A stretch of 58,305 bases of DNA from Oscillospiraceae bacterium (lineage in GTDB: Bacteria > Bacillota > Clostridia > Monoglobales > WRAG01), in contig WRAG01000011.1 in NCBI GenBank assembly GCA_009780345.1, forward strand, positions 1 through 58,305. The letters are read 5' to 3'. Positions 1 through 58,305 of the stretch are shown in pieces. Position numbers and translations under genes: made by a program. The notes below the pieces were generated by a model. It saw nothing but the letters and a program-made list of their open reading frames with translations, ran no database searches and was not told where the DNA came from. The first letter of the stretch is position 1; each line of letters starts with the position of its first letter.

Positions 1-374
1 AGGGGCGTAAGATTTTGCTTGCAAAATCCACAGCCATCTGCAAGCACGAACTGTTAGCAAAATCAAAGATTTTGACAGTTCAGCGAATTATCCAGTGAGC
101 GTAAGCGAGTCGGGAAAGATTAGTGTGTGCGGGTGCCGCTTTCGACCATAAGTATGTGATTAGGGAAGGGAGGCAGGTTGCCGACCGCCTGACTTTCGTC
201 AGCCCTTGAAAAAATTTTTGGAGCGAAGCGACAAAAATTTTTAAATACCCCCAACCCCACCCGAGACGCTTTACTCCACTGTATCGACACCCCCGCGCCC
301 GCAGGCGAAAAAATGGGTTTTAGGGCAAAGCCCTATTAAATTTTTTAAATCTCAAACCACAAAGGAGAAAAATT
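1..374. repeat. Mosaic intergenic repeat block
   Basis: No gene is seen. The stretch has modules that recur elsewhere in the window. Positions 1-40 are a reverse-oriented copy of the module at about 30690-30755 and 46995-47050. Positions 84-123 (CGAATTATCCAGTGAG...) recur at 24812-24845 and 38398-38436. Positions 321-335 are the small palindrome TAGGGCAAAGCCCTA. The hairpin at about 205-245 pairs AAAAATTTTT tracts. It is probably an untranslated repeat region upstream of the alkyltransferase gene. Confidence 0.7.
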
Positions 375-854
375 ATGAATTTTATGTATTTTTACGAATT
401 TCCAATCGGAAAAGTGGGAATCGCCGAGGAAAACGGCGCGATTTCACACGTGTTTTTTGATGATACAACCAACAAGCCCCCCGAAAACACAGAAGTTAAA
501 GAAACACCGCTAATCAAACTCGCCGCGTCGCAGATCCAAGAATACTTTGACGGAAAGCGCACAGATTTTGACCTGCCGCTGACATACAACGGAACAACCT
601 TCCAAACCGCGGCATGGGAAGCATTGCGAGCGATACCGTATGGCGAGCTTCGCAGCTACAAAGACCAAGCGACTGCCATCGGAAACGTTAAAGCCTGCCG
701 CGCGGTTGGAATGGCGAACAATCGCAATCCGATTTCGATAATTATTCCCTGCCACCGCGTTGTGGGGCATAACGGAAAGCTTGTCGGCTACGGCGGCGGA
801 CTGTCAACGAAGGAATATTTATTAAACTTGGAATCCAAACAAAAGGAAATGTAA
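375..854 (+). CDS. ogt: Methylated-DNA--[protein]-cysteine S-methyltransferase
   Basis: The 159-aa protein transfers alkyl groups from O6-alkylguanine (or O4-alkylthymine) in DNA onto its own cysteine, a suicide repair reaction in the cytoplasm. The active-site motif PCHRVV is present near residue 128, followed by the conserved GYGGGLSTKEYLL segment. A short N-terminal ribonuclease-like domain precedes the C-terminal winged-helix DNA-binding domain. The length is typical of the family. An AGGAGA ribosome site lies 6-8 nt before the ATG. The next gene starts 2 nt after the stop, so the two are probably co-transcribed. Family assignment is firm; ogt versus another symbol for the same activity is a naming choice. 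Confidence 0.93.
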   Translation: MNFMYFYEFPIGKVGIAEENGAISHVFFDDTTNKPPENTEVKETPLIKLAASQIQEYFDGKRTDFDLPLTYNGTTFQTAAWEALRAIPYGELRSYKDQATAIGNVKACRAVGMANNRNPISIIIPCHRVVGHNGKLVGYGGGLSTKEYLLNLESKQKEM

Positions 855-856
855 TA

Positions 857-1327
857 ATGAACAAAAGATTAAGGAAATTACTATATATGGCTATGGTTGC
901 AGCACTCATAGTCAGTCTATTCGTAATCCCCGCAACGGCAGACACGCCGGAAATCAGCGTAATACTAAACGGCGAAGAATTAACCTTTGACGTTCCGCCG
1001 CAAATTATCGATAATCGCACTATGGTTCCCATGCGCGCCATATTCGAGGCGTTGGGGGCGTGGATTGAGTGGGTTGACGACGAAGAGCTAATAGAATTTT
1101 TGATTCATATATTTGATGACATCGCTTATGAATTAGGGGCAGAAAGTAGCGATTGGGTGGTTGACTCGCCATTGATAACCGGCGGCAAAATCAATTTTAT
1201 TGTGGATAACCGCACACTTGTGCCCCTCCGCGCAATTTCGGAGGCGTTAGACGCCGCCGTCGAGTGGGACGAGCATACACGAACGGTAACCATAACCGCG
1301 GACAATATTGAAGAAATGCTGAATTAA
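857..1327 (+). CDS. Secreted stalk-domain (copper amine oxidase N-terminal-like) protein
   Basis: The 156-aa protein has an N-terminal signal peptide (basic start MNKRLRKLL, hydrophobic stretch to about residue 28, ending PATA-DT). The rest resembles the copper amine oxidase N-domain, a beta-rich module found singly in many clostridial exported proteins. Two half-repeats are visible: DNRTMVPMRAIFEALGA near residue 52 and DNRTLVPLRAISEALDA near residue 112. No catalytic domain follows. Its job is unknown; a cell-surface or spore-surface structural role is an inference. It follows the alkyltransferase with a 2-nt gap. Confidence 0.8.
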   Translation: MNKRLRKLLYMAMVAALIVSLFVIPATADTPEISVILNGEELTFDVPPQIIDNRTMVPMRAIFEALGAWIEWVDDEELIEFLIHIFDDIAYELGAESSDWVVDSPLITGGKINFIVDNRTLVPLRAISEALDAAVEWDEHTRTVTITADNIEEMLN

Positions 1328-1357
1328 AAAAGAGGACGCTTACGCGTCCTCTTTTTT
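1326..1357. terminator. Bidirectional rho-independent terminator
   Basis: The perfect 9-bp stem AGAGGACGC/GCGTCCTCT has a TTAC loop, with A-tract on the left and T-tract on the right. It serves the + strand stalk-protein gene and the convergent mscL gene. The last mscL codons lie inside the hairpin. Confidence 0.88.
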
Positions 1358-1762
1358 AAGCATATCGCGGATTTCCAGAAGTAACTCTTCCTCTTTCGAC
1401 GGCGGAGCGGGAACTTCTTCCTCTTGCGGCTTACTTTTTATATATTTTTTCCTAAGTCCGGTGACAAGTTTCACCATCATAAAAATACACAGCGCAATTA
1501 TGAAAAAATCAATAATATTTTGCAAAAATTGTCCGTAATTTATCAAAACCGGCGGCGTATAACCGTCAATCGACGGTATGGTAATCGCTAACTCCGCCAC
1601 CGAAACACTTCCGGTAAATACGCTTATAAACGGCATTAAGATATCGTTCACAAACGAAGTCACAATCCTGCCGAACGCGCCCCCGAGTATAACTCCGACC
1701 GCCATGTCCAACACTTTTCCCTTTATGGCGAAATTCTTAAATTCTTGTAATCTCTTTTTCAC
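1340..1762 (-). CDS. mscL: Large-conductance mechanosensitive channel MscL
   Basis: The 140-aa membrane protein opens a large pore under membrane tension and releases solutes during hypo-osmotic shock. The N-terminal amphipathic helix MKKRLQEFKNFAIKGKV leads into TM1 with the family signature DMAVGVILGGAFGRIVTS. A periplasmic-type loop and TM2 (about residues 80-100) follow, then the charged C-terminal bundle ending in a Glu-rich helix. The length fits the family. It is monocistronic, with its own promoter at 1791-1819 and a terminator overlapping its 3' end. Confidence 0.96.
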   Translation of the reverse strand: MKKRLQEFKNFAIKGKVLDMAVGVILGGAFGRIVTSFVNDILMPFISVFTGSVSVAELAITIPSIDGYTPPVLINYGQFLQNIIDFFIIALCIFMMVKLVTGLRKKYIKSKPQEEEVPAPPSKEEELLLEIRDMLKKEDA

Positions 1763-1790
1763 AAACTTCCTCCATTCTGATGTTTAAATT

Positions 1791-1819
1791 ATCATATCAT
1801 ATTCGACAAAAATTTGCAA
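1791..1819 (-). promoter_or_regulatory. SigA-type promoter of mscL
   Basis: On the minus strand, TTGCAA (1814-1819) and TATGAT (1791-1796) are separated by exactly 17 bp, about 30 bp upstream of the mscL start. Confidence 0.65.
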
Positions 1820-1912
1820 GATACGAAAATTTCACATTTTTCATTATGTAAACATATTATGTAAAGAAACCTATCAGGTTTTAATGTTGACTTATTTTAG
1901 GAGGATTTTTCT

Positions 1913-2200
1913 ATGGAAAATATGGATAATATGATGAATCGACCACCGATAATGCCCGAACCGCCGCCGATAGGAACCATGCCGCCCGTCATGCCCGTGC
2001 CGCCTGTCGGAGTAATTCCGCCGCCGGTGCATCCGTCGGTTGACGTTCGGCTTGGATACGCGTTTGTGCCGAAACAAATCGCGAACGATAGGAATTTGTA
2101 TATGTCAGAGATGGGGCTTGAGCGGGGAACAATTTTTCCTGACCTTGATAAGCCCCTTGGCGTGTATGGTTATCAGGATTTAGGGGAGGGTTGTAAGTAA
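1913..2200 (+). CDS. cotJA: Spore coat-associated protein CotJA
   Basis: The 95-aa protein is the first gene of the cotJ operon, which encodes inner-coat components made in the mother cell. A Met/Pro-rich N-terminus (residues 1-40) is followed by the family core, with GYAFVPKQ and GLERGTIFPDLDKPLGVYG. An AGGAGG site lies 8 nt before the ATG. The stop codon overlaps the cotJB start (TAATG). A mother-cell SigE promoter is expected for this operon, but I could not identify a convincing one in 1763-1912. Confidence 0.9.
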   Translation: MENMDNMMNRPPIMPEPPPIGTMPPVMPVPPVGVIPPPVHPSVDVRLGYAFVPKQIANDRNLYMSEMGLERGTIFPDLDKPLGVYGYQDLGEGCK

Positions 2201-2439
2201 TGAGCAGAGAAATGTTAATGAAACGGATTAACGCCTACGGGCTTGCCGTTGGCGATTGGAACTTGTACCTCGACACGCACCCGGACGATAGAATGGGAAT
2301 TAACCAGTATCACGATAATCTGAAAAAATTGCGCAGTCTGGTAACTGAGTTTGAAGCGCGGTTCGGCCCGCTATCCGCCGCCGCATCGACATCTATGGAC
2401 AGGTGGGACTGGGTTGACGACCCGTGGCCGTGGGATTAG
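2200..2439 (+). CDS. cotJB: Spore coat protein CotJB
   Basis: The 79-aa protein shows the CotJB pattern: LMKRINAYGLAVGDWNLYLDTHP, then a helix with YHDNLKKLRSLVTEFEARFGPL. It partners with CotJA and CotJC in the spore coat. It is translationally coupled to cotJA by a 1-nt overlap. In most genomes cotJC follows almost directly; here a 95-nt gap precedes the cotJC start at 2535, and cotJC is interrupted after 32 codons. Confidence 0.9.
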   Translation: MSREMLMKRINAYGLAVGDWNLYLDTHPDDRMGINQYHDNLKKLRSLVTEFEARFGPLSAAASTSMDRWDWVDDPWPWD

Positions 2440-2534
2440 CGGGCAAGCCTGCTGAATGGACGCGCTTAAACATGTGCAGACATTGTACCGCGAGGCACGA
2501 TCGTTAGAATTAAAAAGGAGAGTGAAAATAATAT

Positions 2535-2632
2535 ATGTGGAGTTATCAAAAGAATTTACAATACCCGATTAAGGTAAAAAATCCAAACCCGCGCTTAGCA
2601 AGCTATATTGTATCACAATACGGCGGCCCTGA
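2535..2632 (+). CDS. cotJC: cotJC segment 1 of 3 (codons 1-32), interrupted by element 1
   Basis: The segment reads MWSYQKNLQYPIKVKN..., then SQYGGP, the conserved N-terminus of CotJC, a di-manganese catalase-family spore coat protein. A ribosome site AAAGGAG lies about 14 nt upstream. Homology stops at P32 (codon 2628-2630). The next two bases, GA (2631-2632), are the shared crossover bases; the downstream partner is at 16186-16187. Without excision the frame runs 15 more codons into the element and stops at 2676-2678, giving a useless 47-aa product. Joining to 16188 restores GAC GGC GAG (DGE). Confidence 0.9.
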
Positions 2633-2652
2633 GTGCCAAACTATGTTTTTAG
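2621..2652. other. attL of element 1
   Basis: cotJC sequence CGGCGGCCCT meets the element at crossover GA (2631-2632). The element-side half-site is 2633-2652. Its CCAAACTATGTTTTTAG is an imperfect inverted match (12 of 17) to CTATAAATTCAGTTCGG at the other end (16167-16183). Confidence 0.75.
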
Positions 2653-2659
2653 TTTGTCC

Positions 2660-4231
2660 TCAAACTATTGATACATAAGGGTTTGAGAATTTCCAGTTTA
2701 CAACTATTTCCTTTTCCGCTGTGATTTCTACTCGGTCAATCAGCTTAAAAAGTATAGATTTTTCTACTATGTCAAAATTAGATATTTCTTTAATTATTGA
2801 CATATAATCAATGGGAGTTTTGGGAGCTTGCTCGGCTTTCATTTTGTCGGCAAGTTTAATATATTTTTGGCTTAAAAATTCCTTTTCCTCGTTATACTCG
2901 CCCGACATAGACAAAAACAGATCTTCATCAATTACGCCCTTTAACTTGTCCAAATACAACCCTTTTATAATTTCTTTAACCTCGGCAAGTTTACGGCTAA
3001 TGGTTTCAAGTTCGGTTTCGATTTGCTTTCCTCTCTTGACTTTTAATCCCTCAAACTCTTTGTAATAATCATCATTCAAGGTATGATTTGCCATAGCCTT
3101 TAACTCGTCTATAACGTAGCTTTCAACGACATTTTCGTACATTTGGTGATTAGTACAAACGCTTGGGCCGTATTTAGTGTAAGTCATACATAACATCATC
3201 ATTTTTTTAGACTTACTACGCCGATATGTCATTTTCGCTCCACAATCTTGGCAGAACAGCAAGCCGTTTAATAAATGCGGTGCTTCTTCGGGTTTCGCAT
3301 AATGGACAATACGCTTTTCTATAAGTTCTTGTACAGCGTGAAAATCTTCGGACGATATAATTGGCTCGTGCGTATTTTCGACGATAATCCAATTCTTGCG
3401 ATCAATTTTTCTGTACTTTTCCAACTTATAATTGATTTTCTCTTGCCTACGCTGTGTCATGCTTCCCATATAAGACGGATTTGTCAAAGTATTCTTAATT
3501 GTTTCCTGTGTCCAACGATACTTTTTTAACATAGCATTTTTATATGTGCTTGTGTGTAACTTGTACTTTGCAGGGCAAGGCACACCCTCATTATTCAAGT
3601 TTTTAACAATTCCACACATACTAATGCCGTTCATATAATCGTTAAATATCCGCCGTACCACCTTTGCGGCTTCCTCATCAATTAAAAATGCGTTTTTGTC
3701 ATTCGGGTCTTTGATATATCCGTAAGGAGCGAACGCTCCGATAAACTGTCCGTTCTTGCGTTTGGTATCCATAGCAATCCGCACTTTTTTTGATATGTCT
3801 TTTGCATACATATCATTTATAACGGACTTGAACGGTGACATATCATTGTTATTGCTTTGTGAAAATGTATCTATTCCGTCACCCAAAGCAATATACCGCA
3901 CATTTTTTTCGGGAAAATACCGCTCCAAATAATAGCCTGTATCTATGTAATCTCTACCTAACCTTGATAAATCTTTGGTAATTACGAGATTAACCTTTTT
4001 ACTCTCGATGTCAGCTATCATTCGCTTGAAGTCGGGGCGGTCATAATTCAACCCCGAATAGCCATCATCAATATAGATGTCTACGATATTCCAACCTTGC
4101 TCTATGACATACTGCGTTATAAATTCCTTTTGATTTGCTATACTTTCCGATTGCTCGGAGCTTTCGTCCTCCTTTGATAACCGCAAATAAATTGCAACCT
4201 TGTATATTATTTCTAAAAAGTTATTAAACAT
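2660..4231 (-). CDS. Large serine recombinase (element 1 integrase/excisionase)
   Basis: The 523-aa site-specific recombinase is the likely enzyme that inserts and excises element 1 at cotJC. The N-terminal resolvase domain (about residues 10-160) begins VAIYLRLSKEDESSEQSES, with the catalytic serine in RLS or the following S. ITKDLSRLGRDY is the conserved arginine-containing motif. A recombinase domain, a zinc ribbon (FCQDCGAKM ... LCM ... VCTN, about residues 325-365) and a C-terminal coiled coil follow. The 3' end lies 28 bp from the crossover, typical for such integrases. The start overlaps the upstream 54-aa ORF, with an AAGGAGG site. Same enzyme class as SpoIVCA, which excises skin. Confidence 0.95.
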   Translation of the reverse strand: MFNNFLEIIYKVAIYLRLSKEDESSEQSESIANQKEFITQYVIEQGWNIVDIYIDDGYSGLNYDRPDFKRMIADIESKKVNLVITKDLSRLGRDYIDTGYYLERYFPEKNVRYIALGDGIDTFSQSNNNDMSPFKSVINDMYAKDISKKVRIAMDTKRKNGQFIGAFAPYGYIKDPNDKNAFLIDEEAAKVVRRIFNDYMNGISMCGIVKNLNNEGVPCPAKYKLHTSTYKNAMLKKYRWTQETIKNTLTNPSYMGSMTQRRQEKINYKLEKYRKIDRKNWIIVENTHEPIISSEDFHAVQELIEKRIVHYAKPEEAPHLLNGLLFCQDCGAKMTYRRSKSKKMMMLCMTYTKYGPSVCTNHQMYENVVESYVIDELKAMANHTLNDDYYKEFEGLKVKRGKQIETELETISRKLAEVKEIIKGLYLDKLKGVIDEDLFLSMSGEYNEEKEFLSQKYIKLADKMKAEQAPKTPIDYMSIIKEISNFDIVEKSILFKLIDRVEITAEKEIVVNWKFSNPYVSIV

Positions 4232-4388
4232 TAGGTATATCCTCCTTATGCTTAATAACTAATCGCTTTTGTATATTAGATAAATCAAGTCTTTTAACGC
4301 CTTGCGCAAGCAAGTCTATAAATTTTTCACCTTGTTCGTTATAAATGTTTTCGATAGTATAAGTAAGTCTTTTTTTATTTTCAACCAT
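4224..4388 (-). CDS. Small recombinase-coupled protein (54 aa)
   Basis: A 54-codon ORF (start MVENKKRLTYTIENIYNEQG, end HKEDIPNV) overlaps the recombinase start by 8 nt (ATGTTTAA), so translation is coupled. It is basic and helical with a SHOCT-like or short helix-turn pattern (GEKFIDLLAQGVKRL). Small coupled ORFs next to large serine recombinases often help excision or regulation. It is a candidate recombination directionality factor for element 1, by position only. Confidence 0.6.
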   Translation of the reverse strand: MVENKKRLTYTIENIYNEQGEKFIDLLAQGVKRLDLSNIQKRLVIKHKEDIPNV

Positions 4389-4773
4389 ACTTATCACCCA
4401 ATATGATGTATATGAGTGATTTCGCTTGTCCTATGGCTCTAGTTTATATATTCGCTTTTTTGTGCGAAAATCCTCTTTTTTAGCACAAGAAAAAACAAAC
4501 GAATTTAACCGTTTGTCAAAAGTCCATGTCTAAAAATTATTTTTATCTAGGTACAAATTAGGTACACTTTTTTCATTTGCTATCATTTTGTGATAAGTCA
4601 TGAAAATTCACAAATGCCCTAATTATGGGATATTGACCTATATGCAGTTATGAACGGTTTATGTATTCTTGTTTCCGGTATTCTCCACCAAAATGACATA
4701 AAATGCCGTAATTGCGGCACTGGTAAGTGTTTTATAGCGTTTTAGGTACACTTTAGGTACACTTGAAACATAT
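4389..4773. other. attP-like region of the tyrosine integrase
   Basis: The non-coding stretch holds four copies of TAGGTACA in two pairs, each pair with 11-bp spacing: 4548/4559 and 4743/4754. Between them is TTCTCCACCA (4681-4690), which looks like the 3' end of a tRNA or tmRNA (the usual core target of tyrosine integrases). An AT-rich hairpin-forming segment (TGCCGTAATTGCGGCA, 4703-4718) lies next to it. Paired arm-type repeats on both sides of a core-like sequence resemble an intact attP. No cloverleaf or tRNA gene is present. Confidence 0.45.
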
Positions 4774-6051
4774 TTAACTGAATAAAGGATTTTTTGTAGC
4801 TGCTGGGCTTTTGAAAAATTCTTTTTTCATGCTTGAATTTATTAAGTTTAAATCTATATTGTAATTATCTTCAATCAAGTCCAATTCTTCAATTATTACA
4901 TCTTCGACTTCGGGGAATAAATGAGCATAAGTTTCTAATACCACAGCAACGGTATCGCCTAATCTATAAGCAATAAGTTCAACCTTGACACCTTTACTAA
5001 TTAAATAACTTGCGTGCGAATGTCTAAATTCGTGGTTTGTAATTCTATTTATTTCTATGCCGTATTTTTCTTTTACTAATTTAAAAGAAGAATCCTTTAC
5101 GTTATCTATTGATTGGCTTGCTAAATGCCTATTGCCGCCAAAGACAAACCATTTTTCATTAAATCCCTCAAGTTCCTTATAATGCTGATACAATTCCAAC
5201 AATAGATTTTTCAATATTATTGGCATTTTAATTGTTCGGTTTTTTCGATTTTTCGTATTGGTGATTTTAAATCTATTACCATACTCATCACGTTCGTCAG
5301 TTTTTGTTGTAACAGTTTTAATAATTCGTACTTGATTAGTATTCCATAATATATCTTCCCAAAATAATGCCTGTGCTTCGCCTTTTCTAACTCCCATATA
5401 GTATAAAAAAGCAAAAAATACTTTATACACTATCTTATCAATAACACTTGCAAATAGATTATATTCAACAGGCGTAATGTATCTGATTTTTTCTTCATCA
5501 GCAATTACTGTTTCACTTTTATCGTGAAAATTACTTACTATCTTTGCAACATTTTCTTTTAATCCACAAAATTCAACACCATAGTTTAAAGCTGTTCGGA
5601 ATTCAGAAATTAGTGCTCTCTTGTATTTAAGAGAATATTTTCTGTCTTTGCTATATGTTGCTTGGTTGATTATAGATTTCCAATCTATAATCACATTAAC
5701 TGTTATATCGTGAATATTAATTTTGCCAAAATGAGGCAAGATGTGGTTTTTAATACGGCTAATTTTAGAATACTTTGAAGAACCTTTTATTCTTTTTTCG
5801 GTATCGGTATAACTTAAATATTTAGAATACATTTCCTCAAATGTTATATCTATTTTGGGATTTGTATTACCTACTTCCTGTTGTATTTTGTTATCTACCA
5901 AAAATTGGATTTCAGCCGTTTGGGCTTGCTTCTCTGTTGCAAATTTTTTGCTTTTATTTCGGTCTTTTACACCATTAACTTTTATATATTTGACGGAAAA
6001 ATACCATTTTCGTCCGTCTTTTGTAGCTGTCTTTGATTCATATACAGCCAT
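4774..6051 (-). CDS. Tyrosine-type site-specific integrase
   Basis: The 425-aa phage/ICE integrase catalyses cutting and rejoining via a tyrosine. The N-terminal AP2-like arm-binding domain (KWYFSVKYIKVNGVKDRN) is followed by a SAM-like core-binding domain (about residues 65-175) and the catalytic domain. Catalytic residues can be placed: Arg in MGVRKGEAQALFW, H..R..H in HEFRHSHASY, and Tyr in LETYAHLFPEV. It resembles Tn916/ICE-type integrases. The start is 2 nt from the stop of the DUF3173-like gene. It does not match the cotJC junctions, so it is probably a second recombination module carried within element 1. Confidence 0.93.
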   Translation of the reverse strand: MAVYESKTATKDGRKWYFSVKYIKVNGVKDRNKSKKFATEKQAQTAEIQFLVDNKIQQEVGNTNPKIDITFEEMYSKYLSYTDTEKRIKGSSKYSKISRIKNHILPHFGKINIHDITVNVIIDWKSIINQATYSKDRKYSLKYKRALISEFRTALNYGVEFCGLKENVAKIVSNFHDKSETVIADEEKIRYITPVEYNLFASVIDKIVYKVFFAFLYYMGVRKGEAQALFWEDILWNTNQVRIIKTVTTKTDERDEYGNRFKITNTKNRKNRTIKMPIILKNLLLELYQHYKELEGFNEKWFVFGGNRHLASQSIDNVKDSSFKLVKEKYGIEINRITNHEFRHSHASYLISKGVKVELIAYRLGDTVAVVLETYAHLFPEVEDVIIEELDLIEDNYNIDLNLINSSMKKEFFKSPAATKNPLFS

Positions 6052-6053
6052 TT

Positions 6054-6323
6054 CTATATTTTCCTATCATTATTGACTTCCTTTTCTAACATAGCCATTT
6101 TTGCTATGTAGTCAATATCCATATTTAGGTAATCAATAACTTTAGACATAAGAACTTTCTTTTCTTTGCCACCCAAAAATTTTTTACCGCTCTTTAATAT
6201 GTCGGATTCAATTTCATTTCTAATTTGGCGAGCGTTATCTCGACCATTACCGCATAACTGCTTAATATCATTTACATTCGCCCATTGCTTGCTTATTAAG
6301 ACAAACAATTCACCATAAGTCAT
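6054..6323 (-). CDS. DUF3173-like integrase-associated DNA-binding protein
   Basis: The 89-aa helical protein is encoded directly upstream of the integrase. The segment NVNDIKQLCGNGRDNARQIRNEIE looks like a helix-turn-helix, followed by a region of the type KKVLMSKVIDYLNMD seen in DUF3173 proteins. These often sit next to tyrosine integrases of integrative elements and may act as excisionases or regulators. Assignment is by pattern and context. Confidence 0.6.
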   Translation of the reverse strand: MTYGELFVLISKQWANVNDIKQLCGNGRDNARQIRNEIESDILKSGKKFLGGKEKKVLMSKVIDYLNMDIDYIAKMAMLEKEVNNDRKI

Positions 6324-6415
6324 ACCAATACCCCCTTAATTGGCGTAGCAATATGTAATGATACATACATATTACTACAATTTACTATTTTTCTCAATGA
6401 TTTAACTATCTGTCA

Positions 6416-6655
6416 TTACTCTAAATCAAGCCTTACTTCTTCAAGTTTGGCAAGCAAATTTTCCAAACTTTTATTATCCATATTAATATATTTTGATTTT
6501 TTAATAAGTACACTTATTAGACTCTCTACAAACTCTACATTGTCTAACTCCTGTATAACTCTATCCTTTGACTTAATTATCCTTTTGGGATTGCCGAGCA
6601 ATCTATACTTCACGCAGAAATTGATTATTTCTTCTGCTAATTCTATTTTTTCCAT
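6416..6655 (-). CDS. Hypothetical helical protein (paralogue A)
   Basis: The 79-aa protein has no recognised domain. It is predicted all-helical (ELAEEIINFCVKYRLLGN ... VEFVESLISVLIK ... LENLLAKLEEVRLDL). It shows the same spacing of conserved positions as the neighbouring 94-aa protein: E(I/L)..EII...KY at the start, (F/I)(V/I)E.L in the middle and LE..L..LE..R at the end. The pair probably arose by duplication. Codon use is AT-rich like the rest of element 1. Function unknown. Confidence 0.6.
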   Translation of the reverse strand: MEKIELAEEIINFCVKYRLLGNPKRIIKSKDRVIQELDNVEFVESLISVLIKKSKYINMDNKSLENLLAKLEEVRLDLE

Positions 6656-6676
6656 AATACCCCTGTTTCTATTTTC

Positions 6677-6961
6677 CTACTGGCTTACCAGTTGGCTTTT
6701 TTCTTCTAAAAATTGATCTAAAAATAACATTGTTTTTCTATTTTCTAATTCTATTAAAAACGTTTCCAATCTTTTTCTATCCCTTAGAAATCTTTTTAAA
6801 CGTATTTCTTGGTGTAATCTTCTTAAAAGATTTTCTATAAAGATAATGCTTTCTATTCTGCTTGTTACCTCTTTTGCTATCAAAACTTCATTGTCCATTT
6901 CGATTATATTGAAATATTTGTAATAGTAAATAATTTCGTTTACTAATTCGTATGTGTTCAT
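6677..6961 (-). CDS. Hypothetical helical protein (paralogue B)
   Basis: The 94-aa predicted helical protein begins MNTYELVNEIIYYYKYFNII and has IIFIENLLRRL in the middle and LETFLIELENRKTMLFL near the end. It aligns with the 79-aa product of the next gene, 21 nt downstream, so the two form a duplicated pair in one transcript. It lies between the regulator at 7004-7486 and the integrase module. No function can be assigned. Confidence 0.6.
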   Translation of the reverse strand: MNTYELVNEIIYYYKYFNIIEMDNEVLIAKEVTSRIESIIFIENLLRRLHQEIRLKRFLRDRKRLETFLIELENRKTMLFLDQFLEEKSQLVSQ

Positions 6962-7003
6962 AAAACATAACCTCTTTCTATTTTTTTGCTTACAAAAAAG
7001 ATG

Positions 7004-7486
7004 TTAGGCTAATACTTTGATCCTAACATCTTTCTTCAAACATTGATTATCTAATCCAAGCGAGGATAAAAATTTAATGCAAGCACTTTTTCTAACTTGC
7101 CTAACCTTTTTATGTCCCCAGTTGATAACCTTTGCAATATCATATTCATTTTTATTTTCATAAAACGCATAATGAAATACATCTAATTCCAATTCGTTCA
7201 ATTTCTTTAAAGATACTGTTATCTTGGAAAATAATCTTTTTCTATAATAATCATTTTTTATTTTAGATATTTCTTTTATCAAAATAAAATCTTCTATCGC
7301 TGAATTGCTAATAGGCATAATTTGTTCGTAACGAACTTGATAACCTCTTGTAATCCTTGGGATATTTATTTTTTCGTTTGTGCTTTCTAAATACTGAAAC
7401 AACTTAAAAATATCTAATATGATATTCCGCAGACCTACATAACTGTATAAGTCTAACAACTTTTTGTTTAAAACTTCATTTTTCAC
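7004..7486 (-). CDS. Sigma-region-4/ArpU-like transcriptional regulator
   Basis: The 160-aa protein has a C-terminal helix-turn-helix of the sigma-70 region 4 / phage ArpU type: LELDVFHYAFYENKNEYDIAKVINWGHKKVRQVRKSACIKFL. Here the segment 'YDIAKVINWGHKKVRQVRKS' fits turn and recognition helix. The N-terminal half is helical with no recognised domain. Such proteins control late or transfer genes in phages and integrative elements. It probably regulates the downstream small genes or the whole module. The regulated targets are unknown. Confidence 0.65.
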   Translation of the reverse strand: MKNEVLNKKLLDLYSYVGLRNIILDIFKLFQYLESTNEKINIPRITRGYQVRYEQIMPISNSAIEDFILIKEISKIKNDYYRKRLFSKITVSLKKLNELELDVFHYAFYENKNEYDIAKVINWGHKKVRQVRKSACIKFLSSLGLDNQCLKKDVRIKVLA

Positions 7487-7953
7487 TCCCTCTTTACCTC
7501 TTTTACCTCTCTTTCTATTTCAACCAAAAAGAGCAGTAAATTACACGCAAAAATGTAATGTACTACTCTTTTAAAATACAAAATAATTTATATCATTGGT
7601 TACTGCTTGGATACAATTATTCCGTATCATACAATATTTTATCACACTAAAAGGCATAGTCAATGACCTAAAAAAGGGCATACTTCAAGGCGCAAAAAAG
7701 GGCAGTCAAAACTTGATTTGCCCTTGTAATTACTGGATTTGAAGTCATAGGCATTTGATATAGCATTTGCCTATTGACAAGGGTAGGCATTTTTTAAATA
7801 AAATTATTTCGTCTCACTTCTCGACAAAAAAGGAACTCGCCGTTTAAAAAGCGAATTCCATTTTGTCTAAAAATCAACCTCATTGTATATATTGCATTTG
7901 GAGTTTATAATACAAGGGTAAATTTTGTTATTCTCTTGAAAGTTTGCGTTATT
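7487..7953. other. Intergenic region with three hairpins
   Basis: No ORF is seen. 7525-7573 is a long imperfect inverted repeat (AAAGAGCAGTAAATTACA against TGTAATGTACTACTCTTT). 7699-7726 is AAGGGCAGTCAA / TTGATTTGCCCTT. 7828-7865 pairs GGAACTCGC with GCGAATTCC and, on the minus strand, is followed by T6, so it is the likely terminator of the operon starting at 9018. AAAAAGGGCA occurs twice near 7671-7703. Confidence 0.6.
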
Positions 7954-8595
7954 TTAGTGCAGGGCTGCGTTAAACAAATTATAATAATCTATATTAAATA
8001 AATCATATGTAGTACCATACCATAGCAATACACCTATTAATACTATAAACATCATATTTATAATATACAAATACGAATATTTGCGAAAAGGTTTTTTAAA
8101 GTGTTCCGCACAGTCTTTTGAGATGTCTTCATTACTACAATTAATACAATGTCTTTCTGTTGTTTTAACAGCTTCTTTTCTTCTAAATTTGTTACAAGAA
8201 TTGCTTATTGGTTTACCCGATAATTTTGAAATGCAAAACATCAATAAAAAAAGAATATTGAAAACAAATATTCCCACCAATGCAGATACCCAAGAAATCG
8301 TAAATATATGAACGTATCGCAATGATTGAAATGCTGACATTAAATTAATTCCCCCAAAAACTACAACAACGACTGCAATAAAAACACCCATAGCAGATAT
8401 TGCATTAGGCAATAAGTCTTTGATTTTATTTTCTTGTTTTTCAACAACATCATTTATTTTTTGTTCTTGGTCTTGCAATATTTTTATAAGACTGTCGGAC
8501 ATCGTTTCAATCCTGCTTGATTGCTTTTCTGCCGCTGTTGCGATTTCGCCTATTTTATTCATTAAAGATTCAAGCGTTGGTGTATTATTTGACAT
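7954..8595 (-). CDS. Membrane protein of unknown function with N-terminal coiled coil
   Basis: The 213-aa protein has a coiled-coil-like N-terminus (residues 1-45, IGEIATAAEKQSSRIETMSDS ... ). TM segments lie near 47-70 (MGVFIAVVVVVFGGINL), 84-110 (WVSALVGIFVFNILFLLMF) and 178-197 (MMFIVLIGVLLWY). A cytosolic loop carries a Cys cluster, HCINCSNEDISKDC, that could bind zinc. It lies 3 nt after the 139-aa gene and ends at a terminator, so the two form a closed two-gene operon. Function unknown; a defence, exclusion or signalling role is only a guess. Confidence 0.65.
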   Translation of the reverse strand: MSNNTPTLESLMNKIGEIATAAEKQSSRIETMSDSLIKILQDQEQKINDVVEKQENKIKDLLPNAISAMGVFIAVVVVVFGGINLMSAFQSLRYVHIFTISWVSALVGIFVFNILFLLMFCISKLSGKPISNSCNKFRRKEAVKTTERHCINCSNEDISKDCAEHFKKPFRKYSYLYIINMMFIVLIGVLLWYGTTYDLFNIDYYNLFNAALH

Positions 8596-8598
8596 ATA

Positions 8599-9018
8599 TT
8601 ATCCCCTTGCTGTTTTTATGTTTTTTTTAATATACATTTCTAATTTTTCTGATGCTGTTTCTAATTTCTTGTTACTGCTTGACAATTTTGATATACTTCC
8701 ATCAGCAATGCGAATAAGTTCGTAAAAATCTGTTTCAGCAGGCTTTTCAGCAGGCATCAAACTTTCTATTAATTCTCTTAGCAATTCTTTTTTTAGCATA
8801 TCAACGTCTCTGTCTGCTGCTGATTTTCCGTCCATATCAATATCTCCTTTTTTATCTTTTATTTGATAATCAATCAAATAGTATTCTTTAAGTATTTTTA
8901 TTAAAATTAAAAAACGTTCATCTGTTATAATGTATTTTTCGACAAATGTTTCTGAATATCCTTTTTTTATAAAATATTCTTTTAATATTTCCGCAATTGC
9001 AATATCTAAACCATCCAT
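8599..9018 (-). CDS. Hypothetical helical protein, partner of the 213-aa membrane protein
   Basis: The 139-aa predicted helical protein has an N-terminal half with EILKEYFIKKGYSETFVEKYI. A central acidic linker (KGDIDMDGKSAADRDVDM) precedes a C-terminal helix with heptad-like spacing, SKLSSSNKKLETASEKLEMYI. The AGAGGGA ribosome site lies 6 nt before the ATG. It is the first gene of a two-gene operon, with a palindrome upstream (9068-9091). No family recognised. Confidence 0.6.
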   Translation of the reverse strand: MDGLDIAIAEILKEYFIKKGYSETFVEKYIITDERFLILIKILKEYYLIDYQIKDKKGDIDMDGKSAADRDVDMLKKELLRELIESLMPAEKPAETDFYELIRIADGSISKLSSSNKKLETASEKLEMYIKKNIKTARG

Positions 9019-9067
9019 AAAATCCCTCTAATTCTTCTTGAATTTAATATTACAATACCATTATTTC

Positions 9068-9091
9068 CATGATTTGTAAAATCAAATCATG
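9068..9091. promoter_or_regulatory. Palindromic operator-like site
   Basis: The 9-bp inverted repeat CATGATTTG/CAAATCATG has a 6-bp spacer. It sits where a minus-strand promoter for the 9018 operon would lie (TTTACA, 17 bp, TATTGT overlaps it). It is a candidate binding site for the XRE protein encoded next to it. Confidence 0.45.
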
Positions 9092-9105
9092 ATATTTTTG
9101 GAAAA

Positions 9106-9143
9106 CAAAAAAAGATAATGATTAAAAAATAACCATTATCTTC
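9106..9143 (-). terminator. Terminator of the resolvase-XRE operon
   Basis: On the minus strand, AAGATAATGGTTA pairs with TAATCATTATCTT, followed by T-rich sequence, about 45 bp after the XRE stop codon. Confidence 0.6.
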
Positions 9144-9184
9144 TTCGTTAGCCTACTTGTGGTAACTCTGCCTATTTACTAATA

Positions 9185-9406
9185 TCATTTTTTATTACAA
9201 ATTATTCCAACATCATCATAAAATACATCGTCAGGATTTAACTCGAAAATACTAGATATTTTAACCGCCATATAATAACATAACTTCCGCTTTCCATTTT
9301 CTAATTGCCAATAATAAATCCGGCTAACGTTTAACAACTTCCCCATATCAGCACAACTATAATTTCTTTCTGACCTCAATCGTTTTAATTTGTATAACTT
9401 GTTCAT
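9185..9406 (-). CDS. XRE-family helix-turn-helix regulator
   Basis: The 73-aa Cro/C1-type DNA-binding protein carries the HTH in residues 7-60: LKRLRSERNYSCADMGKLLNVSRIYYWQLENGKRK, with MAVKISSIFELNPDDVF as the following helix. It overlaps the end of the upstream resolvase gene by 4 nt (ATGA), so the two are co-translated. It probably represses recombinase or neighbouring operon expression. The palindrome at 9068-9091 is a possible target. Confidence 0.85.
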   Translation of the reverse strand: MNKLYKLKRLRSERNYSCADMGKLLNVSRIYYWQLENGKRKLCYYMAVKISSIFELNPDDVFYDDVGIICNKK

Positions 9407-10026
9407 ATTACTTCCTTTTCTTGTATTTCACTAACCGCACTACATAGGTTGTAAAAAGCGGATTTTTTTCTGCCCGATAATTTTAGTGCAGTATTCAAAG
9501 AAATTTGTCCGCTTTGATATTGATTTACAATATTTATTTCTTCCTCGGTGATTACCGACTTCGCTCGCCCGAACTGTTTTCCGTTTGCTTGTGCGACAGC
9601 GATCCCCTGCGCTTGTCGTTTTTTTCTGATTTGCCATTCATAGTCAGCTTGAAAAGATAAAATATGTAGCATGATATTTCGAATAAATCGCCCAAATAAG
9701 CTATTGTCCGCTTGGTCTGTATCAATTAGCGGAGTGTCTAAAACTTTTATTATAACGCCGATTTGCCTTGTCAGTTTATACCATTCGTCAAGAATTCCGT
9801 CATAATCTCGGCTAAGTCTGTCAATGTTTTCAATGTACAGAATATCGTTCATTTTAAGTTGCTTTGTAAAGCAATGATAAGCTTTTCGCTCTGGGCTTTT
9901 ACCGCTTTCTTTCTCAATAAGGATATTTTCCATTGGTACGCCCAACTCTTTCATTCTTATTATTTGTCTTTCGGTGTTTTGATCTTTTGTAGAAACTCGG
10001 ATTAAGGCATATTTTTGTCCTATCAT
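9403..10026 (-). CDS. Small serine recombinase (resolvase/invertase family)
   Basis: The 207-aa protein has a catalytic N-terminal domain (residues 5-145): YALIRVSTKDQNTERQ contains the nucleophilic serine, and NIDRLSRDYDGILDEW the conserved Arg motif. The long E helix (SFQADYEWQIRKKRQAQGI) and a short C-terminal HTH (INTVNQYQ ... LNTALKLSGRKKSAFYNL) follow. The size is that of a resolvase/DNA invertase, not of a large integrase. Overlap with the XRE gene suggests autoregulation. The perfect palindrome 10072-10107 directly upstream of its promoter region is a candidate recombination or operator site. Confidence 0.92.
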   Translation of the reverse strand: MIGQKYALIRVSTKDQNTERQIIRMKELGVPMENILIEKESGKSPERKAYHCFTKQLKMNDILYIENIDRLSRDYDGILDEWYKLTRQIGVIIKVLDTPLIDTDQADNSLFGRFIRNIMLHILSFQADYEWQIRKKRQAQGIAVAQANGKQFGRAKSVITEEEINIVNQYQSGQISLNTALKLSGRKKSAFYNLCSAVSEIQEKEVI

Positions 10027-10337
10027 TGTTGTACCGCCCCTTTACTTTTTACACAAAGCATAACAAAACACAGCAGTCCACGAAAGGTAGACCTTTCGTG
10101 GACTGCTCGTTAATAATAACATTCGTATGTTTTCGTGTCAACACTTGACACAAAAATACGGAATTATTGTCTATTTTGACAAAAAACATACATCGAATTT
10201 GTGCAATATTGCTAAAAATGCAATTCCATTTAAAGTCTACTTTTGGCGGAAACGTACAAGTCAACTTCATATCGTGCATATGAGGTTTTTTCGTGGAAAA
10301 AATAATGAACTAAAAATTATAGAAAAGAGGCTTTAAA
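10027..10337. promoter_or_regulatory. Divergent control region with two palindromes
   Basis: The gap lies between the divergently transcribed resolvase and stalk-protein genes. 10072-10107 is a perfect 17-bp inverted repeat (AGCAGTCCACGAAAGGT, AG, then its complement) without a T-tract. 10135-10151 is GTGTCAA-CAC-TTGACAC. 10162-10180 holds TTGTC-N6-GACAA. These look like protein-binding or recombination sites. I do not see a clear SigA promoter for the + strand gene. Confidence 0.5.
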
Positions 10338-11066
10338 ATGACAAAGTTACAAAAAGGAAAGTATTTTATCTTGGGAGTTATTGCGACAATCATTGTCAGC
10401 ACATTCGTTATACCTGCGGTGGCTCGGCTTGTTCAAGAAACGATTACTGTACATACAGGAATCAACGTTTATGTTGACGGCAGACGGCTTAATATGAGGG
10501 ACGCACAAGGAAATCGCGTTGAAGCGGGCATTTTTGAGGGTACTACGTATTTGCCTGTTCGTGCAATTGCCGAGGCATTTGGCACACCTATTTATTGGGA
10601 TGGTCCGACTTGGACTGTTTTTCTTGGCAGTATGGACGGAAGATTGCAACACCCAACAACAAGATTAGACCAAGTGAGAAACATCGCCCCAGCAGGAACT
10701 TTTGGCACCTTTTACTTGCAACCTGTTCGAGGGACTATTCGAGACAATTATGGAAACTCGTATAACAATGTTTTTAGACGTGGCACCGCCGACCTTGCTT
10801 TTAGAGGATTGTTAAATATGCGGTATTCTCGTTTTAGAGGAACTATTTTTATACCACAAGGCACAACTCGTACTAACGCAAGAATGATAGTAGAGGTTGA
10901 TGGAAGAATTGTTTATACTTCACCTACAATGACAGAAAGTTCAAGACCGATAGATTTTGATATCAATATTACCGGTGGGAATGATTTTAGAATTAGACTT
11001 GAAGGCGATGGCGATGTGATGGGTGCGGGAAGATTACATCTTGCAGAACCCAGATTTTATCAATAA
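10338..11066 (+). CDS. Secreted stalk-domain protein (element cargo)
   Basis: The 242-aa protein has an N-terminal signal/anchor helix (residues 8-30, YFILGVIATIIVSTFVIPAVA). A copper amine oxidase N-domain-like half (INVYVDGRRLNMRDAQGN ... TYLPVRAIAEAFGTPIYWD) occupies about residues 38-95. A C-terminal beta-rich domain (about 115-242) with an FRIRLEGDGDVMGAGRLHL ending resembles carbohydrate-binding-like folds. There is no catalytic motif. The lipoprotein gene follows, with a 17-nt gap to its preferred start. The organism has another stalk protein at 857-1327, so this may be acquired cargo that acts at the cell surface. Confidence 0.75.
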   Translation: MTKLQKGKYFILGVIATIIVSTFVIPAVARLVQETITVHTGINVYVDGRRLNMRDAQGNRVEAGIFEGTTYLPVRAIAEAFGTPIYWDGPTWTVFLGSMDGRLQHPTTRLDQVRNIAPAGTFGTFYLQPVRGTIRDNYGNSYNNVFRRGTADLAFRGLLNMRYSRFRGTIFIPQGTTRTNARMIVEVDGRIVYTSPTMTESSRPIDFDINITGGNDFRIRLEGDGDVMGAGRLHLAEPRFYQ

Positions 11067-11083
11067 ACCGAAAGGTGATGAAT

Positions 11084-12046
11084 ATGACTATTAAAAATTT
11101 ACAAAAAATTTGTCTTCTGCTTTCCTTATCAATGTTGATTATATTTTTAATTGGGTGTGGCTCAAACAACCCGCCACGAGAGCGAGATATGATTAACGAC
11201 TTAAATAGTCGTTACGCATTCAAATACAGATTGGTTGACGGCGATTTTCAATATTTTTCTATTGATAGCTTAACTATTGATAGACGGCAGACAGAAAATA
11301 GAACAGATAGAATTTATGCCACAATAACTAAAAGTAATAACAATTTCAGTATAATAGGCGAATATATGTTATTGTACGAATATTATGATGTTGGCGGTTG
11401 GATATTGAATAATCATAGGGCAATATCATTTGAAATAGTAACTCCTTTGACACTTATTCCCCAAGAGCAAGCCGACTTATTAATTGCAGAAGAAAATCAA
11501 GAATTTGAACTAATAAGAGAATATATTGATTTAGAATACGGCATTATTATTTATACATATAGCACGCGTAATGTATATAACTTTATGACACTAGAAAGAG
11601 TACAGGCTGTTGTTTTCACTTTTGATTCTATTGGGTGGAAATGGGAAAGTGAAATTCGACTTCGTGAACATAGAGAATACTGGAATATAACAGGCAGATG
11701 GATATTTAATGATAGAGTTCGCTCTCCCACTCTTGGGGGAGTTCAACAATATGTTGAAAGAAATTTTGAATTAGTTATTAACAATTTTAATTGGAGTGTA
11801 AATCCTGCTTATTTTGAGGGACATTATAATTATAGAAGCATACTTTCTACTAATTATCATAATCCTTGGGACGAAAGAAACTCAACAAATAGTGGCAATA
11901 TCCGTTTAATTTATGGTACATTGCGTGGGATAGGTGGCGACTATGTTTTGCCTCGTGATACAGGCATGAGATTTGTTGTTGATAGAAATTACGGCATAAT
12001 TCTTTCAAGCCGGTCAGCAAGACTTATCGCTGAACGTGTTGAGTAA
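11084..12046 (+). CDS. Putative lipoprotein of unknown function
   Basis: The 320-aa protein begins MTIKNLQKICLLLSLSML, with lipobox LIGCGSN (Cys at about residue 25), so it is probably lipid-anchored outside the membrane. The mature part is rich in beta strands and Asn/Tyr/Arg. No domain is recognised. I prefer the ATG at 11084, because AAAGG is 8 nt upstream of it and only 2 nt from the ATG at 11078; a GTG at 11075 is also in frame. Probably co-transcribed with the stalk gene upstream. Confidence 0.7.
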   Translation: MTIKNLQKICLLLSLSMLIIFLIGCGSNNPPRERDMINDLNSRYAFKYRLVDGDFQYFSIDSLTIDRRQTENRTDRIYATITKSNNNFSIIGEYMLLYEYYDVGGWILNNHRAISFEIVTPLTLIPQEQADLLIAEENQEFELIREYIDLEYGIIIYTYSTRNVYNFMTLERVQAVVFTFDSIGWKWESEIRLREHREYWNITGRWIFNDRVRSPTLGGVQQYVERNFELVINNFNWSVNPAYFEGHYNYRSILSTNYHNPWDERNSTNSGNIRLIYGTLRGIGGDYVLPRDTGMRFVVDRNYGIILSSRSARLIAERVE

Positions 12047-12158
12047 AAATATCCAAACGACCAAAACGGCAAGAATTAGATCGGTTCTATGAAATAGAAT
12101 AATTTAATATAAATACTAAATAAAATTAAATTATATCTATTTTTAGGAGTGTTGCCAA

Positions 12159-12299
12159 ATGGCAAATCAATTTTTTCAATGTGTAAATGTTTATTGCGGA
12201 TTTAAAAGATATCAAGACGGAAAATTAGCCCCCTCACATATTACAGTATCGCAAACTCCTTGCCCGAAATGTGGCGCGAAAATGATTAGAAAACCATAA
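12159..12299 (+). CDS. Small zinc-ribbon peptide (46 aa)
   Basis: The short ORF MANQFFQCVNVYCGFKRYQD... ends with CPKCGAKMIRKP. Two cysteine pairs (C8/C13 and C35/C38) suggest a zinc ribbon. A TTAGGAG site lies 8 nt upstream and a strong terminator lies just downstream (12302-12340). Small rubredoxin-like or zinc-finger peptides like this occur in phages and mobile elements. Function unknown. Confidence 0.65.
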   Translation: MANQFFQCVNVYCGFKRYQDGKLAPSHITVSQTPCPKCGAKMIRKP

Positions 12300-12301
12300 A
12301 T

Positions 12302-12340
12302 AATGGCAAGCATTGAAATAATGCTTGCCATTTTTCTTTT
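12302..12340. terminator. Rho-independent terminator between convergent units
   Basis: AATGGCAAGCATT/AATGCTTGCCATT, with loop GAAAT, followed by TTTCTTTT. It terminates the + strand cargo operon. Confidence 0.9.
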
Positions 12341-13175
12341 ATATTAGCTTATTCGCCTTTTCCAACCGTTCAATCCTGCGTGTCAATGGCGGGTGCGTAC
12401 TGCGGAGTTGCTCAATCACGCTTTCCGGCGAACTCGTTGAAAATTGGTGGATTTGAGATAATACATCAGCCAACTCGTCCCCAAATCCGCACTTGTGAGC
12501 GAAATTGTCCGCCATGTATTCGTGTTCACGGCTGACCGACATTAAAATCAAATCCCCGATAAACATAATAAATCGGTAAATCCCCTCGATTATGTAATAA
12601 AGCACTTTGAAAACAAGGGTATATATTGAATCTTTACCCCTAACTATGAAAAGTAAAATATTTGCGATTCCTCGAATAAATTTCAAAATCAACGACATAA
12701 AAACATTGCCGACATAAGCGATTAAAGATACCATAGTATCAAAATGTGAAAAATGCCCGAACTCGTGAGCAATCAAGCCTTTTAGGCTCTCGTCACTCAA
12801 TAACTCGATACTACCTTTTGTGAGTGCGAGAGTACCACGCCCAAAGGCAAAAGCGTTTATTTCCATATTTTCTTGAATGTACAATGTGATATTTCGTGAT
12901 AATCTCGGATCGTTTTCGATTGCCTGCCTGTAAACATCTTCAAATAAGGGCATTAGGCGGTTTCTCTCGCTTTCCGTCCGTATCGGTCTAACCTTTGACA
13001 CACCTCGCCATAGACTTTCAGCCATTGGCGAAAGGGCGAATAAAATTGACGAAATATAAATAATTGATACCCACATAAACGCTTGCCCTGTACCGCCTAA
13101 AATCAGCCAAAAAATTGTGAAGTAAAAAGCAAACCAAAAAATATAAGGCCAATTGCTGAATATTTCCCTACGCAT
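12339..13175 (-). CDS. M48-family zinc metalloprotease (HtpX-like)
   Basis: The 278-aa membrane-bound peptidase has N-terminal TM segments (about residues 12-50). The zinc-binding motif HEFGH lies near residue 138 (LIAHEFGHFSHFD), and the third ligand Glu is in SREHEYMADNFA (about 212-223). A hydrophobic stretch between them (about 150-205) fits the HtpX layout. It is a membrane-protein quality-control type protease, here as element cargo. It follows the VirD4-like gene by 21 nt. Its link to conjugation or to the stalk/lipoprotein cargo is not known. Confidence 0.88.
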   Translation of the reverse strand: MRREIFSNWPYIFWFAFYFTIFWLILGGTGQAFMWVSIIYISSILFALSPMAESLWRGVSKVRPIRTESERNRLMPLFEDVYRQAIENDPRLSRNITLYIQENMEINAFAFGRGTLALTKGSIELLSDESLKGLIAHEFGHFSHFDTMVSLIAYVGNVFMSLILKFIRGIANILLFIVRGKDSIYTLVFKVLYYIIEGIYRFIMFIGDLILMSVSREHEYMADNFAHKCGFGDELADVLSQIHQFSTSSPESVIEQLRSTHPPLTRRIERLEKANKLI

Positions 13176-13196
13176 ACAAACTCCCCCTAAAATTTT

Positions 13197-14570
13197 TTAA
13201 AAAGGCTTGTTTATATGTATTTTAGTGTGGAACATTTTATCCCTTGAAACGAAAATTGCCTTGCCTTGTTCCAAATGCTTTATAATTTGCGGGTGATAGA
13301 TATATTCATGAACTTTACGGAGCGAGCCTAAGCCTGTGCTTTCGCCACTATCAACTTGATATGTGGGGTGCATTGTTTCCCTTGTGCCGATTACGTTCGC
13401 CCAATACTCGGAATTTACAGGGCTATTTTGGCGGAGTACGATATAATTGTTGCAATTCTCTATAATTTGCTCTTTGAGTTGGTCGGTTACACCGTCTAAG
13501 TCTGATAAACTCTGCGTTGCAAGTACGCAAGTCACATTTGCCGAACGTGATTTATTTACCAAATCAAGCAACGATGTATTTGCGTAAACATTTATCTCGT
13601 CCAATATGTAAAATATGCGTTTCTTCTTATTGGCATATAAATTACTGACTGCCTTTTTGCTGTCAATCACAATCAAATTGCCAATCAACGGCGATGTTTC
13701 GGGATATAAAAGCGGATTCAATATAAACAAGATAACTGCGTTTTCTTGTAACGCTGTGTAAATATCTATCCCCGAAACGTCGAAAATTTGTCCGAGTTTA
13801 CTCTCTTTTATGGTCGCAAATCGAGCCGCCGCTCCCTCGATGATTTCCTTGTTTGCTCGGGCAAGATTAGTATTTTCGATATGCTGTTCTTTGGTGATTA
13901 GCTTTTCATCGGATAGTTTTTCACTTAAAACAACGAAATCTTCGGCGGGCATATATTTAATCAAACTTTCAAATGATATTTCGATGTCCGATAGTTCAAG
14001 CAGACAGCACAATCGCTGAATGTAACGCTCTGTATTAAATTTATAGTGCGGCTCGCTCCACTCGGTCATATTGATTAGCATATCCTTTATGACATCGGGG
14101 TTTGTGTTTTTGAATGGGTTGTATTTGTCGCTGTTTTCGGGATCGTTGAGATTGATAACGTAAATTTTTCTATCTTTGCATATGTCCTTTGTGATTTCCA
14201 ATAGCGAGCCCTCGCCTGTATCACCTTTTCCGTCTACGACTAACATAGGATAGTCGTTTTTAACTCCGCTTTTTAGGAAGTTGGCGAGTGCAACAGTCTT
14301 TCCGCTCCCTGTTGTACCGCAAACAAAAACGTGTTTAGCCTCATTGGGGATAAACACGCCTTTTTTGTTTGAGGTGTGGCCGATATATGTAGCTTCCCCT
14401 TGGGGATCTGCGGAGTATGTCGGTCTATTGACGGCATTTTTGTAATCTTTATCAAAATTGTAGACTTCGCTTTGATTTGATTTTATAGTTTGAATAAATT
14501 TCAGCAATCCAACAAAGATAGCTGAAATTATCAAGATTGTAATTATACTGACTATTTCACTTGCTGACAT
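13197..14570 (-). CDS. VirD4/TraG-like coupling ATPase
   Basis: The 457-aa protein has an N-terminal TM helix (residues 5-27, IVSIITILIISAIFVGLLKF). The RecA-like ATPase domain has Walker A GTTGSGKTVA (near residue 87) and Walker B-like FYILDEINVYA (near 320), then VLATQSLSDLDGV. This is the layout of type IV coupling proteins that feed DNA-protein complexes into a conjugation channel. No other conjugation genes are present, so element 1 would need a helper. The Replic_Relax gene overlaps it by 14 nt upstream, so the two are a functional pair. Confidence 0.85.
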   Translation of the reverse strand: MSASEIVSIITILIISAIFVGLLKFIQTIKSNQSEVYNFDKDYKNAVNRPTYSADPQGEATYIGHTSNKKGVFIPNEAKHVFVCGTTGSGKTVALANFLKSGVKNDYPMLVVDGKGDTGEGSLLEITKDICKDRKIYVINLNDPENSDKYNPFKNTNPDVIKDMLINMTEWSEPHYKFNTERYIQRLCCLLELSDIEISFESLIKYMPAEDFVVLSEKLSDEKLITKEQHIENTNLARANKEIIEGAAARFATIKESKLGQIFDVSGIDIYTALQENAVILFILNPLLYPETSPLIGNLIVIDSKKAVSNLYANKKKRIFYILDEINVYANTSLLDLVNKSRSANVTCVLATQSLSDLDGVTDQLKEQIIENCNNYIVLRQNSPVNSEYWANVIGTRETMHPTYQVDSGESTGLGSLRKVHEYIYHPQIIKHLEQGKAIFVSRDKMFHTKIHINKPF

Positions 14571-15198
14571 AATTTGATACCTCCTCTAAGCGCATGATTT
14601 CAATATTGGAATATGCGTTTTGTAAAACTTGTAACATTCTTCTAACTTTGGGATTGTTGGTAATCCAAGTTTGGCTATCATAGTTTAGATAATTTGTTTT
14701 TACATTATTTTCAAATGTGTTTTTGTTTTTCGGGTGCAATTCAACTTCAACCGCTTTTTGTGTTTCACCTTGATTGATAACAAAATCGGGATAACGCTTA
14801 CGAAGTCCAAAACCGTTTAATGAGTTTAGCTCTTTTTCGGTCACAATATCGTCTAAACTGATATTATATTTATTCAAAAAATAAATTGCCGTATCTAAAA
14901 CATGAATATCGTGTGTAATACTATCAAGGCGGATTGTTTCCGCTCTTTTATTAACTCCGATTAATTTTCTGCCTTTATGGCTCAGCGTGTACAAATACGG
15001 AACTCCGAAGATGTATTTTTTACGCTCTAAAAATCCTGCTTCAACTAAGATTTTTAATCTTCTGTCGGTCGCTCCTAAACTGCTATAATCTGCAAACGCT
15101 TTAATGTGCCGACCTAAACAAAATCTAAATCTATAAACTACATTTAAGATTTTATAATCTCTTTTTTCTAATCTCATATTTTTATTTATAAAAATCAC
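14557..15198 (-). CDS. Replication-relaxation (Replic_Relax)-like protein
   Basis: The 213-aa protein has an N-terminal winged-helix half with RRLKILVEAGFLERKKYIFGVPYLYTLSHKGRKLIGV, typical of the Replic_Relax family seen next to coupling proteins on Gram-positive mobile elements. The C-terminal half has RYPDFVIN...AVEVELHPKNK, a D...ExE pattern like a restriction-endonuclease-fold core. The family is thought to bind an origin. It lies beside the candidate origin hairpin at 15411-15473. Whether it nicks DNA is unknown. Confidence 0.7.
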   Translation of the reverse strand: MIFINKNMRLEKRDYKILNVVYRFRFCLGRHIKAFADYSSLGATDRRLKILVEAGFLERKKYIFGVPYLYTLSHKGRKLIGVNKRAETIRLDSITHDIHVLDTAIYFLNKYNISLDDIVTEKELNSLNGFGLRKRYPDFVINQGETQKAVEVELHPKNKNTFENNVKTNYLNYDSQTWITNNPKVRRMLQVLQNAYSNIEIMRLEEVSNYVSK

Positions 15199-15742
15199 CT
15201 CTTTATTTTAAATATTATTGGGAAGGCTCCCCTGTCTTAAAAGAGTTAAGAAAGGGGAACCTGTACGGGCGGGCGGGACGAAAGGGGAAAGATTTGATTA
15301 CTACCTAACCTCTCACTACTATACTAACTACTACCTAACACCACACCTATATCCAAACACATACCACCAAAACCCCACCCCACCCACAAAGAAATATTAC
15401 CAACGTAGTAATACAGGGGTCTCGGGTGTTTTCACAACCTTTTTTTATCAAAAAACAGCCGAGACCCCTGTATTGCGGAGTGGGGAATCGCCCTAAATAT
15501 GGGGTTTTGGTGGTGTGTATCGTAAAATTATTATATGTATATGCCATGCAGGGTCGTGAAATTACAGGATTATTACAGCGGGAAATATTCGTTTAAGCCA
15601 TTTTTGTATAAGAAAAAGACACTTGCAATTTTTTGCAGATGTCTTTTTTAATTCACGAACGGAGCTTGTCCGTTAAATGCCTATAAAAATTTTTATTTCA
15701 GTATTAACGTAGTAATTGTTCAACTTTAAATATATTTTCTAT
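15199..15742. other. Candidate origin (oriT/replication) region
   Basis: No credible gene is seen. 15300-15400 is low-complexity CTACC/ACCCC-rich sequence. 15411-15425 and 15459-15473 are perfect 15-bp inverted repeats (ATACAGGGGTCTCGG) with a 33-nt A/T-rich loop. TATTAC-N7-GTAATA lies just before it (15395-15413). ACGTAGTAAT recurs near 15403 and 15703. 15613-15650 is an intrinsic terminator-like hairpin with T6. The site lies just upstream of the Replic_Relax gene, where an origin of transfer is expected. Confidence 0.45.
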
Positions 15743-15928
15743 TTATGATTCATATTTTTTAAAAACATCGAATAGTCTTTTTTCTATATATTTTCTATTT
15801 ATAAATTTGTCTTCAGGGTAATAATTTATAACCCTGAAATTCATTTTATCTTTACTGATTGTATCTATATGCTTTTGCTCATTATTCTTATAACCTTTTT
15901 TTAGATATGTTTCGTTTTTATCATTCAT
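15743..15928 (-). CDS. Small basic protein near the right end of element 1 (61 aa)
   Basis: The ORF begins MNDKNETYLKKGYKNNEQ and ends YIEKRLFDVFKKYES. It is very Lys/Asn-rich and basic. A good AGGAG site sits about 9 nt before the ATG. It is close to the element 1 right junction, so it may belong to the recombination machinery; size (about 60 aa) is like known recombination directionality factors. No domain is recognised. Confidence 0.5.
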   Translation of the reverse strand: MNDKNETYLKKGYKNNEQKHIDTISKDKMNFRVINYYPEDKFINRKYIEKRLFDVFKKYES

Positions 15929-16185
15929 AGAATCACGCTCCTACTATCTTAATAAAACGATTTTAACATTTTAATTTCAATTTGTCGACGAAAATTAAAA
16001 TTATATTTAAGTCTTTTTATTTCAATCTCTTTTATTTAATAATTAAATATTTTTTCAGCGATTAGTTATTAAGCATTTTAGTAAAATTTTGGTATAACGC
16101 TATAAATTCAGTTCCCCCTGTTGCACCATATAGAGCCGTGTTTTCCTTACAGCCATAAGGGGTGCGCTATAAATTCAGTTCGGGG
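15929..16185. repeat. AT-rich right-end region of element 1 with 17-bp direct repeats
   Basis: No gene is seen. CGCTATAAATTCAGTTC occurs at 16098-16114 and again at 16165-16181, 67 bp apart in the same orientation. The second copy touches the crossover. Such repeats next to an att site could be accessory recombinase-binding sites. Confidence 0.7.
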
Positions 16186-16200
16186 GACGGCGAGCTCGGC
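16165..16200. other. attR of element 1
   Basis: The element ends with CGCTATAAATTCAGTTCGGGG and crossover GA (16186-16187). cotJC resumes with CGGCGAGCTCGGC at 16188. Joined to 2632, it restores P32-D33-G34-E35 in frame. Confidence 0.75.
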
Positions 16201-16274
16201 GCATCTTTGCGATATTTATCGCAGCGATTCTCAATGCCTGATGGTATTACAAAGGGATTGCTGACCGATATAGG
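16188..16274 (+). CDS. cotJC: cotJC segment 2 of 3 (codons 33-62), flanked by both elements
   Basis: The 87-nt stretch reads (D)GELGASLRYLSQRFSMPD, then GITKGLLTDIG, which is exactly the missing middle of CotJC between the two other segments. It includes metal ligand E35. It has no start codon of its own and ends at the second junction, where TEVSK-stop follows if element 2 is not removed. Its presence shows that two separate insertions hit the same gene 85 bp apart, instead of one long element. Confidence 0.92.
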
Positions 16275-16294
16275 AACCGAAGTATCGAAATGAC
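16267..16294. other. attL of element 2
   Basis: cotJC GATATAGG meets the element at 16273-16274 (GG). The element half-site contains GTATCGAAATGAC (16282-16294). Its inverted partner GTCATTTTAATAC is at 21136-21148 (11 of 13 positions match). Confidence 0.75.
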
Positions 16295-16650
16295 GATTCT
16301 GGCTTTCAAGTAAGATACATAAATGTGAATGCCTTATTTTAACAATAGGAAGAAGCGGACAAATCTATGGAAAAGGAAAAAGAGTTTACGATGCGAGAGT
16401 TATTATGAATATATAAATAAAAAACACCAACACATTTGCCAATTTTAATGTAAAAATTCGAAAGAATATATTGATTTTCCGAGGAATAAGTGATAAAATG
16501 TGTTACTAAGTGAATGTTTGGGTTTAGAAAAATTACAAAGGAATTTCGGACTTGAAAATAGGATTAAATCTATTCCGTTGTGCGGCATTGTGTGTGATAT
16601 AAACAGACATAAAAATATAAAGTTATTTCATTTTAATTTGGAGGTGCTTT
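16283..16650. other. Leader region of the methyltransferase gene in element 2
   Basis: No convincing gene is seen. Short readable stretches occur (about 16338-16394, and from about 16495 overlapping the next start) but neither has a ribosome site. They might be decayed coding remnants. A good ribosome site (GGAGGTG) precedes the gene at 16651. Confidence 0.4.
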
Positions 16651-18342
16651 ATGAAAAAGGAACTTCAAAAAACATCTGATATAGACAAAAATATTATGCA
16701 ATATTTTAGACGCTATGCATCTAGGGATTCCGGTAACGGAGATGTTTATACTCCGAAAGAAATAGTGCAACTTATGGTTAAGCTTTGCCAACCGTCCGCC
16801 GGAACAATTTATGACCCTTGTTGCGGAAGCGGGGCTTTGTTAATAGGCGCTGCTGATTATGTAAGTGAAATTAAAGACATTAATTTATATGGTCAATGTG
16901 AAAATAGGGATACATACTGTCTGTGCAAAATCAATTTGTTTTTAAGAAATTTAGAAGCTAATTTGGAAATTCAAGATGATAAAGACGTTTTAAAAGATTT
17001 GCAACCAGGCTTAAAAGCAGATTACATTTTACTTAATCCGCCATTTAATCAAAATAATTGGGGAAAAAAGTATTTAAGAAATGATCAACGATGGCGTTAC
17101 GGAATACCTCCTGAAAAAAACGCTAATTTCGCTTGGTTGCAACACGCGATTTCCCATATGACTGATAATGGAAAAATTGTTACAATTATGCCTAATGGAG
17201 CCATGTTTAGCAAAATGGGGAATGAAAAAATCCGTGCGGCAATTATTGAGGATGACCTGATTGAATGTGTTATAACATTGCCAGGGAATCTTTTTTTCAA
17301 TACCAAGGTTCCTTGCTCAATTTGGATATTGAGTCGCAAAAAAGCACGAAAAGGCAATATTCTTTTTATTGACGCCAGAGATACGGGTTCTCTGTCCGCT
17401 TGGAAAAGAGTTCTGGGAGAAGATGATGTTTATGCAATTATTTCAGCTTACACAAATTTTAAAAACGAAGATATAATTGATATAGATATTCCTTACGCGA
17501 TCGCGACTATGGAAGATGTTGCTAATCAAGGGTACGATTTGTCTCCGGTAAGATATATAAAATATGAGTATAAAAAGTACAACGAGGCCGAACATAAAAA
17601 GAGTTTGGAACAGCTCAAAGAGAACGTGGATCGACTAATCGGTGAAAAAATCCTATCAGACAACAGATCAAAAAAATTATTGGATGATATAAATTTAAAA
17701 GCAAAATGGAGTAAACGAAATTTAACGGATTTATATGAAGTTTTTGGAGGGGTGGCTAAAAAAGGCAAGGAAAATTATGGGCATGGTTCTCCTTTTTTGA
17801 ATTTAAAAACAATTATCAATAATTTTTTTGTACCATATGAACTTGACGAATTGGTAAATTCAGACAAATACGAAAAATATACTCATTCTATAAAATCCGG
17901 AGATGTTTTTTTATCGCGCACAAGCGAGGACGCAGGTCAATTAGCCTTAAGTTGTGTTGCTTTAAAAGATTACTCCGAAGCAACATTTAACGCGTTTTCT
18001 AAAAGATTGCGACCGATAGATGATATGATAGATTCAAAATATGCTGCCGCGTATTTTCGTTCAGATTTTATTAGGCAAACTATAAAAAATATGGTATATG
18101 CTACTACTCGCGCTACACTTAATAATGATATGTTGTCTCGTATGCCTATTATATTTCCACCCAAAGATGAACAAATAAAAATTGGAGAGCTTATTTATCA
18201 GATCTCGCTAACAATAGAAAATGATAAAAATTTATCGAAAGAGGATATCAATAAGATTAAGAAAATTCAACAAGCAGTATTGGATTGCTTTATTTCTGAG
18301 CCGATTTATTCTTTTTTGCAAAGAGGAGAGTTAAACTTATGA
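16651..18342 (+). CDS. N-6 DNA methyltransferase fused to specificity (HsdS-like) domain
   Basis: The 563-aa adenine methyltransferase of a restriction-modification system has motif I YDPCCGSGALL (near residue 55) and motif IV LLNPPFNQN (near 130). The fold is HsdM-like (N6_Mtase). From about residue 340 to the end it has a target-recognition half, with a helix rich in KK and ending IINNFFVPYELDEL ... NNDMLSRMPIIFPPKDEQIKI, a classic HsdS end (I.PP..EQ..I). So methylation and recognition are in one chain. It overlaps the HNH nuclease gene by 4 nt (ATGA). GGAGGTG lies 6 nt before the start. Confidence 0.88.
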   Translation: MKKELQKTSDIDKNIMQYFRRYASRDSGNGDVYTPKEIVQLMVKLCQPSAGTIYDPCCGSGALLIGAADYVSEIKDINLYGQCENRDTYCLCKINLFLRNLEANLEIQDDKDVLKDLQPGLKADYILLNPPFNQNNWGKKYLRNDQRWRYGIPPEKNANFAWLQHAISHMTDNGKIVTIMPNGAMFSKMGNEKIRAAIIEDDLIECVITLPGNLFFNTKVPCSIWILSRKKARKGNILFIDARDTGSLSAWKRVLGEDDVYAIISAYTNFKNEDIIDIDIPYAIATMEDVANQGYDLSPVRYIKYEYKKYNEAEHKKSLEQLKENVDRLIGEKILSDNRSKKLLDDINLKAKWSKRNLTDLYEVFGGVAKKGKENYGHGSPFLNLKTIINNFFVPYELDELVNSDKYEKYTHSIKSGDVFLSRTSEDAGQLALSCVALKDYSEATFNAFSKRLRPIDDMIDSKYAAAYFRSDFIRQTIKNMVYATTRATLNNDMLSRMPIIFPPKDEQIKIGELIYQISLTIENDKNLSKEDINKIKKIQQAVLDCFISEPIYSFLQRGELNL

Positions 18343-19205
18343 GAAAAATAAATATAGGAGAACAATATCAGCTTGTTTTACTGCAATCAATCATGGAGTT
18401 GGGTGGTTCTTGCGCAAAATCTGAAGCATTAGAAAATATTCAAAATAATGCGTACTGGAAAATGAATGATGAAAATGACAGTTTTCGAAATTCAAGAAAA
18501 TCTGAACAGATATGGCGTAATGAATTTGCGCAAGCAAGAAGACGTCTTAAAGACCTGAAATACATAAGAGGAGAAACTCGCGATGTATGGGATATAACAC
18601 CGCAGGCAAGCGGATACCATAAGGAATTATCACAACGCATGGTGATAGAAATGTACGGCACTCGTTTTATCTTTACCGAAAAATTCTATAATAAAATAAG
18701 TTTTGAATTTGCAGAAAATATTGAAAGTGAAGAAGATGAACAATTAATACAAAATACATTTTTTGAACATTTTAATTTGGACAAAAAAGAAATAAAGTTA
18801 AAAGATATCCCAAAACCTAAAGGAAATGCCGCAAAAATAATAGGCTCTCGAAAAATTTATACAAGAAACCCTGTAATTTCACAAAGAGCGCTTGCGCTTG
18901 CCGATCATTTATGTGAAGTGGATGCTACCCATACTTCGTTTATTCGACGTAATGCTGATGTTTTATATATGGAACCGCATCATTTTATTCCTATGAAGGA
19001 AACTGAACGCTTTGAAGTAAGTTTGGATAGAGAACGAAACATAATATGCTTATGTAGTAATTGCCATAATCTTTTGCATTACGGGAACAAAGAGAGCGTT
19101 AAAAAAATGTTAACTTTTTTATTTAAAAAAAGAAAACTTGCTCTTACTAAAATACTTGGCAGACAATTATCTCTTGAGGAATTATTCAAAATATATCAAG
19201 TTTAA
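18339..19205 (+). CDS. Restriction endonuclease, winged-helix (Mrr_N-like) plus HNH domain
   Basis: The 288-aa protein has an N-terminal winged helix (about residues 5-95, VLLQSIMELGGSCAKSEALE ... WDITPQASGYHKEL), as seen in Mrr-type nucleases. A C-terminal HNH nuclease (about 195-250) carries MEPHHFIPMKET, then ICLCSNCHNLLHYG. The His-Asn-His ligands and CxxC zinc motif are present. It is probably the cutting partner of the upstream methyltransferase, making a compact two-gene R-M system with HNH chemistry. It ends near a strong terminator. Confidence 0.85.
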   Translation: MRKINIGEQYQLVLLQSIMELGGSCAKSEALENIQNNAYWKMNDENDSFRNSRKSEQIWRNEFAQARRRLKDLKYIRGETRDVWDITPQASGYHKELSQRMVIEMYGTRFIFTEKFYNKISFEFAENIESEEDEQLIQNTFFEHFNLDKKEIKLKDIPKPKGNAAKIIGSRKIYTRNPVISQRALALADHLCEVDATHTSFIRRNADVLYMEPHHFIPMKETERFEVSLDRERNIICLCSNCHNLLHYGNKESVKKMLTFLFKKRKLALTKILGRQLSLEELFKIYQV

Positions 19206-19251
19206 TTTTGGCAGTTAACATTTCATATCGGACAAGCTGAGTATCATAAAC

Positions 19252-19287
19252 TAATACCAGACAAAAATTTGTCCGGTATTTTTTTAT
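19252..19287 (+). terminator. Rho-independent terminator after the R-M operon
   Basis: ATACC-A-GACAAA pairs with TTTGTC-C-GGTAT and is followed by T7. It separates the R-M genes from the recombinase unit. Confidence 0.85.
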
Positions 19288-19318
19288 ATTCAAAATCAAA
19301 TTGAAATGAGGTTGCCCA

Positions 19319-19513
19319 ATGGCGGCAAGATGTTTTAAACTTATAGAAATCACTAAAGCTGAAAGTCAAATTGACGATAATATAATTAAAAACTTTACAA
19401 CAAATTTTCAAGAAGCGTTACTACTGTCGCTATTGGAGAAGAGTCTCCTGAATCAATGGCAGTTTGAGCAATGCATGGAAGAAATAAAGATAAAAGGGAC
19501 TTACAAGCGATGA
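19319..19513 (+). CDS. SHOCT-like small protein next to the recombinase
   Basis: The 64-aa protein ends with the pattern LLSLLEKSLLNQWQFEQCMEEI, a SHOCT-like helical pair (two short helices) often seen in small proteins near clostridial recombinases. The ribosome site is GAGG about 9 nt upstream. The large recombinase follows 32 nt later. It could be a regulator or directionality factor for element 2; evidence is positional. Confidence 0.65.
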   Translation: MAARCFKLIEITKAESQIDDNIIKNFTTNFQEALLLSLLEKSLLNQWQFEQCMEEIKIKGTYKR

Positions 19514-19545
19514 TATAAATAGGCTATAATGTTGAAAATGAGGCG

Positions 19546-21156
19546 ATGCGGTTGTATAATGTAAATTCAGTCGATAAAATCCAAAAGGTGGCGGCTTATT
19601 GTCGTGTGTCAACGGACAAGGACGACCAGGTGAACTCTTTGGAAAGTCAAAAGAAATTTTTTCGAGACTACATAGAGCACAACGCATTTTGGGAACTTAC
19701 CGAAGTGTATGTGGACGAAGGAATAACCGGAACTTCCACTAAAAAACGTCATGCTTTTAATCGAATGATGATTGATGCTGAAAACAGGCAATTTGATTTA
19801 ATTATAACGAAAGAAATCAGTCGTTTTGCCCGGAACACGTTGGATAGTATTTTCTATACCCGAAAATTAAAAAACATTGGTATCGGCGTTATTTTTATGA
19901 ACGATAATATCAATACTTTGGATGCTGATGCCGAACTTCGACTGACTATTATGTCGTCGATTGCGCAAGAGGAAAGCCGCAAGACTTCCGACCGTGTGAA
20001 GTGGGGGCAAAAGCGGAGAATGGAACAAGGCGTAGTATTCGGCAGAGATATGTTGGGGTATAATGTACGAGGCGGCAAGTTGTATATCAACGATGATGGC
20101 GCGAAAATTGTGCGGCTTATTTTTCATAAATTTGTCAACGAAGGGAAAGGCACTTATGTCATTGCCCGTGAATTACAGGAAGCAGGACTTCGAACCTCTA
20201 CATATATGAAAACTTGGTCTAATACGGTTATTTTAAGAGTTTTGCGAAACGAAAAATATTGTGGTGACCTGGTGCAGAAAAAGACTTATACTCCAAGCTA
20301 TCTGACTCACGAGAAACGATACAATCGCGGCGAAGAAGAATTAGTTGTACTTCGAGACCATCACGAGCCTATTATAGGCCGAGAATTGTTTGACAAAGCA
20401 CAGTTGGAACTTGCGCGACGTTCGCCGTCAGACGAACAGAAGGCCAAACACTCCAACCGATATTGTTTTTCGGGAAAAATCAAATGCGGGATTTGCAGTT
20501 TTTCGTATGTATCGCGCACAAAAAATCGAAAAAACAAAAGCATATATAAAGCGTGGAGGTGTTATGAAGGTACGCGGCACGGCGCACCGCATATTGATAA
20601 AGCGGGAAATCAAGTTGGATGTTCAGGAATGTCAATTAACGATGATGATACTAAAACTATCTGTCGAGAAGTTGTGAAAAATCTTCAGATTGAACGTGAA
20701 AATATTGTAAATAATCTTGCCGGAATTATTAAAAAGGTTATGGATTCAGAAAATGGCGAAAATAAAATCGAGAATTCACAGTCAAAACTCGCCCAAATAT
20801 CCGATAAAAAACGGCGACTTCTTGAGTTGTATATGAATAAGGATATTAGTAAGCAGGATTTTCAGGAGATGAATGCGAAGTATGATGCGGAATCGATAGT
20901 CTTGGCTGAAAAAATTAGCGTTCATCAAAATCAACAGAAGCTCTCGCAAAGTCAAAATGTTTTATTGGCAGAAATAAATTTAACGTTAAAAGATCTTGTT
21001 TATGGCGATGAATGGAACGATACTTTCTATCGTCATATTTTAGATAAAATAGTGGTTTATAAGAAGAATCAAATTGAGGTGCAACTCAATTTTTCATCCA
21101 CAAAATGGCGGTTTGCAAGACTCCAAGTAGCTGGTGTCATTTTAATACCTCAATAG
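19546..21156 (+). CDS. Large serine recombinase (element 2 integrase/excisionase)
   Basis: The 536-aa protein has a catalytic domain (about residues 10-160) that starts VAAYCRVSTDKDDQVNS with the nucleophile serine. The Arg motif is ITKEISRFARNTLD. The recombinase domain includes LGYNVRGGKLYIND. A zinc ribbon (KCGICSFSY ... WRCYEGTRH ... GCSG) and a C-terminal coiled coil follow. The stop codon TAG is formed by the element end plus the crossover GG (21154-21156), so the gene runs right up to the junction. It is a different lineage from the element 1 recombinase by eye, consistent with separate insertions. Confidence 0.95.
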   Translation: MRLYNVNSVDKIQKVAAYCRVSTDKDDQVNSLESQKKFFRDYIEHNAFWELTEVYVDEGITGTSTKKRHAFNRMMIDAENRQFDLIITKEISRFARNTLDSIFYTRKLKNIGIGVIFMNDNINTLDADAELRLTIMSSIAQEESRKTSDRVKWGQKRRMEQGVVFGRDMLGYNVRGGKLYINDDGAKIVRLIFHKFVNEGKGTYVIARELQEAGLRTSTYMKTWSNTVILRVLRNEKYCGDLVQKKTYTPSYLTHEKRYNRGEEELVVLRDHHEPIIGRELFDKAQLELARRSPSDEQKAKHSNRYCFSGKIKCGICSFSYVSRTKNRKNKSIYKAWRCYEGTRHGAPHIDKAGNQVGCSGMSINDDDTKTICREVVKNLQIERENIVNNLAGIIKKVMDSENGENKIENSQSKLAQISDKKRRLLELYMNKDISKQDFQEMNAKYDAESIVLAEKISVHQNQQKLSQSQNVLLAEINLTLKDLVYGDEWNDTFYRHILDKIVVYKKNQIEVQLNFSSTKWRFARLQVAGVILIPQ

Positions 21157-21168
21157 GCACCGAAGAAC
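21136..21168. other. attR of element 2
   Basis: The element-side arm GTCATTTTAATAC (21136-21148), then CTCAATA, crossover GG (21156-21157), and host cotJC CACCGAAGAACTT. It completes the 42-bp symmetric attP with the attL half at 16275-16294. Confidence 0.75.
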
Positions 21169-21566
21169 TTGGGCATTTAGAAATGGTCGGAACTTTGGTC
21201 ACGCAGCTAACCCGAAACCTTTCGGCGTCAGAAATCGAAAAAAGCCCCATGGGCGCATACTACATTGACCACGGATTGGGAGTGTTCCCGACTTCGGCAA
21301 GCGGAATGCCGTGGACGGCTGCAAGCATGGCAGTAAAAGGCGACCCAATCGCCGATTTAGTTGAAGACTTGGCAGCAGAGCAAAAAGCGCGCGCAACTTA
21401 TGACAATATTTTACGCGTATGCGATGACCCCGATGTAAGCGACGTAATCAAATTCCTGCGCCAACGAGAAATTGTGCATTTCCAGCGCTTTGGTGAAGCG
21501 TTGGATATGGTTCAGAATAAGCGAGATGAGAAGAAATCGTATGTTAACGGAATGAAAAACAACTAA
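21158..21566 (+). CDS. cotJC: cotJC segment 3 of 3 (end of codon 62 to codon 197)
   Basis: It encodes the C-terminal two thirds of the manganese-catalase-like coat protein: TEELGHLEMVGTLV ... AAEQKARATYD ... RQREIVHFQRF. Metal ligands E65, H68, E136 and H169 are at family spacing. There is no ribosome site at 21105, where an ATG frame opens inside the recombinase gene, so the segment is silent unless both elements are removed. It ends before a strong terminator at 21573-21600. Segments 1+2+3 give a 594-nt (198-codon) gene without stops. Confidence 0.92.
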
Positions 21567-21572
21567 AACAAT

Positions 21573-21600
21573 AAAAAACCGCCGAAAGGCGGTTTTTTTT
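21573..21600. terminator. Rho-independent terminator of the cotJ operon
   Basis: AAAAAACCGCC-GAAA-GGCGGTTTTTTTT. It is shared by the convergent SASP gene. Confidence 0.92.
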
Positions 21601-21601
21601 G

Positions 21602-21838
21602 TTACGAATTCAACATTTGTTGCTGTTGCGCGGCGATCATTCGTTTTACCATTTCTCCGCCGATAGGGCCGCCCTCGCTGCCGTTTTGTCGCGCCGTAAG
21701 ATCGCCTTTGTAATGGTCGTTATTTTCTTTGCAAAATTGCGTTCGACCTAAATCGGCGGCGCATTCAAACTTAAGTTTTTGCATAGCGTCGTAAGATTCC
21801 GGGTGCAAAAGCCTTGACTTTCTATAGTTTCTTCCCAT
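21602..21838 (-). CDS. Alpha/beta-type small acid-soluble spore protein (divergent)
   Basis: The 78-aa protein belongs to the SASP family that coats and protects spore DNA. The C-terminal family signature is GSEGGPIGGEMVKRMIAAQQQQM. The region KFECAADLG matches the germination-protease cleavage site (normally FE-IA). The N-terminus RNYRKSRLLHPESYDAM is longer than classic SspA/B. The gene has a GAGGAGG site and its own terminator. Spore-forming lifestyle is supported. Confidence 0.85.
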   Translation of the reverse strand: MGRNYRKSRLLHPESYDAMQKLKFECAADLGRTQFCKENNDHYKGDLTARQNGSEGGPIGGEMVKRMIAAQQQQMLNS

Positions 21839-21946
21839 TAATAACCCTCCTCAATAAATTTTTATTAAAAATTTCGACAATATTATTTTTTGCGAATTTA
21901 ATAATTTTATGTTGTGTTATTTTTGGCGATTTTGAGAAAAATTTTG

Positions 21947-21975
21947 TTGAAAAATTGTTTTTTTTGTGTTATACT
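21947..21975 (+). promoter_or_regulatory. SigA promoter of the two-component operon
   Basis: TTGAAA (21947-21952), 17 bp spacer, TATACT (21970-21975), 22 bp before the response-regulator ATG. Confidence 0.75.
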
Positions 21976-21997
21976 ATTGCTATAAAGGGGGATTTAT

Positions 21998-22669
21998 ATG
22001 GCACGGAAAATATATTTAGTTGAAGACGAATTAAGCTTGAAAACGCTTTTGGAAAAGTATTTGCAAAATGACGGATATGAAGTCGTTTCTTTTTCTGACG
22101 GTGTTTCGGCAATTAATCGAATAAAAGACGAGCCGGATTTGTGGGTTCTTGATATTATGCTTCCCGGCGCTGACGGATACGAAATTATTCAAAAAATTAA
22201 AGAGCATAAAAAAAACACGCCGGTGATATTTATATCTGCCAGAAGTGAAGAGCTTGACCGCGTTGTCGGGTTAGAACTTGGAAGTGATGACTATCTTTCG
22301 AAACCGTTCCTGCCGCGCGAGCTTGTAATCCGGGTAAACAAATTGATGGAAAGAATTTATAACGACCGAGAAGTTGACGGCACTTTTTATATACACGGAT
22401 ATAAAATCAATAGAAATCAGCATATCGTGCTTATGGACGATGTGAAAATTTCGCTGACCCATAACGAGTTCGAGTTGCTTATGTATTTTATCGATAATAG
22501 AAATAACGTGTTGACAAGAGAGCAAATTTTAGAAAAAATTTGGGGAATCGACTATTTCGGTTCTGACAGAGTGGTCGACGACACAATCAGGCGCTTGCGG
22601 AAAAAGCTAAAACATTTAGGAATTGAAACCGTATATGGTTATGGCTATAGATTGGGTTGTGATGAATAA
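21998..22669 (+). CDS. OmpR/PhoB-family response regulator
   Basis: The 223-aa protein has a receiver domain (residues 1-120): IYLVEDELSLKT acidic pocket, phospho-Asp in LWVLDIMLPGADGYE (about residue 51), conserved Thr/Ser in VIFISARS and Lys in YLSKPF. The C-terminal winged helix ends RRLRKKLKHLGIETVYGYGYRL. The histidine kinase starts in the stop codon (1-nt overlap), so it is one operon. Its target genes are unknown. Confidence 0.93.
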   Translation: MARKIYLVEDELSLKTLLEKYLQNDGYEVVSFSDGVSAINRIKDEPDLWVLDIMLPGADGYEIIQKIKEHKKNTPVIFISARSEELDRVVGLELGSDDYLSKPFLPRELVIRVNKLMERIYNDREVDGTFYIHGYKINRNQHIVLMDDVKISLTHNEFELLMYFIDNRNNVLTREQILEKIWGIDYFGSDRVVDDTIRRLRKKLKHLGIETVYGYGYRLGCDE

Positions 22670-23988
22670 TGAGATTTAGGTTTAAAACAATTACAATGCG
22701 AATGTGGGCGGCGTTTACGGCGATAGTTCTGTTGCTTACCGTGTCTTTGTATTTGATGCAAGTGTTTATTTTTAGAGGCATAGAGACTCAGGATAGAATT
22801 CACGACTTAATTTTCACGCATGAAATGCTTTTAGAACTTGAGTTTCACGAGTTTGCCACATTAACCGAGTATAGCGCTTTGCAAGGGATTTTACATTTTT
22901 TATACTACGACGGAATCATATACAGAGTAAGCGTTTATCCTCTAACTTTATGCGATATACAATGTGACGGCAGATATTTGTTCGCGAGTTTCGCAGAGCT
23001 GGGCATGAGAAGCGAAATTATCACCCAGCATTGGGACGGTACGGATTATATCATCGCGATTACCGAAGCAGCCGACGGATCGTTTTTGTTTTCATACATA
23101 CCGAATGTTCACGATCATACTTTTACATATTTCCTGTTTGTCGCAAGCGGAGTATTTATACTTATAGGGCTGGCAACGGCGCAGCTTACAACAATATACA
23201 TATCGAAACCATTTGCCAAACTTGACAAATTCACAAAAAAGATCGCCGCCAAAGATTGGAGCGAGCCGATAATAATAGACAGCCATGACGAAATCGGGCG
23301 ATTTGCCGAATCAATAAATAAAATGCAAGAAGACCTTAAACGTGCCGATCAACAAGAGAAAAACTTTTTTCAAAACATGTCGCACGATTTGAAGACGCCG
23401 ACTATGGTTATTATGAGCCACGCAGACGCTATAGTCGACGGCGTTCATGTTGATTCTCTCGAAAAAACCGCGCAAATTATCAGGGATGAATCATTAAGGC
23501 TTAGCCAACGAATTAACCAGCTTTTGTATTACAGCACGCTTGATTACGTTCTTGAGCATAATAAAGTTTCTGTAATTGAATTAGACAAAGTCGTAAATAA
23601 CGTTATTGACAAATTTGAAATTATCGGAGATCACCTTGATTTTGATTTAGATATCGAAAAAGTCAAAATTAAAGGTGATTATGAAAAATTTACGATTGCA
23701 ATTGAGAATATTTGGGATAACGCTCTTCGGCATGCAAAAACTCGAGTATCTGTTTCGCTTAAATCGCACGGAAATTTTGCAAGGCTTGAATTTTTCAACG
23801 ATGGTGATACTATAAATCTTAAAGATATTGGCAAAGTTTTTGATAGCTTGTATAAAGGCGAAAAAGGGAATTATGGTCTAGGGCTTCCTATAGCTAAGAA
23901 AATCGTCGAATTTTTCGGCGGAACAATTTGGGTGGAAAATAAAGAAAACGGCGTAAACTTTATCCTTGAGGGACCAATTGTTGACTGA
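22669..23988 (+). CDS. Sensor histidine kinase
   Basis: The 439-aa protein has TM1 near residues 10-32, an extracytoplasmic sensor of about 130 aa, and TM2 near 160-182 (FVASGVFILIGLATAQLT). HAMP (about 183-235) is followed by HisKA with the phospho-His in FFQNMSHDLKTPTMVIM, and HATPase N-box IENIWDNALRHAKT and GLGLPIAKKIVEFFGG. No known sensor domain is recognised, so the signal cannot be named. It works with the regulator at 21998. Confidence 0.93.
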   Translation: MRFRFKTITMRMWAAFTAIVLLLTVSLYLMQVFIFRGIETQDRIHDLIFTHEMLLELEFHEFATLTEYSALQGILHFLYYDGIIYRVSVYPLTLCDIQCDGRYLFASFAELGMRSEIITQHWDGTDYIIAITEAADGSFLFSYIPNVHDHTFTYFLFVASGVFILIGLATAQLTTIYISKPFAKLDKFTKKIAAKDWSEPIIIDSHDEIGRFAESINKMQEDLKRADQQEKNFFQNMSHDLKTPTMVIMSHADAIVDGVHVDSLEKTAQIIRDESLRLSQRINQLLYYSTLDYVLEHNKVSVIELDKVVNNVIDKFEIIGDHLDFDLDIEKVKIKGDYEKFTIAIENIWDNALRHAKTRVSVSLKSHGNFARLEFFNDGDTINLKDIGKVFDSLYKGEKGNYGLGLPIAKKIVEFFGGTIWVENKENGVNFILEGPIVD

Positions 23989-23992
23989 TAAT

Positions 23993-24022
23993 TAAAAAAA
24001 CCGCCTTTAGGCGGTTTTTTTT
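23993..24022. terminator. Rho-independent terminator
   Basis: AAAAAAACCGCC-TTTA-GGCGGTTTTTTTT between the kinase and the convergent rqcP gene. Confidence 0.92.
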
Positions 24023-24263
24023 AATTCACTTCTTCGTATAACGCGGGCGCGTCAGCTTTCTGAACAGTATTTTTCACATCCAAAACTCGAATTTTAAGCG
24101 TTTTCTCGCCAAATCGAATTTCCAAAATATCGTCAGGCTTAACCTCATACGATGCTTTGGCGGCTTTACCGTTCACTACCACTCGCCCACCGTCGCACGC
24201 CTCGTTCGCAACCGTGCGGCGCTTGATTATCCGCGAAACTTTCAGATACTTATCTAATCTCAT
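24021..24263 (-). CDS. rqcP: S4-domain RNA-binding protein RqcP (YabO)
   Basis: The 80-aa S4 protein has the signature MRLDKYLKVSRIIKRRTVANEACDGGRVVVNGK. The product assists RqcH in C-terminal alanine tailing of stalled nascent chains on 50S subunits (ribosome-associated quality control). The ribosome site AAAGGAA is preceded by the hairpin TAGGGCATCGCCCTA (24281-24295), also found just upstream of rapZ and dnaE. Confidence 0.88.
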   Translation of the reverse strand: MRLDKYLKVSRIIKRRTVANEACDGGRVVVNGKAAKASYEVKPDDILEIRFGEKTLKIRVLDVKNTVQKADAPALYEEVN

Positions 24264-25014
24264 AGGATTGTTCCTTTCGTTAGGGCGATGCCCTATGACC
24301 CTTTTGTCGCCGCTACGGCGACAGACTTTGCGGCGGCTGCCGCATAGCGATAAGGGTGTTATCGAACACCCTTATCAATCCCCGGTAACGACAGCCCGCA
24401 CGAAGTGCGTGGCAATCACCTTGCGCCGTTTCCACGGCGGTTTTTGCCGAATCAATTTTTTAACAAAAAATGATGAAACTCCTCGCACAAGACGCTTCGG
24501 AGGGCTAAATTTCTAAGCAGTAAACTACTAAGAAATTTATGCCAAACTTGCGGCGGCGGTCAACCGCAACAAATCACACATCGTCAAAAAACGACTCGTG
24601 TTCTTTGGCAGTTTTCACAGGGGTGTCGTTAGCGAAAACAAGTTTTCGACGACACTCCCAAAGCCGCAATCTTGATTTAAGGCGGCGTTTTATCTCGCTA
24701 ATCTTTCCGCGAATGCGGCTCGTTAACCCCGCTTTTCTGTCGCCGCTCGCGACACAAATCGCGTGGTTTGTAAATGAGACTTAGTTTTGCTGTTTTTTGC
24801 AAAACTCTAGTCGAATTATCCAGTGAGCAAAGCGAGTCGGGAAAGCTTTTTCTTTCATTCGTTCGTTTCAACACGTATTTTGTGTTCCATTACATTATGC
24901 CGTTTCCTCGGCGGTTTTCGCCGAATCAGTAACATTCGCCCTCGTGACGGGCCCGAAAAAGCCACGCGCCCATAGGCGCAAACCCTGCAGAGTCTTAGCT
25001 ATAATAAAGTATGA
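24264..25014. repeat. Mosaic palindromic repeat block
   Basis: No gene is seen. Modules: 24281-24295 (TAGGGCATCGCCCTA on the minus strand), 24346-24372 (AAGGGTGTTATCGAACACCCTT), about 24420-24450 and 24900-24935 (two copies of a CCGTTTCC...CGGCGG...GCCGAATCA module), 24700-24735 (reverse copy of the module at 29403, 38341 and 43430), 24812-24845 (copy of 84-123). Open frames here are artefacts of the repeats. Confidence 0.75.
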
Positions 25015-27105
25015 TTATTCCTCTATAATCCTGCGGAGATTAATCCTACCCATCTTGTCAATTTCCATAACCTCAACCTTAATCTCGTCGCCCTCTTTTA
25101 CAACGTCGGTAACCTTCTCAACCCGACCTTTCGCAAGCTTCGAAATATGCACAAGTCCGTCTTTGCCCGGCAGAATTTCAACAAACGCGCCGAAATCCAT
25201 AATTCGCACAACTTTTCCGTCATAAATTTCGCCCGGTTCCGGCTCTTTAACGATACCTTGGATAATTTGTAGCGCTTTCTCGCCCGCCTCAGGATTAACC
25301 GCAGCGATAAACACTTTACCAACCGGCCCATCTTCCACAACGTCAATTTTCACGCCGGTATCAGCGATAATTTTCTTAATCACCGCACCCTGCTTGCCGA
25401 TAACGTCAGAAATTTTGTCCGCCGGAATCTCAATATTGATAATCTTCGGCGCGTATTGCGAAATCTCCGGACGCGGCGCGCCAATCGCCGGAAGCATAAT
25501 CTCGTCAAGGATATAATATCTCGCGTCACGCGTTTGCGTCAACGCGGTTTTGATAATCTCCGGTGTCAATCCATCGGTTTTCAAGTCCATTTGGATTGAA
25601 GTTATCCCCTTTTTCGTTCCCGCAACTTTAAAGTCCATATCGCCGAAAAAGTCTTCCAAACCTTGAATATCAACCATCGTGGTGAATTTTCCATCACCTT
25701 CGTCAATCAATCCAACCGAAATTCCCGCAACCGGCGCGGAAATCGGAACGCCCGCATCCATAAGCGCAAGCGTGCTTCCGCACACCGCGCCTTGCGACGT
25801 CGAACCGTTCGAGCTTAAAATCTCGGACACCAAACGAATCGCATATGGAAAATCATCCTCACTCGGCAAAACCGGCTCCAACGACTTCTCCGCAAGCGCG
25901 CCATGTCCGATGTCTCGGCGGCTCGGCCCACGCGACGGACGCGTTTCGCCAACGCTGTACGACGGGAAATTATAGTGGTGCATATATCGCTTATACTCTT
26001 CGTCGTCAAGCCCGTCAAGCAACTGATTCTCACGCAAAGGCGCAAGTGTCGCAACCGTCAAACACTGCGTTTGACCGCGCGCGAACAGCCCGCTTCCGTG
26101 CGTTCGCGGCAATAATCCAACTTCCGCCGTAAGCGGACGAAGATCGTTCATACCACGGCCGTCAACACGCTTGCCTTGAACCAACCAAGCGCGCACAATC
26201 GCCTTTTGCAGCTGATACAAACACTCGCCGATCGCCTTGTCAAATTCCTCTTTCGGATACGTTTCCGCGAAATTTTCGTAAACTTTGTCGTAAACAACAA
26301 CCAATCGCTCGTCACGCACGGTTTTATCGTCGGTGTCAAGCGCTTCTTTCACCATCTCTTCCGCGAATGCGCGAATCGCCTCGTACATCTCGGCGTCAAC
26401 GTCCATAGAAGTATATGTGTACTTCGGTTTCCCGATTTCATCGACAATTCCTTGAATAAAATCGCAAAGCTTCTTAATTTCCTCATGCGCAAGCATAATC
26501 GCGTCGTACATAACATCCTCAGGCACTTCGCTCGCGCCCGCTTCAATCATAACAACCTTATTTTTCGACCCCGAAACGTTCAAAGTCAGCGTGCTTTTCT
26601 TACGCTGCTCGTCATTCGGGTTTACAACAAGCTCGCCGTCAACATAACCGACATAAACCGCCGCAATCGGGCCGTTAAACGGAATGTCCGACACAGCGAT
26701 CGCGACGCTTGAACCGATCATCGCGCAAAACTCCGGCGAATTATCCTGCTCAACCGACAAAACGGTGGAAACAATCGCAACGTCGTTGCGCAAATCTTTC
26801 GGAAACAGCGGACGCATAGGACGGTCGATTACGCGGCTCGTTAGAACCGCTTTCTCGCTCGGTCGTCCCTCACGGCGCATAAAGCTTCCCGGAATTTTCC
26901 CTACCGCGTAAAGCCGCTCTTCATAGTCAACGCTCAACGGGAAATAATCAAGTCCCTCGCGAGGCTTGTCCGACGACGTTGCCGCCGTAACAACAACGGT
27001 ATCACCATACCGAACCAATACAGAACCGTTCGCAAGACCGGCAACTTTGCCGAACTCAAGGCTTAATTCCCGCCCCGCAACCATAGTTTTATAAATCTTA
27101 GTCAT
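25015..27105 (-). CDS. pnp: Polyribonucleotide nucleotidyltransferase (PNPase)
   Basis: The 696-aa phosphorolytic 3'-to-5' exoribonuclease is a core part of RNA turnover. Two RNase PH domains (about 10-145 and 320-460; LPRTHGSGLFARGQTQCL in the second) are separated by a helical linker. A KH domain (about 552-605, with VIGKQGAVIKKI) and an S1 domain (620-690, GEIYDGKVVRIMDFGAFVEI) follow. Full length. rpsO lies directly upstream, as in most bacteria. Confidence 0.98.
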   Translation of the reverse strand: MTKIYKTMVAGRELSLEFGKVAGLANGSVLVRYGDTVVVTAATSSDKPREGLDYFPLSVDYEERLYAVGKIPGSFMRREGRPSEKAVLTSRVIDRPMRPLFPKDLRNDVAIVSTVLSVEQDNSPEFCAMIGSSVAIAVSDIPFNGPIAAVYVGYVDGELVVNPNDEQRKKSTLTLNVSGSKNKVVMIEAGASEVPEDVMYDAIMLAHEEIKKLCDFIQGIVDEIGKPKYTYTSMDVDAEMYEAIRAFAEEMVKEALDTDDKTVRDERLVVVYDKVYENFAETYPKEEFDKAIGECLYQLQKAIVRAWLVQGKRVDGRGMNDLRPLTAEVGLLPRTHGSGLFARGQTQCLTVATLAPLRENQLLDGLDDEEYKRYMHHYNFPSYSVGETRPSRGPSRRDIGHGALAEKSLEPVLPSEDDFPYAIRLVSEILSSNGSTSQGAVCGSTLALMDAGVPISAPVAGISVGLIDEGDGKFTTMVDIQGLEDFFGDMDFKVAGTKKGITSIQMDLKTDGLTPEIIKTALTQTRDARYYILDEIMLPAIGAPRPEISQYAPKIINIEIPADKISDVIGKQGAVIKKIIADTGVKIDVVEDGPVGKVFIAAVNPEAGEKALQIIQGIVKEPEPGEIYDGKVVRIMDFGAFVEILPGKDGLVHISKLAKGRVEKVTDVVKEGDEIKVEVMEIDKMGRINLRRIIEE

Positions 27106-27312
27106 ATTTTTTCTCCTTTTTTTATCACTTCGGTAAACGCGTAACCTTGTAGCGGCATTCTGCCGCCCACCGGTTTAGGCATTTCCTTTTCTCAGGCGGC
27201 ATTCTGCCGCCCGGCGATTTAGACGTTTCCTTTTTTTTGGGCGGCATTCTGCCGCCCTTACATACACAATATACAAAGTGCAGAGTACAAATTGTACTCT
27301 GCACTCTTGTTA
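27106..27312. repeat. GCGGCATTCTGCCGCC repeats between pnp and rpsO
   Basis: Three tandem-like copies of GCGGCATTCTGCCGCCC lie at about 27152, 27199 and 27241, with similar spacers (GGCGATTTAGACGTTTCC). 27276-27305 pairs AGTGCAGAGTACAA with TTGTACTCTGCACT, a hairpin that may terminate or attenuate rpsO transcription. Confidence 0.75.
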
Positions 27313-27576
27313 TTAATGCCTCAAACCAAGTCGCTCAATCAATTTTCTGTATCTTTCGATATCAGTTTTCGTCAAATAATTAAGGAAACTACGTCGCACC
27401 CCAACCATTTTCAGCAATCCACGTCTTGAATGGTGGTCTTTCTTGTGCGTTTGCAAATGCTCGTTCAAATGATTAATTCTGTAAGTCAGCAGAGCAACCT
27501 GCACCTCGGGAGAACCCGTATCCCCTTCATGAGTAGCGTATTCCTTGATAATTGATTCTTTTACTTCTTTTCGCAT
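27313..27576 (-). CDS. rpsO: 30S ribosomal protein S15
   Basis: The 87-aa S15 has the family hallmarks [36 protein letters not shown] and [11 protein letters not shown]. It binds 16S rRNA in the central domain. It lies upstream of pnp on the minus strand, the common order. Confidence 0.98.
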
Positions 27577-27740
27577 ACATCTTTCACCTCACTATTAAAA
27601 TTTTCCTATACTCTGAGTAACAGGCGGGGTGAAAAACCTTCCCCTGCAACCAAGAATATGGAGTAAAGGGCAATTATAACGGCAGCCCGCGCCTAAGCGC
27701 GTGGCAATTACATTATGCCGTTTCAATCGCGCACTTTGCG
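27577..27740 (-). promoter_or_regulatory. Possible structured leader of rpsO
   Basis: In the rpsO leader (minus strand), GCAGGGG and CCCCGC can pair with a bulge, and TACTC-A-GAGTA can form another stem. S15 mRNAs often have autoregulatory leaders. The structure is only suggested. Confidence 0.3.
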
Positions 27741-27790
27741 ATTATATCATATATAATATCCCATGTCAACAACTATTTTCCTACAAATTA

Positions 27791-28204
27791 TTATTGTTCA
27801 AAAACCAGTATCCAATCGATATGCGAACTTCGGGTTGGTGTCCTAAGCCAATATTCTTCGCCGTATTCAATTTCCACGGGATCAATTGAGCGGTTATGAT
27901 AAGTATTATTCTCGTGCCAAAGCGAATCGTCAATTTGTACAATCACAGAATTATCTTGTATTTCTTTTATTGTGATAAAGTGCTCACTATCCGAATGAAG
28001 ACCATCCAACATTATCACATCGCCAAGCCTTACGGCTTGTGTTTTAGTAACGAGAGCCTGCTCAACATGCCGAGTTGTTCGTTGCTCCATAATTGTTAAT
28101 CTTATAGAATCATCATCTGCGGAATTATTGCAACCTATAACAGTAACAATCACAAACAATAAGGCGAACAAGGCACATATCTTTTTTAATATTGAACCTC
28201 TCAT
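27791..28204 (-). CDS. Putative lipoprotein of unknown function
   Basis: The 137-aa protein has signal MRGSILKKICALFALLFVIV followed by lipobox VIGCNNS (Cys near residue 25). The mature region is acidic, about 110 aa, without recognised domain; the middle contains VRLGDVIMLDGLHSDS and the end LRTPTRSSHIDWILVFEQ. It ends in a 200-nt region with no gene. Function unknown. Confidence 0.7.
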   Translation of the reverse strand: MRGSILKKICALFALLFVIVTVIGCNNSADDDSIRLTIMEQRTTRHVEQALVTKTQAVRLGDVIMLDGLHSDSEHFITIKEIQDNSVIVQIDDSLWHENNTYHNRSIDPVEIEYGEEYWLRTPTRSSHIDWILVFEQ

Positions 28205-28225
28205 ATTAGCCTCCCAAAATATAAC

Positions 28226-29182
28226 TTATTTATTCTTCATCGCAATCGCCGCTTTCGCTTGTTTCGCAATGTCTTCCGCCGTCAAACCGTACATTTTCAA
28301 CAGTTCGTTCGGTTTTCCGCTTCTGCCGAACACGTCCTGCGTTCCGATTCGCGTTACGGGAACGGGGTGATTCGCCGCGACAACTTCGCAAACCGCGCTT
28401 CCCAAGCCGCCGAGGACATTATGCTCTTCCGCCGTTACAATCGCGCCGGTCTCTTTCGCCGCTTTTGTAATAATGTCGGCGTCAATCGGCTTGATAGTAT
28501 GAATATTGATAACCCGCGCCGAAATTCCGTCCGCGGCAAGCAACTCGCGTGCTTCCAAAGCCGCGCCAATCATAAGCCCCGTACCGATTAGCGTCACATC
28601 GCTTCCGTCTGCGAGCAAAACGCCCTTGCCAATCTCGAATTTGTATGTAGCCTCGTCGTAAATCACGGGCACAGGAAGCCTGCCGAACCTTAAATACACC
28701 GGTCCGTTATGCTCCGCCGCCGCTTTAACCGCAAGTCGCGCCTCAACGTCGTCGGCAGGGTTAATAATCACCATATTCGGTATGGTTCGCATAATTCCGA
28801 TATCTTCCAAACACTGGTGCGTCGCGCCGTCCTCGCCAACCGACACCCCCGCGTGCGTCGCGCCGATTTTAACGTTCAAATTCGGATATCCGATGGAATT
28901 TCGAATCTGCTCGAACGCCCGACCGGCGGCAAACATAGCAAACGAACTCGCGAACACAACTTTTCCGCAAGTCGCAAGCCCCGCCGCGACCGACATCATA
29001 TTCCCCTCCGCGATTCCCGCGTTTATGAATCGCTCGGGATATTTTTTCAAGAAAACTTCGGTTTTTGTCGATTTCGACAAATCCGCGTCGAGGACAAGTA
29101 CGTTTTCGTTCACCGCGCCAAGTTCGGTAAGCGCGTTTCCGTAACTTTCGCGGGTTGCGATAGGTTTTTTCATTTCACTCAT
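28226..29182 (-). CDS. Transketolase, C-terminal subunit
   Basis: The 318-aa pyrimidine-binding and C-terminal half of a split transketolase (pentose phosphate pathway) has ATRESYGNALTELGAVNENVLVLDADLSKST and GATHAGVSVGEDGATHQ. The start is ATG at 29182 (MSEMKKPIA), with AAAGGATG 8 nt upstream; an upstream in-frame ATG (29233) has none. The N-terminal half is at 29749-30567, separated by a repeat block of about 565 bp. Confidence 0.93.
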   Translation of the reverse strand: MSEMKKPIATRESYGNALTELGAVNENVLVLDADLSKSTKTEVFLKKYPERFINAGIAEGNMMSVAAGLATCGKVVFASSFAMFAAGRAFEQIRNSIGYPNLNVKIGATHAGVSVGEDGATHQCLEDIGIMRTIPNMVIINPADDVEARLAVKAAAEHNGPVYLRFGRLPVPVIYDEATYKFEIGKGVLLADGSDVTLIGTGLMIGAALEARELLAADGISARVINIHTIKPIDADIITKAAKETGAIVTAEEHNVLGGLGSAVCEVVAANHPVPVTRIGTQDVFGRSGKPNELLKMYGLTAEDIAKQAKAAIAMKNK

Positions 29183-29233
29183 TCGTATATCATCCTTTCT
29201 TTTTTGCGCCTGCGGCGCGGGGGTTAAAATCAT

Positions 29234-29748
29234 TTTAGGGTATGCCCTAAGGCATTAAAGTCGTCAAGGGTATTATCGAATACCCTTAACAAACCCCGAA
29301 AAACTTTGACGGCAAAGTTTTATCAAACCGTCGCCTACTATGCCGCCGACCCACACAAAAAACGCGCGGGTACCCCGCCTGGCATGAGGGCGACACAAGA
29401 TAGCGAACCGCATTCGCGGAAAGACTAGTGTGTACGAACGCCGTTTAGTCAAGCTTGCGGCTTTTGCCGCCGTAGTTGCTTGACTGATACGATTATGTTT
29501 GCAGTCCTCATATAGCGGCGCGCTTTTAATAGCGCGTTTGCGCCGCAAGTTTTGATAAAACTTTTTTAAAAGTTTTTTGGGGCTTGACAAGGGTTTCAAT
29601 AAACCCTTGTCGCTCTGCGGCAGCTGCCGCAAACGCCCTCGGGACGGACCCGAATCATGGGTTTTTAGGGTGAAACCCTAAAAACCGTGCGGCAACCGCC
29701 GCACATATGCGCTTGTCAGCGCAAGACGGTCTAAGGCGCGGTGCGCCT
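29234..29748. repeat. Mosaic palindromic repeat block between transketolase halves
   Basis: It contains 29235-29250 (TTAGGGTATGCCCTAA), 29270-29290 (AAGGGTATTATCGAATACCCTT), 29400-29425 (GCGAACCGCATTCGCGG), 29514-29548 (GCGGCGCGCTTTTAATAGCGC), 29549-29580 (AACTTTTTTAAAAGTTTT), 29588-29612 (AAGGGTTTCAATAAACCCTT) and 29665-29681. Same module order as in the blocks at 38131, 43228, 46633 and 48825. Confidence 0.8.
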
Positions 29749-30567
29749 TTAACCTAACTCCGCAATCGCCTGCTCGTACTGCTCCTTATTCGGCGCCGCG
29801 CCGTGCCAGCCCGCCTGATTTTCCATAAACGACACGCCTTTGCCCTTCACGCTCTTCGCGATAATCACCGTCGGCTTACCTTTGGCGGTCTCCGCCTCGG
29901 TAACCGCTTTGTCAATCGCCTCAAAGTCGTGCGCATCAGCGATTACAACATTCCAACCGAACGCCGCGAACTTCTCGTCAATCGGACACGGATTCATAAC
30001 TTCTCGAATATCACCGTCAATCTGAAGTCCGTTGAAATCAAGAAACGCGGTAAGGTTGTCCAACTTGTAATGCGCCGCGAACATCGCCGCTTCCCAAACT
30101 TGTCCCTCTTGAAGCTCGCCATCGCCAAGGATTGAATACACTCGATACGATTTCTCGTCAAGTTTCCCCGCAAGCGCCATGCCGCACGCCGCCGAAATCC
30201 CCTGCCCAAGCGAGCCGGTGGACATATCAACACCCGGAACGGTTTTCATATCCGGATGCCCTTGCAAATAGCTGTCGATATGCCGAAACCCTTTGATATC
30301 AGACTTCGGGAGGAAACCTCTCTCCGCCAACGCGCCGTAAAGCGCGGGAGAGCAATGCCCTTTAGACAGCACAAACCTATCCCTGTCAAGGTTTTGCGGA
30401 TTTTTCGGATCAACATTCATCTTGTGCATATAAAGATACGCCAAAATGTCCGAGCATGATAACGATCCGCCCGGATGCCCTGCGCCTGCTGAATATATTG
30501 CCTCAAGCAACATTTTCCGAATGTTCGCCGCGGAAATTTTTAGTTGATTTACGTCTAGCCGTTGCAT
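29749..30567 (-). CDS. Transketolase, N-terminal subunit
   Basis: The 272-aa thiamine-diphosphate-binding half has GHPGGSLSCSDILAYLYM, SKGHCSPALYGALAERG, and the TPP motif GDGELQEGQVWEAAM ... N near FLDFNGLQIDG. Together with the C-terminal subunit it forms a complete transketolase. Split transketolases are common in gut Clostridia. AGGAGTGG site upstream of the ATG. Confidence 0.95.
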   Translation of the reverse strand: MQRLDVNQLKISAANIRKMLLEAIYSAGAGHPGGSLSCSDILAYLYMHKMNVDPKNPQNLDRDRFVLSKGHCSPALYGALAERGFLPKSDIKGFRHIDSYLQGHPDMKTVPGVDMSTGSLGQGISAACGMALAGKLDEKSYRVYSILGDGELQEGQVWEAAMFAAHYKLDNLTAFLDFNGLQIDGDIREVMNPCPIDEKFAAFGWNVVIADAHDFEAIDKAVTEAETAKGKPTVIIAKSVKGKGVSFMENQAGWHGAAPNKEQYEQAIAELG

Positions 30568-30847
30568 ACAACCACTCCTTATTTTAATTAGGAATCATAC
30601 CCTTAAAACAGTATTGATATATGACAATCCCCCGCCCTATCGGGCACCCCCTTTGCCTAAGGGGGCTTTGGCTTTTAGGCTCCTTTGGCAAAGGCAGATG
30701 GCTGTGGATTTTGCTTTGCAAAATCTTACACCCCTGCACTTTTCGGCTATGGCTTTCCAAAAACGAAAGCCAAGTCTCAAATGAAGCTGTCAGCTACGCT
30801 GACTGAGGATTGTAAAAAACTATTTCAAAAGATAATTCCGTTTTAAT
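30568..30847. repeat. Repeat block
   Basis: It contains the module at 30690-30755 (TGGCTGTGGATTTTGC...CCCCTGCACTTTTCGGCTAT) found also at 46995-47050 and, reversed, at 1-40. It is followed by AAGTCTCAAATG, also at 47070-47090. Confidence 0.7.
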
Positions 30848-32248
30848 TTATCCTATCGTTACTTTTTGGCCTTGCGAGGTGTCTTCAACCGTGATTCCCA
30901 TTGATTTTAGCTTATCACGCAACTCGTCCGACTTCGCCCAGTCTTTGTTCTTCCGAGCCTCGGCGCGCTCGTCGATTAGCGCCTGCGCTTCGGCGGATAC
31001 GCCTTGCTCTTCCGACTTTTGCAAGATTCCCAAAACATCGGCGAGCTCGCGAATCACTTCAAGAGTTTTCGCAATCGCCTCGCCGGACAGGTTTTCGCCT
31101 TGCATATACTTATTCGCCGCCGATACGATATCAAATATTGCCGCAATCGCGTCAGCGGTGTTTAAATCATCTTCCATCGCGTCGATAAACTTCTGTTTGT
31201 TGACATAAACTTCGTCAATATACTTTATGTCAACTTCATTGTTTTTTATGTCAACCGATTTCTGTAAAAATTCCAATTTGTTCACGCACGCGTAAATTCT
31301 CTCAAGCGCCGCTTTAGACGATTCCATAACGTCAACGCTGAAACTTATCGGGCTTCGATAATGGGACGACAGCATAAAGAACCGAACCACCTCGTAGCCG
31401 TACTTTTCCGCCACTTCGCGGACGGTGAAGAAATTCCCAAGTGATTTAGACATTTTGCGGTTGTCAACATTGATGTAGCCGTTGTGAATCCAGTAGTTGG
31501 CGAAGGTTTGTCCGTTCGCCGCCTCGCTTTGCGCGATTTCGTTCTCGTGGTGCGGGAACACCAAATCCTTGCCGCCGCTGTGAATATCGATGGTTTTGCC
31601 CAAATATTTGTTCGCCATCGCGCTACACTCGATATGCCAGCCGGGGCGCCCCATGCCCCACGGCGAATCCCACGCGCACTCCTCTCCCTCTTTCTGCTTC
31701 TTCCAAAGGGAGAAATCGGTGGGGTCGCGCTTCACTTCCGCAACGTCAACCCGCGCGCCCGATTCAAGCTCGTCTAACGGCTGGTGCGACAGTTTTCCGT
31801 ACTCCTCGAACTTCTTCGTTGAAAAATAAACATCGCCGTCAACGTTGTACGCGAACCCTTTATCCTCAAGGGTTTTAATAATCTCTATAATGGCGTCGAT
31901 ATTGTCGGTCGCGCGGGGGTGAATGGTCGCCTCACGGATTCCAAGCCCCTTCGCGTCGGTAAAATACTCGGCGATGTACTTATCTGCGATATCTTTGACC
32001 GTCACGCCCTCTTCGTTAGCTTTGTTAAGCAACTTATCGTCAATGTCGGTAAAATTCTGCACAAATTTCACGCCGTATCCTCGGTATTCAAGGTAGCGGC
32101 GCAAAACGTCGAATAATATAAACGGGCGGGCGTTTCCGATATGAAAATAGTTGTATACCGTCGGGCCGCACGAATATATTTTGACCTCATTTTTGTCGAT
32201 AGGGACAAATTCTTCCTTTTTGCGTGTAAGTGTGTTATATAACTTCAG
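30848..32248 (-). CDS. cysS: Cysteinyl-tRNA synthetase (CTG start)
   Basis: The 466-aa class I aminoacyl-tRNA synthetase charges tRNA-Cys. I extend it upstream of the first in-frame ATG: the codons before it read LKLYNTLTRKKEEFV, then CGPTVYNYFHIGNARP, the expected N-terminus with the HIGN signature and a zinc Cys. No ATG, GTG or TTG is in frame there. AGGAGAGG lies 5 nt before a CTG at 32246-32248, which gives the normal family length (ATT one codon before is the other option). KMSKSLGN is intact downstream. A non-canonical start probably limits expression. Confidence 0.9.
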   Translation of the reverse strand: MKLYNTLTRKKEEFVPIDKNEVKIYSCGPTVYNYFHIGNARPFILFDVLRRYLEYRGYGVKFVQNFTDIDDKLLNKANEEGVTVKDIADKYIAEYFTDAKGLGIREATIHPRATDNIDAIIEIIKTLEDKGFAYNVDGDVYFSTKKFEEYGKLSHQPLDELESGARVDVAEVKRDPTDFSLWKKQKEGEECAWDSPWGMGRPGWHIECSAMANKYLGKTIDIHSGGKDLVFPHHENEIAQSEAANGQTFANYWIHNGYINVDNRKMSKSLGNFFTVREVAEKYGYEVVRFFMLSSHYRSPISFSVDVMESSKAALERIYACVNKLEFLQKSVDIKNNEVDIKYIDEVYVNKQKFIDAMEDDLNTADAIAAIFDIVSAANKYMQGENLSGEAIAKTLEVIRELADVLGILQKSEEQGVSAEAQALIDERAEARKNKDWAKSDELRDKLKSMGITVEDTSQGQKVTIG

Positions 32249-32280
32249 AATAACCTCTCCTTTGTTTGAAGAATATGTAG

Positions 32281-32428
32281 GGGCGACATTTTGTCGCCCG
32301 AAAACAATAATTCATACGCTTGCAGGCGACATTTTGCCGCCCGAAAACAATAATTCATACGCTTGCAGGCGACATTTTGCCGCCCGAAAACAATAATTCA
32401 TACGCTTGCGGGCGGCAGAATGCCGCCC
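32281..32428. repeat. 43-bp tandem repeat with GGCGACATTTTGCCGCC units
   Basis: Units begin at 32282, 32325, 32368 and 32411 (period 43). Each has the small inverted repeat GGCGACATTTTGTCGCC or GGCGGCAGAATGCCGCC, then GAAAACAATAATTCATACGC. It lies between cysE and cysS. Confidence 0.9.
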
Positions 32429-33058
32429 CTACTTGTTTTTTATCTCTTGTTTTAACTTTTCAATTTCTTGGCAAAGTCTGCAAATCTCTTGCGATATAGG
32501 GTCGGGGACATTTGCGTGATCGAAATCGACTTTCATGTTGTCCATCTTGACAACCCGCGCGGGAACGCCGACGCATGTGCTGTTCGGCGGAATTTCGGTA
32601 AGTACGACGGCATTTGCCGCGACCTTCGAGTTATCGCCGATTGTAAACGGACCTAAAACCTTCGCGCCGGCGCCGACAAGAACGTTGTTTCCCAATGTAG
32701 GGTGGCGTTTTCCGACGTCTTTTCCGGTGCCGCCGAGGGTTACGCCTTGATAAATGGTGCAACCGTCGCCCACAACGGCGGTTTCGCCGATTACGACGCC
32801 GGTTCCGTGGTCGATAAATACGCATTCGCCGATTACGGCGGCGGGATGGATTTCGATTCCGGTTTTGCGCCTTGCGCGCGCGGCAATCTTATGCGCACGA
32901 AAGGTTTTGCCGGCTTTGTAAAGCTTATGCGCTTTTCGGTGCGCCACTATCGCGCGAACGCCGGGGTAGAACCAAAACACTTGCCAAAACGACGTTGCCG
33001 CGGGGTCTCGTTCCATTGCGGCGACGCATTCTTTTTTTATTGTCTTTATTATTCCCAT
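32429..33058 (-). CDS. cysE: Serine O-acetyltransferase
   Basis: The 209-aa enzyme makes O-acetylserine, the precursor of cysteine. Left-handed beta-helix hexapeptide repeats occupy about residues 70-175 (IHPAAVIGECVFIDHGTGVVIGE, VTLGGTGKDVGKRHPTLGNNVLVGAGA). The catalytic DHGTG and KRHP motifs are present, ending in a C-terminal tail. Adjacent to cysS, which uses cysteine. Confidence 0.95.
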   Translation of the reverse strand: MGIIKTIKKECVAAMERDPAATSFWQVFWFYPGVRAIVAHRKAHKLYKAGKTFRAHKIAARARRKTGIEIHPAAVIGECVFIDHGTGVVIGETAVVGDGCTIYQGVTLGGTGKDVGKRHPTLGNNVLVGAGAKVLGPFTIGDNSKVAANAVVLTEIPPNSTCVGVPARVVKMDNMKVDFDHANVPDPISQEICRLCQEIEKLKQEIKNK

Positions 33059-33119
33059 AAATTTTCACCTCTTACTACTACAATACTCAAAACCGGCTTG
33101 GTTCGTGCCAAATTGCGCG

Positions 33120-34505
33120 CTAGGTGCGTAATTTGGTGCGAAGCGTATATATAAATATGATAGTTGTAACTAAAAACGCAACCATATCCGCAGTCAAGCC
33201 AACATACCATATTCCGTAAAGTCCGAATCGGGGCGGTAAAATCAGCAAAAGCGGGATAAACAATATCACATGCCGAAGCATGTTAAGCATAAGTGAAATC
33301 CTCGCTTTTCCGATTGATTGGAAAAACATTGCTTGAATCAGCTGCACCCCTACAATCAGGAACGCGCCGGCGAAAATGGGCATTCCGGACAGCGCGATTG
33401 CCATCAATTCGGGGTCGTCGGTAAACATTCGAATGGGCACTTGCGGGAAGAACATGATAAAACACCAACCGATAAACGAAATCGCCGCCGCGATTGAAAT
33501 GGTATATTTCAGCGTGGTTTTCACTCGGTCATATCGTTTCGCGCCGTAGTTGAAGCCCAAAATCGGCTGCGACCCTTGATTCAGCCCGAATATGGGCGTT
33601 AGGAAAAGCATTAGAAAATTTGACACAATTCCCATTGCGCCAAGCGCCAGATATCCGCCTTCGTATCCAAGCGCCAAATCGCCCTGAACACGAAGTGTGT
33701 TGTTCAATATCCCCACAACGACACTTCCCATGATCTGCGCCAGGAACGGCGAAATTCCTATTGAAAATATGGGGAATACAATTTTCGGGTCAAGTTTAAA
33801 GTTTTTAAATTTAAAACGAAGCGTCTTGTTCTTCTTGTTCAATAAAATATATAACGAAACCATCATTGCGATTGATTGCGCGATGATTGTCGAAATTGCC
33901 GCGCCGCGGACGCCGCCGTCCAGCACGATTACAAATATCACGCTTAAACCGATATTAAGCACCGCGCCGGTAATCAGCGCCGCCATTGCCTGGTATGGCT
34001 TTCCCATCGCTCGAATCATGTGGGTTAATCCAAATCCTACGATTTGAAATGCCGAGCCGGCAACCAAAATTCGCAAATATTCGGTTGCGTAATACAAAGC
34101 CGCGCCACGCGCGCCGTATAGGCGGAGCAACGGTTCGAGAAATATAAGTCCGAAGGTTGTTATAAACGCCGCAACCAAGATAAGCAGAACCAGCGCGTTG
34201 CCCAGCGTTTTTTCCGCCACACGTCGGCGTCCTTCGCCCATACGAATGGAAATTCTTGTCGCTGCGCCGTTTCCGACGAGAAGCGCAAACCCCACAACAA
34301 CAAGGATCAGCGGCATCGCAACCACGATTCCGGAAAACGCGTTCCGTCCCGCGACATGACTTATAAATATTTTATCCACAAATGAATATATAGAGCTTAT
34401 AACCATTCCCACAACGGCGGGAAGGGAAAATCGCAGTAACAGTTTCGGTATGCTGCCTTGATCTAGGTTCAATTCATTACCTACCTTCTTTTGCTTTGAT
34501 GCCAT
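33120..34505 (-). CDS. MATE-family multidrug efflux transporter
   Basis: The protein of about 461 aa with 12 TM segments exports drugs or metabolites using Na+ or H+. Family patterns: GSIPKLLLRFSLPAVVGMV, GNGAATRISIRMGEGRRR, FGLNQGSQPILGFNYGAKRYDRV. The start is MASKQKK at 34505 (no strong ribosome site) or an in-frame ATG at 34547. The last codons (TLRTKLRT) read through sequence resembling the 100-bp repeat near clpP, so the C-terminus may be altered. Confidence 0.92.
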   Translation of the reverse strand: MASKQKKVGNELNLDQGSIPKLLLRFSLPAVVGMVISSIYSFVDKIFISHVAGRNAFSGIVVAMPLILVVVGFALLVGNGAATRISIRMGEGRRRVAEKTLGNALVLLILVAAFITTFGLIFLEPLLRLYGARGAALYYATEYLRILVAGSAFQIVGFGLTHMIRAMGKPYQAMAALITGAVLNIGLSVIFVIVLDGGVRGAAISTIIAQSIAMMVSLYILLNKKNKTLRFKFKNFKLDPKIVFPIFSIGISPFLAQIMGSVVVGILNNTLRVQGDLALGYEGGYLALGAMGIVSNFLMLFLTPIFGLNQGSQPILGFNYGAKRYDRVKTTLKYTISIAAAISFIGWCFIMFFPQVPIRMFTDDPELMAIALSGMPIFAGAFLIVGVQLIQAMFFQSIGKARISLMLNMLRHVILFIPLLLILPPRFGLYGIWYVGLTADMVAFLVTTIIFIYTLRTKLRT

Positions 34506-34562
34506 TTCATACCGTATTAGTTTAGCATATATTTCAAGCATTGGCAATAGTTATTTTTGTAC

Positions 34563-34591
34563 TTGACTTTTTGCAGTACATATCATATAAT
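34563..34591 (+). promoter_or_regulatory. Upstream SigA promoter (P1) of tig
   Basis: TTGACT (34563-34568), 17 bp, TATAAT (34586-34591). Confidence 0.65.
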
Positions 34592-34607
34592 CAATAATGT
34601 TTAAATG

Positions 34608-34636
34608 TTGACAAAACATGGAAACTGTGGTAAAAT
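34608..34636 (+). promoter_or_regulatory. Proximal SigA promoter (P2) of tig
   Basis: TTGACA (34608-34613), 17 bp, TAAAAT (34631-34636), 45 bp before the tig ATG. Tandem with the promoter 45 bp upstream. Confidence 0.8.
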
Positions 34637-34681
34637 AAAGTATTATATTATTGTAATTTACAAATGAAAGGTTGTTAGAGA

Positions 34682-35968
34682 ATGAGTATCAAAATTGAAA
34701 AGTTAGAAAATAGCCAGGTGAGTTTTGAGTTTTCCGTTACTGCCGAGGAGTTTGAGGCGGCGATTGAGAAAGCTTACAAGAAGAATGTCGGCAACATGAA
34801 AGTTCAAGGTTTTCGTCCCGGCAAAGCGCCGCGCGCGATGATTGAAAAACTGTATGGCGAGAGCGTTTTTTACGACGACGCGATTAACATTGCCTTGCCT
34901 GACGCATATGATAAGGTGGTTACCGAAAACGAACTTTTGACGGTTGATCGCCCGGAGATTGATATTAAAGAGCTTGACAAAGCGACCGGCGTTGTGTTTA
35001 CCGCGAAAGTTACGGTGAAACCGGAGTTTACGCTTGGTACATATAAAGGAATAAGCGCGACGAAACCGTCTGTTGACGTCGCTATTGAAGACGTTGACAC
35101 GCAACTTGAATCGCTGCGCACGCGCGGCGGGCGGCAGGTTTCGGTTGACGACCGAGCGGTGGAGAACGGCGACGTTGCGAACATCGATTTTGAGGGATTT
35201 GTGGACGATGTTCCGTTCGAGGGCGGCAAGGGCGAAGGTTTCGATCTTAAAATCGGTTCGGGGCAGTTTATTCCGGGCTTTGAAGAGCAACTTGTGGGCA
35301 AAAACATCGGCGAGGAAACCGACGTGAACGTTAGTTTCCCGGAAGAGTATCACGCTGAGGCGCTTGCGGGCAAGCCGGCGGTGTTTAAGGTGAGAATTAA
35401 CTCTATCACCACGACGGAACTTCCCGAACTTGACGACGAGTTCGCGAAAGATATCAGCGAGTTCGACACTTTAGACGAGTTGAAAGAAGATATTACCAAG
35501 AAAATCGCAGAGCAAAAAGAAAAAAACGCGAAAGCTGAATTAGAAAACAGCATTTTGGAAACAATATCCAAGAATACCGAGATAGAAATTCCTGAATGTA
35601 TGATAGAATCGCAAACAAACAACCTTATGAAAGATTTCGAAATGCGTATGCAATATCAGGGCATGAATTTGGAAATGTACGCGCAGTATACCGGAACGAC
35701 GGTTGAGGAATTGCGTGAGAAAATGAAAGAACAAGCCGCGGCGAACGTTAAAACGTCGTTGATCATTGAGGCGATTGCGAAAGCGGAAGATATTAAGCCG
35801 AGCGAGGAAGAAATTGCGGAAGAATATCAAAAGTTTGCGGAAGCATACAAAATGGACGTTGAAGAGCTTAGAAAACGTATTCCGGAAGAGGATATCATTG
35901 CGAATCTTAGCAGCGCGAAAGCGGTTGATTTCTTAGTTGAGAATGCGAAAGTAAAAGAGGGTAAGTAG
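34682..35968 (+). CDS. tig: Trigger factor (ribosome-associated chaperone)
   Basis: The 428-aa chaperone binds near the ribosome exit tunnel. The N-terminal ribosome-binding domain carries GFRPGKAPR (near residue 45), a FKBP-type prolyl isomerase domain lies at about 155-240 (VANIDFEGFVDDVPFEGGKGEGF), and the C-terminal helical chaperone domain follows. The tig-clpP-clpX order is standard in Firmicutes. clpP is separated by one copy of the 100-bp inverted repeat. Confidence 0.97.
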   Translation: MSIKIEKLENSQVSFEFSVTAEEFEAAIEKAYKKNVGNMKVQGFRPGKAPRAMIEKLYGESVFYDDAINIALPDAYDKVVTENELLTVDRPEIDIKELDKATGVVFTAKVTVKPEFTLGTYKGISATKPSVDVAIEDVDTQLESLRTRGGRQVSVDDRAVENGDVANIDFEGFVDDVPFEGGKGEGFDLKIGSGQFIPGFEEQLVGKNIGEETDVNVSFPEEYHAEALAGKPAVFKVRINSITTTELPELDDEFAKDISEFDTLDELKEDITKKIAEQKEKNAKAELENSILETISKNTEIEIPECMIESQTNNLMKDFEMRMQYQGMNLEMYAQYTGTTVEELREKMKEQAAANVKTSLIIEAIAKAEDIKPSEEEIAEEYQKFAEAYKMDVEELRKRIPEEDIIANLSSAKAVDFLVENAKVKEGK

Positions 35969-35989
35969 CAAAATAATCAGATTTTAAAT

Positions 35990-36089
35990 TTGCGTCAAAT
36001 TGCGTGCATTGTGGTGAAAACCACTCGGGAGCGTATATAAATATATCCGACCGAGTGGTTTTCGCCGCAAGGTGCGTAATTTCACGCAA
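35990..36089 (+). repeat. 100-bp MITE-like inverted repeat, copy A (upstream of clpP)
   Basis: It is nearly perfectly palindromic (TTGCGTCAAATTGCGTG... to ...CACGCAA) with inner stems ACCACTCGG/CCGAGTGGT. Copy B at 36697-36796 is its reverse complement with 2 mismatches in 100. No transposase is seen. Confidence 0.9.
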
Positions 36090-36111
36090 ATACCATGAAA
36101 GGAGCACATAT

Positions 36112-36693
36112 ATGAGTTTGGTGCCTTATGTTATTGAACAGACTAGCCGAGGGGAAAGGTCTTACGACATATTTTCGCGGCTTTTAAAGGATAGGATTAT
36201 ATTTTTATCGGACGAGGTAAATGACGTTACGGCAAGCCTTATTGTGGCGCAGTTGCTGTTTTTGGACAGCGAAGACCCCGATAAGGATATCAATTTTTAC
36301 ATCAACAGCCCGGGCGGTTCCGTAACCGCGGGAATGGCGATATATGATACTATGCAACATACGAAAGCCGATGTTTCAACCATTTGCGTTGGCATGGCGG
36401 CGTCGATGGGGGCGTTTTTGCTGTCCGCCGGCGCGAAAGGGAAGCGTTTCGCGCTTCCGAACAGCGAAATTATGATTCATCAACCGCTTGGCGGTATGCG
36501 CGGGCAAACGTCGGATATAAAGATTCATGCCGACCGAATGATTGCGATTCGCGAGAATTTGAACAAACTTTTGGCGGAAAACACCGGGCAACCGCTTGAT
36601 ATTATCGAGCGCGACACCGAGCGTGATAATTTTATGACCGCTGAAGAGGCGATGAAGTATGGCTTAGTTGATAAGGTTATGATCAAGAGGTAG
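36112..36693 (+). CDS. clpP: ATP-dependent Clp protease proteolytic subunit
   Basis: The 193-aa serine protease forms the tetradecameric chamber used with ClpX/ClpC. The start is ATG at 36112 (GGAG about 9 nt upstream); the open frame extends 36 codons further upstream into repeat A without a ribosome site. The catalytic triad is visible: S98 in [12 protein letters not shown]123 in IHQPLGG, and an Asp in the later segment. It is bracketed by the inverted 100-bp repeats, and clpX follows. Confidence 0.97.
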
Positions 36694-36696
36694 AAA

Positions 36697-36796
36697 TTGC
36701 GTGAAATCACGCACCTTGCGGCGAAAACCACTCGGTCGGATATATTTATATACGCTCCCGAGCGGTTTTCACCACAATGCACGCAATTTGACGCAA
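36697..36796 (-). repeat. 100-bp MITE-like inverted repeat, copy B (downstream of clpP)
   Basis: Reverse complement of copy A (98/100 identity). With copy A it brackets clpP, 607 bp apart, so recombination between them could invert the clpP segment. Confidence 0.9.
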
Positions 36797-36828
36797 TTTT
36801 TTGAAGGCGTTTTGAAAGGACTGGTTAA

Positions 36829-38130
36829 ATGTCTAACAACGAAGAAAGTAATAGAAAACCGCTTAAATGTTCGTTTTGCGGCAAGCCTGAGGAGCAGGTA
36901 AAGCGGCTTGTGGCAGGACCGGGCGTTTATATTTGTAACGAATGCGTTAATTTGTGCTTTGATATTTTCGAGGAAGATTTCGACGAAATCGGCATGGAAG
37001 CCATTGAGGGCTTGCCGAAACCGAAGGAAATCAAGGCGATACTTGACGAATATGTTATCGGACAGGAAACTGCCAAAAAGGCTTTGTCGGTTGCGATTTA
37101 CAACCACTATAAGCGCATAAATTCCGGCGTTGGCACAAATGATGTTGAGCTTCAAAAGAGTAATATTTTAATGCTCGGTCCGACAGGCTCGGGCAAAACT
37201 TTGCTTGCGCAGACGCTTGCGAAGATTTTGAATGTTCCGTTTACAATCGCGGACGCGACTTCACTCACCGAAGCCGGCTATGTCGGCGAAGATGTGGAAA
37301 ATATACTGTTGAAGCTTATTCAAGCGGCGGACGGCGATATTGAGCTTGCCGAGCGCGGAATTGTTTATATCGACGAGATTGACAAAATTTCGCGCAAGTC
37401 GGAAAATCCGTCAATCACCCGCGACGTTAGCGGCGAGGGTGTTCAGCAGACGCTTTTGAAAATACTTGAGGGAACGGTTGCTTCCGTTCCGCCGACAGGC
37501 GGAAGAAAGCATCCGCACCAGGAGTTTTTGCAGATTGACACGACGAATATCCTGTTTATTTGCGGTGGCGCGTTCGAGGGGATTGAAAAAATTATCGAAA
37601 GCCGCGTATCGTCGAAAACTATGGGATTCGGCGCGAAAATCGAAAGTAAAAAAGAGAAAAACTCCGGCGAAATTTTGAAGCAGTTGGTTCCCGGCGATTT
37701 GCTGAAGTTCGGTTTAATTCCCGAATTTGTCGGGCGGGTGCCCATTATCACGACTTTGGAAGATTTGGACGAGAAAGCGTTGGTTGAAATTTTGACGAAG
37801 CCGAAGAATGCGCTGTTTAAGCAGTATCAGAAGTTGTTCGAGATGGATAATGTGATTTTGGAGTTCGAACCCGCGGCGGCGAAAGCAATTGCGAAAAAAG
37901 CAATGGAACGAAAGACCGGCGCGCGCGGATTGCGGACGATTATTGAGGAAATCATGCTTGAGATTATGTATGACGTGCCGAGTGACGATACAATCGAGAA
38001 GGTGCTGATTACCAAGAAATGCGTAACTGACGGCGCGCCGCCTGAGGTTGTGTATAACCCGAATCGCAAGCCGCTTAAGACAACGTATGCGAAGAAGGGC
38101 GATAAGCCGATACGAAATCAAGCGGGGTAG
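36829..38130 (+). CDS. clpX: ATP-dependent Clp protease ATP-binding subunit ClpX
   Basis: The 433-aa AAA+ unfoldase has an N-terminal zinc-binding domain with CSFCGKP and CNECVNLC, Walker [10 protein letters not shown] (near residue 120), Walker B YIDEIDKI, sensor/arginine motifs and GARGLR near the end. It feeds unfolded substrates to ClpP. Full length. Confidence 0.98.
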
Positions 38131-38692
38131 GAAAGGCAATTGACAATTGACAATTAACAATTAACAATTATGGTTTTGCCTTGCGCGGGCAGGCTTAAAA
38201 CCTTTTTCGGGTATGCCCTGAGGGCTTATGTCCTGCCGGACGGGCGATAAGGGCTCTGCCCTTATCAATCCCGGTCGCCTATGGTCGCAAACGCAAAGAC
38301 CGCGATTTGCGCCAAAGTCGGCGACATAAAAAGCATTGGTTAGCGAACCGCATTCGCGGTAAATGAGACTTAGCTTGTGTATTTTACAAGCTGTAGTCGA
38401 ATTATCCAGTGAGCGTAAGCGAGTCGGGAAAGATTAGCGAGATAAAGCGCTGTTTCAGTCAGCCTGCGGCTTTTGCCGCCGTACACATTTAACTGATAGG
38501 ATGTTGTTTGCCGTCCTTTTTTAAGCGGCGCGCTTTTAATAGCGTCGTAGCGCGTTTGCGCCGCCTGTTTTGATAAAACTTTTTTAAAAGTTTTTCGGGG
38601 TGTGTCGAGGATATTCGATAATACCCTTTGACGCTATGCGGCAGCCGCCGTAGCGCCCTCAGGGGCGGTCTCTGAATAAGGAGCAAATACAT
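38131..38692. repeat. Mosaic palindromic repeat block
   Basis: It starts with (A)CAATTGACAATTAACAATT simple repeats (38139-38170), then AAGGGCTCTGCCCTT (38239-38253), GCGAACCGCATTCGCGG (38344-38360), the copy of 84-123 (38398-38436), GCGGCGCGCTTTTAATAGCG (38525-38545), AACTTTTTTAAAAGTTTT (38577-38595) and the GAGGATATTCGATAATACCC module (38604-38630). No gene. Confidence 0.75.
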
Positions 38693-39607
38693 ATGAACAT
38701 CAGAGAACACATTAAAAATCAAATATTGATCCTCGACGGCGGGATGGGGACGATGCTTTACAAAAGCGGCAAGCTTAATCGCGGCGAGAATCCTGTTTTG
38801 CTCAATTTACAAAGCCCTGAAACGGTGAAATCCGTTCACATGGCTTATTTGCAGGCGGGCGCGGATATGATATTAACCAACACTTTCGCCGTCGCGGGTG
38901 AGCCGAACTTTGAGGAGATAATCAAAAGCGCGGTTGGGATTGCCAAAGAAGCGGTTGAAGAATTTCGACAAACTGCCGAGCCTCGCGGCGCAATGTTTGC
39001 AGATGTTGAAACGCGGGAAAAGTGCAGGTTTGCCTGCTTCGACGCTTGTGTAGCTTTGAACGTCGGACCGATTGGCGAGATGTTGGAGCCGTTAGGCGAG
39101 CTTCGCGCCGAAGCGGCATATGAGAAGTTTAAATTGCAAGTTTTGGCAGGCGTTTCAGCCAGCGCGGACGCGATATACATAGAAACGATGACCGATTTAG
39201 CCGAAGCCGAAATCGCGGTTCGGGCAGCACGCGAAAATTGCAATTTGCCGATTTTCGCAACCATGTCATTTGAAGAAAATCTGCGCACATTTATGGGCGT
39301 GGATATTCCGTCGATGGCGGAAACTCTTGAGCGTGCCGGCGCGGATTTTATTGGAATCAACTGCTCTGTCGGTCCTGTTCAGATGCTTACTATGGCGGCG
39401 GAACTGAAAAAACATACAAGTTTGCCGATCATTATCAAGCCGAACGCGGGATTGCCGACAATCGTGAACGGCGAGGCGGTTTACGACGTAACACCGGAAG
39501 AATTCGCGGCAAATATGAGGAAAATCATTGACGACGTTGGCGTTTCGGTCGTTGGCGGGTGCTGCGGCACGACGCCGGAGTTTATCGAAGAATTAGCGAA
39601 AATTTAA
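38693..39607 (+). CDS. Homocysteine S-methyltransferase family protein
   Basis: The 304-aa barrel protein is like the N-terminal half of MetH or BHMT. It begins with LILDGGMGTMLYKSG; ligand Cys is in IGINCSVGP (near residue 224), and GGCCGTTPEFIEEL at the end supplies the second and third zinc cysteines. It transfers a methyl group to homocysteine; the donor (folate, S-methylmethionine or betaine) cannot be told from the sequence. Confidence 0.9.
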   Translation: MNIREHIKNQILILDGGMGTMLYKSGKLNRGENPVLLNLQSPETVKSVHMAYLQAGADMILTNTFAVAGEPNFEEIIKSAVGIAKEAVEEFRQTAEPRGAMFADVETREKCRFACFDACVALNVGPIGEMLEPLGELRAEAAYEKFKLQVLAGVSASADAIYIETMTDLAEAEIAVRAARENCNLPIFATMSFEENLRTFMGVDIPSMAETLERAGADFIGINCSVGPVQMLTMAAELKKHTSLPIIIKPNAGLPTIVNGEAVYDVTPEEFAANMRKIIDDVGVSVVGGCCGTTPEFIEELAKI

Positions 39608-39610
39608 TAA

Positions 39611-39640
39611 AAAAAAGCGTCCCAGAGGACGCTTTTTATT
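39611..39640. terminator. Rho-independent terminator
   Basis: AGCGTCC-CAGA-GGACGCT followed by TTTT. It lies between the homocysteine methyltransferase and the convergent fur-like gene. Confidence 0.88.
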
Positions 39641-39656
39641 TTGAAAAAACATTTCT

Positions 39657-40025
39657 CTATTTGCAATCACAACAAAGTCCGTTAAATGATATGTTTGTTA
39701 TATCAAACCCGTCGATACCACTAAACTTGCCGAAAAGGTCATCAAAATCACCCTCAACGTCAAAGACGCGCCTGCAATCTTTGCACATAAAGTGATAATG
39801 TTTATGACAATTATGGTCGTAATGCGTCTGACCGTAGAAACTGCCGATATTCAACAATTCGCCCGACTCTGCCATTTGCCCCAAGTTTCGGTAAACGGTG
39901 GCTTTGCTGATGGTCGGATATTTACGCACGACGTATTCGTAAACCTGTTCGGCTGTCGCGTGGATGTTGAGTTCTTCCACCGCGTTAAGTATTAACTGCC
40001 GTTGAATTGTGTTCCGTTTTTCCAT
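39657..40025 (-). CDS. Fur/PerR-family metal-dependent repressor
   Basis: The 122-aa protein has a winged helix (about 1-75, TVYRNLGQMAESGELL recognition) and a C-terminal dimer domain with YDHNCHKHYHFMCKDC and LCCDC cysteine pairs (zinc). It resembles PerR/Fur. It lies 15 nt downstream of rubrerythrin in the same direction, so it probably controls that operon through peroxide or iron. Length is slightly short at the C-terminus. Confidence 0.85.
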   Translation of the reverse strand: MEKRNTIQRQLILNAVEELNIHATAEQVYEYVVRKYPTISKATVYRNLGQMAESGELLNIGSFYGQTHYDHNCHKHYHFMCKDCRRVFDVEGDFDDLFGKFSGIDGFDITNISFNGLCCDCK

Positions 40026-40040
40026 ATGGAAATCCTCCGA

Positions 40041-40583
40041 TTAAAAATGTCGCTTCAGTAGTCCTGCAAACGCCATGCCGTGCCGCGCCTCGTCTTTACA
40101 CATTTCGTGAACGGTGTCGTGTATAGCGTCAAGATTAAGCTCTTTCGCGCGGCGAGCGATGTCCAGTTTTCCTTGCGTCGCGCCGTGTTCAGCCATTACG
40201 CGCATTTCAAGATTCTTCTTGGTCGAAACGTCAACAACCTCGCCAAGTAGCTCCGCAAACTTCGCCGCGTGTTCTGCTTCCTCGAACGCGATACGCTTGT
40301 AAGCTTCCGCAACCTCCGGATAGCCCTCTCTGTCCGCTTGGCGGCTCATCGCGAGATACATTCCGACTTCGGTACATTCACCCATAAAATGCTGACGCAA
40401 ACCTTCAACGATTTCAGCGTCGACTCCTTGAGCGACTCCGATTCTATGTTCGTCGGCGAATGCCAAACCTTCGCCCGATTGCTCGGCAAACTTGTTCGCG
40501 GGAACATTACATTGCGGGCAAGCCTCCGGCGCCGCGCCTCCTTCATGTGTGTAACCACAGATAGTACATACAAACTTTTTCAT
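40041..40583 (-). CDS. Rubrerythrin (N-terminal rubredoxin-like domain)
   Basis: The 180-aa protein reduces hydrogen peroxide with electrons from reductants in anaerobes. The N-terminal rubredoxin-like iron site CTICGY ... CPQCN (residues 5-27) is followed by the ferritin-like diiron domain with [21 protein letters not shown] and EARHGMAF. The order (rubredoxin first) is the reverse of classic rubrerythrin. I take ATG 40583, with a perfect AAGGAGG 9 nt upstream; earlier in-frame ATGs lack one. It has its own promoter and a Fur-like box. Confidence 0.93.
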
Positions 40584-40597
40584 AGATAATTCCTCCT

Positions 40598-40657
40598 TAA
40601 TGATAATTATTACCAATTGCTTGTTTGTATTATATAGCATAAAAATGTGTTTGTCAA
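40598..40657 (-). promoter_or_regulatory. Promoter and Fur/PerR-like box of the rubrerythrin operon
   Basis: TTGACA (40652-40657), 17 bp, TATAAT (40629-40634). Downstream (40598-40612) is TAATGATAATTATTA in the leader, close to a Fur-type palindrome. It suggests autoregulation by the repressor encoded at 39657. Confidence 0.75.
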
Positions 40658-40668
40658 GCTTTATTTTA

Positions 40669-40706
40669 AAAAAAGTAGAGAATGGATTATCATTCTCTAC
40701 TTTTTT
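40669..40706. terminator. Rho-independent terminator
   Basis: AAAAAGTAGAGAATG-GATTAT-CATTCTCTACTTTTT downstream of the PII-like gene; it works in both directions. Confidence 0.9.
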
Positions 40707-40728
40707 ATATCCAATTACGCATTTTTCC

Positions 40729-41358
40729 TTAAAACGACATCCCCGCCGTACCGTCCACGGGGACAGACAAAACAACGCCTTGCGCCGACGATTGCGCGCC
40801 GAATGATTCATCAATCGTGTCCATTATTGATTGCTTTTGCTCGCTGCTTGTCACGATTACGACAACTTCCTTTTTCGTCTGTTCCGCAATCCCTAAAAAC
40901 TTAACTACGTCGCCTGAATTAATATGTTTCGCTTTAATAATCGTTCCGCCGCGAGCGCCCGCGTCTTTTGCCGCACTCACCACTTCCGCGCTTTTTCCGG
41001 TGTTGACAATTGCAAGTATAAGATTGTGTTCATTTTTCATTTCATCCACCTCGTTTTCTGTATTTTCGTTATTAATCGGAACGGTAAACGCGATTCCGCG
41101 CCCCGCTTTTTCCAAACTTAATGCTTCGCCTATATCCGCAAGCGCTTTGTCGATGACTTCTCTCGCCGCGACACAAAATACCGCGGTTTTTTCAAGCGTT
41201 CCGAGCCCAAGAAGCGCTAAAAAATCGGAAGCTTGCGTTCCTTCGGCGTCACAGCTGAATTGCAGAAAAAAGTCATAGTTTTTAAGCATCGCCTCGGTTT
41301 GATCACCGTCAGCGCGATTTACAATAGTTACAAGCATTTTTGCGTTGTTAGTTATCAT
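40729..41358 (-). CDS. Tandem PII-like regulatory protein
   Basis: The 209-aa protein shows two PII-like halves: residues about 1-95 ([20 protein letters not shown]) and about 105-209 ([31 protein letters not shown], typical PII fold with a T-loop-like region). The segments [15 protein letters not shown] and [16 protein letters not shown] correspond. PII proteins sense nitrogen/energy state; a fused pair without the classic T-loop tyrosine is unusual. ATG 41358 has AGGGAG 8 nt upstream and a SigA promoter at 41411-41439. Confidence 0.75.
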
Positions 41359-41410
41359 GATATATCTCCCTTTCTTTGCCTGCATCTCCCTTTTTTTATG
41401 TAGAAACACT

Positions 41411-41439
41411 ATTCTACCACTATTATCCATTTTTGTCAA
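41411..41439 (-). promoter_or_regulatory. SigA promoter of the PII-like gene
   Basis: TTGACA (41434-41439), 17 bp, TAGAAT (41411-41416) on the minus strand. ACACAA-C-TTGTGT (41439-41451) is a 6-bp palindrome adjoining the -35, shared with the divergent lipase gene. Confidence 0.75.
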
Positions 41440-41482
41440 CACAACTTGTGTAAAGATTTCATATTATACATTGGGTGATACT

Positions 41483-42169
41483 ATGAATAAAAGCGAAATA
41501 ATAAAATCGTTCGAGCTTTCGGCGGCGGCTTACAAGGAGATTCAGCCTTACTGCCCGCACGATTGCGTGTCCGTGATAAATAATCCCGAATTAGATGTCG
41601 AATGTTTCCTGCGGCGGGAAAATAAAACGTTGAGAGTCACGTTTCGCGGAAGCGCGTCGTCTGAAAACTGGAAAAACGATTTCGAATTTTGGGAGAAGAA
41701 CATTCCGTACGACCACATAAGCCGCGATATAAAAGTTCATGCCGGATTTTTGAATTCCTACAAAGCGGCGGGAATAAGAGACAAAATCCTTGCCGCCATT
41801 GATGAAAACACAAAATATATAAAAATTTGCGGCCACTCGCTTGGTGCCGCGCTTAGTGTTTTGTGCGCTTTCGACGTGGCGTATAACTTCCCCGACCGAG
41901 ATATTGAGGTGATCGTGTTCGGCTGCCCGCGCGTTGGGAACAAAGCGTTCGCTAAGCTTTATAATAAGCTTGTCACAAAGAGCATACGCGTCGAAAACGG
42001 CAACGACATCGTGACGAAAATCCCGTTTCGGTTTTCAAATCCGTTCTTAAACTATCGCCATGTCGGCGCGACATTGCGGATTGGAAGCGTCAGACTGCCG
42101 TTCGTCGCGTCAGTCCGCGACCACATGCCGAAGAATTATTATTCCGCGTTACTGACGCGGTTGTTGTAA
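41483..42169 (+). CDS. Class 3 lipase family protein
   Basis: The 228-aa cytosolic (no signal) alpha/beta hydrolase has nucleophile GHSLGAALS (Ser near residue 115), aspartate in VENGNDIVTK and histidine near the end in VRDHMPKNYY. Triacylglycerol or other ester hydrolysis is expected; the real substrate is unknown. The start is ATG 41483 (MNKSEIIKS), following TTGGGTG; in-frame ATGs further upstream lie in the neighbouring promoter region. Confidence 0.85.
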   Translation: MNKSEIIKSFELSAAAYKEIQPYCPHDCVSVINNPELDVECFLRRENKTLRVTFRGSASSENWKNDFEFWEKNIPYDHISRDIKVHAGFLNSYKAAGIRDKILAAIDENTKYIKICGHSLGAALSVLCAFDVAYNFPDRDIEVIVFGCPRVGNKAFAKLYNKLVTKSIRVENGNDIVTKIPFRFSNPFLNYRHVGATLRIGSVRLPFVASVRDHMPKNYYSALLTRLL

Positions 42170-42195
42170 TAAAAGCCGCACAGCGGCTTTTATTA
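42168..42195. terminator. Rho-independent terminator
   Basis: AATAAAAGCCGC-ACA-GCGGCTTTTATT between the lipase and the convergent spoIID. Confidence 0.88.
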
Positions 42196-43227
42196 TCTCG
42201 TAATATCGACGCCCGAATAATATGTTTTCAAAATTTCCGAATAACTCAAACCGTCTCGTGCCAAGCGGTTCGCGCCGTGCTGGCTCATTCCCACACCATG
42301 CCCGAATCCGCGTACTGTAAAGTAAACATACCAATCATCTGTCGAAACTTCAAAATTATGGCTCCGAAGTCCGAAAATCCGCCTGATTTCAGTTCCTCTG
42401 AAACTTTCGTTTCCAATCCTGATACTTCCCACTCTTCCGCCATCGGTTCGAGTGATTTCTCCCAACGCTTCGGACAAAGTATGACCGACCAACAATCCCG
42501 CTCGCTCGGCGCGGAGACGTTCGACGAACTCGGCAACCGAAAATTGGGCATACGTCTGAAAATTCGGCAAATCATAGTAATCACCGCTGTGAACCGAGCG
42601 CAGATAAGGGATTGCCGCGCTCCAAACATCTTCCGAATTTTCGGTGCGGCCGCTGCTCATCGCAAAAAAGAACGCGCGCGCGACATGCCCGTTATAAGTC
42701 ATATACGCGCCAACCGTTGACTCCACCGCGTAGCGCAGTCGGGGCTCGTAATAGTCGGCTCTGTCGCCCCACCGCTCCCGCGCGGCTTCCATACTTGTCC
42801 ACGCGACGCAATGCGCGAAGTTTGTACAGCTATCCGCGCCGTGATGTTCACTCGGCGCGCCATACGCGCGGTAGATTTGCATACGATAGAGGATAAAACT
42901 CCGCGCGGCAATCGCTTGCGCCTGCAACGCCGCAATCTCAAACGACGCCGGCATTTCAGCGGCAACCACGCCGAGAATATATTCCTCGAAATCCAGATAC
43001 ACCACTTCGCCGAGCGAATGTACGTAAACCGAAACTTTCCCATACGGCATTAAGTTCGCGATACGCTCGCTGCGCGGCGGCTCATCGTATTGCGGAATTT
43101 CCGGCGCGATTGCCGGGATTACATTATAGTTGCCGCGCACACGCCACGCTTGCATTTGCGGACTTACAGTAAATAGGAATACGCCGAATCCGACGAGGAT
43201 TAGAATTGAGAATATGGTTTTTTTCAT
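42193..43227 (-). CDS. spoIID: Stage II sporulation protein D (lytic transglycosylase)
   Basis: The 344-aa protein has an N-terminal TM anchor (FSILILVGFGVFLF). The SpoIID/LytB catalytic region has LDFEEYILGVVAAEMPASFE, ALQAQAIAARSFI, and HHGADSCTNFAHC. The C-terminus RGFGHGVGMSQHGANRLA is the family signature. SpoIID cleaves glycan strands in septal peptidoglycan during engulfment. I take ATG 43227 with AAAGGAG 8 nt upstream. Sporulation gene, consistent with the cotJ and SASP genes here. Confidence 0.93.
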   Translation of the reverse strand: MKKTIFSILILVGFGVFLFTVSPQMQAWRVRGNYNVIPAIAPEIPQYDEPPRSERIANLMPYGKVSVYVHSLGEVVYLDFEEYILGVVAAEMPASFEIAALQAQAIAARSFILYRMQIYRAYGAPSEHHGADSCTNFAHCVAWTSMEAARERWGDRADYYEPRLRYAVESTVGAYMTYNGHVARAFFFAMSSGRTENSEDVWSAAIPYLRSVHSGDYYDLPNFQTYAQFSVAEFVERLRAERAGLLVGHTLSEALGEITRTDGGRVGSIRIGNESFRGTEIRRIFGLRSHNFEVSTDDWYVYFTVRGFGHGVGMSQHGANRLARDGLSYSEILKTYYSGVDITR

Positions 43228-43871
43228 AATTTTCTCCTTTTGCGCTGACAAGCGCATATTGTGCGCCTGCGGGCGCGGACTAATGTCGTTAAGGGTATTA
43301 TCGAATACCCTTAACAAACCCCGAAAAACTTTTAAAAAAGTTTTATCAAAACCTCATTCAACGCCGCCGACCCATTCGTCAAAAAACGACGAACAGGTGC
43401 CCCGTCTGGCGTATGAATTCGAAAAAATTAGCGAACCGCATTCGCGGAAAGAATAGCAAGATAAACCGCCGCTTCCATTCGAGTCTGCGGCTTTTGCCGC
43501 CGTAAATACTTAACTAATGCGTAGATGTTTGCAGTCCTCAATAAGCGGCGCGCTTTTAATAGCGCCATAGCGCGTTTGGGGAGTGGCATCGGAAACTTGT
43601 TTCCGCTAATGCCACCCCTGTGAAAACCGCCCGTGAAAGCAAGGCGTTTTTTGCCGCCGCTTGAACGGTTGCGGTTGACCGCCGCCGCAAGTTTTACTAA
43701 ATTTTTTTTGAAAAAATTTTCGTGGATTGACAAGGACTTCGACAAGTCCTTGTCGCTCTGCGGCAGCAGCCGCACATATGCGCTTGTCAGCGCAAGACCC
43801 CCGCCGTGGCAACGGCATACTCTATTATACTACACCTCGTCCGCTTTTAGTATAAATTCGCAAAAATATAT
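43228..43871. repeat. Mosaic palindromic repeat block
   Basis: It contains GGGTATTATCGAATACCC (43285-43312), AACTTTTAAAAAAGTTTT (43326-43346), GCGAACCGCATTCGCGG (43432-43448), GCGGCTTTTGCCGCCG (43488-43503), GCGGCGCGCTTTTAATAGCGCC (43544-43565), and the AAGGACTTCGACAAGTCCTTGTC hairpin (43731-43753). Open frames are not genes. Confidence 0.8.
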
Positions 43872-43900
43872 TTGCAAAAATTGCGGATTAATGATAAAAT
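43872..43900 (+). promoter_or_regulatory. SigA promoter of hprK operon
   Basis: TTGCAA (43872-43877), 17 bp, TAAAAT (43895-43900), 19 bp before the ATG. Confidence 0.7.
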
Positions 43901-43919
43901 AAATACGAGGTGAGGTTTT

Positions 43920-44867
43920 ATGAGCGAAACTTTTGTAACACTTGAAAAATTAATCCAGGAATTGCGGCTTGAAACGGTATATCAACCCGAATGCGAGCCG
44001 AAAATTATAAGCGCGGACATCAATCGTCCGGGGCTTCAAATTACCGGCTTTTTCGATTATTTCGACAGTGACCGAATCCAAATTTTCGGCATGGTTGAAA
44101 ACGCTTTCCTTGCCGAAATGACGGCGCACGAGCGAGAGGACTGCTTGGCTGACCTGTTCCGCAAGAAAATTCCTGCGGCAATTTTAACTCGCGGCGCGGA
44201 CGTGCTTCCCGAAATGCTTTCCGCGGCGCAGAAATACGAAGTTCCGATTCTGCGCACCGAAGAGGGCAGTTCGCGCTTTATGAGCGCGCTTATCGCGTTT
44301 TTGAACCTTGAACTTGCGCCGCAAATCACGCGGCACGGCGTTTTGGTTGAAGTTTACGGCGAGGGAATCCTAATCTTGGGCGGAAGCGGTGTCGGAAAAA
44401 GCGAAACGGCGGTCGAGCTTCTAAAACGCGGTCACAGGCTTGTCGCCGACGACGCGGTGGAAATCAGACGCCCGTCCGTGAAAGCGCTTGTTGGCTCGAG
44501 TCCTGAAATTATTCGACACTTTATCGAAATCCGAGGAATCGGAATTGTTGACGTTCAAAAAATATTCGGTATGGGCGCGGTGAAGCAGACCGAGAAAATC
44601 GATATGGTGATTCACCTTGAAAACTGGATTGAGGGCAAGCAATACGACCGTTTGGGGCTCGTCAGCGAGTATACAAATATTTTGGGAATCGATATTCCGT
44701 CCCTCACCGTTCCGGTAAAGCCGGGGCGAAATTTGGCGATTATATTAGAGGTCGCCGCGATGAATAACCGGCAGAAGAAGTTAGGCTACAACGCCGCCGA
44801 GGAGTTGAACAACCGACTTTTGGAGCAGATGCACAAGACGCTGGAGGCGGAGCAGGCGAAGGAGTAA
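43920..44867 (+). CDS. hprK: HPr kinase/phosphorylase
   Basis: The 315-aa regulator of carbon catabolite repression phosphorylates Ser46 of HPr. An N-terminal domain (1-130) is followed by the kinase core: HGVLVEVYGEGILILGGSGVGKSET (P-loop near 155), HRLVADDAVEIRRP and EIRGIGIVDVQKIFG signatures. It opens an operon followed by PHP phosphatase, murB, rapZ, whiA and then dnaE. Confidence 0.97.
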   Translation: MSETFVTLEKLIQELRLETVYQPECEPKIISADINRPGLQITGFFDYFDSDRIQIFGMVENAFLAEMTAHEREDCLADLFRKKIPAAILTRGADVLPEMLSAAQKYEVPILRTEEGSSRFMSALIAFLNLELAPQITRHGVLVEVYGEGILILGGSGVGKSETAVELLKRGHRLVADDAVEIRRPSVKALVGSSPEIIRHFIEIRGIGIVDVQKIFGMGAVKQTEKIDMVIHLENWIEGKQYDRLGLVSEYTNILGIDIPSLTVPVKPGRNLAIILEVAAMNNRQKKLGYNAAEELNNRLLEQMHKTLEAEQAKE

Positions 44868-45000
44868 AATTATGGATTTGCGCTTATCAGCGCGGAATGC
44901 CGTTTCCTCGGCGCTTTTTGCCGAATCATGTCATATGCCCTCTAGAGTCTCGCTCTGAAAAAAGCTTGCCGCCGCAGCGGCAAAAAAGGAGTTATCACAC

Positions 45001-45723
45001 ATGAAAATCCTAATGGACACACATACGCACACTAACGCGTCGGCGCACGCGTATAGCACGTTGCTCGAAAACGTTGCCGTTGCCAAGCAAAAGGGGCTGG
45101 AAGGCATCGTAATGACCAACCACGCGCCCGGAATCGTCGACGCGCCGCATGTTTGGCATTTTCATTGCATGTACAACATTCCGCGCGAAATCGACGGAAT
45201 CAAAGTGCTTGGCGGCGTTGAGGCGAACGTTTTAGACGAGAACGGAACCCTTGATATGACGGCAATTGACCTACAATCTTGCGATGTTGTTATCGCGTCC
45301 ATTCATAGACCGTGCTATACTCCCGGAAGCGTTGAACAACACACGAAAACGTGGCTTAACGTGATTAAAAATCCGTATGTTGATATTTTGGGACACAGCG
45401 GCGAGGAAAGATTCAAATATGATGTTGAAACCGTGATCGCAGCGGCAAAAGCGGCGGGCGTTTGTATCGAAATCAACGCCCACTCCTTCACCGCGCGGCA
45501 CGGAACCGAAGCGAACTGCCGCAAAATCGCCGAAACTTGCAAAAAGTTGGGCGCGAACATTGTTGTGGCAAGCGACGCGCATATTTGTTTCGATGTCGGC
45601 AATTTCGACACGGCGATTGAAATGTTGACCGAAATCGACTTCCCCGAGGAATTAATTATGAATACTTCGGCGGAAAAGTTTATATCATATATCGAGAAAA
45701 GAAAATCACAACTGAAAGGTTGA
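45001..45723 (+). CDS. PHP-domain phosphatase (YcdX-like)
   Basis: The 240-aa PHP metal-dependent hydrolase has MDTHTHTNASAHAYST, MTNHAPGIVDAPHVWHF, EANVLDENG, SIHRPCYTPGS, GHSGEERF, HSF and SDAHICFD motif clusters, which supply the metal ligands. It probably cleaves a phosphoester; the substrate is not known. Codons suggest the same genome background. murB starts 6 nt after. Confidence 0.9.
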   Translation: MKILMDTHTHTNASAHAYSTLLENVAVAKQKGLEGIVMTNHAPGIVDAPHVWHFHCMYNIPREIDGIKVLGGVEANVLDENGTLDMTAIDLQSCDVVIASIHRPCYTPGSVEQHTKTWLNVIKNPYVDILGHSGEERFKYDVETVIAAAKAAGVCIEINAHSFTARHGTEANCRKIAETCKKLGANIVVASDAHICFDVGNFDTAIEMLTEIDFPEELIMNTSAEKFISYIEKRKSQLKG

Positions 45724-45729
45724 TATCGC

Positions 45730-46632
45730 TTGAAAGAATTGCTTGAAAAGTTAGTCGGCGCGGCGAACGTTTTGATTGACGAGCCGATGAAAAATCATAC
45801 ATCGTTCAAAATTGGCGGCCCTGCTGATTTTATTGTTGTGCCGCAGACGAAAAAAAGCCTGTGCGACACCGTTAAAACCTTGAGGGAACAGGGAATTCCC
45901 ATAACGATTATCGGAAACGGCTCGAATTTGCTTGTGTCCGATAAGGGAATCCGCGGCGTTGTCGTAAAAATCGCCGGCGGCTTGAACGGCGTTGAAGTTG
46001 AACGGAACACAATCACCGCGCAAAGCGGCGTCTTGCTCTCTCGGCTCGCGAGTGTCGCGTGTTCAAGCGGGCTTACGGGGCTTGAGTTCGCCGCGGGAAT
46101 CCCCGGAACGGTGGGCGGCGCGATTGTTATGAACGCCGGCGCATACGACCATGAGATGAAGGAAGTCGTAACCGAAACGACATATATCGACGAAAACGGA
46201 AATTTAGGCGTCCTCAAAGGCGTTCGCGAGCATAAATTCGGCTATCGCGCAAGTATATTCCAGTCCGAAAATTGGATAATTTTAGAAAGCGTATTCCGTC
46301 TAAAACCCGGTAATATTGACGAAATCCGCGCCGAAATGGATAGCATAGCGCGAAAGCGCAAACGCAAGCAACCGCTCGAATTCCCAAGCGCGGGAAGCGC
46401 GTTTAAACGCCCGCTTGGCGGATTCGCGGCGAAGCTAATCGACGACGCGGGTCTTAAAGGCGCAAAAATCGGCGGCGCCATGGTGTCGGATAAGCACAGC
46501 GGATTTATTATAAACGTTGGAAACGCCACCGCGAACGACGTTTGCGAACTTTTGAAGAAAGTTCAAACCGAAGTTTCTGCGCAATTCGGAATTACACTTG
46601 AACCGGAAGTGAAGATGATAGGTGAGTTTTAG
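45730..46632 (+). CDS. murB: UDP-N-acetylenolpyruvoylglucosamine reductase (TTG start)
   Basis: The 300-aa flavoenzyme makes UDP-MurNAc for peptidoglycan. FAD-binding domain patterns: FKIGGPADFIVVP, IGNGSNLLVSDKG, GIPGTVGGAIVMNAGAYDHE. The C-terminal domain has PSAGSAFKRP and VGNATANDV with the catalytic serine. The gene starts at TTG 45730; AAAGG lies 9-13 nt upstream, overlapping the previous gene's stop. Confidence 0.96.
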   Translation: MKELLEKLVGAANVLIDEPMKNHTSFKIGGPADFIVVPQTKKSLCDTVKTLREQGIPITIIGNGSNLLVSDKGIRGVVVKIAGGLNGVEVERNTITAQSGVLLSRLASVACSSGLTGLEFAAGIPGTVGGAIVMNAGAYDHEMKEVVTETTYIDENGNLGVLKGVREHKFGYRASIFQSENWIILESVFRLKPGNIDEIRAEMDSIARKRKRKQPLEFPSAGSAFKRPLGGFAAKLIDDAGLKGAKIGGAMVSDKHSGFIINVGNATANDVCELLKKVQTEVSAQFGITLEPEVKMIGEF

Positions 46633-47270
46633 GGGTTGCGTTTAGGGCGAATGCCCTAAAACCCATTATTCGGGTCCGGCCCGAGGGCGTGTGCGGCAGC
46701 TGCCGCAGAGCGACAAGGGCTCTGCCCTTGCCAATCCCGGTCGCCTTGTGTTGTCGCAAAACGCTTACGCTGCGCAACGAATCGGCGACGGCGAGTGCAA
46801 TCAACTTGCCTCTAACCAAACAATATCTCGCGCTTTTAGGCGCGGGACGCTTTCAGTCGAGCATGCGGCTTTTGCCGCCGTAGGCACTAAACTGAAAGGA
46901 TTATGTTTGCAGTCCTCAATAAGCGGCGCGCTTTTAATAGCGCGAAAGCGCGTTTGCGCCGCCATATTTTGATAAAACTTTTTTAAAAGTTTTTGCAGAT
47001 AGCTGTGGATTTTGCAAGCAAAATCTTACGCCCCTGCACTTTTCGGCTATAGATTGCGATAAAACACGCAATCTAAGTCTCAAATGCGGGGTTCGTCAAG
47101 GGTATTCGATAATACCCTTGACAACCTTAGCTCGCCGCCGCAGGCGGCATATTGGTCCAAGGCGCAACGCGCCTTGAGCCCGCGCCGAAGGCGCATTAAT
47201 TCGCAAATGCCACAGCGACTTCGCTGAAAAAGAGTTATAGGGCATCGCCCTAACGAAAGGAGTGCCACAA
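46633..47270. repeat. Mosaic palindromic repeat block
   Basis: It contains TTAGGGCGAATGCCCTAA (46642-46659), AAGGGCTCTGCCCTT (46713-46730), ATCTCGCGCTTTTAGGCGCG (46825-46845), GCGGCTTTTGCCGCC (46865-46880), AAGCGGCGCGCTTTTAATAGCGC (46921-46943), AACTTTTTTAAAAGTTTTT (46977-46995), the 1-40-like module (46995-47050), AAGGGTATTCGATAATACCCTTG (47099-47121) and TAGGGCATCGCCCTA (47238-47252). Confidence 0.8.
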
Positions 47271-48152
47271 TTGAATTTCATCATAGTCACAGGGCTTAGC
47301 GGAGCGGGGAAATCGCAGGTTGTTCGCGTTTTAGACGACCTCGGTTTTTACTGCATTGACAACATTCCGCCCGCGCTTATTCCAAAGTTCGCGGAAATGT
47401 ATTACAAATCCGACAACGCAATCAAGCAGGTCGCGCTGGTAAGCGATATTCGAACCGGCGACATGTTTGACGAGTTCCTCTCATGCTTGGACGAGCTGTC
47501 CGCACACGGATATAATTACGAAATTTTATTCTTGCACGCAAGCGACGAAGTGCTGATTAAACGATATAAAGAAACGCGCCGCCGGCATCCTCTTTCAACC
47601 GACGGCGAGCGAGTTACCGACGCCATTACTAAAGAGCGCGAAATCATGACACCCGCGCAAAATCGAGCGACACACATTATCGACACGTCAAACCTCGCAA
47701 ACGCGCAGCTGAAAGAGCTTATCTCTTCCATTTACAGCGAGGACAAGCAGTTGGAAATCTTCGTAAACGTTATATCTTTCGGGTTTAAACACGGCGTTCC
47801 GCTTGATGCCGATCTTGTGTTCGACGTTCGATTTTTGCCGAACCCATTTTATATTCCCGAACTGAAACCTCGAACCGGACTTGAAAAATCCGTATCCGAT
47901 TATGTGATGAAACACCTGCAAACAACCGAGTTTTTGCAAAAACTGAACGATATGATCGAATTCCTGCTCCCGCATTATATCAAAGAGGGAAAATCACAGT
48001 TGGTAATCGCCATCGGCTGCACCGGCGGGCAGCACCGAAGCGTCGCAATCGCGGAAGAGTTCGCGAAACGCCTAAAATCCAACGCGCATCATGTATCCGT
48101 ACTACATAGAGAGCTAAAAAAACAGGCAATGCCTGTTTATCCCGCGACTTAA
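47271..48152 (+). CDS. rapZ: RapZ/YvcJ-family nucleotide-binding protein (TTG start)
   Basis: The 293-aa P-loop protein has Walker A GLSGAGKS (residues 7-14) and a C-terminal segment with IGCTGGQHRSVAIAEEFAKR. In E. coli RapZ controls GlmS mRNA; in Firmicutes YvcJ has a signal-processing role, not fully known. TTG at 47271 is preferred: AAGGAG is 8 nt upstream, and the GTG at 47262 lies too close to it. whiA follows 57 nt later. Confidence 0.95.
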   Translation: MNFIIVTGLSGAGKSQVVRVLDDLGFYCIDNIPPALIPKFAEMYYKSDNAIKQVALVSDIRTGDMFDEFLSCLDELSAHGYNYEILFLHASDEVLIKRYKETRRRHPLSTDGERVTDAITKEREIMTPAQNRATHIIDTSNLANAQLKELISSIYSEDKQLEIFVNVISFGFKHGVPLDADLVFDVRFLPNPFYIPELKPRTGLEKSVSDYVMKHLQTTEFLQKLNDMIEFLLPHYIKEGKSQLVIAIGCTGGQHRSVAIAEEFAKRLKSNAHHVSVLHRELKKQAMPVYPAT

Positions 48153-48209
48153 TTTAGAGATATATTCAAATTTAGTGCCACGAGGCACGAAACGATATGG
48201 TGATATAAA

Positions 48210-48824
48210 ATGTCCTCATTCTCGCACAAAGTTAAAGAAGAATTGCGAAAATCGAACGAAATTTTGCCATCCGACGACGTGGCGTTTTTGCGCAACGAAT
48301 TTTTGCGGCGCGGAAGCATTACAAACCCCGAAAAGTCGTATCATTTGGAGTTTGCCGCGCACTTTCCTCGTCTTTGCGATGACTTGCAAACTTCCATAAG
48401 AAATTTAGGCTTGGATTGCAAAACGACCGAGCGAAAAGGCAGTTCTATCGTATATTTAAAGGAAAGCGAGCAAATCTCGGACTTGCTGACATTTATGGGC
48501 GCGCCGTTGGCGAGCATGGAACTTACCAACATAAAAATCGAAAAGGAATTGCGCAACGACCTAAACCGCGCGGTGAACGCGGAAAACGCAAATCTGGATA
48601 AAACCATAAGCGCGTCAATGCGACTGCTCGCTGACATCCGAAAAATTGAGAATTCCATTGGGCTGGAAAGCCTGCCGCCAGAGCTTTACGCGGTAGCGAA
48701 ACTGCGTAAAAAGCATAAAGATATCTCGATTGCAGAGTTGGGGCAGAAACTCGCTCCTCCGCTTACCAAGTCAGGAACACAAAATAGGTTGAGGAAGATT
48801 AGCGCGATAGCGGAAAAGGTTTAA
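48210..48824 (+). CDS. whiA: Short WhiA-family DNA-binding protein
   Basis: The 204-aa protein has the conserved N-terminus MSSFSHKVKEELRK, one LAGLIDADG-like repeat (LRNEFLRRGSITNPEKSYHLEF ... VYLKESEQISDLL), and the C-terminal HTH (ANLDKTISASMRLLADIRK ... LAPPLTKSGTQNRLRKI). Usual WhiA is about 310 aa with two repeats. The first repeat is missing and the N-terminal helix passes directly into the second. The frame is intact, so it may be a working short form. In many Firmicutes yvcK lies between rapZ and whiA; it is absent here. Confidence 0.85.
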   Translation: MSSFSHKVKEELRKSNEILPSDDVAFLRNEFLRRGSITNPEKSYHLEFAAHFPRLCDDLQTSIRNLGLDCKTTERKGSSIVYLKESEQISDLLTFMGAPLASMELTNIKIEKELRNDLNRAVNAENANLDKTISASMRLLADIRKIENSIGLESLPPELYAVAKLRKKHKDISIAELGQKLAPPLTKSGTQNRLRKISAIAEKV

Positions 48825-49424
48825 GGTGTGTTACGCCTTAGACCGTTTTGCGGCGATAGCCGCATAGGTTTGCGCCTACGGCGCCGGTTTTAGGGCAAAT
48901 GCCCTAAAACCCTTTTTGCCGCTGAGGCGGCGAGCTTTGCGCGGGCGCGCGCGGCGCGGCAAGGACCAGTCCTTGCCAATCCAGCAAACTTTTGCGCGCC
49001 AAAAGTTTGACCAAAAGCGTCGCCCTCCCCGTCGCGACCCATCCCGACAAAAGGCGTCGGGCGGGTACCCCGCTGACGGAACCGCGGGCGAAAGTTAGTG
49101 CAATCAACGCACTCTACCCAAGCAATATCTCGCGCTTTTAGGCGCGGGTCGTTTTCGAACGAAAGCGGCGGCTTATCTTGCTAATCTTTCCGCGAACGCG
49201 GCTCGCTAACCCAAATAGCGGCGCGCTTTTAATAGCGCGAAAGCGCGTTTGCGCCGCCTGTTTTGATAAAACTTTTCTAAAAGTTTTTCGGGGTGTGTCG
49301 AGGGTGTTCGACAACACCCTTGACGGTCTTAATGCCCTAGGGCATAACCCTAAAAGGTTTTACGCCCGCGCCCGCAGGCGCAAAAAAGGTCTTAGGGCAT
49401 CGCCCTACAAAGGAGAATACCCCA
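48825..49424. repeat. Mosaic palindromic repeat block
   Basis: It contains TTAGGGCAAATGCCCTAA (48890-48907). A module of about 130 bp (about 48886-49026) is nearly identical to the reverse complement of 55299-55437, including GCAAGGACCAGTCCTTGC. Also present: GCGAACGCGGCTCGCTAA (49190), GCGGCGCGCTTTTAATAGCGCG (49205-49228), GTTTTGATAAAACTTTTCTAAAAG (49260-49285), GGGTGTTCGACAACACCC (49303-49320) and TAGGGCATCGCCCTA (49393-49407). Confidence 0.8.
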
Positions 49425-52400
49425 ATGCCATTCGTACATCTTCACACCCACTCCGCGTTCAGCTTGCTTGACGGACAGGGTAGAATTGAAAACTTAATAG
49501 CCGCCGCGAAAACACAAGGGCAAACCGCAATGGCAATCACCGACCACGGAGCAATGTACGGCGTGATTGACTTCTACGAACGCGCCAAAAAACATGGAAT
49601 TAAGCCGATAATCGGTTGCGAAATCTACACCGCCGCGCGGCGTATGACCGACAAAACCCACGAACACGATTCAAAGTCAGGACACCTGATTTTGCTCGCC
49701 AAAAACAATGTCGGCTACCAAAATTTGATGAAAATCGTGTCCTTCGCGTTTACCGACGGGTTTTACTATAAGCCGCGGGCGGATATGGAGCTTTTACGCG
49801 AGAATTCCGAGGGAATCATCGCTACTTCCGCCTGCCTTTACGGCGATATTCCGCAGTTGATTGTGCAGGGCAACTACAACGGTGCCGTCGAAAAAGCGCG
49901 CGCGTTTATCGACATTTTCGGCAAGGATAACTTCTTCATCGAGTTGCAAGACCACGGAATGATCGAGCAACGCCGCGCGAACAAAGATCTAATCCGCCTC
50001 GCGCGAGAGCTTGACCTGCGGCTTGTTGCGACCAACGATATACACTACGTAAACAAACGCGACGCAGAATATCAAGACGTCTTGATGGCAATCCAAACCG
50101 GCAAAACCCTCGACGATCCGGACCGAATGAAGTTCGACGGAAGTGAAATGTACGTCAAATCCGAGTCCGAAATGCTCGAACTGTTCGACTACATCCCTGA
50201 AGCCATTGAAAATACCCAGCTTGTCGCCGACATGTGCAACGTCGAGCTTGATTTCGACTCGCTCCACCTTCCGCAGTTCGATACGCCAAACGAAGCGGAC
50301 GCATATGAATATCTGAAGCAGCTATGTCACGAGGGATTGAAAAAACGTTACGGTGACTTGATTTCGGACGAAATTGCCGAACGAATTAAGTACGAACTTT
50401 CAATGATTAACAAAATGGGGTATGTCGATTACTTCCTCATCGTGTGGGATTTCTGCAAATTCGCGCGGGACAACGGAATTTCCGTCGGTCCCGGACGAGG
50501 GTCGGCGGCGGGAAGCCTCGTTTCCTACTGCCTCTTTATCACCGACATCGACCCATTGAAGTTTGGGCTACTGTTCGAACGATTCCTAAATCCCGAGCGG
50601 ATTTCAATGCCGGATATCGACATCGATTTTTGCGAGCGGCGTCAAGAGGTGATCGACTATGTTATCAACAAGTACGGCGAAGATCACGTTACGCAAATCA
50701 TCACGTTCGGAACCATGGCGGCGCGCGCCGCGATTCGCGACGTCGGTCGAGTTCTGAATATTCCCTACGGAACGGTGGATAACATCGCGAAAGCCGTGCC
50801 GTTCGAACTTGGAATGACCATCGCCAAGGCGCTTAAACGCGCGCCGAAGCTTGAAGAAATGTATAACTCCGACGCCGACGTAAAACGTGTTATCGACTAT
50901 GCACGGGAAGTTGAAGGCTTGCCGCGGCACACTTCAACACACGCGGCGGGCGTGGTTATCACCAAAGAGCCGCTCTATCAATACGTTCCACTACAAAAAA
51001 AGGATGACGTTACCACCACACAATACCCAATGGGAGATATCGAAAAATTGGGACTTTTGAAGATGGACTTTCTGGGGCTGAACACGCTTACCATCATCAA
51101 AGACACCATCGAAAACGTCAAGCAATCGCACAACGTCTACATCGACCTCGCAAGCATAAATCTTGACGATAAAGAGGTTTACGACATGTTCTCCCGCGGC
51201 GAAACCGACGGCGTGTTCCAGTTTGAAAGCAGCGGAATGCGCGGATTCTTAAAAGAGCTAAAACCACGATGTCTTGAAGATCTTATCGCGGCAACTTCCC
51301 TCTACCGCCCCGGCCCGATGGATTCAATACCTACATACGTGCGGAACAAGAATAATCCGAGCCTCGTGACCTACAAACACCCGACGCTTGAGAATATTCT
51401 CGACGTAACTTACGGCTGTATCGTCTACCAAGAGCAGGTTATGCAAATCGTGCGCGAACTGGGCGGATATTCACTCGGTCGAGCGGATTTGCTTCGCCGC
51501 GCGATGTCGAAAAAGAAGCCGGAAGTTATGAAACAAGAACGCGAGAACTTCATCCACGGAATTATTGACGAAAACGGCGACATTGAAGTCTCCGGCGCGG
51601 TGCGCCGCGGCATTGACGAGAAAATCGCCGCAAGCATATTCGACGAAATCATGGATTTCGCCAACTACGCGTTTAATAAGTCGCACGCGGCGGCATACGC
51701 GCTTATCGCTTATCAAACGGCGTTTTTAAAGTGCCATTTCCCCGTCGATTTCATGGCGGCTTTGCTATCGAACACACATCAAGTTACCAAACATATTTTA
51801 GAATGCAAAAACCGCGGAATTTCCGTGCTTCCGCCCGACGTTAACAAAAGCCGAAGCGGTTTCACTGTTGATAATAACCTACAAAACAGCGCGATTCGGT
51901 TCGGGCTTGTCGCGGTGAAGAACGTCGGCGCGGCGTTCGTGCAAAAAATGCTTGCCGAGCGGGATAAAAACGGCGAATTCAAGTCGTTTACCGACTTTTG
52001 CACTCGAATGGCAAGCGCGGATTTGAATAAGCGCGTTGTCGAAGCACTTATCTCCTGCGGCGCGTTTGACAGCATGGGCTTGAAGCGCAGCGTTCTGCTT
52101 GCCGAGCACGAAAAGGTGATAAGCGGCGCGGTGGGCGATAAACGAAACAATTTGACGGGGCAACTCGACCTGTTTTCAATGTCGAACGATTCCAGAACCG
52201 CCGATTCGGACGATAACTTCGAAGATAAGCCGGAATTTTCATACGACGAACTGCTGAATTTAGAGCGGGAATTTTTGGGCTTCTACGTTTCAGGCCACCC
52301 GCTTGACACTTTCAAGGAAGTAATCACGGCGAATTCCGACTTCTCAACGTTGGACATCGCGAACGCGCAAAACGCAGAAGAGACTGAAAATTCGCCGCTT

Positions 52401-52664
52401 CACGACGGAATGACAATCTCGATTTGCGGCATGATTTCGGCGCGGAAAAACAAGGTTACAAAAGCCGGAAAAACTATGTGTTTCCTGAGTTTAGAAGACT
52501 TGGTCGGACGGGTTGAAGTCATCGTCTTTGCCGATAAACTCGCAAGATATGATCAATATTTGGAAGTTAACAAAATCGTACGTCTCACCGGACGCTTGGA
52601 CATCAAAGAAGACGAAGATCCGAAGATAATCTGCGAAAGCATAATGCTGTACAATCCAAAATAA
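49425..52664 (+). CDS. dnaE: DNA polymerase III subunit alpha
   Basis: The 1079-aa replicative polymerase subunit has an N-terminal PHP domain (VHLHTHSAFSLLDG ... ITDHGAMYG), a polymerase catalytic domain with the acidic motif PDIDIDFCERR near residue 397, a helix-hairpin-helix/finger region (VGAAFVQKMLAERDK), and a C-terminal OB fold (ISICGMISARKNKVTKAGK). The length is in the dnaE1-type range. A hairpin like that of rqcP and rapZ lies just upstream of its ribosome site. Confidence 0.97.
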   Translation: MPFVHLHTHSAFSLLDGQGRIENLIAAAKTQGQTAMAITDHGAMYGVIDFYERAKKHGIKPIIGCEIYTAARRMTDKTHEHDSKSGHLILLAKNNVGYQNLMKIVSFAFTDGFYYKPRADMELLRENSEGIIATSACLYGDIPQLIVQGNYNGAVEKARAFIDIFGKDNFFIELQDHGMIEQRRANKDLIRLARELDLRLVATNDIHYVNKRDAEYQDVLMAIQTGKTLDDPDRMKFDGSEMYVKSESEMLELFDYIPEAIENTQLVADMCNVELDFDSLHLPQFDTPNEADAYEYLKQLCHEGLKKRYGDLISDEIAERIKYELSMINKMGYVDYFLIVWDFCKFARDNGISVGPGRGSAAGSLVSYCLFITDIDPLKFGLLFERFLNPERISMPDIDIDFCERRQEVIDYVINKYGEDHVTQIITFGTMAARAAIRDVGRVLNIPYGTVDNIAKAVPFELGMTIAKALKRAPKLEEMYNSDADVKRVIDYAREVEGLPRHTSTHAAGVVITKEPLYQYVPLQKKDDVTTTQYPMGDIEKLGLLKMDFLGLNTLTIIKDTIENVKQSHNVYIDLASINLDDKEVYDMFSRGETDGVFQFESSGMRGFLKELKPRCLEDLIAATSLYRPGPMDSIPTYVRNKNNPSLVTYKHPTLENILDVTYGCIVYQEQVMQIVRELGGYSLGRADLLRRAMSKKKPEVMKQERENFIHGIIDENGDIEVSGAVRRGIDEKIAASIFDEIMDFANYAFNKSHAAAYALIAYQTAFLKCHFPVDFMAALLSNTHQVTKHILECKNRGISVLPPDVNKSRSGFTVDNNLQNSAIRFGLVAVKNVGAAFVQKMLAERDKNGEFKSFTDFCTRMASADLNKRVVEALISCGAFDSMGLKRSVLLAEHEKVISGAVGDKRNNLTGQLDLFSMSNDSRTADSDDNFEDKPEFSYDELLNLEREFLGFYVSGHPLDTFKEVITANSDFSTLDIANAQNAEETENSPLHDGMTISICGMISARKNKVTKAGKTMCFLSLEDLVGRVEVIVFADKLARYDQYLEVNKIVRLTGRLDIKEDEDPKIICESIMLYNPK

Positions 52665-52692
52665 AAAGGCGCACAATGTGCGCCTTTTATTT
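52660..52692. terminator. Rho-independent terminator
   Basis: AAATAAAAAGGCGCACA-AT-GTGCGCCTTTTATTT between dnaE and the convergent thiN. Confidence 0.9.
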
Positions 52693-53316
52693 CGTCACAA
52701 TCGCCAACAATTCGCCCTCTTCAACACTCACAGTCGCAATATCGGCGGCGAACTCGTTAGACATTGTTATAATATTATCGCTAGTCAATCCCGCCTTATC
52801 CAGCGGATACTTCACACCTGTCAATGTTATTCCCTTGACAGGCGCCGCGAACGGCAAAAACGATAGATACTTAAACTCGCCGCGCGCAATTTCGGCGTAT
52901 TCGCTAATAAGCATTATCTCACAATCCGATTCGACGATTTTTGCCGTCATTCCAAGACTTTGCGCCAATTTTAGCAGATAAACATTCCCAAAAACATGGT
53001 CGAAGCGAGCTGAACTCCCCTTATTTATCGCTCCGAATATAATAATCTCATCGCACACGGCTTCAGCCGCAAGCTTTACCGCAAAATTTCCATCGGTATA
53101 ATCTTTATCCACCGGATCATATTTTATACTCTCAACGCCCGCCGGTAATTCCGCAATGCTATCCATATCGCCGACGATACACCGCGGCGTAATCCCCAAT
53201 TTTTCAGCATGCGCATACCCGCCGTCGGCACAGATAACAACCCCGTTATCCAAATCATATTCCTCGAAAAAACCATAATCCGCAATCTCACCCGCTAAAA
53301 AAATATATCCCGTCAT
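52687..53316 (-). CDS. thiN: Thiamine pyrophosphokinase
   Basis: The 209-aa enzyme makes thiamine diphosphate from thiamine and ATP. Family motifs: VICADGGYAHAEKLGITPRCIVGDMDSI (catalytic DxxG.D), DYTDGNFAVKLA, and GAINKGSSARFDHVFGN. The last gene of the prkC-rsgA-rpe-thiN operon; it overlaps rpe by 4 nt (ATGA). Confidence 0.94.
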   Translation of the reverse strand: MTGYIFLAGEIADYGFFEEYDLDNGVVICADGGYAHAEKLGITPRCIVGDMDSIAELPAGVESIKYDPVDKDYTDGNFAVKLAAEAVCDEIIIFGAINKGSSARFDHVFGNVYLLKLAQSLGMTAKIVESDCEIMLISEYAEIARGEFKYLSFLPFAAPVKGITLTGVKYPLDKAGLTSDNIITMSNEFAADIATVSVEEGELLAIVTK

Positions 53317-53978
53317 GATAATTTGCTCTCCAATTCGACAAACGCCGCTCCAATATCGTCCGCGCCGAATATCGCGCTGCCCGCAACAATCAAATTCGCG
53401 CCCGCGTTGGCAGGAACATGAATATTGTCAGCACTCACGCCGCCGTCAACTTCGATAATCAAATCATGCGAAACATCCCGCGCGATTTCAGCCACTTCCG
53501 CAATCTTCGCCGTGCAAGAATCAATATATTTCTGTCCGCCAAGCCCCGCAACCACCGTCATAATTAACACTAAATCGAAATTTTTGATAATATCCCGAAT
53601 TTCAGACACCGGCGTTTGCGGATTGATCGAAATCCCCGATTTTACGCCCAATTTTCGTATTTTTTTTGAAATTTCCGCAAGCTTGTCCGAATCAACAACC
53701 GCCTCGTAATGCACGGTGATAATATCCGCGCCGGCATTCGCAAAAGCTTCAATATGATTCGAAGGATGAGCGATCATCAGATGCACGTCAAGCGTTGCCT
53801 CGCACCGTTTTCGCAGCCCTTCAACCACATTCGCTCCGAAAGTAATGGCAGGCACGAAACTGCCGTCCATTATGTCGATATGTAAAACTTCCGCGCCCGC
53901 GGCGACCACCTTTGAAATATCATCGTATAAATTTAAAATATTAGCCGCCAATATTGATGGCGCTATTTTCGTTGCCAA
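53313..53978 (-). CDS. rpe: Ribulose-phosphate 3-epimerase
   Basis: The 221-aa TIM-barrel enzyme interconverts ribulose-5-phosphate and xylulose-5-phosphate. Motifs: SILAANILNLYDDI, LHIDIMDGSFVPAITFGANVV, DVHLMIAHP, VAGLGGQKYIDS, EVDGGVSADNI. It overlaps rsgA by 16 nt and thiN by 4 nt, so tight coupling. Confidence 0.97.
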   Translation of the reverse strand: MATKIAPSILAANILNLYDDISKVVAAGAEVLHIDIMDGSFVPAITFGANVVEGLRKRCEATLDVHLMIAHPSNHIEAFANAGADIITVHYEAVVDSDKLAEISKKIRKLGVKSGISINPQTPVSEIRDIIKNFDLVLIMTVVAGLGGQKYIDSCTAKIAEVAEIARDVSHDLIIEVDGGVSADNIHVPANAGANLIVAGSAIFGADDIGAAFVELESKLS

Positions 53979-54874
53979 TCCTTCACCGCCTTTGCCGATT
54001 CAAATATATTTATATAGCTTTGGTGCCGTGACTGCGGAATTTGCCCCGCTTCAATCGCCTCAATTACCGCGCAACCTTTATCGGCAACATGCGAACAGCC
54101 GGTAAATTTACACTTCCCCAAACACGGCTCGAATTCGCGGAATAAAACTTCGATTTCATCGGCTCGAATTTCCGCCGCTTCAAACGCGCTAAACCCCGGC
54201 GTATCGATAATAAATCCTCCATTTTTAAGTTGCAAAAGTTCACTGTGCCGCGTGGTGTGCTTACCGCGGTGAATCTTATCGCTAACTTCGCCGACTTCCA
54301 TAACTTCCTCGCCCATTAGAATATTGAGAATACTCGACTTCCCAACCCCCGAATTACCGGCGAGAACGGTGATTTTCCCCTGCAACATATCGCTTAATTT
54401 ATCAAAGTTCTGCTCTGTCGCGGCGCATACGGGAATCACCGGAAATCCCGCGGTTTCGTATATTTCACTCACTTCGTTCGCCGTTTTGATATCGGTTTTG
54501 TTGACGCAAATCAAAACGTCGATTCCCTCACGCTCGGCGGCAATTATAAGCTTATCCACCAACAGGAAATTCGGCGCGGGATTCTTGGTCGCAATCACAA
54601 TGGCGATCTGCGAAACATTGGCGACCGGCGGACGAACAAGCATATTCTCGCGCGGATGAATATTATCAACCACGCCGATATTCTTCTCGTCGTCCAAAAT
54701 CGAAATATCAACCTTATCACCAACGCACGGTGTAAGCTTGCTTTTCGCGCTTTTCGCGCCGGACTGTTCGGACTCATGCCGAAAAATCCCACGCGCGCGG
54801 CACTCAAAAACCTTGCCGCTGTCAACGGCAACGTAATAAAACCCGCCTATTCCTTTGGTTATTATGCCTGTGAT
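53963..54874 (-). CDS. rsgA: Ribosome small-subunit GTPase RsgA (probable ATC start)
   Basis: The 303-aa circularly permuted GTPase assists late 30S maturation. An N-terminal OB fold (IITKGIGGFYYVAVD, residues 5-95) is followed by G4 CVNKTD, G1 GNSGVGKSSI, G3 DTPGFSAFE, then a zinc domain with CLGKCKFTGCSH and a final Cys. No ATG, GTG or TTG is near the N-terminus; the ORF extends upstream only into repeat sequence. GGAGGA lies 6 nt before ATC at 54874 (or directly before ATA 54880). So the start is probably non-canonical. Confidence 0.9.
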   Translation of the reverse strand: MTGIITKGIGGFYYVAVDSGKVFECRARGIFRHESEQSGAKSAKSKLTPCVGDKVDISILDDEKNIGVVDNIHPRENMLVRPPVANVSQIAIVIATKNPAPNFLLVDKLIIAAEREGIDVLICVNKTDIKTANEVSEIYETAGFPVIPVCAATEQNFDKLSDMLQGKITVLAGNSGVGKSSILNILMGEEVMEVGEVSDKIHRGKHTTRHSELLQLKNGGFIIDTPGFSAFEAAEIRADEIEVLFREFEPCLGKCKFTGCSHVADKGCAVIEAIEAGQIPQSRHQSYINIFESAKAVKDWQRK

Positions 54875-55517
54875 AGATATTCCTCCCTTTTGCGCCCTGT
54901 GGGCGCGAGCTAAAGGCGCGTTGCGCCTTAGACCAAAAACTTTTGAAAAAGTTTTGCAAAATTTGCGCCCCATGGGCGCGGGTTTTTAGGGCGAATGCCC
55001 TAAAAACTATTATTTAGAGCGAGGCTCCGAGAGCAATGCCCTGCCGGGCGGGCATTAAGGGCTCTGCCCTTAATAATCCCGGTCGCCTATGACGCAAACG
55101 CAAAAGGCGCGATTTGCGCCAAAGCCGGCGACGAAAAAACTGGGTTAGCGAACCGCATTCGCGGAAGGACTAGCGAGATATAACGCCGTTTCAGTCGAGA
55201 GCGACCCGCGCCTAAAAGCGCGAGATGTTATTTGGTTAGAGTGCGTTGATTGCACTAACCTCCGCGCCACGTGTGCTCGGTTTTTGAGCACGTACGTGAG
55301 CGCGGCGCTTTTGATCAAACTTTTGGCGCGCAAAAGTTTGCTGGATTGGCAAGGACTGGTCCTTGCCGCGCCGCGCGCGCCCGCGCAACACCTGCCGCCG
55401 CAGCGGCAAAAACGGTTTTTAGGGCAAAGCCCTAAAAACCCTGCGCCCGTTGGGCGCAAATTTATAAAACTTTTGAAAAAAGTTTTACGGTCTAAGGCGC
55501 GTCGCGCCTTAACCTCT
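54875..55517. repeat. Mosaic palindromic repeat block between rsgA and prkC
   Basis: It contains AACTTTTGAAAAAGTTTTG (54931-54955), TTAGGGCGAATGCCCTAA (54986-55003), AAGGGCTCTGCCCTT (55058-55072), GCGAACCGCATTCGCGG (55148-55164), CGCGCCTAAAAGCGCG (55208-55223), the reverse copy of the 48886-49026 module (55299-55437) and AACTTTTGAAAAAAGTTTT (55469-55487). No gene is supported. Confidence 0.8.
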
Positions 55518-57434
55518 CTACTCCACTCGCCGCAGCGTCTCCGTATTCGAAGTTACCACCACTCCGTTATGCAAAACTTCAATTGTGGTTGTCGAGCTGC
55601 TCGAAACAACTCTGATATCGAACCATTCGCCCGGTTGGCGAACCTGCTCGTTAACAACTCGCCCACCCGCGCGGATTGTAATGTTTGTAGGCACATCTCT
55701 CGTATTACGGAACGTGAAAATTCCTTCATATTGCGCAGGTGGCGGTGGCGGTGGTGGTCCATTACCATCATCGCCGTTATTGCCACCATTGCCGTTTGGA
55801 TCGTCCTCAGGACCGGAACTCACCCGCAAACTAACGGTATCGCCAATTCGAAGCGTCGTTCCCGCCGCCGGAAATTGCGAGATTACAACATGCTCGGGAA
55901 CGGTATCGTTCGCCTCTCGCGTAACCGCAACCTGCGCGCCAAATTCCTCTAACTCCGCAACTGCGTCGCGGTAATCCGCCCGCTCGGTCACATAATTTCT
56001 TAAAACCAATTCATCATCGTCACCGTTCGGATCTTCTTCACTTCCGCGGCTGACAGTAACCGTAATTTCAATCGTCTCACCCCGATCTCGCACCCGTCTG
56101 CCCGCGACGGGGTTTTGACTGATAATCGTGTCTTCGTCCTCATCACTTTCGATTCTTCGCGCTTCCACAATTTCAAACCGCGAACGATCGTTGTAACGAA
56201 GTATCATCGCGTTTAAATCCTCACCCACAAGATCAGGAATCGTAATCTCTGTCACGCCGCCGATAATGCCCGTCATCCAAAGCATCCAAAATGCCAAGAT
56301 CCCTATAATTATCGCCGGAATCCCGAACTTCGCAACCTTTGCAATCGACCCTTTTTTCGATTGAGATTCAACATTATCGTGATTATCACGCTTCGAGCGG
56401 CTTTCCTGCTCGAAAAAGCGGTCGAAATCTTCTTCCTTGCTACTTTGCGCTTTCGGAACGCGCGGAATACTCTGCGGAGCGTTCGGGTTTTTCCGAATAC
56501 TTCTGATTTCGTTGTCGCTTACCGCTTGCATGTGCATTGTTTGCGTCCGATCAATCGAACTTTCGGCAATAACGCCGCCAATTCTAACATCGGGGTTTCG
56601 CATCACTTTTTCCAAGTCGGCAAGCATCTGCGCCGCTGAAGAATAGCGGTTAAGCTGCTCTTTCGCCATCGCTTTTAAAGTGATACCCTCGACCGATTTG
56701 GGGATTGCCAAATTATACTCTCGCGGCGGAACCGGCGCTTCTTGAATATGCTTAAGCGCAATGGCAACAGCGGTTTCCGGGTCGCCCGCACCGGTGTTTC
56801 CGAACGGAACCCTGCCCGTCGTCATCTCGTAAAGCACAACGCCCGCCGAATAAAGATCGGTTTTCTCGTCGGTGTAGCCGCCCCGCGCCTGCTCGGGTGA
56901 AATATATTGAACCGAACCGATTGTGTTGCCCTCGTTTGTCATTGTCGCCTCGTTGTTCGCGCGGGCGATTCCGAAATCGGTAACTTTCAAAATTTTGTCG
57001 GGGGTAACTATAATATTATGCGGCTTAATATCACGGTGAATGATAAAATTCTTATGCGCAACTTCCAGCGCGCGGCAAATCTGTGCGGCGAAGTTAAGCG
57101 CTTCCGGCCATTCAAGCGCGCCCTGTTGCTCGATGTACTCTTTAAGCGTTTCGCCTTCGACATATTCCATAACGATATAGTGAACTCCATTCTCCTCGCC
57201 CACATCGTAAATAGGCACAACATTAGTGTGCGAAAGACTTGCCGCCGCTTGCGATTCGACGTTAAAACGACGAATAAACTCGCTGTCGTTTTTCAAATCA
57301 TCCCGCAAAACCTTGACAGCAACAAATCGGTTCAGAAGGCGGCATTTCGCCTTATAAACCTTCGCCATCCCGCCGCAGCCGACCTCTTCGATGATTTCGT
57401 ATCTGTTCCCTAAAATTTTTCCCACTAAATCCAT
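55518..57434 (-). CDS. prkC: PASTA-domain Ser/Thr protein kinase PrkC (Stk1)
   Basis: The 638-aa kinase has a cytosolic domain (residues about 10-275): ATP loop GCGGMAKVYKA, HRD in IIHRDIKPHNII, DFG in KVTDFGIARAN, and YISPEQARG. A TM helix lies near 375-397 (IPAIIIGILAFWMLWMTGIIGG). Two PASTA repeats follow (about 400-470 and 475-545), then a Pro-rich linker PPPPPPPA and a C-terminal beta domain of about 70 aa. PrkC senses muropeptides and controls spore germination and cell-wall growth. The start is ATG 57434 with GAGGTG upstream. Confidence 0.95.
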   Translation of the reverse strand: MDLVGKILGNRYEIIEEVGCGGMAKVYKAKCRLLNRFVAVKVLRDDLKNDSEFIRRFNVESQAAASLSHTNVVPIYDVGEENGVHYIVMEYVEGETLKEYIEQQGALEWPEALNFAAQICRALEVAHKNFIIHRDIKPHNIIVTPDKILKVTDFGIARANNEATMTNEGNTIGSVQYISPEQARGGYTDEKTDLYSAGVVLYEMTTGRVPFGNTGAGDPETAVAIALKHIQEAPVPPREYNLAIPKSVEGITLKAMAKEQLNRYSSAAQMLADLEKVMRNPDVRIGGVIAESSIDRTQTMHMQAVSDNEIRSIRKNPNAPQSIPRVPKAQSSKEEDFDRFFEQESRSKRDNHDNVESQSKKGSIAKVAKFGIPAIIIGILAFWMLWMTGIIGGVTEITIPDLVGEDLNAMILRYNDRSRFEIVEARRIESDEDEDTIISQNPVAGRRVRDRGETIEITVTVSRGSEEDPNGDDDELVLRNYVTERADYRDAVAELEEFGAQVAVTREANDTVPEHVVISQFPAAGTTLRIGDTVSLRVSSGPEDDPNGNGGNNGDDGNGPPPPPPPAQYEGIFTFRNTRDVPTNITIRAGGRVVNEQVRQPGEWFDIRVVSSSSTTTIEVLHNGVVVTSNTETLRRVE

Positions 57435-57667
57435 ATCTCTCACCTCGTTATCTTTGTAGGGGCGGTCATTGGCCGCCCGCAATCATACTACATTACAGAG
57501 AACGCCGTCCTCAACGTCCCGTTGGTTCAAAATTTCAATCCAACAACCGTAATATTATCTTCCTTTAGATGGCTCGCTTTGCTCGCTTATGAAGTCCGTC
57601 ATTATGGTCCGCCGAGCCGGCGACCGGGATGTTTCCCGGACCCTCATGCCCATTCGGGCAATTCTCA
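57435..57667. other. Intergenic region with a duplicated PP2C 3' end
   Basis: 57526-57559 repeats 57667-57700 (TCCAACAACCGTAATATTATC, 141 bp apart). On the minus strand the copy reads EDNITVVGLKF-stop, with different synonymous codons for Leu and Lys. The stretch between (57560-57666) has no gene. It looks like the remnant end of another PP2C gene. Confidence 0.6.
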
Positions 57668-58305
57668 TCAAAACTTTAGTCCAACAACCGTAATATTATC
57701 AACACCGCCAAGCTCATTTGCCTTATTCACAAGGTTTTCAACCGCAATCTTTACATCATCGCTGCCACTTACTATTTCAAAAATTTCATTATCGTCTAAC
57801 ATTTCGGTAAGTCCGTCACTGCATAGCAACAGCGTGTCCCGTCCGGCTTGGTATTTATATTCGAAAATGTCGGCGAGTATGTTATCGTCGGTTCCAATCG
57901 CCCGCGTTATCACGTGTTTCCGAGGATGCGTTTTCGCCGCGTCACGAGTGATTGTTCCATCCTCAATCAAATCCTCAACCAACGAATGATCGCGGGTTAG
58001 TTGCGTAATCGTATCATTCACGATATACGCGCGCGAGTCGCCGACGTTGGCAATATACGCTGTATCTTCGGTAACATAGGCGATTACAATGGTGGTTCCC
58101 ATTCCCGAGCGCGCAGGAACTTCCGCCGCCATTTTGCGGATTAACGAATTGGCATTCTTAATCGCGGAAACCATTAAAATTTCGATATTCTGCGCGGTCA
58201 AGTCCTTGCCGATGTAAGGCTGAAGCTCGTTGCTTATCAGTTTTATCGTCTCGACCGACGCAACTTCGCCCGCCTTATGCCCGCCCATTCCGTCAGCGAC
58301 GCAGG
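57668..58305 (-). CDS. PP2C-family Ser/Thr phosphatase (partial, 5' end outside window)
   Basis: The stretch encodes the C-terminal part of the phosphatase that pairs with PrkC (Stp/PrpC type). Visible motifs: ADGMGGHKAGEVAS (near the window end), GMGTTIVIAYV, AYIANVGDSRAYI, LCSDGLTEML and VDNITVVGLKF at the end. These supply the metal-binding Asp/Gly pattern. It lies upstream of prkC in the same direction, the usual operon. The start codon is beyond 58305. Confidence 0.93.
   Translation of the reverse strand, partial: CVADGMGGHKAGEVASVETIKLISNELQPYIGKDLTAQNIEILMVSAIKNANSLIRKMAAEVPARSGMGTTIVIAYVTEDTAYIANVGDSRAYIVNDTITQLTRDHSLVEDLIEDGTITRDAAKTHPRKHVITRAIGTDDNILADIFEYKYQAGRDTLLLCSDGLTEMLDDNEIFEIVSGSDDVKIAVENLVNKANELGGVDNITVVGLKF

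Follow-up and report, generated by a model that had tools for sequence, protein, structure and literature searches.

cotJC, a member of the sigmaE (mother-cell) regulon (PMC3416734), is interrupted twice in the window analysed here (a 58,305-nt stretch of Oscillospiraceae DNA, contig WRAG01000011.1), which raises the question of whether the gene has been lost to mobile DNA or is put together again when a spore is made.

Two elements divide cotJC into three in-frame pieces

The cotJC pieces lie directly behind intact cotJA (1913..2200, + strand; Pfam CotJA, 8e-9) and cotJB (2200..2439, +; Pfam CotJB, 8e-26), and each matches its own part of one Mn_catalase profile: piece 1 (2535..2632, +; residues 1-32 and two nucleotides of codon 33) positions 1-33, piece 2 (16188..16274, +; the 87 bp between both crossovers) positions 33-64, and piece 3 (21158..21566, +; residue 62 to the stop) positions 60-199. 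Taking out exactly 13,555 and 4,883 bp leaves 594 nt, or 197 aa and a stop, without an internal stop. The joined protein has a complete Mn_catalase domain (Pfam, 5e-56) and keeps all of its di-manganese ligands (E35, E65, H68, E136 and H169), which bears out the original prediction of three in-frame segments. The elements had there been called nested in tandem; they are in tandem, flanking the 87-bp middle piece, and are not nested. No stop, frameshift or lost ligand was found in the pieces, which show no decay. An intact cotJC elsewhere, named at the outset as what would speak against developmental removal, was absent from the organism's own genome, a search of which returned only these three Mn_catalase pieces. 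The GC content is 33.5% in the first element (E1) and 34.8% in the second (E2), compared to 47.0% in the joined pieces and 45.7 and 47.9% in the flanks.

Each element carries its own large serine recombinase

E1 (2633..16187; 13,555 bp) is IME/ICE-like, as judged from its low GC and gene content. Its likely crossover is the GA common to the left (2631..2632) and right (16186..16187) junctions, which gives a joint that reads as the canonical QYGGPDGEL; this dinucleotide is all that the two ends have in common, which is enough for a large serine recombinase (LSR) and weak by itself. LSR1 (2660..4231, - strand; 523 aa; Resolvase, Recombinase and Zn_ribbon_recom domains) lies 28 bp from the junction, and its closest homologue (62% identical) lies at cotJC site A of a surveyed genome, G124. 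Overlapping the LSR1 start is a 54-aa ORF (4224..4388, -), a candidate directionality factor with a 55-aa counterpart at the matching place in G124, the likeness of the two being judged by eye only; tblastn gave no homologues of the 54-aa ORF beyond chance. A weak promoter candidate of sigmaE/SpoIIID-like type, CCATAGGACAAGCGAAATCACTCATATACA (4407..4436, -), has the ATA / GGACAAGC / CATA layout of the site in E2, with a score that alone is not significant. E1 resembles E2 in its arrangement of small ORF, promoter motif and LSR, in a weaker form. It further encodes a tyrosine integrase (4774..6051, -; Phage_integrase, 7e-16), a small resolvase (9403..10026, -; Resolvase, 1e-19), an M48 peptidase (12339..13175, -; Peptidase_M48, 1e-22) and a TraD/VirD4-type coupling protein (13197..14570, -; TrwB_AAD_bind, 4e-16; SXT_TraD family). 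The single terminase-like PHROG match is the ATPase domain of the coupling protein.

E2 (16275..21157; 4,883 bp) has junction cores ATAGGAACCGAAG (16270..16282) and ATAGGCACCGAAG (21153..21165), identical at 12 of 13 positions, and the second crossover falls within this ATAGG(A/C)ACCGAAG core; the predicted circle has inverted arms at its junction. From left to right on the + strand, E2 encodes a type I-like DNA methyltransferase with a fused specificity domain (16651..18342; N6_Mtase, 1e-78, and Methylase_S; PADLOC MTase_I), a putative restriction enzyme of Mrr/HNH type (18339..19205; Mrr_N and HNH below Pfam cut-offs; PADLOC mREase_IV, 1e-9), a 64-aa ORF that is a candidate recombination directionality factor (19319..19513) and LSR2 (19546..21156; 536 aa; Resolvase and Recombinase domains), whose stop codon is inside the junction core. 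A sigmaE/SpoIIID-like promoter, ATATCGGACAAGCTGAGTATCATAAACT (19225..19252, +), precedes the 64-aa ORF.

The structure foreseen for the locus, two elements in one mother-cell gene and each with an LSR beside a junction, was right. Both elements interrupt a sporulation gene within its coding sequence, encode their own serine recombinase and restore the frame on precise removal, as gene-intervening elements do. Phage capsid, tail and portal families are absent among the main E1 and E2 proteins, and neither element was classed as a prophage.

A small ORF and a sigmaE/SpoIIID-like motif accompany the LSR2 family

Across Clostridia, most of 80 LSR2-family loci have the recombinase at site B of cotJC; Lactonifactor longoviformis DSM 17459 and Pseudoflavonifractor sp. 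An44 are among the carriers at this site. In 28 of 32 family loci the LSR is immediately preceded by a conserved small ORF, which is absent upstream of 16 control LSRs; the HMM E-values for this ORF are too favourable, since the search was iterated on the same set of sequences. Upstream of the family, a sigmaE-like motif was found in 18/61 regions (2.1 expected; controls 1/29, 1.3 expected) and the same motif together with a SpoIIID-like box in 13/65 (0.28 expected; controls 0/28). The RnACAA-CATA box alone occurs in the controls as well (6/28, 0.92 expected). As positive controls, the regions upstream of spoIVA showed a modest enrichment of the promoter motif (4/17, 0.75 expected) and those upstream of cotJA none (3/41, 2.4 expected). 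Scans of single regions by sigmaE score were mostly not significant, and the informative tests are the family-wide ones; the LSRs at other sporulation genes here do not have the full motif within 450 nt. Reading the motif as a sigmaK promoter was rejected because its AC-to-CATA spacing of 11-13 nt is too short, the sigmaK consensus requiring a longer one. The conserved ORF of ~64 aa and the sigmaE/SpoIIID-like promoter are new support for a developmental excision of E2.

cotJC is a hotspot for LSR elements across Clostridia

In the survey, cotJC break points were identical in dozens of genomes, more than chance would give, and cotJC is an LSR-element hotspot across Clostridia, with three sites at about codons 32, 62 and 135. 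Each site is at a metal-ligand motif, and unrelated LSR families use the same sites. Breaks at the positions found here do exist in relatives, as the original prediction had proposed to check. Ten surveyed genomes have two breaks or more for which both sides were seen, and one has all three; this strict count leaves out G114, G305, G287 and G353, whose apparent breaks are either neighbouring pieces in a different frame or unresolved, and not insertions. No interrupted cotJC was found in the literature searched, the coverage of which is incomplete. The doubled arrangement, earlier noted as not known to be described, also occurs outside this genome.

The double split spans genomes from very different families. 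It recurs in G015 and G181, each assembled as a single contig, and in G365, where sites A and B are both split on a contig of 3,276,567 bp. A misjoining of contigs from different elements inside cotJC, conceivable in a draft of 59 contigs, would not account for this recurrence, nor for the exact restoration of the frame and the matching junction cores, and is highly improbable.

Another possibility is that cotJC merely offers a dispensable, conserved attB, from which elements exit only at transfer or induction, with CotJC loss tolerated and no developmental control. The use of the same sites by unrelated LSR families, with cargo ranging from restriction-modification islands to prophage-like contigs, is consistent with this, as are a second intact Mn_catalase gene in several genomes with a split cotJC and LSR sequences that, within one genus, seem no older than the divergence of their hosts. 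The genome studied here, however, lacks such a second copy, and both the promoter motif and the small ORF speak for sporulation control in the E2 family. Split copies also appear to be under purifying selection: those of G017 and G019 differ by a dS of 0.295 and a dN of 0, with almost all changes silent. The cargo of these two genomes differs beyond the LSR and their insertions could be younger than the host divergence; dN/dS is therefore only suggestive, and we rejected it as proof of selection on the split copies. On balance, we regard a harbour of this kind as quite improbable.

Other sporulation genes are split in the same genome

The genes spoIVA, one for a cwlD-like amidase and one of M23 type next to spoIIID are likewise interrupted by LSR elements, and the halves of two further genes adjoin LSR elements. 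So many interruptions, spoIVA included, in a genome of just 2.05 Mb might mean that sporulation has been or is being lost and that LSR elements pile up in genes that no longer matter. Against this, spo0A, sigK and spoIIID are uninterrupted, the cotJC pieces are undecayed and the C-terminal piece of spoIVA retains the family consensus, the double split is found in very different families, and split copies evolve with low dN; nor would a loss of sporulation explain why a sigmaE/SpoIIID-like promoter precedes the LSR operon. We consider it unlikely.

A wider proposal, put forward tentatively as a possibility that falls somewhat short of even, is a genome-scale elimination of mother-cell DNA, in which ~7 or more LSR elements would leave up to six sporulation genes during sporulation: cotJC (twice), spoIVA, the cwlD-like amidase gene, the M23 gene next to spoIIID, and the genes for a D,D-carboxypeptidase and a SASP. 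Completion of the spore would therefore need several recombinations first, in a programme comparable to the programmed DNA elimination of ciliates. No genome with several split sporulation genes was found in the literature searched, whose coverage is incomplete.

Proposed rebuilding of cotJC and comparison with known systems

For cotJC itself, the reading that we favour and think probable is that two independent LSR elements occupy two conserved attB sites and that each leaves precisely in the sporulating mother cell. Developmental removal, only cautiously suggested before, gains support from the small ORF of LSR2, the sigmaE/SpoIIID-like motif, the uninterrupted spo0A, sigK and spoIIID and the undecayed pieces. 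Two LSR-encoding elements would have integrated at separate conserved attB sites within cotJC; in the mother cell, sigmaE and SpoIIID would switch on a small directionality factor together with its LSR, the two would recombine attL with attR, and the element would leave as a circle. Only with both elements out would cotJABC encode a complete Mn-catalase-type coat protein. The spore would retain both elements, because it is the mother cell that dies.

The general concept of regulated gene integrity, reportedly set out by Mageeney et al. in 2020, in which a gene is turned off by integration and on by excision, fits this proposal; their list is said to include sigK, spsM and prkA among others, and not cotJC, cwlD or spoIVA. 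In the known cases a gene holds a single element and, to our knowledge, no genome has more than two such genes, in contrast to the two or three independent elements in one gene, in at least 10 genomes and at three metal-ligand motifs, and to the several split sporulation genes of one genome, described here.

The skin elements of B. subtilis and C. difficile (skinCd) interrupt sigK, and the cotJC elements are, like them, LSR elements in a mother-cell sporulation gene; skinCd has a 72-aa directionality factor under sigmaE and SpoIIID and proven mother-cell excision (PMC5025042). The cotJC target differs in being a coat-enzyme gene that holds two elements with unrelated LSRs; no prophage genes were found in them, and their excision is a prediction. 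SPbeta in spsM (B. subtilis, PMC4191935) likewise gives back a sporulation gene by precise removal; it is an active phage, whereas in cotJC an IME/ICE-like element (E1) and a small restriction-modification island (E2) share one gene. In gerE, gin (B. cereus ATCC10987, PMC5595907) is also a non-phage intervening element and has, besides serine recombinase, the small helper GirX, but gin is one element with three recombinases and cotJC has two elements with one LSR each at two attB sites. Single intervening elements in sporulation genes also include vfbin in spoVFB (B. weihenstephanensis) and yin in yabG (C. botulinum), which are single, strain-level cases (as cited in PMC10747680), unlike the cotJC breaks, which recur at fixed sites across many families of Clostridia, doubled or tripled.

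Should the elements indeed be excised in the mother cell, sporulation in Clostridia would have a general layer of control of which skin and SPbeta are instances and not curiosities, and seemingly broken sporulation genes in draft genomes would be accounted for. The many independent cases allow a comparative test of whether hosts profit from such elements, and they supply LSRs together with their natural attB sites and with candidates for the directionality factors.

The cotJC gene is interrupted by two elements

In the window, intact cotJA (1913-2200) and cotJB (2200-2439) are followed by cotJC in three pieces: piece 1 (2535-2632), in frame from the start of the gene, piece 2 (16188-16274) and piece 3 (21158-21566), separated by elements E1 (13,555 bp, 2633-16187) and E2 (4,883 bp, 16275-21157). 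As the original prediction held, removal of both elements restores a continuous gene of 594 nt (197 aa plus stop) with all the ligand positions (E35, E65, H68, E136 and H169) retained. The joined CotJC matches the Mn_catalase profile at 5e-56, and its nearest solved structures are Alr3090 and Mn catalases. At about 34%, the GC content of each element is lower than that of the joined pieces (47%) and of the flanks (46-48%). A search for an intact cotJC elsewhere in the genome (G000; 2.05 Mb, 59 contigs, 96% complete) found no second Mn_catalase gene.

Each element was also correctly assigned its own large serine recombinase (LSR), LSR1 at the left end of E1 and LSR2 in E2, and the two fall in separate clades. 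E1 further encodes a tyrosine integrase, a small resolvase, an HTH protein, an M48 peptidase and a TraD/VirD4-type coupling protein, and is classed as IME/ICE-like by gene content. Besides LSR2, E2 encodes a fusion of a methyltransferase with a specificity domain, an enzyme of Mrr/HNH type and a 64-aa ORF. No capsid genes were found among the E1 and E2 proteins tested. The inferred E2 circle junction has a core flanked by inverted arms, the pattern expected for an LSR attP. Near the E1 right end, a direct repeat, CGCTATAAATTCAGTTC (16101-16120 and 16163-16182), perhaps provides recombinase binding sites.

cotJC breaks recur at three sites in Clostridia

Mn_catalase matches were present in 257 of 391 genomes in a class-wide sample. 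Breaks were mapped in 46 of the 257, nearly all chosen for lack of a full-length match, and were counted only if both sides of the site were seen. The expectation that relatives would be broken at the window positions was borne out, many having Mn_catalase pieces that end at the same places. There are three recurrent sites, A (GGP-D/N-GE35), B (IGTE-E65-LxH68) and C (DLAAE136), each of which coincides with a metal-ligand motif and so with conserved DNA. At site A sit LSR1 (in the window, with a 62% identical homologue in G124) and an unrelated LSR of 475 aa (G007, G012, G015, G017, G019); at site B, members of the LSR2 family and another LSR type (G015, G021, G037); and at site C, further LSRs. 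Ten genomes have at least two breaks, at A and B (G000, G015, G124, G154, G181, G286, G365), at B and C (G312, G404) or at all three, giving four pieces (G204); G015 and G181 are single-contig assemblies. LSR2-type carriers include records labelled Lachnospiraceae, Oscillospiraceae and Ruminococcus, and in IMG/VR contigs, too, the cotJC middle piece lies between two LSRs.

In Lachnospiraceae SUG1763 (L187:3901-8863), a full-length cotJC copy lies between two pieces of the split gene, and the element seems to carry a replacement cotJC. LSR1 relatives adjoin part of a sigK-like sigma factor and parts of polysaccharide deacetylases (L112/G204, L108/G241, L121/G314), and the LSR1 group may therefore target several sporulation genes.

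Split copies differ mostly silently, and a putative regulatory signature is enriched upstream of LSR2-family genes

Differences among related split cotJC copies are mostly silent (G017 versus G019: dS 0.295, dN 0 over 184 codons), as they are between split G041 and intact G032 (dS 0.70, dN 0.01). The insertions may be younger than host divergence, since their cargo differs beyond the LSR.

In 28 of 32 LSR2-family loci, the LSR gene is immediately preceded by a short ORF, which was absent from the 40 ORFs that precede 16 other LSRs, taken as control. Upstream of this ORF, a sigmaE-like motif, ATA-N15-17-CATAnnnT, occurs in 18 of 61 non-redundant LSR2-family members (2.1 expected) versus 1 of 29 control LSRs (1.3 expected), and with an embedded RnACAA box, similar to the SpoIIID site, in 13 of 65 (0.28 expected) versus 0 of 28. 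The window copy, ATATCGGACAAGCTGAGTATCATAAACT (19225-19252), stands upstream of the E2 64-aa ORF and overlaps the terminator of the preceding operon (hairpin about 19254-19280), such that a transcript starting past its -10 box would keep only part of the hairpin. For LSR1, a 54-aa ORF overlaps the gene start and is preceded by CCATAGGACAAGCGAAATCACTCATATACA, with a comparable ORF and box in G124; this promoter and ORF evidence is weaker for E1 than for E2.

That cotJC has been permanently inactivated is less likely, because its pieces show no decay and the regulatory signature marks the LSR2 family specifically. The best account is that the mother cell excises the elements as part of development. 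Structure, recurrence and regulatory sequence were observed directly; the excision reaction, when it occurs and the requirement for both removals are inferred. The elements would work like skin with its RDF (recombination directionality factor), which in C. difficile is a 72-aa protein controlled by sigmaE and SpoIIID that confines excision to the mother cell (PMC5025042); cotJC is itself a sigmaE gene (PMC3416734).

Other sporulation genes are split in the same genome

G000 has 14 LSR genes, three of them at tRNA genes, the ordinary situation for an LSR. Its only spoIVA match is a split gene: piece 1 on contig C25 (L274:1489-2784) ends at DIETEVS, and piece 2 (the last ~70 codons) is fused in frame to an LSR gene end on C3 (L297:3555-5468). 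Both share an 11-bp core, ACAGAGGTTTC. This spoIVA, like the LSR2 family, has a sigmaE-like site. In G107 (L265) and G067 (L272), spoIVA is shortened after ASAPSIHI, a site different from the G000 break.

An element of about 11.6 kb splits an amidase at its GHGG motif (C6:51514-63859; L295, L304), with CATGG shared and an LSR adjoining; the amidase is called CwlD-like by resemblance, because G000 has four further Amidase_3 genes. An amidase in G332 (L120) is broken at the same motif. Immediately after spoIIID, a gene of M23 type breaks off at GWNQ next to an LSR (C7:6159-6848, L302) and continues from GGWRIGIRS next to another LSR (C35:16110-16463, L293), only the C-half reaching the Pfam family. 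C-terminal halves of a D,D-carboxypeptidase (C16, L292:7697-8581) and an alpha/beta SASP (C8, L294:12061-12198) also adjoin LSR genes; their first halves were not found in G000, where an intact D,D-carboxypeptidase is also present (C14). A split SASP would be difficult to reconcile with mother-cell excision, and its excision could not be limited to that cell, because SASPs are forespore proteins.

By structure, the cotJC elements belong with the sporulation gene-intervening elements, and their excision is predicted. They differ from those known in being doubled within one gene, in recurring at fixed sites and in that the one genome has several sporulation genes split, cotJC among them.

Follow-up and report, generated by a model that had tools for sequence, protein, structure and literature searches.

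A 4.9-kb serine-integrase element splits the coat-catalase gene cotJC and carries candidate signals for excision during sporulation

Among the closest described systems is the skin element of C. difficile, which targets sigK and combines a sigma-A-driven large serine recombinase (LSR; the integrase CD1231) with a separate 72-aa recombination directionality factor (RDF; CD1234) under sigma-E and SpoIIID (PMC5025042). The 4.9-kb element analyzed here, Element 2, resembles skin in pairing an LSR with a separate small RDF (a candidate in our case) and in the precise restoration of a mother-cell gene (here in silico), whereas it is small, its family targets cotJC across many genera and carries restriction or toxin-antitoxin cargo, and two elements share one gene. 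In gerE of B. cereus, the gin element is likewise of non-phage type and combines serine recombinases with restriction-modification cargo and the additional factor GirX, but it spans 28.6 kb with three recombinases and a reported 9 bp overlap (PMC5595907), compared with 4.9 kb, one recombinase and a 2-bp crossover for Element 2. SPbeta in spsM (SprA/SprB) shares a spore-envelope target gene, an LSR, an RDF and developmental excision (predicted in our case), but is a full prophage (PMC4191935), whereas no phage structural genes were found in Element 2. The yin element in yabG of C. botulinum likewise places a recombinase and a putative small RDF inside a spore gene; it is prophage-like and reported as unique to one strain, in contrast to the widespread cotJC family (PMC10747680). 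In C. difficile R20291, the mobile element phi027 lies beside a cotJC-like catalase gene (PMC11222575).

Our window, the whole 58,305-nucleotide stretch of DNA that was analyzed, contains cotJC in three pieces (Table 1), because a second serine-recombinase element, Element 1, breaks the gene at codon 33. Every piece keeps its frame, and removal of both elements in silico yields an intact CotJC open reading frame of 197 aa. We found no second CotJC or Mn-catalase in the source genome, which is 96% complete. The attB of Element 2 covers the EExxH codons of cotJC, aligned to Glu66/His69 of the 1jku catalase, residues that we take to be metal ligands. The LSR of Element 1 has a single relative within the order, at 43% identity. 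Element 2 shows several features of an intervening element: insertion in a sporulation gene, a recombinase of its own and a reading frame restored in silico.

Table 1. Features of the cotJC locus, in window positions.
Feature	Positions	Strand	Remark
cotJA and cotJB, upstream of cotJC	1912-2439	+	names presumed from position
cotJC piece 1 (codons 1 to 33)	2535-2632	+	
Element 1, second element in cotJC	2633-16187		apparent core GA of codon 33
Large serine recombinase of Element 1, 523 aa	2660-4231	-	
54-aa ORF just upstream of Element 1 recombinase	4224-4388	-	overlaps the recombinase start
Second window copy of promoter-like motif	4411-4434	-	upstream of Element 1 small ORF
cotJC piece 2 (codon 33 to GG of codon 62)	16188-16274	+	
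attL	16253-16294	+	20 bp cotJC, GG, 20 bp attP right arm (16275-16294)
Crossover dinucleotide GG at attL	16273-16274	+	first two bases of cotJC codon 62
Element 2	16275-21157		4,883 bp with GG counted once
N6 DNA methyltransferase fused to specificity domain, cargo	16651-18342	+	type I-like
Mrr_N/HNH protein, cargo	18339-19205	+	
Promoter-like motif ATATCGGACAAGCTGAGTATCATAAACT	19225-19252	+	ATA-N17-CATA, sigma-E type, with SpoIIID-like GGACAAGC
64-aa protein, candidate RDF	19319-19513	+	conserved ORF upstream of recombinase
Large serine recombinase of Element 2, 536 aa	19546-21156	+	ORF, Pfam domains, PDB matches
attR	21136-21177	+	20 bp attP left arm (21136-21155), GG, 20 bp cotJC
Crossover dinucleotide GG at attR	21156-21157	+	21156 also last base of recombinase stop codon
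cotJC piece 3 (codon 62 to stop)	21158-21566	+	

The recombinase of Element 2 is recognizable as a large serine recombinase: its Resolvase and Recombinase Pfam domains score above the cut-offs, its zinc ribbon falls just under (25.2 bits against a cut-off of 25.3), and its PDB matches include the SPbeta (YokA) and A118 integrase structures. The other annotated ORFs of the element are the methyltransferase, the HNH protein, which is probably the partner nuclease of the methyltransferase, and a small ORF. No phage structural or replication genes occur among them, and the identification of Element 2 as a phage is thus not supported. Recombinase relatives in the phage and plasmid collections are all below 60% identity; IMG/VR holds seven contigs with relatives of 54-61%, five of which have a cotJC half nearby.

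The first-pass annotation had joined the two ends of Element 2 into a 42-bp attP of 20 bp, GG and 20 bp, and the sequences read at the right end (21136-21157, GTCATTTTAATACCTCAATAGG) and the left end (16275-16294, AACCGAAGTATCGAAATGAC) bear this out. Recomputation reproduced its inverted outer arms, with 11 of 13 positions matching at -20 to -8 and 14 of 20 when the whole arm is compared. At attP spacing, 11/13 symmetry occurs at 0 of 2,396 GG positions in the window, and 2 of 200,000 random GG-anchored arm pairs reach it. The stop codon of the recombinase does overlap the crossover, as had been noted (TAG at 21154-21156, its last base being the first G of GG). That the site has the form of a large serine integrase attP is supported by the recombinase domains and by the quasi-palindromic arms seen in most relatives (in 13 of these, 6 to 11 of 13 positions at -20 to -8 and 13 to 19 of 24 overall).

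The proposed GG crossover drew its support from the relatives rather than from the window, which alone leaves the dinucleotide anywhere in ATAGG because attL and attR are identical over these bases. Intersected across 14 two-ended loci, the block common to both ends is exactly GG, and in four of the 14 (L062, L133, L134 and L140) it consists of GG only. This speaks against a crossover inside ACCGAAG, the alternative named in the first-pass annotation, which we rejected; the likeness around ACCGAAG, which lies to the right of a mismatch, reads as likeness of attP to attB. All junctions carry GG (68/68 N-side and 18/18 C-side); this count is in part circular, since a codon for Gly62 can only be GGN. 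At the level of sequence comparison, these loci show both the insertion site and the GG crossover. The central dinucleotide sets the orientation of large serine integrase recombination, and in agreement with this rule every junction invariably has GG when read in the cotJC sense. Read in the frame of the LSR, the core is consequently GG in same-sense loci (the window, L064, L123 and L135) and CC in antisense loci, so that the CC of some relatives and the GG of others match the orientation of insertion.

Related recombinases, 54-76% identical, were found at 80 public loci. At 65 of them (62 N-side and three C-side), a cotJC half broken at codon 62 is found no more than 200 bp from the 3′ end of the recombinase; the LSR does not directly adjoin a cotJC half at the other 15. 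An order-level survey of 51 genomes at E<1e-110 detected the LSR in five: it adjoins a cotJC piece ending at profile position 64-65 in four, and the fifth is represented by the window, where the LSR adjoins the C piece. Among 92 LSR pairs at least 95% identical in DNA, the cotJC N-halves are less than 85% identical in 89. By this comparison, Element 2 belongs to a horizontally moving family that has been transferred between species. None of 60 complete cotJC N-halves contains an internal stop. Elements of the family also occur in tandem copies, and their cargo includes defence (restriction) and toxin-antitoxin genes. We found no report of cotJC-interrupting elements in the literature searched.

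In 73 of 81 loci, the recombinase is preceded by a small ORF of about 60 aa that is related to the 64-aa protein of Element 2; the small ORF of Element 1 is unrelated to this protein. The 64-aa protein has no Pfam or NCBIfam match, its predicted structure is a two-helix model that gave no useful match in a fold search against the PDB (best E 0.62), and no homology to known RDFs was found. We consider it a candidate RDF.

Upstream of the small gene lies a conserved motif with the consensus ATA-N17-CATA and G(G/T)ACAAnC. It is matched in 29 of 43 representatives, which share ancestry and hence are not independent, compared with 3 of 860 shuffled sequences and none of the 43 reverse complements; 14 of the 43 fall below threshold, including L064 and L065, both close to the window's LSR. 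The 80 loci contain 51 matches, of which 47 lie upstream of a cotJC-family LSR, two upstream of another LSR and two directly before a displaced small ORF; in two relatives, motif and small gene have moved together to a place apart from the recombinase. The window holds exactly two matches, one before the small ORF of each element, and 12 other regions of the same genome (444,276 bp, strands summed) hold none. A scan of viral contigs gave 65 matches, five of them at most 700 bp upstream of an LSR, which belonged to the cotJC family in three cases and was another LSR in two; the remaining matches stayed unassigned and are probably chance.

We judged the motif against the C. difficile consensus rules (PMC3789822 and PMC5025042), in which sigma-E promoters have ATA at -35 and CATA at -10, with spoIIID reading ATA-N16-CATATATA (PMC3789822). 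A generic B. subtilis sigma-E weight matrix (score of at least 14) gave a modest match, hitting 26% of LSR upstream regions compared with 4% of shuffles, and failed to separate cotJ upstream regions from controls. A generic sigma-70 scan was uninformative (20 found against 19.8 expected), and sigma-K and sigma-F/G patterns stayed at shuffle level. The unusually conserved spacer (GTACAA) is similar, though not identical, to known SpoIIID boxes (KRTAACARK in C. difficile), and the motif as a whole resembles a mother-cell sigma-E promoter with a SpoIIID-like box. Since the spacer is conserved beyond the need of a sigma factor alone, the motif might instead serve an element-encoded regulator as its operator, or be a binding site of the integrase or the small protein. 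We find this reading rather unlikely, given that the two outer boxes agree with the sigma-E form published for C. difficile (PMC3789822) and that the spacer itself resembles a SpoIIID box.

The promoter-like motif also bears on whether Element 2 is a plain site-specific parasite, for which cotJC with its metal-ligand codons would be a conserved, non-essential landing site and excision would serve only transfer and not sporulation. The recent transfer between species, the defence and toxin-antitoxin cargo, the tandem copies and the placement of attB all fit such a parasite, as does the apparent partial redundancy of cotJC homologues in C. difficile (PMC11222575). It accounts poorly for a conserved sigma-E-like motif that precedes the small gene and recurs ahead of its unrelated counterpart in Element 1, in a genome without a detected second Mn-catalase whose other recombinases also flank spore genes, and we regard it as doubtful. 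Several spore or spore-like genes look broken in the source genome, as they would if the host lineage were past sporulating and its spore genes had become decaying landing pads. This seems very improbable to us, because Spo0A, SpoIVA and a SASP are intact, the cotJC pieces are all in frame and join to a full ORF, and many relatives in other genera are arranged likewise.

We therefore favor, with reasonable confidence, the reading of Element 2 as an intervening element of a sporulation gene, akin to skin and gin, that is excised in the mother cell; its control signals suggest excision during spore formation, making cotJC whole, and both excision and its timing are our inference. Under this model, the 4.9-kb integrative element would use its own large serine integrase to recombine a quasi-palindromic attP with the attB inside cotJC (catalysis as expected from the family), with strand exchange at the GG at the start of the Gly62 codon. 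It carries restriction-modification cargo and moves between species. In the mother cell, a putative directionality factor of about 60 aa would be made from the sigma-E-type, SpoIIID-like promoter predicted from the conserved motif and would switch the integrase to excision, joining cotJC precisely ahead of late coat synthesis, while the forespore chromosome would retain Element 2. With two elements in cotJC here, CotJC can be made only once both have gone. A broader proposal, whose chances we judge to be even, is that two independent mobile DNA "introns" occupy one coat-catalase gene, each bringing a small excision factor controlled by one type of sigma-E/SpoIIID-like promoter, and require two timed recombinations to make one protein; a promoter module portable between unrelated integrase families would then have allowed the cotJC-specific family to spread among gut Clostridia while its hosts kept the gene.

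In the reports consulted, sporulation rearrangements are single cases in a few species; the integrase family described here enters a single coat gene at one fixed codon across many Clostridia. Its dozens of natural attL and attR sequences can serve directly as a collection of att sites and provide an orientation rule open to testing, and the candidate directionality factor, with its predicted promoter for the mother cell, offers a direct test of how mobile DNA persists within developmental genes. The motif may also help to find similar elements in uncultured spore-formers.

With the large serine recombinase of Element 2 as query, a scan of public genomes returned 80 loci with a related recombinase (54-76% identity; L-numbers denote recombinase loci). 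We searched these and the window (81 sequences) for the parts of cotJC before (N-half) and after (C-half) the break at codon 62, using an intact CotJC of the same order as query; 68 sequences have the N-half and 18 the C-half, with 14 having both. In 65 of the 80, no more than 200 bp separate the 3' end of the recombinase from a half of cotJC interrupted at codon 62, on the N-side in 62 and on the C-side in three (L064, L123, L135). The other 15 are L065, L093, L098, L106, L110, L111, L114, L116, L119, L120, L121, L125, L132, L133 and L138. Among them, L110, L111, L116, L119, L121 and L133 have a cotJC half at greater distance, L065 resembles cotJC for some 20 bp and diverges beyond, and L093 and L098 carry a second attP-like arm at their end. 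L090 and L093 share one contig, which together with the second arm of L093 fits the expectation for tandem copies; in the tandem copies (L090/L093, L098), the recombinase is followed by an apparently whole attP where cotJC would stand. When recombinase genes were compared in pairs, 92 pairs reached a DNA identity of 95% or more; in 89 of these, the cotJC N-halves are less than 85% identical. Near-identical recombinases thus occupy divergent cotJC genes, and the element therefore moves between species, hitting the same codon. Within the window's order, five of 51 genomes carry the recombinase at E<1e-110: the window's own, and four (G003, G016, G019, G028) in which a piece of cotJC that ends at profile position 64-65 adjoins it.

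The coordinates and letters of the Element 2 ends in the first-pass annotation were correct on re-reading the sequence. Joined, they give GTCATTTTAATACCTCAATA-GG-AACCGAAGTATCGAAATGAC, with the claimed arm symmetry of 11/13 at positions -20 to -8; at the same spacing, this symmetry occurred at none of 2,396 GG positions in the window and in 2 of 200,000 random arm pairs. The annotation also named GG as the probable crossover, which the window alone does not prove, since ATAGG is common to both ends. The claim gains its footing from the 14 two-ended loci, where the blocks common to both ends of the same element intersect in exactly GG; the block is GG alone in L062, L133, L134 and L140. Codon 62 begins with GG at 68/68 N-side and 18/18 C-side junctions; as every Gly codon starts with GG, this count is in part circular, and the two-end comparison is the stronger test of the predicted crossover. 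Of the 13 relatives with both ends, most have quasi-palindromic attP arms, with matches at 13 to 19 of 24 positions (14/24 in the window). The insertion site and crossover of the family are well supported.

Since GG is fixed in the sense of cotJC, how it reads from the recombinase gene differs between loci. Recombinase and cotJC have the same sense in the window, L064, L123 and L135; at most loci the recombinase is antisense, and the core is CC in its frame. Compared with the window, its closest public relatives (L062 and L063, 74-76%) have like attP arms on the recombinase side, with the opposite core dinucleotide and opposite orientation. By a known rule, orientation is set by the central dinucleotide of the att sites, and this contrast fits it.

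In the window's genome, cotJC is in three pieces, interrupted by Element 2 and by Element 1; like Element 2, Element 1 has a small ORF of its own and the promoter-like motif.

Features of the interrupted cotJC gene
Feature	Coordinates	Description
cotJC pieces	2535-2632, 16188-16274, 21158-21566	
Element 1	2633-16187	13.6 kb, second serine-recombinase element; breaks cotJC codon 33, apparent core GA
Element 2	16275-21157	breaks cotJC codon 62
Small ORF of Element 2	19319-19513 (+)	64 aa
Recombinase of Element 2	19546-21156 (+)	large serine recombinase

Joined in silico, the pieces encode a 197-aa CotJC without stops. The break points align to the GE35 and EE66xxH69 regions of Lactobacillus Mn catalase (1jku), whose residues there bind metal. 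No further Mn-catalase match was found in the window's genome (96% complete). The gene is likewise broken twice in L073, L091, L104 and L126. The right end of Element 1 has a near-identical repeat CGCTATAAATTCAGTTC at 16097-16115 and 16168-16186, about 70 bp apart, with CCCCC after one copy and GGGGG after the other; it is perhaps a relic of another element end. Upstream of cotJA (1834-1860), AC-N17-CATATTAT is sigma-K-like and of low information.

By iterative profile search, 73 of the 81 loci have an ORF of roughly 60 aa upstream of the recombinase; its product is a candidate recombination directionality factor (RDF). The window protein is predicted to form two helices; it had no Pfam or NCBIfam match, and its model no PDB relative. 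Other recombinases of the genome showed no such ORF, save one weak match (E 0.7).

Upstream of the small ORF is a conserved motif, roughly yGTTATAtgG(T/G)ACAAnC-N7-CATAYAnT. Among 43 representatives under 88% DNA identity, 29 scored at least 9 and 14 fell below, against 3/860 shuffles and 0/43 reverse complements, a count inflated by shared descent of the loci. Searched as a fixed pattern, it gave 51 matches in the 80 loci (2.24 Mb, both strands). Of these, 47 lie upstream of a cotJC-family recombinase, two (L098, L110) upstream of a different recombinase and two (L096, L107) directly before a small ORF displaced from the recombinase, so the motif belongs to the small gene. The window holds exactly two matches, at 19225 before the Element 2 small ORF and at 4434 (minus strand) before the Element 1 recombinase and that element's small ORF, a different one of 54 aa; the pattern was absent from 12 other regions of the genome (444,276 bp, strands summed). 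The same motif was also seen upstream of other-family recombinases (L198 and L204 from IMG/VR, and L110:2952).

According to PMC3789822, sigma-E promoters of C. difficile carry ATA in the -35 and CATA in the -10 box, for example ATA-N16-CATATATA for spoIIID; according to PMC5025042, C. difficile skin encodes a 72-aa RDF under sigma-E and SpoIIID, with the integrase driven by sigma-A. The candidate promoter upstream of the small ORF looks sporulation-like. The spacer GGACAAGC is similar to a SpoIIID site, though not a close match to the C. difficile consensus KRTAACARK. With a generic sigma-E matrix from B. subtilis, the excess was only modest (26% of recombinase upstream regions vs 4% of shuffles at score 14). 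A terminator-like hairpin directly follows the motif (19253-19280); a start inside it could allow transcription of the small gene while upstream read-through stops.

The genome encodes Spo0A, SpoIVA and intact SASP, and sporulation of the host is therefore plausible. Seven of the 14 recombinases found in it abut sporulation or spore-like genes, and three abut tRNA-like sequences, as read by eye. Beside L018 (C16) with L152 (C9), L019 (C35) with L028 (C7), L020 (C8) and L021 (C6) stand a split S11 carboxypeptidase gene, two M23 peptidase gene halves, a truncated SASP gene and a cwlD-like amidase gene without a start.

The cargo of Element 2 includes a type I-like methyltransferase with a fused specificity domain, together with an Mrr_N/HNH protein. 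Among the relatives searched, L062, L091 and L126 carry AbiE toxin-antitoxin genes, and Pfam matches among 48 cargo proteins included AbiEii (4), AAA_14 (3) and DUF4143 (3).

By its anatomy, Element 2 belongs with the sporulation-gene intervening elements, which are defined by excision during sporulation; for Element 2, excision, its timing and the action of the small protein are putative. Its family is distinctive in that one integrase family targets one codon of one coat gene across many genera, and in that the intervening DNA consists of small mobile elements instead of prophages, here two in one gene.
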